Made by a program: the position numbers and the translations under genes
The notes under the pieces: model-generated
Databases searched by the model: none
What the model was told of the DNA's origin: nothing
Seen by the model: the letters and a program-made list of their open reading frames with translations, nothing else
Shown here: piece after piece, positions 1 to 37,834 of the stretch
How the letters are laid out: every line of letters starts with the position of its first letter
How positions within the stretch are numbered: position 1 is the stretch's first letter
IMG/VR virus record: IMGVR_UViG_3300031578_000156
Location: 1-37,834 of that record
Source of the DNA: a virus
Direction: 5' to 3' (one strand)
Length of the DNA: 37,834 bases

Positions 1-2
1 TC

Positions 3-2894
3 TGGAAGGAAGGCGGACATTTAAAAGGTAGATATTATAATGGTGCTTTATGGGCTGCAAATACTGAGCAAACTATTGATGCAACTGCCAATGCATCTAA
101 AGCTAGATTTGATCTTGAACATTGTATCTTTTTAGGATGCAAAATTGGTTTTGTTGTTTATGTTGATGGTGATGGAACAATTAAATGGTCAAGAAGAGAT
201 AATGGACCAAATTCTTCTGAATCTTGGTCTGCTCCTGTCACATTATGTGATTCTATTGAAGGTCATGATAGTGTTGGGATTGTTGCTCATGATGAAGGAG
301 TTCATTATGTACTTTGGAAATTATATAATCATATAGAATATCGAAAATTTGATGATGATAGTGATATTTGGTCTCCCGCTCTCGGTGAGGCAGCGAGTTC
401 TTGGGATCCTTCAACAATGGGCGTAGTTAAAACAACTACTATTTTTCAAATTCAAACACCTGATTCAATTGCTATAGCAGATTCTATTCTTGTTAATTGG
501 GTAGGAAAGATTGGTGCAGATGATTGTGAAATTGGATGGGGTGTTTTTAAAGAAGGTGATAATTTAGAATTTATTGGTGCAAATGCTAGAATTCAACCTA
601 TAATAACAGGAAACGCTGAGATTTGTTTGAATGTTCCATTATATGCAAATGCTAGAATTCAACCTATAATAACAGTTAATGGAAGAATTAAACCAAGCAT
701 AAGTGCAGATGGAAGAATTCAACCTATAATAACAGCTAATGGAAGAATTCAACCTGTTATAAGTTCTAATGCTGAGATTTGTTTGAATGTTCCATTGTAT
801 GCTGTTGCAAGAATTCAACCATGTATAAGTTCTAATGCTGAGATTTGTTTGAATGTTCCATTGTATGCTGTTGCAAGAATTCAACCTGTTATAAGTTCTA
901 ATGCTGAGATTTATTCGAATACTTTATTATATGCAAATGCTAGAATTCAACCTGTTATAAGTTCTAATGCTGAAATTTGTTCGAATGTTCCATTATATGC
1001 CATTGCAAGAATTCAACCTGTTATAAGTTCTAATGCTGAGATTTGTTTGAATGTTCCTTTGTATGCAGATGGAAGAATTCAACCTGCTATAAGTTCTAAT
1101 GCTGAGATTTGTTTGAATGTTCCATTATATGCTGTTGCAAGAATTCAACCATGTATAAGTTCTAATGCTGAGATTTGTTTGAATGTTCCATTATATGCTG
1201 TTGCAAGAATTCAACCATGTATAAGTTCTAATGCTGAGATTTATTCGAATACTTTATTATATGCAAATGCTAGAATTCAACCTGTTATAAGTTCTAATGC
1301 TGAAATTTGTTCGAATGTTTCATTATATGCCATTGCAAGAATTCAACCTGTTATAAGTTCTAATGCTGAGATTTGTTTGAATGTTCCTTTGTATGCAGAT
1401 GGAAGAATTCAACCTGCTATAAGTTCTAATGCTGAGATTTGTTTGAATGTTCCATTATATGCTGTTGCAAGAATTCAACTATGTATAAGTTCTAATGCTG
1501 AAATTTGTTTGAATGTTCCATTGTATACTGTTGCAAGAATTCAACCATGTATAAGTTCTACTGGAAGAATAAGACCCATTATAACTTCAAATGGAGAAAT
1601 TGTTGGAAATGTTCCATTGTATGCTGTTGCAAGAATTCAATCTGTTATAAGTTCTACTGGAAGAATAAGTCCTATTATAACTTCAAATGGAGAAATTGTT
1701 GGAAATGTTCCATTGTATGCTGTTGCAAGAATTCAATCTGTTATAAGTTCTACTGGAAGAATAAGTCCTATTATAACTTCAAATGGAGAAATTGTTGGAA
1801 ATGTTCCGTTGTATGCTGTTGCAAGAATTCAACCATGTATAAGTTCTAATGCTGAGATTTGTTTGAATGTTCCATTGTATGCTGTTGCAAGAATTCAACC
1901 AAGTATTTTATCTAATGCAGAAATTTTAACAGATGGCGGGAATAAAATAATTGTAGTAGGCGGAGGGAATTATTATGATCTTTGTGAATTATATGATCAA
2001 TGGTTAGATACTTGGTGGATTAAAACAAAAATTCCAACTGGTAGGGCAGATTCAGCAAGTGGATATATAAGAGGAAAAAGACATTTTATAAGAATTAAAT
2101 ATATTAATACAAACAGTCGGATAAGACCAGTTATAGTGAGTAATGGAAAGATAGTAGGAAATGTGCCCAACTTATGCGCAATGGCTAGAATACAACCTGT
2201 TATCAGTGCAATTGGAAGAATAAGACCAGTAATAGAATCCAATGGAAGAGTGAGACCTAGTATTCCTTCGGTTGCGAAGATACAGGGAACAATACGAGCA
2301 GATGGAAGAGTAAGACCAATTATTACAGGTTTGAGTAGAATTATTCCTACAATTATGTCCAAAGGAAGAGTAAGACCTATAATAACAGCTTTAGGAAAGA
2401 TTGTAGAGAATACAAGTATAAATAGTATTGCCAGAATATGTTATGCAAAATTCGGATATGGATTGATAGCCAATAGTCATATTATTGCAAGAATACTAAA
2501 AAGAATATCTTCAAATGCTCGAATAAGGTTAATAATTGTAGCGGTAGCAAGTATACGTCCTGCAATAAAGGCCAATGGAAGAATAAGACCTGTTATAACA
2601 GCTTTGGCAAGAATTTTTCCAGGAATTACTTCCAAAGGTAGAATTAGACCAGTTATGACAGCACAAAGTAGAATAAGACCTATTATTCCCGCAGTGGCAA
2701 AGATACGACCTACAATTGGCGGAAATGCCAAGATAGTCTATGTTATTAAAGCGGTTGCAAGAATACAACCGAGTATCAAAACAGATGGAAAAATTAAAAT
2801 ACCAAAGACTGCTAATATCTCTGGAAGTGCTTATATCAGAATGGCTTGGGTTGGTGGCGAAGGTTTTCCCATTTATAATGATGTAGGTTATTAA
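3..2894 (+). CDS. Partial: propeller/kelch protein with long ARIQP/NAEI repeat array (probable virion appendage or fibre)
   Basis: The 5' end lies outside the window: this frame is open from base 3, and the ATG at 417 is internal. The first ~130 visible residues look like BNR/sialidase-type propeller blades (SWSAPV, a repeated D-x-D-G, VHYVLWKL). From about base 577 to 1925 the protein is a tandem array of short units of the form [AG]-R-I-Q-P-x-I-S-S-N and A-E-I-C-L-N-V-P-L-Y, usually alternating to give 22 residues. At 1926-2105 a single kelch-like segment interrupts (IIVVGGG, then YDQWLDTWW, then PTGR). Repeats resume, more diverged, to about 2810. The alternating-hydrophobic pattern suggests a beta-solenoid or fibrous shaft (inference). 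The same repeat occurs in the genes at 6098 and 22891. Its place before neck genes suggests a neck, collar or fibre appendage. An adhesin role is likely; the exact structure is unknown. Confidence 0.8.
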   Translation, partial: WKEGGHLKGRYYNGALWAANTEQTIDATANASKARFDLEHCIFLGCKIGFVVYVDGDGTIKWSRRDNGPNSSESWSAPVTLCDSIEGHDSVGIVAHDEGVHYVLWKLYNHIEYRKFDDDSDIWSPALGEAASSWDPSTMGVVKTTTIFQIQTPDSIAIADSILVNWVGKIGADDCEIGWGVFKEGDNLEFIGANARIQPIITGNAEICLNVPLYANARIQPIITVNGRIKPSISADGRIQPIITANGRIQPVISSNAEICLNVPLYAVARIQPCISSNAEICLNVPLYAVARIQPVISSNAEIYSNTLLYANARIQPVISSNAEICSNVPLYAIARIQPVISSNAEICLNVPLYADGRIQPAISSNAEICLNVPLYAVARIQPCISSNAEICLNVPLYAVARIQPCISSNAEIYSNTLLYANARIQPVISSNAEICSNVSLYAIARIQPVISSNAEICLNVPLYADGRIQPAISSNAEICLNVPLYAVARIQLCISSNAEICLNVPLYTVARIQPCISSTGRIRPIITSNGEIVGNVPLYAVARIQSVISSTGRISPIITSNGEIVGNVPLYAVARIQSVISSTGRISPIITSNGEIVGNVPLYAVARIQPCISSNAEICLNVPLYAVARIQPSILSNAEILTDGGNKIIVVGGGNYYDLCELYDQWLDTWWIKTKIPTGRADSASGYIRGKRHFIRIKYINTNSRIRPVIVSNGKIVGNVPNLCAMARIQPVISAIGRIRPVIESNGRVRPSIPSVAKIQGTIRADGRVRPIITGLSRIIPTIMSKGRVRPIITALGKIVENTSINSIARICYAKFGYGLIANSHIIARILKRISSNARIRLIIVAVASIRPAIKANGRIRPVITALARIFPGITSKGRIRPVMTAQSRIRPIIPAVAKIRPTIGGNAKIVYVIKAVARIQPSIKTDGKIKIPKTANISGSAYIRMAWVGGEGFPIYNDVGY
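577..1925 (+). repeat. Tandem coding repeats, 66-bp basic unit with 96-bp and 330-bp higher-order copies
   Basis: The basic unit is 66 bp (22 codons), and almost every unit contains GAATTC. The 330-bp segment 901-1230 is directly repeated at 1231-1560; comparing them by eye I find only five differences (1320, 1480, 1502, 1523, 1527). Next come three tandem 96-bp units starting near 1561, 1657 and 1753, which encode a variant unit (TGRISPIITSNGEIVGNVPL). All periods are multiples of three, so copy-number changes keep the frame. Confidence 0.95.
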
Positions 2895-2905
2895 TCGTTA
2901 AATTT

Positions 2906-2935
2906 TTGCCATTTTGTAGGATGGGGAATTAAAAT
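2906..2935 (+). promoter_or_regulatory. Possible sigma70-like promoter
   Basis: TTGCCA at 2906-2911 and TAAAAT at 2930-2935 are separated by 18 bp, in the 123-base gap before the structural gene at 3018. Each hexamer is one base from consensus. In DNA this AT-rich such matches are common, so support is modest. Confidence 0.3.
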
Positions 2936-3017
2936 ATATTTACAGAAAAAATGATGAAAGATTTAAAGAATTTATGGAGAAGAGGAAGAAATTATTATTT
3001 TAGGAGGGTAAAGGATA

Positions 3018-3875
3018 ATGGAAATTACTTATGACCACACAACTGCTACTCAGTTAGGATTTGAGAGTACAAGTCGATGGCTTGAACTTGTTTTGCCAGG
3101 TGCTGCTCGTCAAATGGATATAAGGATTTTAGATAAAGATGGAAATCTTTTAACAACGGATCCGAAATTTATAGATTTGACAGTATATGATGATGGTGAA
3201 AAGATTATATGGTCAGGTAGATATCCTTCTGAAACAACTGAAATAAAGAAACGAGAAGATGGTGCATATTTCTATCTTTTAAATGCTGGTGCAAGTCAAG
3301 CTGATTATATGTTATATTGGACGGTTTACATCGGAACAGGTTATACAAATATTGATGTTTTTCAATATGCTAAAGTTGCAAAGCCACGGGCTCTAATGTT
3401 GTTGCCAAATCTTCGCAATCAGTTGGATAAGTCAATGAAAAATGTTCATGAGACTCATGGATGGGCAGACGACCAATTGTATTTGTTATTAGAGGGCGGA
3501 GTGCAAGAAATTTGTAAGGCGAATCCCCGTGTCAATTATACTTTAGCAAATTATCCTATTGAAGAATGGTGGCAGTTGCTTATAGATTCTGCTACTTTAT
3601 TGGGATTAATATCGCAGGGCATTTTTAGCATAGATTCTGATTTACATTATACTGATCAGGGTATTTCATTTTCTGTTGAACATGCTGGTCAAATAAATAC
3701 ATATTTAGGTTTTTTAGTAACAAGATTTAATGAAAGTATTCAAAAGTTTGGATTGAGACATTATGCAAAACCAAAATTATTAATGCAGCTTCCAAGAAGA
3801 ATTTATGGCTACCAAGCGTTGGTTTCTGCAGCGCCGTATGGCGTAAGTTTTCCACGAATATTTGGAAGACAATAA
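3018..3875 (+). CDS. Virion structural protein, probable neck/connector component
   Basis: 285 residues, preceded by TAGGAGGG about 8 bases before the ATG. The N-terminal ~115 residues look like a beta-sandwich (LELVLPGAARQMDIRILDKDG, then YFYLLNAGASQADYMLYWTVYIG). The C-terminal part is mainly helical with conserved-looking segments LLPNLRNQLDKSMK, HGWADDQLYLLLEGG and NYPIEEWWQLLIDSA, ending in LVSAAPYGVSFPRIFGRQ. I recall similar proteins, annotated only as virion structural proteins, in tailed phages. The family role is uncertain. Lying upstream of tail-completion and sheath genes, a head-tail connector or neck role is the best guess, by context. Confidence 0.55.
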   Translation: MEITYDHTTATQLGFESTSRWLELVLPGAARQMDIRILDKDGNLLTTDPKFIDLTVYDDGEKIIWSGRYPSETTEIKKREDGAYFYLLNAGASQADYMLYWTVYIGTGYTNIDVFQYAKVAKPRALMLLPNLRNQLDKSMKNVHETHGWADDQLYLLLEGGVQEICKANPRVNYTLANYPIEEWWQLLIDSATLLGLISQGIFSIDSDLHYTDQGISFSVEHAGQINTYLGFLVTRFNESIQKFGLRHYAKPKLLMQLPRRIYGYQALVSAAPYGVSFPRIFGRQ

Positions 3876-3898
3876 GTTTTAGAGTCAAGGAGATCAAG

Positions 3899-4195
3899 AT
3901 GAATAAAATAGATAAGAAAGATATGTGGGTTTTGCTTTTGAGTACGGTGAGATATAGTATGGGAAGAATGACGTATATGTCTTCGCTTGCTCCTGAACTT
4001 GTTTTTCGTTATAAAGATTATCTCAATGAATATCAATTGAAACAAATAAAGGAAGAAGTTGAAAAGGAGCTTGAATGCCATAACGTAATGAAAAAAGAAA
4101 AGATTCAAGAAGATTGGTTGGGACATGAATGTGATGTAAATTCATGGATTAAATTTAAAAACGATTTGGAAGAATTATTAAAAAGAGGTGAATAA
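3899..4195 (+). CDS. Small conserved phage-type protein, unknown function
   Basis: 98 residues, with AAGGAGAT before the ATG. The N-terminal half contains DMWVLLLSTVRYSMGRMTYM, a tryptophan plus RYxxGRxTY pattern that I have seen in small phage and bacterial proteins of unknown role. The rest is amphipathic and charged (ELVFRYKDYLNEYQLKQIKEEVEKEL) and likely helical. No catalytic motif or membrane segment is convincing. Its stop TAA directly abuts the ATG of the homing endonuclease, whose ribosome binding site lies in the 3' end of this gene, so the two are probably translationally coupled. Confidence 0.6.
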   Translation: MNKIDKKDMWVLLLSTVRYSMGRMTYMSSLAPELVFRYKDYLNEYQLKQIKEEVEKELECHNVMKKEKIQEDWLGHECDVNSWIKFKNDLEELLKRGE

Positions 4196-5200
4196 ATGGC
4201 AAGTTCAAAATTCAGAGGTGTTGATTGTAATAGAGGAAAATGGAGAAGTAGGATAACGGTTTATGGAAAAAGTGTAAATCTAGGTTATTTTGAAAAAGAA
4301 GAAGATGCCGCTCATGCATATAATATAGCAAATAAAAAATATCATATAGAATTTGCTTTTTTGAAGAAATGGAAAAAACGTAGAAAAATGTCTGATGAAA
4401 ATAAACAGAAGATATCTTTGAGTTTGTTTGGAAGGAAATTTTCTATTTTACATAGAAAAAAATTGAGTGAGGCAAGAAAAGGAAGAAAATTTGGTCAATT
4501 ATCTGAAGCACACAGAGAAAAAATAGGATCAGCAAACAGAGGGAGGAAATTTACTGACGAACAGAAAAAAAGAATGAGTATTGGCCAGAAAGGAAAGAAA
4601 TTATCGAAGGAACATATAAGGAAATTATGTTTATATTCACAAAGGAAAGATGTAAGAAAAAAAATGAGTGATATGAACAAAGGACAAAAAAATCCTATGT
4701 ATGGAAAAACTCATTCGTCCGAAGCAAGAAAAAAAATAAGCGAAAGTAGTAAAAGAACATGGAATAATCCTAAACACAGAATTAAAATGTCTATGATAAT
4801 ATCAAAAGGAGTTAGGAAGAAGTGGAAAGATACAAAGTATCAAAAATTGCAAAAAATTGCAAAGAATGCAAGTCCAAACAAGCCCGAAACAACTTTAATT
4901 AACTTGTTAAACGAAGTTTTACCAGGAAAATATAAATTTGTAGGCGATGGAAGTTTTTATCCAAAAGGATGCGGTTTAAATCCTGATTTTATGAATATCA
5001 AAGGAAAGAAAAAACTAATAGAACATTTTGGTGATTGGTGGCATGGGGAAAAAATTCAAAAGAAATCCAAAAAATACCATGAGAGAGAAAGAATAAAACA
5101 TTTTCGGAATTTTGGTTATGAAACATTGGTAATTTGGGAATATGAATTAAAAGACATAAAAAAAGTTGCAAGAAAGATTATGAATTTTGATAGGAGGTAA
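4196..5200 (+). CDS. Free-standing homing endonuclease: AP2 + NUMOD3 repeats + Vsr-like nuclease
   Basis: 334 residues. Residues ~4-50 form an AP2-type DNA-binding domain (FRGVDCNRGKWRSRI, then NLGYFEKEEDAAHAYN). Residues ~60-200 are lysine-rich NUMOD3-like repeats with recurrent G-R-K-F and S-E-A-R/H-R-x-K-I motifs. Residues ~226-325 resemble the Vsr-like PD-(D/E)XK/EDxHD fold of phage homing endonucleases such as I-Bth0305I: E231 in NKPE, D264 in NPDF, then IEHFGDWWHGE, and the HFRNFGYETLVIWEYEL strand typical of Vsr-like enzymes. Such enzymes cut intron-less or intron-containing target sites and spread by recombination. It sits between structural genes with no split host gene visible, so it is free-standing. 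The sequence is more lysine- and adenine-rich than its neighbours, consistent with an incoming mobile gene. Confidence 0.85.
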   Translation: MASSKFRGVDCNRGKWRSRITVYGKSVNLGYFEKEEDAAHAYNIANKKYHIEFAFLKKWKKRRKMSDENKQKISLSLFGRKFSILHRKKLSEARKGRKFGQLSEAHREKIGSANRGRKFTDEQKKRMSIGQKGKKLSKEHIRKLCLYSQRKDVRKKMSDMNKGQKNPMYGKTHSSEARKKISESSKRTWNNPKHRIKMSMIISKGVRKKWKDTKYQKLQKIAKNASPNKPETTLINLLNEVLPGKYKFVGDGSFYPKGCGLNPDFMNIKGKKKLIEHFGDWWHGEKIQKKSKKYHERERIKHFRNFGYETLVIWEYELKDIKKVARKIMNFDRR

Positions 5201-5201
5201 A

Positions 5202-6098
5202 ATGGGATATTGGGGCAATCCACGCCAAAGGTTGGAACAATTAAAATTTTGGTCAAGAGTACGAAATGCAAACGAATTTTTATTATCTATAAATGCTTTT
5301 GTAGGATATTTATGGATTCGTAAAACTGTCGGACAGCAGTGTACTTGTGTTAAAGATATTTCTGAACAGGCCGACAAGAAATGTTCAATTTGTTATGGAA
5401 CAAAAATAGTAGGTGGATATGAACGATGGGGTTTTAATACAGTTTCTATGGATTCACAATTTGAAGGATTGGAAATAGATTCAAAATTGAGAATAAGAAC
5501 TGATTTTACTCCACATAGAATAGTTTTGGATAGAGGATGGGAGAGTGGTGAAATAATTACTCCTTATGTTGAGCCTCGACCAAATTTAGGATGGATTGGT
5601 TTTAATGCTGATGATTATGTATATGATTCAGAACATTCTGGAATAGATTATTATTGGCAGGAATATGGGAAAGATGAATGGAATTCAATAATAAATTTTC
5701 CAACTTTGGCTGTTATTGAAAGATATGTGAAATTTAAAATAGTTATACGAAGAAATAATCAAACTATAAAAAGCCCTGTTTGGGGTATGATTCAAGTAAG
5801 AAATAAAAACTTTATAAAAACTGAATTAAATCTATCAAGAGAAAGGCCTTCTCAAAGAAAAGATAGAAGTAGGGAGAAATACGGAAATTTCGAAGTGGAA
5901 GATGGATTGAAGATGTGGACAATAAATGCTCCTGTTATAGATGATAATGATTTTATAGAATTACGAACAGGATTGAGAGAAAATAAAAGATACAGAGTAA
6001 CAGGTTTTGAACAAAGCGAGCCAGGTGGAATTTTATTAAGTCAGCACATGACTTTAAGAATTTTACAACCAAATGAAATTTATTATAAGGTATTCTAA
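5202..6098 (+). CDS. Zinc-ribbon-containing virion protein (neck/tail completion region)
   Basis: 298 residues from the ATG at 5202, which has TAGGAGGT 5 bases upstream; an in-frame TTG at 5187 lies before that site and is rejected. C47-x-C49 and C61-x-x-C64, the second followed by YGTKIVGGYERWGF, look like a structural zinc ribbon. The rest is beta-rich with no enzyme motif (for example ELRTGLRENKRYRVTGFEQSEPGG). Phage structural proteins with a C-x-C...C-x-x-C-x-G-T-x-x-x-GGY element occur near head-tail joining genes, so I infer a neck or tail-completion role. The stop overlaps the next start by one base (TAATG), which implies coupling to the large kelch protein. Confidence 0.55.
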   Translation: MGYWGNPRQRLEQLKFWSRVRNANEFLLSINAFVGYLWIRKTVGQQCTCVKDISEQADKKCSICYGTKIVGGYERWGFNTVSMDSQFEGLEIDSKLRIRTDFTPHRIVLDRGWESGEIITPYVEPRPNLGWIGFNADDYVYDSEHSGIDYYWQEYGKDEWNSIINFPTLAVIERYVKFKIVIRRNNQTIKSPVWGMIQVRNKNFIKTELNLSRERPSQRKDRSREKYGNFEVEDGLKMWTINAPVIDDNDFIELRTGLRENKRYRVTGFEQSEPGGILLSQHMTLRILQPNEIYYKVF

Positions 6099-9000
6099 TG
6101 GCAACAAAGATTTGGACAACCAAAGAAGATTTTGATAGTGGCAGTTTAAACAATGTAGTAGATCATCGTAATAATGATTTACAATTGGTTTACGCCTGGA
6201 GTTTTGGGGGAGATCTAAACGAAGCTAAATATAGTATGGCAGGGGCTGGAACACAAACTGCAGGTCTTTGTTTTGGTGGCGATAAAGATGGTAATGACGC
6301 ACTTATAACAACAGAAGAATATGTTGGATCATTATGGGCATGTGCTGGAGATTTAAATACTGGTCGGCGTAATTTGTCTGGTTGTGGTACTCAAACAGCG
6401 GCGCTCAGTATTGGCGGACGTACTACTATAGATGAAGTTATCACAGAAGAATATGATGGAACATCATGGGCATGTGCTGGAGATCTAAATGTAGCCAGAT
6501 TTTGGATGGGCGGGGTTGGAACACTAACCGCTGGAATTTGTTTTGGTGGAAGAAATGGTGTTCCCACAAACTTTGATAGTACAGAAGAATATAATGGAAC
6601 ATCATGGTGTTCGGGGAATGGTTTAAGTGTAATAAAATTTGGTGTGGGTGGAGCAGGAACACAAACAGCAGCGCTTTGTTTTGGTGGTAGAAATATTGCT
6701 AGTTATGCTACAACAGAATATTACAATGGTACTTCTTGGAGTTTAGATAGTGATTTAAATAAGGCTAGAGATAGGTTGGGAGGAACAGGAACACAGTCAG
6801 TGGCTTTGAGCTTTGGTGGTTATGACGGTGTTACTTATTTAGCAAATACAGAAGAATATAATGGTTCTATATGGACAGTAGCTTCAAGTTTGAATGTGTT
6901 AAGGTATCTTTCAATGGGAGCTGGAACTCAAGAAGCATTATGTGCGGGTGGTTCCGCCGCAGTAGGTTTTAGATTAGAAAGTACAGAAGAATATTGCCCA
7001 GTAGCATCAGGAACATGGACAGTAGATTTTGATAGTGGTTATAATCTTTCAGTTTGGGGAAGTACAAAATGGGATGATTTATCATGGTTAAATGCTGGCG
7101 GAGGTAGTTGCAAGGCCAGAGTGAAGTCTGCTACTACTCAAGGCGGTTTAGTTGGTGCCACTTGGTATCCTACTGGCGGAAGTGGTTATTATGAAACACA
7201 ACCAGTAGATGTGGAGTGTCCGGACAATAGATGGTATAGATTAGAAGTAACTTTAATAGAAGGTAGTACCCCACAAATAGAGCAAGTGGGTCAAGATTAC
7301 AGTCCTCCCTTGCCAACAATTATTGGAAATGCAAATATTCAAACTTATATATTTTATACAATAGGGGCAAATGGAAGAATTCAACCTGTTATAACTGCAA
7401 ACAGTGAGATTAGTTTAAATGTTCCATTGTATGCAAATGGAAGAATTCAACCAATAATAAATGCAGATGGGAGAATAAGTCCTGTTATATCAGCAAATGG
7501 AGAAATTGTTGGAAATGTTCCATTGTATGCTGTTGCAAGAATTCAACCATGTATAAACGCTGATGGAAGAATAAGATCTGTATTACCCGCTGTTGGAAGA
7601 ATTCAACCTATTATAAGTGGAGACGGTAGAATATGTCCCATAATAATTGCCAATGGAAGAATTCTTTATATGATTACAGCTAGTGGTAGAATAAGTCCGA
7701 TCATTACAGCGACAGCAGTAATTTTTCCAAGCATAAGAGCTAGTGGAAGAATTCAACCTACTATAAGTTCTAATGCTGAGATTTGTTTGAATGTTCCATT
7801 GTACGCCGTAGCAAGAATTCAACCTGTTATAACTGGCAATGGAAGAATTCAACTTATAACAACAGCTAGTGCAAGAATTGCACCATCTATAGGTGGTAAT
7901 GCAGAAATTGCTTTAAATGTTTCATTGTATGCAAATGGCAGGATAAGACTTCCAAATTATTCAAGTTATACTATTAATGCACTTGGAAGAATTATTGCAG
8001 AAAGACGAACAAAATTATTTATAAGCTCTGATGTAAAAGAAAATATTTTATTATATCAACGATATCAAGATTTAAGAGGTTTGGTAGTAGATGAGAATTT
8101 TTATACTAGGGATGGATATGTAGTTCCTCGCAAGAGAGGAAGAACTAATTTAGGAAAATATTTGTTTGCATTACAGAGTCCGTTTTTCGCACAAACAGTA
8201 TGGTCAGTGAATTTAAACAGTTCTTATCAATTTGATATTTTAACTGATGCAGTTGGAATAGCTCCTTTTAGAATGGCATTAGCAAGAGGAGAGAATAGAA
8301 TTGATGTAACTCGTAAAGAAACTAAAGTAGAATTGTTAGAAATACATCCTACAACCAGAACAAACATTACTCCTTTTGCAAAAACAGCAAGTATGATACA
8401 GAAAGAAACTTTTGTGATAAAGGATGTGAGTGGACAAAAAACAAGATTATTGGATAGTGAATATTCGTTTGTTAATACTAGTTATATTAAAATTGTAAGT
8501 TCTGCATACGATGCGTCTGCTATATATACAATTTATTATGTGGTAATAAATCCAGGAGAATCTGAACCAGAAAAAAGAACGTATACTTCGTGGGTGAGAA
8601 GTTTAAATTATGTAACATGGTTTGGAGCGTATTCTGAAGAATTAATGTCAATAGACGATTCTTCTGATGAAACTAAAGATGATACTTATTTGAAAACTGC
8701 TACACATCAGAGTTTGATAGATAATTTTGGAGCAACTTTAGCACGTACAGAACCTGATTCAAAATGGACAGTAGATGGTTATCGGGAGATTTTAGAAGAG
8801 TATTATCATTCATATTTAAGATCTTCAACAACTCAAAAAGGTGTTAAAGATGGAATTGGAAATATAGTAACAATTCCTCCTAAATTGGAAAGTTATCAAA
8901 ATTACAAAAAATGGATTTTGGGATGGCAATGGCTTCCTACTAGGGAATTAAATGTTAATCCTATATCAGGATTTCCTGATGGATGGGTAATTAGTGGAGG

Positions 9001-9949
9001 AACATGTGAGGATTCAAATAATAAACTTTTTGGTAATAATGCGCTAAAAATCACCGTTTCAAGTGGTGCTACTGAAGTAATTATCGAATCTAATGCAATT
9101 TCGACATGGAAACGATTTATAAATCGAAATTGGAGATTGAGAGGATGGTTATGTAAAGAAAGTGGACCAACACTAGGTATCAAACTTGGAATATCCGAAG
9201 ATGGTGGAAATTCATGGAATTGGAATTCTCAAACTTTGACAAGTACATATAAAAGATTTACTTTTTCTAGACATGTTAGTAAATATGCTACGAATATCCG
9301 AATAAGATTTAAAATTACTGGACCAATAGCTGGAAAGATTATTTATCTGAATTGGCCATCTCTGGAAGAAATGAGAGATAAATGTTTGCATGTGGGATCT
9401 TCATCCTACTATCCTGAGACAATGAATTATATTCCTGCTACTTATGTAAATGCATACACATTTACAGTAGGAGGAAATAGAGTAGCGGAATTTACATATT
9501 TGAGAGACGTATGTGCAAATTGTGGAGTTGATGATATAAAATATGGTAAGGTATCCCAAAGTTCGTACGTGGTTGCTACAGACATTACAACAGTTTTGTT
9601 GACAACAAGTATTTTAACTTCTAATTTGACAGATGTTAAATTTACAGTTAATCCTGTTTATTGGTCAACTGTGCCAAGAAGTAAAGCAAAATCGTATCAT
9701 GGGTTTAGAGTATTTTGTTGGGGAATTCATACTTTGACAGAGCAGGAAAAGAGATTAGTAGGATTTGTATCATCTGGTGGGATCAATGTTATGAATCCTG
9801 GAACAGGACATCCGTTTTACATCAAATCAGCAGAAGCGATTTTAGAACTAGTAGAGGAAGATGATTATAGAATTTATAGTTCTTATGATAATTTGAAAGC
9901 AGGACAGAAAACAAACATGGAAGTGGTGAAACGAGAGGATATTGTATAA
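6098..9949 (+). CDS. Large kelch-propeller + ARIQP repeat + carbohydrate-binding-like virion protein
   Basis: 1283 residues. Residues ~25-300 hold about six kelch-like blades of the form TEEYNGTSW...LNxAR...G-x-GTQTAALCFGG, a motif common in marine-type phage fibres. Residues ~305-405 form a beta-rich linker domain (GGGSCKARVKSATTQGGLVG). Residues ~410-630 carry the same ARIQP/NAEI repeats as the gene at the window start, with nearly identical DNA tracts. Residues ~640-940 are a unique region. Residues ~948-1090 resemble a jelly-roll carbohydrate-binding module (GFPDGWVISGGT, SEDGGNSW, YKRFTFSR, KIIYLNWPSLEE). The last ~190 residues are again unique. Placed between neck and tail-completion genes and coupled to the zinc-ribbon gene, it is probably a neck-attached or collar-region appendage that binds sugars (inference). 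A general tail fibre is the alternative. Confidence 0.75.
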   Translation: MATKIWTTKEDFDSGSLNNVVDHRNNDLQLVYAWSFGGDLNEAKYSMAGAGTQTAGLCFGGDKDGNDALITTEEYVGSLWACAGDLNTGRRNLSGCGTQTAALSIGGRTTIDEVITEEYDGTSWACAGDLNVARFWMGGVGTLTAGICFGGRNGVPTNFDSTEEYNGTSWCSGNGLSVIKFGVGGAGTQTAALCFGGRNIASYATTEYYNGTSWSLDSDLNKARDRLGGTGTQSVALSFGGYDGVTYLANTEEYNGSIWTVASSLNVLRYLSMGAGTQEALCAGGSAAVGFRLESTEEYCPVASGTWTVDFDSGYNLSVWGSTKWDDLSWLNAGGGSCKARVKSATTQGGLVGATWYPTGGSGYYETQPVDVECPDNRWYRLEVTLIEGSTPQIEQVGQDYSPPLPTIIGNANIQTYIFYTIGANGRIQPVITANSEISLNVPLYANGRIQPIINADGRISPVISANGEIVGNVPLYAVARIQPCINADGRIRSVLPAVGRIQPIISGDGRICPIIIANGRILYMITASGRISPIITATAVIFPSIRASGRIQPTISSNAEICLNVPLYAVARIQPVITGNGRIQLITTASARIAPSIGGNAEIALNVSLYANGRIRLPNYSSYTINALGRIIAERRTKLFISSDVKENILLYQRYQDLRGLVVDENFYTRDGYVVPRKRGRTNLGKYLFALQSPFFAQTVWSVNLNSSYQFDILTDAVGIAPFRMALARGENRIDVTRKETKVELLEIHPTTRTNITPFAKTASMIQKETFVIKDVSGQKTRLLDSEYSFVNTSYIKIVSSAYDASAIYTIYYVVINPGESEPEKRTYTSWVRSLNYVTWFGAYSEELMSIDDSSDETKDDTYLKTATHQSLIDNFGATLARTEPDSKWTVDGYREILEEYYHSYLRSSTTQKGVKDGIGNIVTIPPKLESYQNYKKWILGWQWLPTRELNVNPISGFPDGWVISGGTCEDSNNKLFGNNALKITVSSGATEVIIESNAISTWKRFINRNWRLRGWLCKESGPTLGIKLGISEDGGNSWNWNSQTLTSTYKRFTFSRHVSKYATNIRIRFKITGPIAGKIIYLNWPSLEEMRDKCLHVGSSSYYPETMNYIPATYVNAYTFTVGGNRVAEFTYLRDVCANCGVDDIKYGKVSQSSYVVATDITTVLLTTSILTSNLTDVKFTVNPVYWSTVPRSKAKSYHGFRVFCWGIHTLTEQEKRLVGFVSSGGINVMNPGTGHPFYIKSAEAILELVEEDDYRIYSSYDNLKAGQKTNMEVVKREDIV
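7327..7990 (+). repeat. ARIQP/NAEI coding repeat array inside the large kelch protein
   Basis: Encodes about twenty short beta-like units (ANGRIQPVI, ADGRISPVI, SNAEICLNVPLY). The DNA around 7495-7555 and 7763-7803 is nearly identical to units in the array at 577-1925, over 5 kb away. The copy order differs and units here are more varied, so this array is older or less homogenised. Confidence 0.9.
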
Positions 9950-9994
9950 CATTATTGATAAAATTGTGTATAATACATTGTGGGAGATATTATA

Positions 9995-10540
9995 TTGTTT
10001 CAGATGAAATTAAAAGTGGAGTTCGGAAATACATGGAATAGATTGAAAAATTCCTCCAATTGGGGCGATATTAGAAATGATTTGCTAGTTCGAATTTCTA
10101 ATGAATTAATGGGAACAATATCTTCTACTGCAGCGGCCGGATGGAAGAGACCAACTGGATTGGGAGATCAGAGTTGGTATGTAACTGTTGATAAAGGTGG
10201 TGGATATGCAATAATAGGAAATAGACAACCGTACATGTATTGGCAAAACTTTGGAGTAGTAGCTCATCAAATGCGTTATTTACTAAATGTTGGTGAGAAG
10301 ATGTATTTAGCTTTTGGAAAATATCCATATTGGGCAAAAAAATTCATACCTGTAAGAACTGAAACAGGAACTATTGTTTTTAGAAGATGTACAGAAAAAT
10401 CCATACGTGCCGGAGGATGGTGGAATCCTGGATATCCAGGGAAAAACTTTGTTAGGGACGGCATAGAACTTTATAGAAACACAGTTTTAAAACAGACATA
10501 TCGTGATGTATTGTTACGTGGCGGAGCATTAAGGAGATAA
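9995..10540 (+). CDS. gp10-like tail-completion/neck protein
   Basis: 181 residues if it starts at the TTG at 9995, which has GGGAG 8 bases upstream. The GTG at 9980 has no ribosome binding site and the ATG at 10004 is about 17 bases from the GGGAG, so TTG fits best; the ATG remains possible. The protein has the look of HK97 gp10-like minor tail/tail-completion proteins: an N-terminal helix, WKRPTGLGDQSWYVTV, a central YWQNFGVVAH, and a C-terminal PGKNFVRDGIELYRNTVLKQTYRDVL helix. These proteins bridge the head-tail connector and the tail terminator. The location just before the terminator-like gene supports this. Confidence 0.6.
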   Translation: MFQMKLKVEFGNTWNRLKNSSNWGDIRNDLLVRISNELMGTISSTAAAGWKRPTGLGDQSWYVTVDKGGGYAIIGNRQPYMYWQNFGVVAHQMRYLLNVGEKMYLAFGKYPYWAKKFIPVRTETGTIVFRRCTEKSIRAGGWWNPGYPGKNFVRDGIELYRNTVLKQTYRDVLLRGGALRR

Positions 10541-10544
10541 ACAA

Positions 10545-10736
10545 ATGAGAATAAAAATGTCAGAAATAGAAGCAATGCCTAGAGATTATTGTGATAAATG
10601 CGGAAAAGAATTGGGAGATCCTACATCGTGGCACAGAGACATTTTAGGAAATAGATTTTGTAGTTATGCTTGTAAAGAAAATTATAAAAGAAAACAAGAT
10701 AGACAACAAGATCAAAATAGACAAGGAGAGGTTTAA
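10545..10736 (+). CDS. Small zinc-finger protein
   Basis: 63 residues, with AAGGAGAT before the ATG. C16-x-x-C19 (YCDKCGKEL) and C39-x-x-x-C43 (RFCSYACKENY), with H30 between, form a likely treble-clef/zinc-ribbon-like site; the C-terminal tail is charged and glutamine-rich. The N-terminus MRIKMSEIE closely resembles MKIKMKEIE at 25236 and MKIFMKEAS at 25919. The gene overlaps the next one by one base (TAATG). Its function is unknown; a small structural or assembly helper is possible from context. Confidence 0.6.
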   Translation: MRIKMSEIEAMPRDYCDKCGKELGDPTSWHRDILGNRFCSYACKENYKRKQDRQQDQNRQGEV

Positions 10737-11440
10737 TGGCTTTTGGTAATTTTATAGAAAATGCAAAAAAGACTATAATACAACTTATTAGAGACCAGTT
10801 TAAGGATGAAGGCTGGGCCTTTGAAGAAATGCCGAAAATGGAGAAGTTTAATTTTTATTCTGCAGATCCGTACGAAACTTTTGTTCGAGCATTAACAAGC
10901 CTTCCCGACATCGACCAACAATTGCCATTAATTGCTGTAACAGTTGGAAGTTCTATTGGTAAAGAAATGGGAATAGGAAGATCAGGGGATTATTTAGGCA
11001 TGGTAACAGACACTGATGGTTATTACTATAAAAGATATAGTTGTGCTGTAAATATGACAATAAATATTGATATAGGAAGTGAAGATGAAAATACTAGGAC
11101 TGAATTAGTAGATATAGTGCTTGGATTATTTCAATTTTATATGAGGGAAAGGGGGTGGGAATATAATCCTCCAGAAGATTCAGAAGATATGTTTCAAATA
11201 ATTTTTGATAAAATAGTGAATGTGATGGGAGAGAATGAAGTACCAAAGCCAGAAGGAGATGTGTACGACAAAATATTTGTAAATCGATTGTCTTTTAATG
11301 TGATTATGATAGATTATGTAGATAGGCTGGCGGAAGGTCAGGGTAAAATTGGCCCAGGAGTAGATGAAGCACATAAAGGACCAATTTCTGTTGAACCAGA
11401 TCCAGATGGCCAAACAGGAGAAACTTATAATTGGAAGTAG
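10736..11440 (+). CDS. Tail terminator-like/virion protein upstream of sheath
   Basis: 234 residues, start overlapping the previous stop, with AAGGAGAGG upstream. An N-terminal helix (FGNFIENAKKTIIQLIRDQF) is followed by a beta-rich core with alternating pattern (YYYKRYSCAVNMTINIDIGSEDENTRTELVD) and a long helix with IVLGLFQFYMRERG, then a final hairpin (DKIFVNRLSFNVIMIDYVD). The overall pattern fits tail-terminator or T4 gp15-like folds, and the position directly before the sheath is where such a gene normally sits. The sequence alone does not prove it. The C-terminus is an acidic, glycine/proline-rich tail. Confidence 0.5.
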   Translation: MAFGNFIENAKKTIIQLIRDQFKDEGWAFEEMPKMEKFNFYSADPYETFVRALTSLPDIDQQLPLIAVTVGSSIGKEMGIGRSGDYLGMVTDTDGYYYKRYSCAVNMTINIDIGSEDENTRTELVDIVLGLFQFYMRERGWEYNPPEDSEDMFQIIFDKIVNVMGENEVPKPEGDVYDKIFVNRLSFNVIMIDYVDRLAEGQGKIGPGVDEAHKGPISVEPDPDGQTGETYNWK

Positions 11441-11466
11441 AATAAAAAAAAACAAGGAGGTAAAAC

Positions 11467-11517
11467 ATGAAAGCAAAATTAATTATAATCTTAATAACCT
11501 TTGGAGAGGAGGTGTAA
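11467..11517 (+). CDS. 16-residue micro-ORF preceding the sheath gene
   Basis: MKAKLIIILITFGEEV followed by TAA, with a strong AAGGAGG 6 bases before the ATG. Its last codons (GGA GAG GAG GTG) are themselves the ribosome binding site of the sheath gene. It could be a leader that couples or tunes sheath translation, or a short hydrophobic peptide. Expression is unproven; the only evidence is the good ribosome binding site and the overlap with the downstream one. Confidence 0.4.
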   Translation: MKAKLIIILITFGEEV

Positions 11518-11521
11518 CATT

Positions 11522-13213
11522 ATGAGTACAAGTAATTATCAACGACCCGGCGTTTATATTAGCCAGGATACAAGAGCAGTTCTCGCAGCTTTTGGAGGGT
11601 TGCCGAGAGCATTGTGTATTGTTGGAGAGGCAAGTAGATCGAAAGTTGTTTCAGATGAAATAGTAAGACGTGGTTATGTGTTAAAGGAAAGTATTACGCC
11701 CGCCGCCGCGTCTCCACATCAGGCTGAGTTAGATTATACGGCTAATCAAGTAAAAACAGATACAATAATGTATCGAGATAATGTAGAATTGGATCCTGAT
11801 GGATGGGATTTTGATGACGCAACACATGTAACTATCAAAGATTTTGCATTTACTGGAGGTTCTGTTTATACAATAAGCTATCAAGCAAGTGCAGTATCTC
11901 CGCCCGCAACTGATCCGTTAGTAAATGTAACTATTGAATCAATATCAATGGTAGGAACTTATCCGAGAGTATCTTATTATGTTCAGGGAACGGATTATCA
12001 ATTGACAGCTAATAAAGTGGATTGGACTCTTGGAGGAGCAGAACCAAATCTGGATACTTTTTACTATGTTTCATATACATATACAAGACCAGATACAGAT
12101 TATAGTACTCCAAAATTAGCTTTTAGTTTGGATGAAGTGTTGAATGATGTTGGTGGTTTAGATGCTACCAATTATTTAGCAATAGGTGCTCAAATTGCAT
12201 TTCAGCAAAATACACCATTTTTATGGTATATGCAAGTTAAGGATGCTGATGCTGATGGAACTTATACAGTAAATGATTATAAGACTGCTGTGGATGGATG
12301 CAAATTGAAAGAGGAAATAACGGATATTTGTATTTTAATGCCAACTAATTTTAGTAATTCGGATTATGATTTATTAACTGCGTATGTACGTCAGCATGTA
12401 ATTGATGAATCAAATATCTATAAAAAGCACGAAAGAATTGGTTGGTTCGGAAGAAAGATAAATACGGATATAGGTGATAAATCAACACAATATACTTTTG
12501 TTTATACAGCATCACAGCTTTTGGTAGCTTTTGCTGGTAGTCCTGGAAGAGGAAGATTAGTATTGATTGGTCCGAGTTATTGTCAGAAGACTATTACTAC
12601 AGAATCTGGAATGGAATTGACAATGACTTTAGATTCATCCTTTTTAGCATGTGCAGTTGCTGCAAAACAAAATAGTTTTGATAGCGTGGCAGATTCGTTG
12701 TTAAGAAAAACAATAACAGGATTTGATTCTATTGAAGAGTGGAGTCCAGAACAGGTAGATTATTGTGCTGCTAGCGGAGTTTGTGTTGTAAGTTATGTAG
12801 GAGGATTGCATATATTGTTGGATCCGATTACTACTGAAAGTGGAAATGCAATTGAATTTCAGGAAATATCAGCAACATGTCAAAGAGATTTGCTTACAAA
12901 AAGGATGAGAGAATATTTGGATGCAAATATTATTGGTTTAGTTCCAGATGACCTTGATGACTTTTTATGGGATATAAAAGGAGCAATTGTATTGGTATTA
13001 AAAGCGGCTGTTTCAGATGGTGTGATTGGTACTTTTACAGATGAAGATGGAACTACAAGGGAAGTAGATACAACAAAAGATATTGATGTGAAACGTGATT
13101 TAACAGATGCAACAAAATATCTTTTTAAATATTGGTTTAATCTCAGATATCCTGCTAAGAGATTGTTTGGTTCATATACTGTAGATACACCATTTTATGA
13201 ACAGAAAGTATAA
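11522..13213 (+). CDS. Tail sheath protein
   Basis: 563 residues from the ATG at 11522, with GGAGGTG about 10 bases upstream; a longer in-frame start at 11501 would sit over the ribosome binding site. The N-terminus MSTSNYQRPGVYISQDT is the hallmark of contractile-tail sheath subunits. The C-terminal half contains the usual conserved region (TGFDSIEEWSPEQVDYCAASGVCVVSYVGG, then RDLLTKRMREYLDANIIG and the DVKRDLTDATKYLFKYWFNLRYPAKRLFG end). The middle ~100-250 residues are the variable insertion domain. Sheath subunits surround the tube and contract to drive it through the host envelope. The very strong ribosome binding site fits a high-copy virion protein. Confidence 0.93.
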   Translation: MSTSNYQRPGVYISQDTRAVLAAFGGLPRALCIVGEASRSKVVSDEIVRRGYVLKESITPAAASPHQAELDYTANQVKTDTIMYRDNVELDPDGWDFDDATHVTIKDFAFTGGSVYTISYQASAVSPPATDPLVNVTIESISMVGTYPRVSYYVQGTDYQLTANKVDWTLGGAEPNLDTFYYVSYTYTRPDTDYSTPKLAFSLDEVLNDVGGLDATNYLAIGAQIAFQQNTPFLWYMQVKDADADGTYTVNDYKTAVDGCKLKEEITDICILMPTNFSNSDYDLLTAYVRQHVIDESNIYKKHERIGWFGRKINTDIGDKSTQYTFVYTASQLLVAFAGSPGRGRLVLIGPSYCQKTITTESGMELTMTLDSSFLACAVAAKQNSFDSVADSLLRKTITGFDSIEEWSPEQVDYCAASGVCVVSYVGGLHILLDPITTESGNAIEFQEISATCQRDLLTKRMREYLDANIIGLVPDDLDDFLWDIKGAIVLVLKAAVSDGVIGTFTDEDGTTREVDTTKDIDVKRDLTDATKYLFKYWFNLRYPAKRLFGSYTVDTPFYEQKV

Positions 13214-13261
13214 AATGAAGAAAGGAATTTAAAATTTAATTTTTGGAGGAGGTGAATTTAT

Positions 13262-13714
13262 ATGGGTAGAGCGCCATTTACAAAAGCCATAACTCAACAT
13301 ATAGTTTCAATTAGAGTTAATGGTCAGACTATAGGTTATATACAGCAGTGGAATGCATCACAAAGAAAGGATATAACTCGTGTTTTTGAGATTAATGCTG
13401 CGACTTCAGGAAGAGCAATTGAATTAGTTCCTGGAAATACTACCGAGGATACTATTGCTGTAAATAGATATGATATCTACAAAAAGTTAATGTGGAAGGC
13501 ATTTGGTTTTGCAGCAACAATTGTCCATTTGTCAGATCATTTAAGACCTTTTGATGTTAAAGAAATTTGGAAAACACCACAAGGAGAAACTTACGGAACA
13601 ATGTATACAGGATGTTGGTTTGCTGATACTGGAAGAGATATAGGTGCGACAGGTGAAAGAGTTATGATGGCTAGAGGAACATTACAAGTAACTGATAGAA
13701 TTCCATTAAGATAA
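13262..13714 (+). CDS. Tail tube protein
   Basis: 150 residues, with a strong GGAGGAGGTG about 7 bases before the ATG. It follows the sheath directly, as tube genes do in contractile phages. Features match tube proteins: an N-terminal strand pair (IVSIRVNGQTIGYIQQWNASQ), a loop with TRVFEINAATSGRAIELVPGN, and a central VNRYDIYKKLMWKAFGF, ending in beta strands (ERVMMARGTLQVTDRIPLR). The tube is the inner pipe for DNA and is assembled on the baseplate under control of the tape measure. Confidence 0.85.
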   Translation: MGRAPFTKAITQHIVSIRVNGQTIGYIQQWNASQRKDITRVFEINAATSGRAIELVPGNTTEDTIAVNRYDIYKKLMWKAFGFAATIVHLSDHLRPFDVKEIWKTPQGETYGTMYTGCWFADTGRDIGATGERVMMARGTLQVTDRIPLR

Positions 13715-13744
13715 TTTTTATGAAAATGAATTTGGAGGTGAAAC

Positions 13745-14158
13745 ATGGCAAGTCCATTAGATGATTTGAAAAAATTGTTAGTTGATGGTTCAATAACTAA
13801 AGATGTTGAATACGAAGGACATACTTATACTTTTTCAAGTTTAAATGAAGAAGAAGATGTTTGGAAAGATAGGTTTGTTCAATTGGATTCACCTTTAGCA
13901 ATGGCCACTTCTAAAAGAGCACCTACTTTGGCAATAGCTTTGAGAAAATTGGATGGGATACGTGTTGAAGATTTATTTCCTGATTTTAATAATAATGCAC
14001 TATTGGAAAGTGGAATAAAATTTCTTATAGCACAGACTTTGTTAGATGATTATTTTAGGAAAATGAAGAGAGAACATATTTCCGCTTTATTTGGTTTATA
14101 TGTTACTGAAATAGAAAAACCAGAAAAAGAGGCAATAGTTCAAATAAAAAACTCCTAA
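13745..14158 (+). CDS. Tail assembly chaperone, zero-frame product (gpG-type)
   Basis: 137 residues, with GGAGGTG about 5 bases before the ATG. A small acidic protein between tube and tape measure, with the usual chaperone pattern (EGHTYTFSSLNEEEDVWKDR, an aromatic/acidic loop, then IKFLIAQTLLDDYF). It ends in VQIKNS and stop. The slippery heptamer A AAA AAC at 14146-14152 sits 3 bases before the stop codon in the right phase, and the -1 frame is open into the next segment, giving a fusion of about 271 residues (gpGT-type). Such proteins coat the tape measure and recruit tube subunits. Confidence 0.85.
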   Translation: MASPLDDLKKLLVDGSITKDVEYEGHTYTFSSLNEEEDVWKDRFVQLDSPLAMATSKRAPTLAIALRKLDGIRVEDLFPDFNNNALLESGIKFLIAQTLLDDYFRKMKREHISALFGLYVTEIEKPEKEAIVQIKNS

Positions 14159-14213
14159 ACGAGCCCTCTTGGAAGATGAAGTCTAATATATTGGCTTCTA
14201 AAGGGGTGCTCGT
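14146..14213 (+). promoter_or_regulatory. Programmed -1 ribosomal frameshift signal: slippery heptamer plus stem
   Basis: A AAA AAC occupies 14146-14152 in the XXXYYYZ phase (codons ATA AAA AAC). Six bases later a stem forms: 14159-14168 (ACGAGCCCTC) pairs with 14203-14213 (GGGGTGCTCGT), with T14207 bulged and one G-U pair. The 34-base loop contains a further GAAG/CTTC pairing. The spacing is typical of -1 frameshift stimulators. Confidence 0.9.
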
Positions 14214-14559
14214 ATCTGATCCAAATGTAAAGAAAATGAATAAAGCTCAATGGATTTTTGAATATGAGGGATATGTAAGAAAAAGAAAAAAATTCCTAAG
14301 AGATCTAGGATTGCTTTTGGTAGGAGAAAAAGCTCAAAAATTGGATATAGATGAGGAAATGGAATTACTTCCATTAGCGTACGTTTTGAATCCAGAAGTA
14401 ATGAATGAGTATATTAAGAAAACAGAAGAAGAGGAAGAAGGTTTGAATATGAATGATGAAGAATACGAGAATATGTTGAAACGGTATGAAGAATCTGGTT
14501 ATAAACTTGATGATATTGAATTGATGGAAGAAAAAAATGAACAGGAGAAAAATAAATAA
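14152..14559 (+). CDS. Tail assembly chaperone, -1 frame extension (T part of gpGT-type)
   Basis: This frame is entered by -1 slippage: after the slip the next codons are CTC CTA AAC GAG, with no stop until 14559 (135 codons). The ATG at 14176 has only GGAAG two bases upstream, so independent initiation looks poor. The extension is highly charged and acidic near the end (KKTEEEEEGLNMNDEEYENMLKRYEESGYKLDDIELMEEKNEQE), with a helical first half (MNKAQWIFEYEGYVRKRKKFLRDLGLLLVG). In the known system the T domain binds tube subunits while the G domain binds the tape measure. The frameshift fixes the G to GT ratio. Confidence 0.85.
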   Translation, partial: LLNEPSWKMKSNILASKGVLVSDPNVKKMNKAQWIFEYEGYVRKRKKFLRDLGLLLVGEKAQKLDIDEEMELLPLAYVLNPEVMNEYIKKTEEEEEGLNMNDEEYENMLKRYEESGYKLDDIELMEEKNEQEKNK

Positions 14560-16593
14560 ATGTCTGATGAACAACTTCAGTTAAAATTAGAATTAGAAAC
14601 TGAAACTGCAAAAAGAGAAGCCACTGAAGCTCTTGGTTCTATAGGAGAAGAAGTTAAAAATTTGGCTGAAACTTTTACTGATGTTTCTACTAAATTAGAA
14701 AGTGTGGCCGATTCTTTTAGTTTATTAAAGACTAGAAGTGCGGCCGATTTAGAAAATGTTTCTAAAACAGTAAGAAAAACTGAAGAAGATTTTGAAGAAC
14801 TTACTAATACTCAGGAACGAGGCACTCAAAAAATGGGAACAACTGGAAAGGTAATGGGTGCTGTATGGAAAGATTTGAGTTCAGGAATGGGCGCGCTTAA
14901 ACAAAGATCAATGGACCTTTTAGGTTTAAGAGGATTAGCTTTGGGCGGTGTTGGAGTGACGGGAGGATTTGTAGCACTTGCTGTTGGAAGTTTTTTAACG
15001 GTAGATAAATTAGATACAGCAATTAAAAATCTTTCTTTTGATGCCCAAGGATTGAGAGGCCAGCTTCTAGGTTTGAAAGAAACCAGGGCTGGTGATACTT
15101 TTAAATTAATGGGACATAATGTTGATGCTTTACATGAACAATTTAAAGGATTAGGGCATAAAGGCGCTGTAGAAGTAATGTCAGCTTTTGCAAAGTCTGG
15201 AATTGAAGTAAAATCCTTGTCAGATAATACACGAGATTTATCTGTTTCTTTTGATACCATTTTAGGACTTCCAGTAGGAACTACAATGGGAGATTGGACA
15301 TCAAAAGCTAAAGAATTTGGACAGGATATTAATTTTGTATCTGATTCTATGGTGAGTATGTACGGAGATTTTGGTGCTTTTATTGAACAGGGACGAAAGG
15401 GTGCAGTAGCTGTTACTGATTTGATGAATTCTTTGGAAATGGCGGGGAGGTCTTTATCGGGATGGCATACAAATTGGCAACAAATGATAGATTTGCAACT
15501 TTTATATATTGATGGTGCTGAAAAAGCTGGTATGAGTACTGAAGGAGCGAGCCGTTCTTTCGCAGGTTTAGCTGGATCATTGGCGAATTTATCAGAAGGT
15601 AAATGGTCTTTTATTCTTAAAGATATGGAGAAAGTGGGAGCGGGTACTACGGGTGGAACAAAGGAAAGTATTGAAAGAGTGCAAGCCCATTTAGTAAAAC
15701 AAACAGAGGCAATGGGAGGCGGATGGTATGGTAAAATGGAAGCTGCTATTCAGATGCCTATGACGATGGCTAAAGAAGGTTCAAAAATGAAAGCGGCGGA
15801 TATAAGTACTTGGTATGGTATGTTGTTGGAACAAATGGTACCAAAAAGTATGCGAGGAAACAAAGGTTTGGAAATGGCGTGGTTAAAGAAAGAAATGGGA
15901 ATGGGACAGCAAGAGGCTAAAGCTATAACAGAAATGGCTGAATTTTATAGAAAAGAAAAAAAAGGAGAATTGACTGAAGAAGGTAAGAGTAAAAGAGATA
16001 AAACAATAACAGATATGGCAAAACAACAAATGGAAGATAGGTTATCTGCAACAGAAAGGATAACTGCAGGAATTGCTCGTTGGTGGGTTAGAGTTGCTCC
16101 ACACATTTTTTCTATGATTATGGGAGCAGTGGATCTCATTGTTAAGGCTATTGGTGTAGTAGCAGGAGAAACTGAATGGAAAGATGTTAAAGAAAGTATG
16201 GCTTTTTCATCGGCCGCTTTTGGAAAATTTATGGATGTTACAAAAACAGAATTTAATAATCTGTTGGGCATTGGAAAAGATATTAAAGGAATAGAAGGTT
16301 TGCTACCTCCAGATTGGGGAAAAGATGAAGAAGAAGCTAAACTTTCCAGAGAAAGAGAGCTTATAAAAAAACTTTCCTCACCAGATGAACCAGGGTGGAA
16401 AAAAATTGGAATGAAAGGGAGGAATCAAATGGAAAGAGATACTTTTGGAGTGGAAAGGGGATCATTGGCCTCAGCTACGGCAGGAGTAGTCAACGTTGTA
16501 AGAGGTAAAGAATTATTTATTAGAATTACTAAAGGACAAATGTTACAAGTATTGGGCGGGGAATCTGATGCAACAAATAAAGGAGGGGTATAA
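14560..16593 (+). CDS. Tail tape measure protein
   Basis: 677 residues, directly after the chaperone genes. The N-terminal ~120 residues form a long coiled-coil-like helix (LELETETAKREATEALGSIGEEV). A glycine-rich hydrophobic stretch at ~125-148 (LRGLALGGVGVTGGFVALAV) and a second hydrophobic segment near residue 510 (HIFSMIMGAVDLIVKAIGVVAG) could be membrane-active regions used on ejection. At roughly 0.15 nm per residue the tail would be around 100 nm, short to medium for a contractile phage (rule-of-thumb estimate). No lysozyme or peptidase motif was seen inside it. Confidence 0.85.
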   Translation: MSDEQLQLKLELETETAKREATEALGSIGEEVKNLAETFTDVSTKLESVADSFSLLKTRSAADLENVSKTVRKTEEDFEELTNTQERGTQKMGTTGKVMGAVWKDLSSGMGALKQRSMDLLGLRGLALGGVGVTGGFVALAVGSFLTVDKLDTAIKNLSFDAQGLRGQLLGLKETRAGDTFKLMGHNVDALHEQFKGLGHKGAVEVMSAFAKSGIEVKSLSDNTRDLSVSFDTILGLPVGTTMGDWTSKAKEFGQDINFVSDSMVSMYGDFGAFIEQGRKGAVAVTDLMNSLEMAGRSLSGWHTNWQQMIDLQLLYIDGAEKAGMSTEGASRSFAGLAGSLANLSEGKWSFILKDMEKVGAGTTGGTKESIERVQAHLVKQTEAMGGGWYGKMEAAIQMPMTMAKEGSKMKAADISTWYGMLLEQMVPKSMRGNKGLEMAWLKKEMGMGQQEAKAITEMAEFYRKEKKGELTEEGKSKRDKTITDMAKQQMEDRLSATERITAGIARWWVRVAPHIFSMIMGAVDLIVKAIGVVAGETEWKDVKESMAFSSAAFGKFMDVTKTEFNNLLGIGKDIKGIEGLLPPDWGKDEEEAKLSRERELIKKLSSPDEPGWKKIGMKGRNQMERDTFGVERGSLASATAGVVNVVRGKELFIRITKGQMLQVLGGESDATNKGGV

Positions 16594-16596
16594 ACA

Positions 16597-17289
16597 ATGG
16601 ATGTAGAAAAAATATTTGATTATACTTTATGGAATCCATTGAATCCTATTGAACATTCACAGAGAATTCCTATGAAAATTTGGACCGATTTATCAGTTCA
16701 TGATGGGGGAGGGGGTAAAGTACCAGGTGCTGGAGCTAATAAAAAACAAACAATGCTGGAATTATCTGTAAATCCTCAAAGCGTAGCTTTTAAACAAGTA
16801 AAAAGAATTACCAGTGATGTAGTTAGAAAAGGAAGAGTATATTATTTTTGGTCTTCGGCTCCTGGAGAACGAAATTTGGATATATTGGCTTTGACAATTG
16901 GAGGAGTATCTGGATCTATTTTGAATAGAGTGGCAAATACTCAATATCAGCAAACATTGGGAGAACAAAAAATATCAAATCCACCAGAGGGCGCTATTAA
17001 TAAGAAACATCAAAAATGGATGAAATTATATTCTATGACAAGAGAGGCAGCATATCCTTTAGAATTGAATGGAGAATTTAATTATGCATATATTGAATAT
17101 GTAAGTCCAATTTTTCCTGCAGGAAAAACAATAACTTTTAAAGGACATTTTTCTAATCCATTGGATTTTGAAGAAAATGCAGAGAGACCATTTTTAATAA
17201 ATTACTCTTTTGAATTTATAGTTCATCAAACCGATCCTTCATTGGATACTATTTTAGAAGAAGCATCAAAATTTTTATTAACTAGATAG
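16597..17289 (+). CDS. Baseplate hub adaptor-like protein (XkdP-position)
   Basis: 230 residues, with AGGAGGGG about 8 bases before the ATG. In contractile phages the gene between tape measure and hub encodes a tube-initiating adaptor. Here the segment LELSVNPQSVAFKQVKRITSD, followed by GRVYYFWSSAPGERNLDILALTIGG, is the pattern I associate with those proteins. No LysM domain is visible, unlike XkdP of PBSX-type elements. The C-terminal half is beta-rich (ITFKGHFSNPLDFEENAERPFLINYSFEFIVH), typical of adaptor proteins that bind the tube end. Assigned mainly by gene order. Confidence 0.6.
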   Translation: MDVEKIFDYTLWNPLNPIEHSQRIPMKIWTDLSVHDGGGGKVPGAGANKKQTMLELSVNPQSVAFKQVKRITSDVVRKGRVYYFWSSAPGERNLDILALTIGGVSGSILNRVANTQYQQTLGEQKISNPPEGAINKKHQKWMKLYSMTREAAYPLELNGEFNYAYIEYVSPIFPAGKTITFKGHFSNPLDFEENAERPFLINYSFEFIVHQTDPSLDTILEEASKFLLTR

Positions 17290-17299
17290 AGGATAGAAA

Positions 17300-19105
17300 A
17301 TGGAACAAGAATTTTTTCCAGAGGGCGGATGTGTTCGTACAGGCGAACCTTCATATAGAGTTTTTATATTTACAAAAGAAGTGACTGAGGATGTGAAAAG
17401 TGTAAACATAACATGGTCTACAATTGATTCGACTTGTTCTATTGAATTGACAAATCCTCGTGAAAAATGGATTATAACTGAAAATAATCTTAATGGAATA
17501 TGGAGAGAGGATGAAAAAATAAAGAAAGCAATTTATAAAAGAAAGAAAACATTTATAGTTACAAAAAAATCTAAAAGTACTATTAATAAAAATGAAAATC
17601 CAAAAAGTGAATCTTCTACTACTCATACTGAGGCGGGAACTTGTGTTTATGATTTATATGAAGGAGATAGTGTTATTTCTTGTGGTGATACTGTTAGAGT
17701 ATATTTAAAAGATCCGTTTTCTGATTATTGGTACAGAGGATTTACAGGATATGCTTCTCCTGTAACAGATTCTTACAGCGCAGATGCAGATCATTTTATT
17801 TTAACAGTTCATTGTGAAGATACAAAAAGATGGATAAGAGCTACAAGATTAGGATGGGGAGTTTGGGGTTCAGATAGTTCTGTTAGTTATGCAACACAGG
17901 AAGAAACAGAAAAAGCAACTGTTTCTTCTATATGGCAGTATGTTGCACCTGGTAAATCATTGGAAGAATTAGTAGTTTGGTTAATTACTGGAAAAACTCT
18001 TGATACTTCTGTTATTGGTGATATGCAAATAAAACCAGACAAAGAAGAGGAATTAGAATTACGTTGTGGGAATTTTACATTAGGAAAAAGATGGGTTATA
18101 AAAAATAACAAAGATGTTGAAGATGCTCAATTATTTTTATTTAATGAATGCTTGAGAGTACAAGGAAAAGGCGCAGATGCCGAAGATCTTATTACTGAAG
18201 AAGGCAAATTTGTTACTCGTGCGGGAAGTGGAGAAAATGCAAAGAAGGTAGATGATGGAAGTCTTTATAATGTAGATGGTCAGATTCATGTAATGATTCC
18301 AGAATATTTGACATATACTGGAGAAGATGAAGAAGAAGGAGGTATTTATTTAAAACCGCATACAATGCTTCAAGAAATTGGATATAGAGACGAATATTCA
18401 TCCAGACTAGGTATAATTCAAGATTGGGCAGAAACAGTAGAATTTAAATTTTATGCATTGCCAAATGGCGATGTTTTGTTAGAATTTCCACAATATGATT
18501 TTAGACCTGAAGATTATGGTAAAGCTAATGATTCAATAACAAAAGGTAAAGAAGTTTTTAAAGTGACAAATAAAGAAATTATGGGATGGGATATTACCGA
18601 AGATGATGGAGGCATTGATACTCTTTTTGTAGTAGGAGGTTCTTTAGAACAATATTTTAAAAAAATAGGTGATTCAGCTCAATTAAGCGGGAGAATAGGA
18701 ATATCTGGAAAAGAAAGTCTTACTAAAAGATTTGGTTGGAGATGTAGAAATTTAGATGCTCCTTTAGTTACTTCAAAAGAAGGTTGTGTATTATTGGCTG
18801 AAGCACTTTTGAATAGATCATTTTCTGAAGCAAAAACAATGAATGTGGATTGTACTGCTCGATATGAAGTTTGGCCAGGAAGGCCTTATTTAGTGGAAGG
18901 AAGAAGAGTTTTAGGATATTGTACTTCTATAGAACATACTATTGTATGGGGATCTCAATTAAAGACTAAAATAAATCTAAGCTATTTAAGGGGTTGGAAT
19001 ACAGAAAAAGAAGAATGGACTACAATAGGAGGAAAGTTAATAAGTGAAGAAAGACGATATTTGGATTATAGTAAATTATATTCTTCTGAGAAGAAAGGAA
19101 TATAA
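17300..19105 (+). CDS. Baseplate hub protein (gpD/XkdQ/gp27-like)
   Basis: 601 residues, with an AGAGGAT ribosome binding site. The region DTVRVYLKDPFSDYWYRGFTGYASPVTDSYSADADHFILTVHCEDTKRWI matches the hub pattern of a short field-like beta domain that sets the centre of the baseplate. Residues ~70-110 form a lysine-rich, low-complexity insert (KKTFIVTKKSKSTINKNENPKSES). The C-terminal domain contains SFSEAKTMNVDCTARYEVWPGRPYLVEGRRVLGYCTSIEHTI, the hub-type tail. It precedes the spike gene, as expected. Longer than P2 gpD (387 residues), mainly through the internal region ~200-420. Confidence 0.7.
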   Translation: MEQEFFPEGGCVRTGEPSYRVFIFTKEVTEDVKSVNITWSTIDSTCSIELTNPREKWIITENNLNGIWREDEKIKKAIYKRKKTFIVTKKSKSTINKNENPKSESSTTHTEAGTCVYDLYEGDSVISCGDTVRVYLKDPFSDYWYRGFTGYASPVTDSYSADADHFILTVHCEDTKRWIRATRLGWGVWGSDSSVSYATQEETEKATVSSIWQYVAPGKSLEELVVWLITGKTLDTSVIGDMQIKPDKEEELELRCGNFTLGKRWVIKNNKDVEDAQLFLFNECLRVQGKGADAEDLITEEGKFVTRAGSGENAKKVDDGSLYNVDGQIHVMIPEYLTYTGEDEEEGGIYLKPHTMLQEIGYRDEYSSRLGIIQDWAETVEFKFYALPNGDVLLEFPQYDFRPEDYGKANDSITKGKEVFKVTNKEIMGWDITEDDGGIDTLFVVGGSLEQYFKKIGDSAQLSGRIGISGKESLTKRFGWRCRNLDAPLVTSKEGCVLLAEALLNRSFSEAKTMNVDCTARYEVWPGRPYLVEGRRVLGYCTSIEHTIVWGSQLKTKINLSYLRGWNTEKEEWTTIGGKLISEERRYLDYSKLYSSEKKGI

Positions 19106-19108
19106 CTA

Positions 19109-20548
19109 ATGAGAAATTTATCTCCAGGAGAAGCAGCAAGTTGGGAAAAAAGAGTAATAAAGGATCCTTATAATAAACTGGTTGAAGGTATTATTACTAA
19201 TGTTTTTACTGATACTGGTTATGCAACGGTGAGAATTCTTCAACATGTGGGAGTAGAAAAGGATTGTCGAATCGCCTTTCAAAGTATAGGAGCTTTTTGT
19301 AATTGTAGAGTTATGCCATGTCAAGGTGATATGGTTTTAGTTGCATATACTAGAGGAAATAGACCAGAAATTATAGGATATGTTTCTCCGACTAAATCTA
19401 AAGTAATGAATAGTTCAGGAAAGATGGATGAAGATCAAAGCAGAGGAGGTTATTATCAATTAATAAAAGCTTCGCAAGATGGGGAAGAATGGGAAGTTGT
19501 TTCTCCAGGTGGAAATGGTAGTAAAAAACCCTGGAAACAAAAAATTGTTTTTCGAAGAATTGAACAAGGAGAATTTAATTATAAGAGCGGTGCTCCCCAT
19601 TATCCAGGCGGTGCAGAAATATATGGAAATAGAATGGGAAATTTATATTTATACGGAGGACCTGCAGTTTTAATAAAATTATTAAGAGATGCAAATGAAA
19701 ATCAACAATATGCAGATTTATTTAGAAGAAGAGATAATGATTCTGGATTAGGTAGTTGTTCAATAGAAGAACGATTTGGAACAGTAAAAAGAAAAGTAGA
19801 TACAATGAATATTACTTCACTTGAAGAAGAATGGCCAATTCCAGTAGGAGGTTGGAAAGGAAGTTGGAAATCGACTACAGAATCGGCGAAAGAATATTGT
19901 TTAAAAATAAAAAGAAAAGTTGGGATGGGAAGTGCTTCAACTCATAAGAATTTGATAGAAATTAAATACGGAGATGTTATAGATAATAAAGGATTGGTCG
20001 AATATAACCCAAAAACTAAAAAAGAAGTTAGAGCCAAACTATCAGTTTTTGATGAAGATGATCAGAGTGGAAAAAATTGTACAACTTTTAAAATTGACAA
20101 AGCTGGAAATGTTTATGTAAGACAGATGTTAAAAGCGACAGATTTTTCGATAATAGGATTAGCAGCGACATTTTGGACTCAATTTAAAAATTGGACTGCT
20201 TATATAACTGAAAATAAAAAACAATATATTTTAAAAGATGATTTAAAAATGGTTGGGGGAAGTCAGACAAATATAGTTTTAAAGAAAAGCATAAATTTTA
20301 TAGGTAAACAGAAAACAGATATTGTATGCGGAAAATGGGAAGTAATGGCTTTAACTGCAGAAATAAGAGCTATGTCAGTTAAACTAGGAATGGGAAGTTT
20401 TCAGAAATTAGTGAATGAGACTTTTTTAACAAATTTATACAATACGCATACACATCCTGGTGTTTTTCCAGGGCCTAGTGTAACAGGACCTCCTATAATT
20501 CCAGGAATTCCATTGGTACATACAACAATTAATACTGAGGCGGGATAA
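19109..20548 (+). CDS. Baseplate spike protein (gpV/gp5-type)
   Basis: 479 residues, AAAGGA upstream. The N-terminal ~100 residues form an OB-fold-like module (VEGIITNVFTDTGYATVRILQHV, then GDMVLVAYTRGNRPEIIGYV), as in gpV and gp5 spikes. The middle is beta-rich, and the C-terminal half is a repetitive beta-helix-like stretch (KMVGGSQTNIVLKKSINFIGKQKTDIV). The end bears NTHTHPG with H447 and H449, followed by GPSVTGPP. Known phage spikes (P2 gpV, phi92 gp138) coordinate iron at their tip through an HxH pair, so a metal-bound tip is likely. The spike punctures the outer envelope when the sheath contracts. Confidence 0.8.
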   Translation: MRNLSPGEAASWEKRVIKDPYNKLVEGIITNVFTDTGYATVRILQHVGVEKDCRIAFQSIGAFCNCRVMPCQGDMVLVAYTRGNRPEIIGYVSPTKSKVMNSSGKMDEDQSRGGYYQLIKASQDGEEWEVVSPGGNGSKKPWKQKIVFRRIEQGEFNYKSGAPHYPGGAEIYGNRMGNLYLYGGPAVLIKLLRDANENQQYADLFRRRDNDSGLGSCSIEERFGTVKRKVDTMNITSLEEEWPIPVGGWKGSWKSTTESAKEYCLKIKRKVGMGSASTHKNLIEIKYGDVIDNKGLVEYNPKTKKEVRAKLSVFDEDDQSGKNCTTFKIDKAGNVYVRQMLKATDFSIIGLAATFWTQFKNWTAYITENKKQYILKDDLKMVGGSQTNIVLKKSINFIGKQKTDIVCGKWEVMALTAEIRAMSVKLGMGSFQKLVNETFLTNLYNTHTHPGVFPGPSVTGPPIIPGIPLVHTTINTEAG

Positions 20549-20549
20549 A

Positions 20550-21023
20550 ATGGCTGGAAAACCCTTTGATGAATGTTTCTATGATTTATTACGAGCTTTG
20601 GCCGTTGATGAACTTGCAAGTTTAAAACAATATCTTCAAGATTCTAAAGGATTGATTTCTCATGAAATAAATGATATAGGTTTTAAAATATCAAGAATTG
20701 ATGATTGGCAATCAACTCTTCAAGGTGAATTAGGTAGAATAGAGAATAAGGTTAAAAAATATGCAGATCAATACGGAGCAATGCCTTTTGCAGATTTTAT
20801 TGATTGTATAGATAGTGGAAATATGGCGGATGATATGCGGTCAATGATGGAAGGATATCTTGATAAATATTACGATTTAAAATACAATTTAATAAGTTCT
20901 ACGAGTATTCAAACTTATTGGGAAAATATTGATTTATATAGAAAAGATTTAGAATCCAAAATAACAGACTATATTGAATCTATAGATAGCATTTTAGCAG
21001 AAAAACTTACAGGAGTCTTTTAA
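20550..21023 (+). CDS. Unknown helical baseplate-region protein
   Basis: 157 residues between spike and gp25-like genes, overlapping the next start by one base (TAATG). It is predicted mostly helical and coiled-coil-like (ELASLKQYLQDSKGLISHEIND, then TLQGELGRIENKVKKYADQY, and RKDLESKITDYIESIDSILAEKL). No recognised family. PBSX-type clusters have a small gene (xkdR) at this spot, but I see no sequence evidence that it is related. Most likely a baseplate or spike-assembly protein. Confidence 0.65.
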   Translation: MAGKPFDECFYDLLRALAVDELASLKQYLQDSKGLISHEINDIGFKISRIDDWQSTLQGELGRIENKVKKYADQYGAMPFADFIDCIDSGNMADDMRSMMEGYLDKYYDLKYNLISSTSIQTYWENIDLYRKDLESKITDYIESIDSILAEKLTGVF

Positions 21024-21460
21024 TGACTAAAACTTTTAAAATATCAGATATAACACGGACAGGTATTGGTGATGTTGAATTGTCCAATCAAGGACAACCA
21101 GAAATTTTGGAAAACAGGGATAAGTTGATACAGGATATATTGGAAATATTGTTAGTAATGGAAGGTCAGCGTGATGTGCCAAGAACGTCTCCAGAATTTG
21201 GTTCTAAAATATATAAAATTTTGGGATATCCACTTCCAGCAGGAAGTTTAGAAACTTTATTGAGAGGTGCAATTGATTCTGCTATAGTGAAATTAAAAAC
21301 AATGCAAGGAGAAAAAATAAATTTATCAAAAGAAGAACATATTTTTAAAATAACTTCATTACAAATTAAAAAAGAACAAAACGTGCTAGGATACAGATTT
21401 CATTTGGCTATTGATACTTATGATAAACGTGTGGTAACAATTGAAGGAACTTTAATCTAG
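21023..21460 (+). CDS. Baseplate wedge protein, gp25/gpW-like
   Basis: 145 residues. This is the gp25-like family position, and the sequence has the expected features: RDKLIQDILEILLVMEGQRDVPRTSPEFGSKIYKILG matches the family helix and the E-x-R-x-x-R/P-E-F-G turn of gp25-like wedge proteins. The C-terminal beta strand pair (YRFHLAIDTYDKRVVTIEG) is typical. gp25-like proteins initiate sheath assembly on the baseplate. The gene is short and complete. Confidence 0.85.
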   Translation: MTKTFKISDITRTGIGDVELSNQGQPEILENRDKLIQDILEILLVMEGQRDVPRTSPEFGSKIYKILGYPLPAGSLETLLRGAIDSAIVKLKTMQGEKINLSKEEHIFKITSLQIKKEQNVLGYRFHLAIDTYDKRVVTIEGTLI

Positions 21461-21469
21461 GAGATTATA

Positions 21470-22876
21470 ATGGCTGTCTTAAAATATACAAGAGAAGAAA
21501 TAATTGCAAGATTAAAAAAAGCTATTCAAGATTATGATTCTAATATGGATGTTGATTACGGTCCTGTGAAGGATTTAGTAATTGATCCAATATCAGAAGA
21601 ATTAAGATTGGTAAATGATAATATTTATCATGTTCATAGAATACAATCTCTTTTAAATTCAACAGAAATGGATGACGAAGAATTGGATAGGTTAGCTTAT
21701 AATTGGCAAATTGTTAGAAAAGGTGGAACTCAGTCAACAGGTACGGTATGGTTTCAATGTTCATCCCCACCTTTGTTGGATATGGAAATTCCTTTGAATA
21801 CGGTAACATCAACAAGTAATAATACAAATCCAATTAAATTTGTTACTACAGAAGTTAAGGTGTTTAGAGCTTCTTATGCTGCATCCTATAAAAATGTAGC
21901 AGAAGATGTTTATGAATTGGCTGTTCCAGTAAGAGCTTTAAATCCAGGATTGAATACTAATGTTGCAGCGGGAAGTATTTCAGTTTTATCATCTAATGTT
22001 TCTTATTTTACGAATGTTGTTAATAAAGAAGTGACTGCTGGCGGGACAGATAGTGAAACAAACGCCCAATTAACACAACGATTATTAATGGCTTTAATGG
22101 GAATTGAAAGAGCTACAGTTCAGGGTTTGGAATTATGGTTTGAAGAACAAGATGGTGTTATTGATGCATCAGTAATTGATGCACAGGATCCTTTAATGAC
22201 AAGATCGGAATCTGGTGCGGTTGATGTTGCAATTATAGGAACAGATTATGTAGAAACACAACAAATAGAAGTTTTTAATAGATTGAGTATAATTTTAGAA
22301 AAACAACCAGTTAAATCTGTTATTTCTATTATAAGTTCTATTAAAGAATATAAAGAAGGAGTAGAATGGGTATTTGTACAAGATACAACTTCTGATTATG
22401 CCAAAAGTACTAGAGCACTAAGTAAAATAGAATGGAGAAGTATTGATACTCTTCCTGCAATGGGTGAAAGTGTTACAATAACTTATCAATATGATAAAAA
22501 AGTAGAAGATTTACAAGAATTGGTTGAAGAAGATGATAACAGATTTTTAGCAGATGTTTTAGTTAAAAGTGCTGATCAGATTTTCATCGAAGTAGCATTG
22601 AGGATAAAAGTGTATTCGAATTTTTCACAACCAAACATTAGACAATCTGTAAAAGATGTTATATATGGTTTTATAAATACTTTAAAATTAGGTGAAGATG
22701 TTGAACAAAGTGATTTAGTTTTCGAAATAAGAAAGATTGCTGGAGTAGACAATGTGGAATTGCCTTTTATTCAACTTAAAATAGATGGGCCTGGAACAGG
22801 GACATCCGATATTATTATTCGGAAAGATCAATTTGCAAGAATACAATCATCAAAGATTGAAGTTTGGTCAAGTTAA
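21470..22876 (+). CDS. Baseplate wedge protein, gpJ/gp6-like
   Basis: 468 residues, with TAGGAGAT before the ATG. It directly follows the gp25-like gene, as J genes do. The N-terminal part has the J-like features DYGPVKDLVIDPISEELRLVNDN and MDDEELDRLAYNWQIVRKGGTQSTGTV. The core has VRALNPGLNTNVAAGSIS and AGGTDSETNAQLTQRL, a typical motif. The C-terminal half contains EVALRIKVYSNFSQPNIRQSVKDVIYGF. Wedge proteins of this family form the hexameric ring that joins the hub to the fibre proteins. Confidence 0.88.
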   Translation: MAVLKYTREEIIARLKKAIQDYDSNMDVDYGPVKDLVIDPISEELRLVNDNIYHVHRIQSLLNSTEMDDEELDRLAYNWQIVRKGGTQSTGTVWFQCSSPPLLDMEIPLNTVTSTSNNTNPIKFVTTEVKVFRASYAASYKNVAEDVYELAVPVRALNPGLNTNVAAGSISVLSSNVSYFTNVVNKEVTAGGTDSETNAQLTQRLLMALMGIERATVQGLELWFEEQDGVIDASVIDAQDPLMTRSESGAVDVAIIGTDYVETQQIEVFNRLSIILEKQPVKSVISIISSIKEYKEGVEWVFVQDTTSDYAKSTRALSKIEWRSIDTLPAMGESVTITYQYDKKVEDLQELVEEDDNRFLADVLVKSADQIFIEVALRIKVYSNFSQPNIRQSVKDVIYGFINTLKLGEDVEQSDLVFEIRKIAGVDNVELPFIQLKIDGPGTGTSDIIIRKDQFARIQSSKIEVWSS

Positions 22877-22890
22877 TGCGGAGATTTTAA

Positions 22891-24249
22891 ATGCCAGTAC
22901 AAGAAAACAAAAGTTTTGTATGGACTCATAAAATTACTTTAAAAAATGCAGACGGATGGTTAAGATCTGAACAGGAGAGGATTATTTCCAGGATTATGGA
23001 AATATATCCTTGTAATAATTTTCATTTTATTCAAAGATATTCTTCTCATTGTAAAGAAAATGTAGGAAATGGAAAGATAAGAGTATGGAAAACGGCTAAT
23101 CAAAAAGCCAAAGGTTTGATTTCTAGATGTGAAGAAGCTCTTCTTTGGAGTACTGCAATAATTCAACCAGTGATTGCAGCAATTGCAAGAATACAACCTT
23201 CTATAATGGGAACAGCAAACATTGCACTAGGTCCACAAATATTTGGAAATGGCGATATTATTCAACCCCCAAACAAGATTGAGGGCGATGGGAGAATAAG
23301 TCCTGTAATTTCTGCAAGTGCTTTAATTTTTCCAGGAATTACTTGTACTGCAAGAATTCCTTATCAAAGATGGTCAATACCTTTAATGAAAGGGGATGCT
23401 AAAATAGTTTATACTTCTGAAAAAGTAGTATGTGGAAACTCCAGAATAGTGTTGGGAAATTATCCGATTAACGATGCACAGGGAAATGTTAAAATAGGAA
23501 AACTTAGGGGATGTGATTTGAAAGGTGATTTGCCTTTTACTGGATGGCGTTTAACTAGAAATGGAAGCATTGAACATTTGGTGTGGTATATGAGGGGTGT
23601 TAAACAAGAAAGATGGGTGCCGAAAGTAACGCAAATTGAAATTTGGTTTAATCCGGTTGCAGGAGATACAAATGGAGAAATATTCAGAGATACAATAGAG
23701 GATTTAATGGATTATTACACTTTTGGAAATCGCAGAGTGGATTATATTTCAGATACAAAATTTTCAATGAAGGGCGATTATACTAATCAATTATTTAAAG
23801 GAATGAAATTGCAAATCAATTCTCCAGATTTCTGTTGTAAGTTGTTTAATGATCAAATGCAAGAATTGGCATATTTTAAATGGATGATTGATAACTTTCC
23901 TTATCAAGTAGCATTATCAAAAATAAACAGTACTAATGCATTGAAAGTAAATGCAAAAATAAATGATGATTTACATGAAGTTATAGTAATAAAATCTATT
24001 TTTAATGGAACAAATACTGTAGTGGAAGTTTCCGGAGAGGCAATTAAAGATAGCGATTGTTTAATCATGAGCTGGAGGGAAAGATTTGATAGTGTAGAAG
24101 TAGAGAAAGATTACTATCCCTTTTCTACAAATGCACGTATACAGGCGTTTTTACGAACAACTGGAAAAATATTCTGGCTAGTAGGCCCACCAAATCTTCC
24201 TGGAAATGAAGAAGATTATGCATATAAAATATTGGATGTGGGAGAATAG
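22891..24249 (+). CDS. gpI-position baseplate protein with ARIQP-type repeats
   Basis: 452 residues, directly after gpJ. The N-terminal 85 residues are unrelated to known families by eye. Residues ~88-160 contain the same repeat type as the genes at 3 and 6098 (AIARIQPSIMGTANIALGP, DGRISPVISASALIFPGI). These units are more diverged and no long identical DNA tract was found. Residues ~220-415 form a mixed domain (WYMRGVKQERWVPKVTQIEIWFNP, then VDYISDTKFSMKGDYTNQLF). A last ARI-like unit lies near residue 419 (TNARIQAFLRTTGKI). Its position suggests linkage between wedge and fibres. Confidence 0.6.
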   Translation: MPVQENKSFVWTHKITLKNADGWLRSEQERIISRIMEIYPCNNFHFIQRYSSHCKENVGNGKIRVWKTANQKAKGLISRCEEALLWSTAIIQPVIAAIARIQPSIMGTANIALGPQIFGNGDIIQPPNKIEGDGRISPVISASALIFPGITCTARIPYQRWSIPLMKGDAKIVYTSEKVVCGNSRIVLGNYPINDAQGNVKIGKLRGCDLKGDLPFTGWRLTRNGSIEHLVWYMRGVKQERWVPKVTQIEIWFNPVAGDTNGEIFRDTIEDLMDYYTFGNRRVDYISDTKFSMKGDYTNQLFKGMKLQINSPDFCCKLFNDQMQELAYFKWMIDNFPYQVALSKINSTNALKVNAKINDDLHEVIVIKSIFNGTNTVVEVSGEAIKDSDCLIMSWRERFDSVEVEKDYYPFSTNARIQAFLRTTGKIFWLVGPPNLPGNEEDYAYKILDVGE

Positions 24250-24251
24250 GA

Positions 24252-25217
24252 ATGGTAACTTATCAAAAAACAATAGGAGCAGTGTGCAGAGTTTATAATA
24301 AATCAAAATCTTTGGAAGATAAGTTTAGTTTTATAAAGGCTTCAACTTCTTCAAAAGTTGTTCAAGAGCCTCTTATTTTAAACATAGCCACGAGGCTGGC
24401 CAAATTAGCATATAAGTCTGACCTAAAATGGAATAGAGCAATGTTATTTAAGAATGATATTCCTGTAATTTCTACTTATATGGGTTTTACAACTGTTCCT
24501 TTACCAACCAGACAATCTTCTGGTTTAGGATGGAAAGAAACTTTATCAAGTATTGCCAGAGTGGGAGTTCCCTACAAACAATTGTGGTGGTTTAATTCGG
24601 CGAATGAAATAGAATTACATCCGAATATTTGGGATATAAGCGCAGTTAAAGATTATTCTTTATCATATAATAAACTTACTCAATATATTTCATATAAACT
24701 ATTATTAGGGGATGGCGAATCTTGGTATTTGGATTGGCAAGTTTATAACAGAAGAACTTTGGATCAAAATATTAAAGAAGAAGTTGAAGAATTGATTTTT
24801 GATGAAATAGGTTTTAATGCCAAATTGATGCATTTTCCTGTTAAGGATCAAAATACAGCTATTTTATATCAACATACAGGAATTATAACAATAACAGTTC
24901 CTGTAGAGAATTGGTCATGGAAAGATGAGAAGGAAGTTGTATTTAATTCGAGAAATTATTTAGATACTGCAAGTAGGTATTCTATTTATTATAAATATTA
25001 TCAGCCAATAGAAGCTCCAGTTATAAATTACACTGTAGAAATTGCACAATCAATAGATGATGGAGAAAATTGGACAGCATGGGAATTAATAGAAAGAGAG
25101 TTTTTGGTAGATAAAACTAAAGGAAGTTTGATAAGATTTAGATTAACTATAGATGAAATTGATGATCCGAATTCATTCAGATTTAAATCTTTTTGTGCTA
25201 GAAAAGTTAGTACTTAA
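24252..25217 (+). CDS. Wedge-distal beta-rich protein, unknown
   Basis: 321 residues, starting 3 bases after the previous stop with GGGAGA upstream. An N-terminal helix-rich region (LILNIATRLAKLAYKSDLKWNRAM) is followed by beta-rich domains. The C-terminal ~100 residues have an alternating sandwich pattern (YTVEIAQSIDDGENWTAWELIEREFLVDK, ending FRFKSFCARK). Such domains often link fibres to the baseplate. No named family is recognised. It ends before an AAAGGAGA site that starts the next unit. Confidence 0.6.
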   Translation: MVTYQKTIGAVCRVYNKSKSLEDKFSFIKASTSSKVVQEPLILNIATRLAKLAYKSDLKWNRAMLFKNDIPVISTYMGFTTVPLPTRQSSGLGWKETLSSIARVGVPYKQLWWFNSANEIELHPNIWDISAVKDYSLSYNKLTQYISYKLLLGDGESWYLDWQVYNRRTLDQNIKEEVEELIFDEIGFNAKLMHFPVKDQNTAILYQHTGIITITVPVENWSWKDEKEVVFNSRNYLDTASRYSIYYKYYQPIEAPVINYTVEIAQSIDDGENWTAWELIEREFLVDKTKGSLIRFRLTIDEIDDPNSFRFKSFCARKVST

Positions 25218-25235
25218 TATTAAAAAGGAGATTTA

Positions 25236-25922
25236 ATGAAAATTAAAATGAAAGAAATTGAAAGATTAACAATGAAAGAAGCAATTGATACGTCCCAAGA
25301 GGAGCAGGATACATCGGTAGAAAAAATGCTTCAAAGGTATTTGGGAGAACCTACTAATCTTTGGCTTTATTCAGATTTGCCAATAGAAGATAGAATGGCA
25401 CTTGCATATCTTGCGGCAGATGAGTTTATGGGCGCAGAGTATAAAGGCGACCAAGTACGGCAATTTGTAGATGCAATTAAGCGGGTAATTAACAAACCAG
25501 AAGTTTTTTGGGAACAGATTAAAGAAAAGGATCCTGAGAGGCTTGAGCGTTTAAAGTCATTGAATTGGTCATTGGAAAAAGTAGCTTTAGAGGACATAGG
25601 TGTTTATCCGAATTTTGGTGGATTCCCTCGTTTTTGGAGTTATGGTAACGTGCTTGACACAGCAAAAATTTTGGCTATGAGTACAGATGAACCTGAAAAA
25701 AGACATCAAGTGTTGTTAATGGTGCCAAAGTGGATGACAGTTTTAAAATTCCTGCCTCCTATAATTGTTCCAGGAAAAACATTACGTGGAAAAGATGTAA
25801 ATTATGAAAAAACTAAATGGGCTATTGATGATGGAAATCATAGGGTAGTAGCCGCTGCAATAGGTGGTGCAAGATACGTTGTTGCATTTGTAGGAAGAGT
25901 TAAAAATAAGGAGACTTTATGA
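25236..25922 (+). CDS. ParB/sulfiredoxin-like (Srx/ParB fold) protein
   Basis: 228 residues, with AAAGGAGA before the ATG. The C-terminal part reads IIVPGKTLRGKDVNYEKTKWAIDDGNHRVVAAAIGGARYVVAFVGR. D199-G-N-H-R203 matches the (D/G)-G-x-H-R nucleotide-binding motif of ParB-type and sulfiredoxin-like proteins, followed by the usual A-A-A-x-x-G strand. The N-terminal half is helical. The start is MKIKMKEIE, the same tag-like N-terminus as two other small genes. Lying among tail genes, a role in partition is unlikely; a nucleotide-binding or DNA-handling accessory is possible (inference). Confidence 0.5.
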   Translation: MKIKMKEIERLTMKEAIDTSQEEQDTSVEKMLQRYLGEPTNLWLYSDLPIEDRMALAYLAADEFMGAEYKGDQVRQFVDAIKRVINKPEVFWEQIKEKDPERLERLKSLNWSLEKVALEDIGVYPNFGGFPRFWSYGNVLDTAKILAMSTDEPEKRHQVLLMVPKWMTVLKFLPPIIVPGKTLRGKDVNYEKTKWAIDDGNHRVVAAAIGGARYVVAFVGRVKNKETL

Positions 25923-26116
25923 AAATATTTATGAAAGAAGCTAGTTTGGACAGAGCGGATTTTATTGTGGAGGATGTCAAAAAAATACGTCCTGGAGATA
26001 AAATTACATTTCATCTGTGGGGTGAATATCTTAAAGGAGTGTTAAAAACAAAATCAGGCAACAGATGGCAAATAAAAGGCGATAATGGGATGGATTATTA
26101 TTACATTCCTGTTTAA
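25919..26116 (+). CDS. Small SH3-like protein
   Basis: 65 residues, overlapping the ParB-like gene by four bases (ATGA), with AAGGAG upstream. After the tag-like MKIFMKEASL come strands separated by turns (IRPGDKITFHLWGEYLKGVLKTKSG, NRWQIKGDNGMDYYYIPV), which resembles a small SH3-type barrel. Function unknown; coupling suggests that it acts with the upstream protein. Confidence 0.55.
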   Translation: MKIFMKEASLDRADFIVEDVKKIRPGDKITFHLWGEYLKGVLKTKSGNRWQIKGDNGMDYYYIPV

Positions 26117-26128
26117 GAGATAAAAATT

Positions 26129-28438
26129 ATGAAAAGAACTTTATATCAGGATGGCGTTGAGGTTAAAGCAGACGATTTAAATAATACTGAAGACCAGAAG
26201 TCTATCAGCATTAAAGAAAGGAAAAAATCGTTTACACAGGCTGGTGTTATCTCTGGGATGAGAGTAACGGCTGGCGTAGGGAATACTGTAGATATAAGCT
26301 CTGGGATAGGTTTTTGTGCGAACGGTGAACGAATTGAGTCGATCTCTGTGTCTGGAGAGTCGGTAACGTTAGACGAATATAATTTTATTTGTTTGGTTTA
26401 TAAAGAGACAGAAGGAACACCAAAACCTCATGAAGATTCTGGTATTTCATACAATACTAGAATAGAAGAATCTTATGAAGTTAAAGTTCTTATGGAAGCA
26501 GATTATAATGCTTTATCTCAAGAAGATAAAAATAATAGAATAGTTGTTGGAATAGAGAAAAATGGAATAATTCAACAATCTCTGGAAATAAAAGAAGAAA
26601 TAACCTCTTCATTGATAGGTATTACTGGAGCGGATATATTGAAATTTAGTTATGGAACTCCACATGGAAAGGCATGGTTTTATTATGAATGTCTTTCTGG
26701 ACCTCCTTTTATAAATCCAATAATTCGTATTAAATACAAAGCTCCTGGAGATAGTTACGGAAGCTTTGTATCTTTGACTTCAGATAATGATTATCTTTTG
26801 ATATCTAATAATCTATTAAATACTTGTTTGTTGCGGGTTAGATATAAATTTTTACCAAAAAGAAGTGCAGAGGTTTTTACAGAAATAGAAGAATTATATA
26901 ATCCTCCCATAGAAGGCAATCAATTTTATAACACTGCAACAGGAAGTGCAAAAGAAAAACTTCATAGAAACAAAGATGGTCATGGACTTCCTACGGAGGT
27001 TAATCCTCATGGTTTATGCAAAGAGGATTTATTAGGCGGAGCAGAGGATGTGGTGGTTCATCAAAAAAGAATGCATAGTGCAAAAGATAGAACTACAGGG
27101 GATATATTTGGAAAAAATTGTATTGTATCACAAAATTATTTTAAAACGGGTTCTACTTCTACTTTAAAACCTTATGTTTATAATGGAACATATATTTACA
27201 TAAATGAATTGCCTGTTAATGATAGATATTATATAAGAGGAGTTGGTTTTTCTGAAGTTTTCGATACAAATATTCATATTACAGGATCTGGTATTAAATA
27301 TATAGGTATTTATAATGCAACACAAAAACTAGTTCAAAGCTCCTCGGAATTAGATGAAAATTATTTAAATTTATGTAGCATTTTTTTAAGTGGTGGAAAT
27401 TTATTAGACTTTATTGATTTGAGAACGTTTGCTTCTCATTCTGATTTTAATATACAGAAAAAAGCTATAACAAAGGAAAAAATTAATACCGCTGCAGTAA
27501 GGAATAAACATTTATGGTCAGAGGGAGATAATAGTTTTGTCGATCTTTTGGTGAATGGAGAAAAAGCAGATTCGTTACATACTCATTTTGATATAGTAGA
27601 AAAATGGAAAGAAAAATGGTACTTAAAAACTCTGCTAGCAAAGCCTCAAGTTCCTATTCCAGAACCCGATTGTTGTAGAAATTATGATGGGGCTAATTTT
27701 TGTGAGGCAGATGATCCAGGAGCATCATTGATTGGAATTACAATGGATCCTGTGACAAATACTGTTAGAATTCCATCAAGTTATAAAACTCCAGGTCAGG
27801 AAGTATCTCTCGAACAAGAAATGAGAGGAATAGGAAGAGTTGGAAGAAATAATTTAAACGATGTTCAAGAAGCTATTGATTATTTGGCAAGTTTAATGCG
27901 GGATTTAAAAAACAGAGAATTTCCTGTTGCTACTGAAGTTATGAATACAAGCGGACGTGTTTTAAATTTAACTGTTGTTCCTCTGCCCGATGGCCATAGA
28001 ACTGGAAAATGGTTTGATGGAGAAGAAGTTTTAGAAAGAGAATGTTCATGGATTGTGAGTCCTACTTTTCTATGGGGAATGGATGGTGTTATGGTACCTT
28101 GGTGTCTTATCTGTTCTTCTTTTGGATTTGGTACTGGAGGAAATCCGAACATCCCTAAAAATACATGGTCGTGGAATAATTGGGTTGAATTAATGTGGAA
28201 ATTTATTAATGGAGATATTTTATACGGGCGATGGGTAGTATTCTTTCTGTGCATGGGTGCTGTAAGTTTGGCAACATCATTGGCTTCAGTAGTTTCTACT
28301 CATGCAAATTATCATATAATTGGAAGTCATCAGACAAGATTAGATTTTGATAAAAATTACGATTTAGGACCATCAGAGGTACCTTACGGAGGCGATCCTG
28401 GATATGTTCCAGATAATGAAAACATACCCAAAAAGTAA
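26129..28438 (+). CDS. Tail fibre/adhesin paralogue, copy 1
   Basis: 769 residues, weak ribosome binding site (AGAGA). The N-terminus MKRTLYQDGVEVKADDLNNTEDQK, followed by GVISGMRVTAGVGNTVDISSGIGFCANGERIE, is the attachment module seen in many phage fibres. The middle contains beta domains and TPKPHEDSGISYNTRIEESYEVKVLMEADYNALSQEDK. The C-terminal third (~residues 595-745) has SGRVLNLTVVPLPDGHRTGKW, CSWIVSPTFLWGMDG and CSSFGFGTGG, ending in a hydrophobic trimer-tip-like segment (YGRWVVFFLCMGAVSLATSL). Two further relatives follow in tandem. The conserved C-terminal end probably contacts the host. Confidence 0.7.
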   Translation: MKRTLYQDGVEVKADDLNNTEDQKSISIKERKKSFTQAGVISGMRVTAGVGNTVDISSGIGFCANGERIESISVSGESVTLDEYNFICLVYKETEGTPKPHEDSGISYNTRIEESYEVKVLMEADYNALSQEDKNNRIVVGIEKNGIIQQSLEIKEEITSSLIGITGADILKFSYGTPHGKAWFYYECLSGPPFINPIIRIKYKAPGDSYGSFVSLTSDNDYLLISNNLLNTCLLRVRYKFLPKRSAEVFTEIEELYNPPIEGNQFYNTATGSAKEKLHRNKDGHGLPTEVNPHGLCKEDLLGGAEDVVVHQKRMHSAKDRTTGDIFGKNCIVSQNYFKTGSTSTLKPYVYNGTYIYINELPVNDRYYIRGVGFSEVFDTNIHITGSGIKYIGIYNATQKLVQSSSELDENYLNLCSIFLSGGNLLDFIDLRTFASHSDFNIQKKAITKEKINTAAVRNKHLWSEGDNSFVDLLVNGEKADSLHTHFDIVEKWKEKWYLKTLLAKPQVPIPEPDCCRNYDGANFCEADDPGASLIGITMDPVTNTVRIPSSYKTPGQEVSLEQEMRGIGRVGRNNLNDVQEAIDYLASLMRDLKNREFPVATEVMNTSGRVLNLTVVPLPDGHRTGKWFDGEEVLERECSWIVSPTFLWGMDGVMVPWCLICSSFGFGTGGNPNIPKNTWSWNNWVELMWKFINGDILYGRWVVFFLCMGAVSLATSLASVVSTHANYHIIGSHQTRLDFDKNYDLGPSEVPYGGDPGYVPDNENIPKK
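26465..26530 (+). repeat. 66-bp tract identical to 28783-28848
   Basis: Copy 1 (26465-26530) and copy 2A (28783-28848) of the fibre family are identical by eye over 66 bases (starting GAAGAATCTTATG, ending AAGATAAA), within genes that otherwise differ clearly. This points to recent duplication or gene conversion. Confidence 0.85.
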
Positions 28439-28452
28439 TATGGAGAATTATA

Positions 28453-29712
28453 ATGGATAGAACATTGTATCATGATGGAATAGAAATTCATGGAGATGAT
28501 TTAAACAATGCCGAATCTAGTAAGATTGAAGCTCTTAAAGATAGGCGGGAGTTTGTAAAATATGGATCAATAGGATTGTTGGTTACAGCAGGTATCGGAG
28601 ATACTGTAAACATAAGTGAAGGAATTGGTTATTGTGCAAATGGAGAACAGATAAAAAGTAATGGAGAAACTAGTGTTGTTGTAATTCCAGGACAATATAA
28701 TTTTATTTGTTTGATTTATAAAGAAATAGAAGGAACTCCAAAACCTCATGAGAATACAGGAGATTCCTATAATACAAGAGTTGAAGAATCTTATGAAGTT
28801 AAAGTTCTTATGGAAGCAGATTATAATGCTTTATCTCAAGAAGATAAAGATAATAGAGTCGTTTGTGGAATTTATTATGATAGTACTCATATTCAAACCG
28901 GACATGATTTATCAAGAATTCCTATTTCCAGTGTAATTGATATAAGCGGTGTATGGGTTGGACAATATAGTGAAAAGACTTTAGATGGAATAGGATATTT
29001 TGAATTTGACAGGTCTTTAATGAGTATACGATATAAAGCACCAAGTGATTTATTGTGGGGTGCATGGGAAATAATAACACCGAGTTGGATAGATAGTGAG
29101 AATATAAAGCTAGAATCTTATAATGCTGATTATTGGGTGTATGTAGAAATTTTATCATCTTTATTGCCTGTTGAAAATGCCGATGCAGAGGTTAATGTAA
29201 GAGATTTATACAATCCGCCTATTGAAGGTGATATGGAATTGGGTTACAATACACCAACATCTTCTTCAGTGGATAGATTTCATAGAGGAACACATTTAAT
29301 ATATCCACCATCAGTGGATGAAGATGGCGGCATCAGTGAAAAAAACCCGCATGGAATGCATAGCAAAGATTTGACAGGTTATCAAGCCGATGTTCATAGA
29401 CATCAGGATTTGATGCATTGTAATGGTATTCTTGCAAAAGAATGGTTTTTAACGGGCGAATCAGATGTATTAAAACCAGTTTGTGATGAAGCTAATAAAA
29501 AAGTCACAATTACAAATGATTTAGGGATTGATGATTATTATCATATAAATGGTGTGGTATTTGACGATGTTGATGAAACGTTTCCGTGGGAATATACTTT
29601 TGGGATAGGTTTGTGGTACGTAGTTTTAGGTCCGGATAAAAAGTTTCATATTTTTGAGGATTCGTATAATACTAAAAAATATATTCCAATTGTTAGGGTG
29701 TATTTGAGTTAA
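28453..29712 (+). CDS. Tail fibre/adhesin paralogue, copy 2A (N-terminal half only)
   Basis: 419 residues, with TGGAGA about 7 bases before the ATG. It matches copy 1 over the attachment module (MDRTLYHDGIEIHGDDLNNAE, NGEQIKSNGE) and the TPKPHENTGDSYN to ALSQEDK region. It stops at YIPIVRVYLS, which aligns with YLNLCSIFLS of copy 1, and lacks the whole C-terminal part. Just after the stop, CTACTGGACTTT at 29714-29725 reads LLDF in another frame, matching LLDF in copy 1. This gene and the next appear to be one full-length fibre split in two. Confidence 0.65.
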   Translation: MDRTLYHDGIEIHGDDLNNAESSKIEALKDRREFVKYGSIGLLVTAGIGDTVNISEGIGYCANGEQIKSNGETSVVVIPGQYNFICLIYKEIEGTPKPHENTGDSYNTRVEESYEVKVLMEADYNALSQEDKDNRVVCGIYYDSTHIQTGHDLSRIPISSVIDISGVWVGQYSEKTLDGIGYFEFDRSLMSIRYKAPSDLLWGAWEIITPSWIDSENIKLESYNADYWVYVEILSSLLPVENADAEVNVRDLYNPPIEGDMELGYNTPTSSSVDRFHRGTHLIYPPSVDEDGGISEKNPHGMHSKDLTGYQADVHRHQDLMHCNGILAKEWFLTGESDVLKPVCDEANKKVTITNDLGIDDYYHINGVVFDDVDETFPWEYTFGIGLWYVVLGPDKKFHIFEDSYNTKKYIPIVRVYLS

Positions 29713-29739
29713 ACTACTGGACTTTTAGTGTTTTGGGTA

Positions 29740-29769
29740 TTGATGTTATTTTAGAAGTAAGTTTATAAT
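29740..29769 (+). promoter_or_regulatory. Sigma70-like promoter at the split of copy 2
   Basis: TTGATG (29740-29745), 18-bp spacer, TATAAT (29764-29769), just upstream of the start at 29788. The -10 is perfect and the -35 is a partial match (4 of 6). It could allow separate expression of copy 2B. Confidence 0.5.
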
Positions 29770-29787
29770 AATTAAAAGGAATTTTTT

Positions 29788-31254
29788 ATGATTAAAAGGT
29801 GGGATTCTAAAGCAGATTGGGAGACTTATTTTTCCAAGGATGCTGTTATTATAATAACTCCAGATGGTAAATTAACAGAGGGAGGAAATAGACAAGGACA
29901 TGTGATCTACCATTATGATTCAGGCATTCCTTTAAGCAAGTGGATTGAGTCAAGGATATCTTGTGAATGTGAACCAATTGTTCCTCCCCATGTCACTCTT
30001 GTTCAAGTGACTTTTAAGTTTGCAGAAACTGTGGAGGATTTAACTTTAGCCACTTCTTATCAATATTATGGATGCTATCAACCTGGAGGATTACACGAAT
30101 TTCCTGTGGATTTGAGTAGTTATGTAGGAAGATGGATTAGTGTTGATTTTAGACTTTTAACAACCGATAATCTTTTATTCAAATCTTATGTTGATTGGAT
30201 TGAAGTTGAGTATGAGTCCGAACCCACGCCTCCACCAACATTTGAATGTGAGGATATTCGTCCATTCGCAACAATTTGTAAAGATGTGGTTCAAGATAAA
30301 GCAATTATTCCAAAGAAAATAGACGATGGTGAAGTACGACAAGAAAATTTATGGGATAGAGGAGATGATAGAACTATAGAAAATTTAGTAAAAGGTGAAA
30401 CAACTTTTGCTGATGATCTTCATGGGCATAAAGCTATATTGGATATGTATAATATGTGGGCAAAAAGATGGTATTATAAAAAATCTTTATATAAACCCCA
30501 AAATCCTCCTGATGAAAGTACATCACAGGCAGGTGCAGATTTAGTTGGTTATAAAGTAAAAAGTAATACAGCGTTACAACCTTCCTGGAATATAGATAAT
30601 GTAGATGAAGCCATTTTAGCGTTGTCTCTTTTGATGAAAGGTTTAAAGGAAAGAAAATTTCCAACCATTCAAGAAACAATGCATACTTCAGGAAGAATGT
30701 TAAATTTGACTTTTGTACCTTTACCGGATAATCATACTAATGGAAAATGGTACGATGGTACAAATGTTAAAGAATCTCAATGTTCGTGGATAGTAAGTCC
30801 ATCTTTTATATGGGGAATAGATGGAGTTCCAACTCCGTGGGTTTTTTCATGTTCAACATACGGTGTTGGATCAGGAGGGGAATATCCACCTCCACAAGAA
30901 GGAACAAAATGGAATTGGGAACAATGGCATTACTTTTTTACAAGAATTATAAATGGAAATATTTTATACGGTAGATGGTTAATTCAATTTCTTTGTGCAG
31001 GTACTACAAGTCTTTTCTCTTCATTATTTTTTGTACTTGCTGTTCATGCTAACTATACTATTGTGGGAACTCATTGGTTTGGAGAGGAGGAAGAAACATC
31101 AGTTAAAGATCACGGAAGTTACAGAGATGAAAATGGAAATTATATTAATGGTTGGTATTTAAATAAAATAATTGATTATAATAACCCTGATAATCATTAT
31201 GATTCTGATTGGGTTTTAAATCCCGAAAATCCTACAATTTTTCCAATAGAATAA
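29788..31254 (+). CDS. Tail fibre/adhesin paralogue, copy 2B (new N-terminus plus C-terminal half)
   Basis: 488 residues, with AAAGGA about 8 bases before the ATG. Residues ~1-160 do not match copies 1 or 3 and look like a beta-sandwich module (HVTLVQVTFKFAETVEDL, YVGRWISVDFRLLTTD, SYVDWIEVEYE). From about residue 165 it matches the family: QDKAIIPKKIDDGEVRQ, GRMLNLTFVPLPDNHTNGKW, CSWIVSPSFIWGIDG and the hydrophobic end ILYGRWLIQFLCAGTTSLF. By eye the shared part is closer to copy 3 than to copy 1, while copy 2A is closer to copy 1. It may act with 2A in one fibre or as a separate adhesin. Confidence 0.65.
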   Translation: MIKRWDSKADWETYFSKDAVIIITPDGKLTEGGNRQGHVIYHYDSGIPLSKWIESRISCECEPIVPPHVTLVQVTFKFAETVEDLTLATSYQYYGCYQPGGLHEFPVDLSSYVGRWISVDFRLLTTDNLLFKSYVDWIEVEYESEPTPPPTFECEDIRPFATICKDVVQDKAIIPKKIDDGEVRQENLWDRGDDRTIENLVKGETTFADDLHGHKAILDMYNMWAKRWYYKKSLYKPQNPPDESTSQAGADLVGYKVKSNTALQPSWNIDNVDEAILALSLLMKGLKERKFPTIQETMHTSGRMLNLTFVPLPDNHTNGKWYDGTNVKESQCSWIVSPSFIWGIDGVPTPWVFSCSTYGVGSGGEYPPPQEGTKWNWEQWHYFFTRIINGNILYGRWLIQFLCAGTTSLFSSLFFVLAVHANYTIVGTHWFGEEEETSVKDHGSYRDENGNYINGWYLNKIIDYNNPDNHYDSDWVLNPENPTIFPIE

Positions 31255-31272
31255 TTAAAAGGAGATGATAAA

Positions 31273-33474
31273 ATGAAAAGAAGCAAATATCAAGATGGTG
31301 TTGAAGTTCACATGGAGGATTTAAACAACACTGAAAAAACAAAGGCAGATGCTATAAAAGAAAGACAAAAAAGTTTTACTCAGTCAGGTACAATTGCAGG
31401 ATTGAGAGTTACTCCTAATACTTTTACTCCTTCTCATATAGATATTGGAGTAGCGGGTCCGGGTGGTATATGTTATTGTGAAAACGGAGAAAGAATAGAA
31501 GTACCTTCGGCTGTACTGGATAAACAGTTGGCAGATGAAACTATGGATGTTTATAATTTTATTACTCTTGTTTATACAGAAGTGGAAAGTGATTATAAAG
31601 AACATGAATCTGATGGAAATACTTATCCTACAAGAGCAACAGAAAGCTATGTAGTAAATATTTTATCTGAAGCTGATTATGGAAGTTTGTCACAGGAAGA
31701 AAAAGAAAACAGAGTGGTTGTAGGAATTGTTCGAGCAAACGGCCCAGGATTGGCATTATCTCAAAATAGAATTCAGACCAGTCTTGAATTATTACCTATA
31801 ATTACTTCTACGGCAATAGATATTGATGGTGTTTGGTTATTAAGGTTTAGTGATAATACTGAAAGAGGATCGGCTTCTTTTAAATATACTTATTCCAGTG
31901 AAAAAAGAGAAATTCAATACATGGCTCCGAATGATACAGATTACGGTGCTTCGGTAACATTGGTCGGAGATGGGGATTATTTATTAGAATCAAATGATAC
32001 AGATTTCTGGTGTAGAATTAGAATTATTATAATTATGATGCCCACTGCTAGTTTAACAGTATCAACAAATGTTACAAAATTATATGAACCTCCTTTAGAA
32101 GGTTCTACAGAATTATATCCAACTCCTACTGCAACTGCAGTAGATAGATTGCATAGAACAAAAATAGGAACAGGATTGCCAACTTCAAACAATCCGCATG
32201 GATTGACGTATGATGATTTAACTGGTGGTTTTACAGATGTGACAAAGCATCAAGATTTAATGCATGCCAATGGTATAGTTTCGCAAACATGGGAAGAAAC
32301 AGGTTCCTCCAATTGTTTAGCATGTTCAATAAATGTTGGAACAGTTTTAGTTTCACAACCAGGAGCAAATGAATTTTATTTTGTACATGGTTTGGGATTT
32401 TCTACAATAGAAGGAATTACAAGTGTGGTGTGGAATATAACCGATCCAGCAGGAACATGGTTTATAGCTTTGGGAACTGATCAACAATTGCACAAAAGTT
32501 TATTGGCTTTTGATGAAGATGATTATTTAATACTTTGTAGTGTTGATGTGACAGTGAGCGGCGGTAATAGATTGTTAGGAAATTTGGTTGATTTTAGAAA
32601 ATTTGGAACTACAGCAACAGGAAATATTCAAGATAAGGCAATTACTCATAAAAAGATAGACGATGGTGCGGTTAGACAAAAACATTTATGGGCCGATGGC
32701 GATGATCAGACATTGGAAGCATTGGTTAAAGGTCCAAATAGTAATGCTGATCATCTACATTACCACGATGTTGAAGATCCGAGAGATTTATTTTATCTTA
32801 AACCTTTACTATATGCGCCCCAATCAACTGAACCAGATGAAGTAGGTTCAATTTCAGGAGCTAATTTGGTAGGTTATAAGAATCCAATGATTGATAAAGA
32901 AGGAGAGGATTATGGAGATTTGTTTCCAGAGGATGTTAAAACTATTCAATCGGCCATTGATAAGTTAGCAGCTTTGATGAAAACAGAAATGGCAAGAGAA
33001 TGTCCTCAAGTACAGGAGATAATGCATTCGGGTGGACGCATGTTAAATTTGACTTTTGTACCCTTACCAGATAACCATTTAAATGGTGGTTTTTGGAAAG
33101 ATGGAGTTACGCAAGTTTCAGAAGACCAATGTTCTTGGATAGTAAGTCCAGCTTTTGTATGGGGCGCAGCGGCGGCTGCAGTTCCGTGGGTTTTTTGTTG
33201 TTCAACATTTGGTTTGGGAGTGGGAGGAGATTTTCAACCAACTAATGATTCGGCATGGACGGGCGATGGAAGCAGCGCAGCTAGTTTTACTGCAGCTTGG
33301 AAAAATTGGCTATTGTTATTTAATGCTGTATTAAATGGACAAATTGCTTGGGGAAGATGGTTGATAATGTTGGTTTTTGTTGGTACGGTAAGTGGGATTC
33401 TCTCAATTTTTAATGTTTTTGGGTCACATGCAAATTATCAAATTACTGCAACTAATCCAAAACCTATAAGTTAA
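31273..33474 (+). CDS. Tail fibre/adhesin paralogue, copy 3
   Basis: 733 residues, with AAAGGAGATG before the ATG. It carries the full family architecture: attachment module (MKRSKYQDGVEVHMEDLNNTEKTK, CYCENGERIEV), middle beta domains, QDKAITHKKIDDGAVRQKHLW, and the C-terminal GRMLNLTFVPLPDNHLNGGFW, CSWIVSPAFVWG, CSTFGLGVGG and tip-like GRWLIMLVFVGTVSGILSIF. The C-terminal region has an inserted TNDSAWTGDGSSAASFTAAW relative to copy 1. It is probably the most distal fibre or an alternative receptor-binding protein. Confidence 0.7.
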   Translation: MKRSKYQDGVEVHMEDLNNTEKTKADAIKERQKSFTQSGTIAGLRVTPNTFTPSHIDIGVAGPGGICYCENGERIEVPSAVLDKQLADETMDVYNFITLVYTEVESDYKEHESDGNTYPTRATESYVVNILSEADYGSLSQEEKENRVVVGIVRANGPGLALSQNRIQTSLELLPIITSTAIDIDGVWLLRFSDNTERGSASFKYTYSSEKREIQYMAPNDTDYGASVTLVGDGDYLLESNDTDFWCRIRIIIIMMPTASLTVSTNVTKLYEPPLEGSTELYPTPTATAVDRLHRTKIGTGLPTSNNPHGLTYDDLTGGFTDVTKHQDLMHANGIVSQTWEETGSSNCLACSINVGTVLVSQPGANEFYFVHGLGFSTIEGITSVVWNITDPAGTWFIALGTDQQLHKSLLAFDEDDYLILCSVDVTVSGGNRLLGNLVDFRKFGTTATGNIQDKAITHKKIDDGAVRQKHLWADGDDQTLEALVKGPNSNADHLHYHDVEDPRDLFYLKPLLYAPQSTEPDEVGSISGANLVGYKNPMIDKEGEDYGDLFPEDVKTIQSAIDKLAALMKTEMARECPQVQEIMHSGGRMLNLTFVPLPDNHLNGGFWKDGVTQVSEDQCSWIVSPAFVWGAAAAAVPWVFCCSTFGLGVGGDFQPTNDSAWTGDGSSAASFTAAWKNWLLLFNAVLNGQIAWGRWLIMLVFVGTVSGILSIFNVFGSHANYQITATNPKPIS

Positions 33475-33496
33475 AAACTAATAAGGAGGAATGAAA

Positions 33497-33997
33497 ATGT
33501 TTTATGTAGTTGATAAATATAGAATATTGGCTGAATCTGAAATACCAGTTCAAATGAAAGATTATCCTGACTGTGAATTGATTGAAGGACCTCCAGGAGT
33601 ATCCATGATAAATTTTGAAGTTTGTATGGAAAAGGGGATTAAGAAAATTAAAACTAAACAAATAACAAATGCTTTTGATATTGATGTATCAATTCCAGGA
33701 ATGGAAAAAACTGATGGTGCGTATAAAATAAAAATTGGTGGAGAACCAATTGAAATAGAAATAAAAATAAGCGGTGTTCCTTATATTCCACCCCTTTTTA
33801 AATTTCCTGAAAATTTTGATCCTGATAAAAATAATATAAACATAGACTGCACTAGAGGAAAATTAAGTACAAATGTTCTTGAAAAGTCTGGAATTATAGA
33901 ATGGACTCCAGTTGATGAAACAGTAGAATGTTCTATTATTGTAACAGCATTAAACTTTCCTCCAATTCAGAAATTTATAACAATAAAATTGATTTAA
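33497..33997 (+). CDS. Small beta-rich protein, unknown
   Basis: 166 residues from the ATG at 33497, with GGAGG 7 bases upstream; the in-frame ATG at 33491 is only one base from that site and is rejected. The protein is beta-rich with repeated lysine/isoleucine strands (TDGAYKIKIGGEPIEIEIKISGV). The C-terminal half resembles an Ig-like or sandwich domain (IIEWTPVDETVECSIIVTALNF). No catalytic motif is seen. It follows the fibres and is likely a small appendage or assembly protein. Confidence 0.55.
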   Translation: MFYVVDKYRILAESEIPVQMKDYPDCELIEGPPGVSMINFEVCMEKGIKKIKTKQITNAFDIDVSIPGMEKTDGAYKIKIGGEPIEIEIKISGVPYIPPLFKFPENFDPDKNNINIDCTRGKLSTNVLEKSGIIEWTPVDETVECSIIVTALNFPPIQKFITIKLI

Positions 33998-34017
33998 TGA
34001 ATAAAAATGTGTATAAT
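33989..34017 (+). promoter_or_regulatory. Sigma70-like promoter upstream of the gene at 34036
   Basis: TTGATT (33989-33994), 17-bp spacer, TATAAT (34012-34017). The -35 overlaps the 3' end of the previous gene. A strong TAGGAGGTGA site and the ATG at 34036 follow. Perfect -10 and good spacing. Confidence 0.6.
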
Positions 34018-34035
34018 ATACAGTAGGAGGTGATT

Positions 34036-34359
34036 ATGGCCAAGGGAAACCAGTTGGGGATTTGGAAAATAGAAAAGAAGACAATAAATGAATTATTAGT
34101 TTGTATGTCGATTGTTCGTAAAAGAATTAATGATTTAAGCGAAATTCGGAAAGAAGTTAGTAAAAGAGAAAGAAGATTCTTTGGTAATGAAGAAACAGGT
34201 GTAGTAGAGCCACAATATGATGTAAAAGAAGTTGATAAAAAGATTACAGATTTGCAGAATTTTTTGTACGAAGCAGATTCGAAAATAAAACAATCAAATG
34301 CCAAAACTAAAATAGATATTGAAGCAGATGTGAAAGTGTTATTGGAACCAATTAAATAA
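34036..34359 (+). CDS. Small coiled-coil protein, unknown
   Basis: 107 residues from the ATG at 34036, with TAGGAGGTGA upstream; a GTG at 34030 overlaps the ribosome binding site and is rejected. The sequence is charged and helical (INELLVCMSIVRKRINDLSEIRKEVSKRERRFF, then VDKKITDLQNFLYEADSKIKQSN), so coiled-coil is likely. The end (TKIDIEADVKVLLEPIK) is a conserved-looking tail. It is the first gene behind a promoter-like sequence and may belong to a separate unit. No function assigned. Confidence 0.6.
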   Translation: MAKGNQLGIWKIEKKTINELLVCMSIVRKRINDLSEIRKEVSKRERRFFGNEETGVVEPQYDVKEVDKKITDLQNFLYEADSKIKQSNAKTKIDIEADVKVLLEPIK

Positions 34360-34660
34360 AGGTTAAATTTGAGAAGTGCTTAGTTAATGCAGAATAGTTC
34401 ATATTTTATGGATGAAAAAGCTGAAAACAGTCATATCTGACTGTTACTTTTGGACAGAGATCTCGCCTGTTGTGGATAAAATTTATATAATTTGTTATTT
34501 TTTGTTAATATCCTGAGAAAAAGGCGAAGACATTGTTAATTGTTGATCTTTTCAGCCTTTCTGTATTAACTATTTTTATGCGCAAAAAATAATTTTAAAG
34601 AAAAGACTTGACATTTTTTAAATTGGTGTTATAATGTTATTATTAAAAGGAGTTTTTTAA
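34360..34660 (+). other. Non-coding gap with hairpins, unknown
   Basis: No convincing gene in this 301-base stretch. A perfect 8-bp hairpin lies at 34426-34445 (AACAGTCA, loop TATC, TGACTGTT), with a short T run after it. A second, imperfect stem pairs 34520-34530 with 34549-34560 (AAAGGC with GCCTTT outside). The right part holds the promoter at 34608-34635. It could end the structural operon, encode a small RNA or be an operator site. Confidence 0.5.
34608..34635 (+). promoter_or_regulatory. Sigma70-like promoter, near-consensus
   Basis: TTGACA (34608-34613), 16-bp spacer, TATAAT (34630-34635). Both boxes are perfect consensus. It should start transcription just upstream of the AAAAGGAG site for the gene at 34661. 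This is the best promoter in the window. Confidence 0.8.
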
Positions 34661-35101
34661 ATGGGCGGAATAAAACTAGGCATGCCAGTAGGCATGATGT
34701 CAATTATAAAAATTCGCAACATGGCGGAGGAAATGCGAAAGGAAGCAAAGGGAAAGGATTTAATAGATTTCGCATCTTCCAAATTTTTGCAAAAAGATTA
34801 TTATGAAATTCATTTGGAAAAATTTGTGTCGAGACGAAAAGAAGGTGCATACGAGTTTGCTTGTTCGTATGAGTGGATGCCATCTGGAACAATTATGGAG
34901 CATTTTTCTGTAGGACATAAAGGACGAGTTCTATTGCCTAATGAAGCCCAATTGTTGGCGATTTTGTTAGGCATAAGAGATAATCGAAAAGCTATACAAT
35001 CGAAGCGAGGAATTTGTCATTGGTTTCAGCCAGTGAATTTTAAAAAGAGAGATAAAATCCCTCAAATTGGTTTTACAGTTTTGGAAACTGTTGATAATTA
35101 A
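34661..35101 (+). CDS. Unknown protein behind a strong promoter
   Basis: 146 residues, with AAAAGGAG about 8 bases before the ATG. The sequence includes KDLIDFASSKFLQKDYYEIHLEKF, ACSYEWMPSGTIMEHFSVGHKGRVLLPNEAQLLAILLGI and ICHWFQPVNF. No family is recognised and no motif is clearly enzymatic. It directly follows the consensus promoter at 34608 and precedes the DUF932-like gene, so it may be an early or host-interaction protein (inference). Confidence 0.6.
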   Translation: MGGIKLGMPVGMMSIIKIRNMAEEMRKEAKGKDLIDFASSKFLQKDYYEIHLEKFVSRRKEGAYEFACSYEWMPSGTIMEHFSVGHKGRVLLPNEAQLLAILLGIRDNRKAIQSKRGICHWFQPVNFKKRDKIPQIGFTVLETVDN

Positions 35102-35191
35102 AAATGTAATAAAAAAGGGAGGTGAAAATAAAGTTTAGATGGCAAAGTAAGATGGCAAGAAAACCAAAACAATTTTAAGAGGAGAAAGATT

Positions 35192-36157
35192 ATGCTTAAT
35201 GTAAAAATGCCAGGATTGACTACCGAGTTAGAAAAAGAAAAGGATTTTAAGATAATAACAATAACAAATGTTGAAGAGATTTTTGACAGAGGTTTTACAA
35301 AAGAAGGCATTGCGGCTATTGGCAATAGTTGTGGCATTCCAGCAGGATATTTGAAAAAGTTGTATAAATCAGATAAAGATTTGTTCAATGCTACTATAAA
35401 ACATTGGATGGGAGTTGAGGATGTTTTGGCTAAAAGAAGTGTAGCCGTTAAAAATGAACAAGTAGCTGGTTTGTGCAAACAAGACAAAATTTTAATTCCT
35501 ACTGGTAACATGCTTGAAAAAGTTTCAGATATCTTTGATATGAAGGGATGGGATGGTGATTTGGTGAAAGGAGCAATCCATCCTAATGATTCTTTTTTAA
35601 GTATTGTATTTAATGATATTCAGAAAAACGCGGCGGAGGGTGCAGAAAAAGGAGATTTGTTAAACGCTGGTTTTTCTATTGTTCATTCAATGCTTGGAGA
35701 TTTTAAAGATAGAATAGCATCGTATGTTCATCGTCTTGTTTGTACGAATGGAATGATAGTTGATGATGAGCAACACTCTTGGGATATAAGTGATGATACT
35801 TTTCCAGATACGGCAGAAGATTATATTTGTCAAGCCAAGGACATTGGAAAGGAACTCATGGATAGATTTATTTCTAAGAAACATATTCTAGTAACAAATC
35901 CAGTTTCTGCCATTACTTCAATGGCAAAACAAATGGGGATTGGTTCAAAAGATGTTAATTTGCTTTTACAGGAAATTGGAAGGCAACCTCTTGAAAATAT
36001 GTATGATGTGTCAAATCTTTTAACATTTTATGCTTCACATCAATCAGACGATCCGTATGAAGTGAGAAAACTTCAAACTCGCATCGGGAATTTAATAAAT
36101 GTAGATGTTTGTGATTGTTGCCATTCAGTAATCAAAACCATTAACAAAAATATTTAA
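35192..36157 (+). CDS. DUF932-like phage/plasmid protein
   Basis: 321 residues, with AGAGGAG about 7 bases before the ATG. The central pattern FSIVHSMLGDFKDRIASYVHRLVCTNGMIV resembles DUF932 (TIGR03299-type) proteins, which have an R-x-V/L-C-x-N-G core. DUF932 proteins are common on phages and plasmids; their role is poorly known. The C-terminus carries CDCCHSVI, a possible metal or disulfide element. A strong intrinsic terminator lies ten bases after its stop, so this gene ends a transcript. Confidence 0.5.
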   Translation: MLNVKMPGLTTELEKEKDFKIITITNVEEIFDRGFTKEGIAAIGNSCGIPAGYLKKLYKSDKDLFNATIKHWMGVEDVLAKRSVAVKNEQVAGLCKQDKILIPTGNMLEKVSDIFDMKGWDGDLVKGAIHPNDSFLSIVFNDIQKNAAEGAEKGDLLNAGFSIVHSMLGDFKDRIASYVHRLVCTNGMIVDDEQHSWDISDDTFPDTAEDYICQAKDIGKELMDRFISKKHILVTNPVSAITSMAKQMGIGSKDVNLLLQEIGRQPLENMYDVSNLLTFYASHQSDDPYEVRKLQTRIGNLINVDVCDCCHSVIKTINKNI

Positions 36158-36166
36158 ATATTAACC

Positions 36167-36199
36167 AAAGTGTAGGGAGAGATTCTCCCTACACTTTTT
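36167..36199 (+). terminator. Strong intrinsic terminator
   Basis: 14-bp perfect stem: 36167-36180 (AAAGTGTAGGGAGA) pairs with 36184-36197, loop GAT, followed directly by TT (five T in all, 36195-36199). It lies after the DUF932-like gene and just before the small gene at 36213. Confidence 0.85.
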
Positions 36200-36212
36200 G
36201 GGAGATTTTATT

Positions 36213-36383
36213 ATGGGAAGTGTATCTAAAAGGATTAAAAGAAATATGATAGAAAATAAATATGGAATAAGAACTTCTGTTAGTAAATTGAAAAAAATGA
36301 AAAAAGTAAGAGAAGAAAAAGCCAAAAAGAAGGAAGAAGAGATGGCTTTATGGGATAAAATAAAGAATATAGGAAAGGAATAA
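36213..36383 (+). CDS. Small basic protein, unknown
   Basis: 56 residues from the ATG at 36213, with GGGAGA upstream; an in-frame TTG at 36198 lies on the terminator tail and is rejected. It is highly lysine/arginine-rich (SVSKRIKRNMIENKYGIRTSVSKLKKMKKVREEKAKKKEEE) and helical. A DNA- or RNA-binding role is possible but unproven. It begins immediately after a terminator, so expression depends on readthrough or on a promoter I did not find. Confidence 0.5.
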   Translation: MGSVSKRIKRNMIENKYGIRTSVSKLKKMKKVREEKAKKKEEEMALWDKIKNIGKE

Positions 36384-36385
36384 AA

Positions 36386-36589
36386 ATGAGCTTAAATCTC
36401 AATCCAATTGTTTATGAAATTATAAAAATTAAATCAGCAATTGATATTAATGATTTTGATAAGGCGAGGGAAATTATTACCACTATTAAATCAAAACAAG
36501 AACTTGTTAAACATTCAGAATTTTTAGAAAGAGTTATTAAAAAATTAGATGAATTGATAGAGAAAAAGCAAATCAAAGAGGTTTTGTGA
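36386..36589 (+). CDS. Small helical protein, unknown
   Basis: 67 residues, start 3 bases after the previous stop with AAAGGAAT upstream. It is predicted to be two or three helices (NPIVYEIIKIKSAIDINDFDKAREIITTIKSKQELVKHSEFLERVIKKLDELIEKK), charged and without cysteine. Possibly a partner of the basic protein before it; function unknown. Confidence 0.5.
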   Translation: MSLNLNPIVYEIIKIKSAIDINDFDKAREIITTIKSKQELVKHSEFLERVIKKLDELIEKKQIKEVL

Positions 36590-36643
36590 GCATAAGTGTT
36601 TAATTTTTATAGAGAAACTATATAAAATTATTTAAAAAAAGAC

Positions 36644-36672
36644 TGGACTTCCTTTTAATCTTATGGTATAAT
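36644..36672 (+). promoter_or_regulatory. Sigma70-like promoter with extended -10
   Basis: TGGACT (36644-36649), 17-bp spacer, TATAAT (36667-36672) preceded by TGG, giving a TGnTATAAT extended -10. It lies in the 106-base gap before the gene at 36696, which has AAGGAG. Confidence 0.75.
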
Positions 36673-36695
36673 GTAGAGATAATGTAAGGAGAATA

Positions 36696-37079
36696 ATGAA
36701 GGATATTAAGGATATTACTAAATGGGGAAAAGACCACTGGAGTCTTCTTGTTTATGTGGAGACATGTTGTGTTGACACAATTGGAAGGTTAGATAGAATA
36801 AGATTGAGTTGTAATGAAGAGAGACATCCATTATTAAAAGGTGAGATGAATCCAAAATGGGATCCCAAATATTGTACGAGAATGAAAGAAGGAGTTATTG
36901 ATGGGCATGATGATTGGGACTGCCTTGAGGAGTTGGAGGAAGTTGGATTTATTGAAATAATGAGTATGATAAACGGGTATGTTAAAATTACAATACAAGG
37001 TAAAAAGATAGCTGCACAATTAAGAAGCCATAAAGCAGACGGCGGAAATTTTGCAAATTTTGTTCCTATCAAAAATTGA
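36696..37079 (+). CDS. Conserved phage family protein, unknown function
   Basis: 127 residues, with AAGGAG 4 bases before the ATG. The sequence WGKDHWSLLVYVETCCVDTIGRLDRIRLSCN, RHPLLKG, YCTRMKEG and DDWDCLEELEEVGFIE matches a small family I recall from many phages and bacteria, whose members share KWGKDHWS, HPLL and DHDDWDCL-like blocks. Function is unknown. It is the first gene behind a good promoter and leads into the lysis-type gene. Confidence 0.65.
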   Translation: MKDIKDITKWGKDHWSLLVYVETCCVDTIGRLDRIRLSCNEERHPLLKGEMNPKWDPKYCTRMKEGVIDGHDDWDCLEELEEVGFIEIMSMINGYVKITIQGKKIAAQLRSHKADGGNFANFVPIKN

Positions 37080-37093
37080 TGGAGGGAAAAATA

Positions 37094-37609
37094 ATGAAGA
37101 AGTTTATTATTTTGTTTTGTTTATTGATAATGCCTTCTTTTCTTGCATCTCCTGGATTGACGAATGATATTGAAAAGGATATTAATAATTTTATTAAGAA
37201 AGAAAGAAAAGAATTAATTAAATATGTTTGTGGAGATTATAAAGAAGAGATAGTTTCAGCCATTATCAAGCATGTTCCTCGGGAAGAATGTTTGCATGGA
37301 GAAATTAATCTGAGAAAATTATTAATAATTATGGCAAATAAGGAGAGTTCTGGAAATCCAAAAGCGATTAGTAAAAAAGGCGCTGTAGGTGTTTGGCAGA
37401 TAATGCCGAATGAAGCAGAAAATTATGGTTACGCAGCTTCTGATATGCTTTTAATAGAAAAGAATTTAATTGTTGCTAAAAAAGTTCTTTATCGAAAGGC
37501 TCGTTTGGTTAAAAATCCTTGGAATGCTGTGAAATATTATAATGGCAGTGGATCATGTGCGCATAATTACAAGATTAGTATTAAAAAGGCTTACTATAAA
37601 ATTATTTAA
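37094..37609 (+). CDS. Secreted SLT-type lytic transglycosylase (candidate endolysin)
   Basis: 171 residues from the ATG at 37094, with GGAGGG 7 bases upstream; an in-frame ATG at 37076 overlaps the upstream stop and has no such site. Residues 1-20 form a signal peptide (MKKFIILFCLLIMPSFLASP). The SLT fold is clear: catalytic glutamate E84 in MANKESSGNPKAISKKGAVG, then VWQIMP at 100-105 and KYYNGSG near 147-153. It cleaves peptidoglycan glycan strands. The signal peptide suggests export by the host Sec system. No holin is visible in the window. Confidence 0.85.
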   Translation: MKKFIILFCLLIMPSFLASPGLTNDIEKDINNFIKKERKELIKYVCGDYKEEIVSAIIKHVPREECLHGEINLRKLLIIMANKESSGNPKAISKKGAVGVWQIMPNEAENYGYAASDMLLIEKNLIVAKKVLYRKARLVKNPWNAVKYYNGSGSCAHNYKISIKKAYYKII

Positions 37610-37620
37610 ACGAAAAAGAT

Positions 37621-37834
37621 ATGAGCAAAATACATATTTTAAAAACTTGGCCTGAAAGTTATCAATCAATTAAAAAAGGTTTTAAAACATTCGAAGTCAG
37701 AAAAAACGATCGTGACTTTAAACTTAATGATGTTCTTGTATTACAAGAATATGATCCTAATATGGAATTATATACAGGGGAAATGGGTTCATTTACTATT
37801 ACTTATATTTTACAAGGAGAGTTTGGATTGCCAA
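37621..37834 (+). CDS. Partial: DUF3850 (ASCH-like) protein
   Basis: 3' end cut by the window; 71 codons seen. MSKIHILKTWPESYQSIKKGFKTFEVRKNDRDFKLNDVLVLQEYDP and YTGEMGSFTITYIL closely match DUF3850, a phage-common ASCH-like fold with the H-x-L-K...F...G-x-K-x-F-E-x-R-x-N-D-R-D-F signature. ASCH-type domains are linked to nucleotide or RNA handling. The ribosome binding site is weak, so it may be coupled to the transglycosylase gene 12 bases before. Confidence 0.8.
   Translation, partial: MSKIHILKTWPESYQSIKKGFKTFEVRKNDRDFKLNDVLVLQEYDPNMELYTGEMGSFTITYILQGEFGLP

Follow-up and report, generated by a model that had tools for sequence, protein, structure and literature searches.

Three genes of a tailed phage encode proteins that share a short tandem repeat, and we consider it reasonably probable that this repeat is a β-solenoid-type stalk module which carries propeller heads in two of the proteins, and that recombination alters its length and moves units between genes. 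The window, i.e. the whole stretch of DNA analysed here, is a 37,834-base tailed phage fragment (IMG/VR IMGVR_UViG_3300031578_000156). It contains a tail sheath gene (PHROG 2839, 8e-17) and a Baseplate_J gene (Pfam 3e-23; PHROG_6 wedge subunit 6e-41), and the virus therefore has a contractile tail. The repeat proteins are encoded by the ORFs at 3-2894 (protein 1), 6098-9949 (protein 2) and 22891-24249 (protein 3), the first of which runs off the window edge so that its 5' end lies outside. Their virion locations are assigned from gene order only: proteins 1 and 2 are placed in the neck region, and protein 3 is called a wedge-region protein through the adjacency of its gene to the Baseplate_J gene. 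The window also holds three tandem paralogous tail genes that contain repeat families (26129-33474), the middle one apparently split into the ORFs 28453-29712 and 29788-31254, and, within the tail gene run, an ORF (25236-25922) with an end that, by eye, looks similar to a ParB-type domain.

The basic unit has ten residues and reads [A/G]-R-I-x-P-x-I-[S/T]-x-[N/D], with position 9 often being [A/S]. A 12-residue variant, AEICLNVPLYAV, read as A-E-I-C-L-N-V-P-L-Y-A-x, occurs in proteins 1 and 2. Units of this kind make up much of protein 1 and one block of protein 2, and the repeat periods are 10, 22, 32 and multiples thereof. For counting, we used the strict motif [AGS][RKETLN][IV]xPx[IVLM], which is present in 34, 10 and 3 copies in proteins 1, 2 and 3, respectively, as compared with means of 0.31, 0.17 and 0.06 (maxima 3, 2 and 2) in composition-shuffled versions of the same proteins, and in one copy altogether in fifteen other ORFs of the window. 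While three copies are thin evidence for protein 3, this protein was independently recovered by a profile made without it, from proteins 1 and 2 and the sequences of a related virus described below (23149-23259, E 2e-7; 23278-23361, E 1e-8). Compared with each other, the non-repeat parts of the three proteins gave no match at E<0.05. The original prediction, made from the letters of the window, that ARIQP/NAEI-type units recur in three otherwise unrelated proteins is thus confirmed by motif counts against shuffles, by the independent profile match to protein 3 and by the lack of similarity outside the repeats at this threshold. The positions of the repeat blocks and of the features around them are listed in Table 1.

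Table 1. Repeat blocks, propeller-like regions and shared DNA tracts in the window.
Feature	Position	Strand	Remarks
Protein 1, visible N-terminal part	3-572	+	Sialidase/BNR-type propeller-like by eye; no Pfam or database match
Protein 1, repeat block 1 (~43 units)	585-1922	+	Alternating 10- and 12-residue units, giving a 22-residue super-repeat
Protein 1, lone Kelch-like blade	1950-2117	+	43% identity to propeller blades of the relative, E 2e-8
Protein 1, repeat block 2	2118-2822	+	Mostly pure 10-residue units
Protein 2, Kelch-like propeller head	6194-7048	+	Six-to-seven-fold repeat of ~44 aa; PHROG_27227 module, unknown function
Protein 2, repeat block	7331-7993	+	10-residue units and four 12-residue units
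Protein 2, conserved C-terminal domain	7994-9946	+	60% identical in the relative; weak match in Virus Rctr197k
Protein 3, short degenerate repeat block	23149-23460	+	Profile matches; gene adjoins Baseplate_J
Protein 3, stray pair of unit-like motifs (NARIQ..GKI) near the end	24133-24190	+	Read from the translation
Gene 1, copies of 53-nt tract	1588-1640, 1684-1736	+	Identical to 7494-7546
Gene 2, copy of 53-nt tract	7494-7546	+	Identical to both gene 1 copies

The arrangement of the repeats becomes clearer from the syntenic relative IMG/VR 3300028837_000375 (37,038 bases), which encodes both large proteins in the gene order of the window. Here, genes for a portal with a Mu-F-like domain, a protease and the major head protein are followed by the protein 1 homologue (1344 aa), by two genes that are 71% and 58% identical to those at window 3018 and 5187, respectively, and then by the protein 2 homologue (3088 aa) and the sheath. 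Between the latter two conserved genes, the window carries a homing-endonuclease-like ORF (4196-5200; NUMOD3 8e-17) that is missing at the corresponding site of the relative. The relative's protein 1 contains Kelch propellers (Pfam Kelch_1, PF01344, 2e-21) with repeats between them, and its C-terminal block is collinear with block 2 of the window's protein 1 (40%, E 9e-45). The single blade in the window's protein 1 lies where the relative has propellers and looks like the leftover of a deleted or replaced propeller. The N-terminal domain of window protein 2 matches PHROG_27227 (1e-53) and, weakly, the Kelch region of the relative (E 9e-4), with no match in Pfam. This module is present once, at the N-terminus, in window protein 2, while the relative's protein 2 contains six PHROG_27227 stretches, followed by long blocks of 10- and 14-residue units and the C-terminal domain. 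The propeller copies in this 3088-aa protein (L038 536-9802) share 38-44% identity with the module of window protein 2, and the protein ranks with the larger modular appendage proteins.

A layout of propeller, repeats and conserved domain is therefore present in two viruses. Between these, the heads and the number of repeats differ, but the end domain of protein 2, presumed to be the virion attachment part, is retained, and we conclude that the repeats are spacers in modular proteins. This lends no support to the proposal that they may mark a distinct appendage or co-assembly system, given that in the relative they keep Kelch-type propellers apart in two large proteins that are separate from each other. 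A modular spacer-plus-head layout is the usual design of phage fibres.

We found a strict rule in the spacing of the units. Distances between successive unit anchors no more than 30 residues apart were even in 143 of 149 cases and odd in 6 across five proteins, the even ones comprising lengths of 10, 12, 14, 16 and 20; a naive binomial test gives p = 4e-35, a value that is overstated because repeat copies are related. With spacing that is nearly always even, one face stays hydrophobic, and hydrophobic or small residues account for 88% of one phase versus 29% of the other, although positions 1 and 3 are partly fixed by the anchor definition. As judged from the sequence, a constant phase over even-length units fits stacked parallel strands, in either a β-solenoid or an interdigitated β-helix. 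We rejected an antiparallel hairpin meander: with units of even length and turns of two residues, the same face would carry hydrophobic residues in one strand and polar residues in the next.

AlphaFold2 modelling of window 2487-2816, covering eleven 10-residue units of protein 1, yielded an all-β structure with about one strand per unit (pLDDT 77, pTM 0.70). This was the best of five models and the only one above 70, obtained with a unit-register alignment as input, and its confidence may be inflated because the alignment holds overlapping copies of the same repeats. For the block of protein 2, where the input was poorly aligned, pLDDT was 46. The solved folds nearest to the 2487-2816 model are mainly β-solenoids and β-helices (CsgA fibril, ice-binding proteins, bactofilin), none of them significant: the best match to a solved solenoid had E 0.02 and probability 0.14, and that of the protein 2 model E 0.09. 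A predicted model of a white spot syndrome virus protein (probability 0.99, TM-score 0.52) provided no clear lead. The strict parity and the 2487-2816 model thus point to regular β-structure rather than to disorder with no shared fold. Together with the shared units, these data support the earlier suggestion of one common and probably fibrous module. Both the regular one-sided alternation and the strand-turn repeat that characterize the β-solenoid class are present, and this fold class is likely.

The same stalk could also be trimeric, with three chains interdigitated as a β-helix of the T4 gp5 spike type instead of one solenoid per chain, and we regard this as a serious alternative with a somewhat less than even chance. 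Well-studied phage spikes are often trimeric. In addition, the units follow no fixed order of lengths, the best equal-length lag being 2 in protein 1 and 3 to 5 in the relative's protein 2, and such irregularity favours a trimer because a fixed-rung monomeric coil tolerates it less easily. Intertwined chains would also predict poorly as monomers, as the protein 2 block did, but the 2487-2816 segment was folded as a monomer with fair confidence. The T4 gp5 spike is built on the 8-residue motif VxGxxxxx (PMC4576200). Its triple-stranded β-helix resembles the present repeats in being a short regular β repeat that forms a long rod in a contractile-tailed phage, but differs in that the units here have 10, 12 or 14 residues; no tandem VxG octapeptide of the T4 type was found in the repeats, and self-identity at offset 8 is low.

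For the β-solenoid-type stalk, which we prefer, we propose the following arrangement. In its detailed fold, one β-strand followed by a turn where [N/D] meets [A/G] would make up each 10-residue unit, and the 12- and 14-residue units would be extended variants of this rung. In proteins 1 and 2, a stiff stalk, putatively one solenoid per chain, would set the β-propeller heads apart from one another and off the particle; in protein 2, the stalk would be followed by the conserved C-terminal domain, which probably attaches to the virion. By keeping presumably adhesive heads away from the particle, such stalks could allow contact with host or surface ligands, and recombination among the repeats would change stalk length and move units between genes. 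In protein 3, encoded in the wedge region, the module would be a short insertion; its block is degenerate and carries no recognisable head, and its role is the least certain part of the proposal.

The repeats of genes 1 and 2 are also related at the DNA level. Their longest exact match is 53 nt (1588 and 1684 versus 7494), whereas codon-shuffled controls, in which codons were exchanged among identical amino acids in 300 trials, gave longest matches of 27 nt on average and 51 nt at most. Likewise, codon identity in 8-mer peptides shared by the two genes is 83% versus 62% expected. These results bear out the view that near-identical tracts in the first two genes reflect exchange, seemingly by copying of DNA from one to the other. 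The longest DNA shared by gene 3 with gene 1 or gene 2 is 20 nt, the two genes of the relative have at most 17 nt in common, and the longest tract that window gene 1 or 2 has in common with the latter is at most 21 nt. The 12-residue unit is present in 17 copies in protein 1, four in protein 2, one in the relative's protein 1 and none in its protein 2. The simplest reading, drawn from two viruses only, is that the 12-residue unit is older in gene 1, from which gene 2 may have received it once the lineages of the two viruses had split. It is doubtful that exchange goes further, with gene conversion keeping a phage-specific decapeptide β-stalk unit alike across several virion genes, so that separate head/neck and baseplate appendages would co-evolve and may share assembly or length control.

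Another reading is a module for docking or co-assembly that lets the three proteins bind each other or a shared partner; in its favour are the exchange of units between two genes and the presence of one unit type in three proteins of two virion regions. We consider this unlikely, however, as the number and type of units differ greatly between the proteins and between both viruses, a constant interface sequence is missing and the protein 3 block is short and degenerate; DNA similarity alone suffices for exchange, and we saw no sign of the three proteins meeting in one structure. Similarly improbable is a spread mainly by DNA slippage and recombination of flexible linkers that are tolerated and have no defined fold. 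While the long near-identical tandem arrays in protein 1 and the DNA sharing between genes could be explained in this way, parity and the inward/outward pattern persist where DNA and protein have diverged (protein 1 block 2 and the relative), which indicates selection on structure.

In line with the original prediction, the repeat does not correspond to a named domain: the repeat blocks matched nothing credibly in Pfam, NCBIfam or PDB sequences, and literature searches returned no description of it. Matches of protein 1 to RNA_pol_Rpb2_3 and GIT_CC were discarded, since no single stretch passes alone. Searching IMG/VR with a strict DNA pattern, which was too narrow, returned nothing, and a looser pattern returned ten stretches, among which genuine repeats came only from 3300028837_000375 and from a near-identical contig. 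The latter, 3300031669_000026 (59,964 bases), comes from the same virus, is 100% identical to the window from base 3031 on and begins at this position, just past repeat gene 1. The repeats therefore probably break assemblies, and genes with such repeats may be under-represented in metagenomic collections. Phage records searched with the relative's block, the protein 2 block and protein 3 gave no match. A profile search of 793 bacterial genomes from two phyla produced two borderline short-frame matches that were not accepted, one being a frame of low complexity (ALILPVVTAP) at the end of a contig, the other showing no clear repeat ORF. Thus, in the collections covered by these narrow searches, the repeat is carried by two related viruses only. 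That it belongs to the known hexapeptide-like family PHROG_5070/PHROG_7964 of Streptococcus phages is very improbable, as the HMM matches to protein 1 (8e-15 and 9e-11) and the common N-A-x-[I/V], β-helix-like repeat are outweighed by the 6-residue units (GNARVS) of the Streptococcus example, its location near excisionase and replication genes instead of virion genes and the lack of a match in proteins 2 and 3, and we rejected these phage proteins as homologues.

Several known systems share individual features with the repeat proteins. The CsgA/curli β-solenoid, the top though non-significant structural neighbour, likewise has strand-turn units of ~10 residues, but is a polymerising amyloid and not a presumed virion stalk, and we found no sequence relation to it. 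Kelch propellers are found in other phage proteins (CBB_550/552/554, a phiERICV structural protein, kelch proteins of Brevibacillus Jimmer), some of them in virions or in tail-fibre position: CBB_552, a protein with a Kelch domain, was identified in the virion of CBB (PMC5259590), and in Paenibacillus phage phiERICV the propeller is encoded by the gene after tail protein I, i.e. in the fibre position, but without repeats of the present kind. The combination of propeller and decapeptide was seen in the window virus and its relative only. Virus Rctr197k resembles the window in its sheath (41% identity), its gene order and a distant relative of the protein 2 C-terminal domain, which there lies downstream of the baseplate genes; the repeat profile had no match over all 197 kb of this genome. 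Its protein at 100877-103240 is similar by eye to the three paralogous tail proteins of the window, and an annotated CRISPR array lies at 110803-112317 of its genome (KX853510; L021 16804-18318).

Shafts made of β-structured repeats are known from phage fibres, and Kelch heads are likewise a kind already described. New here are the unit as such, its combination with propellers and its occurrence in three virion genes, two of which appear to have exchanged DNA. Phage appendages have few known building blocks, to which a previously undescribed repeat, linked to Kelch-type propeller heads, is now added, and the two large genes provide a tangible example of units that pass from one virion gene to another. 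Should the blocks indeed be stalks, the pure ten-residue array would be a candidate for a regular module in protein design, and the number of repeats would be a simple dial for the reach and valency of host contact.
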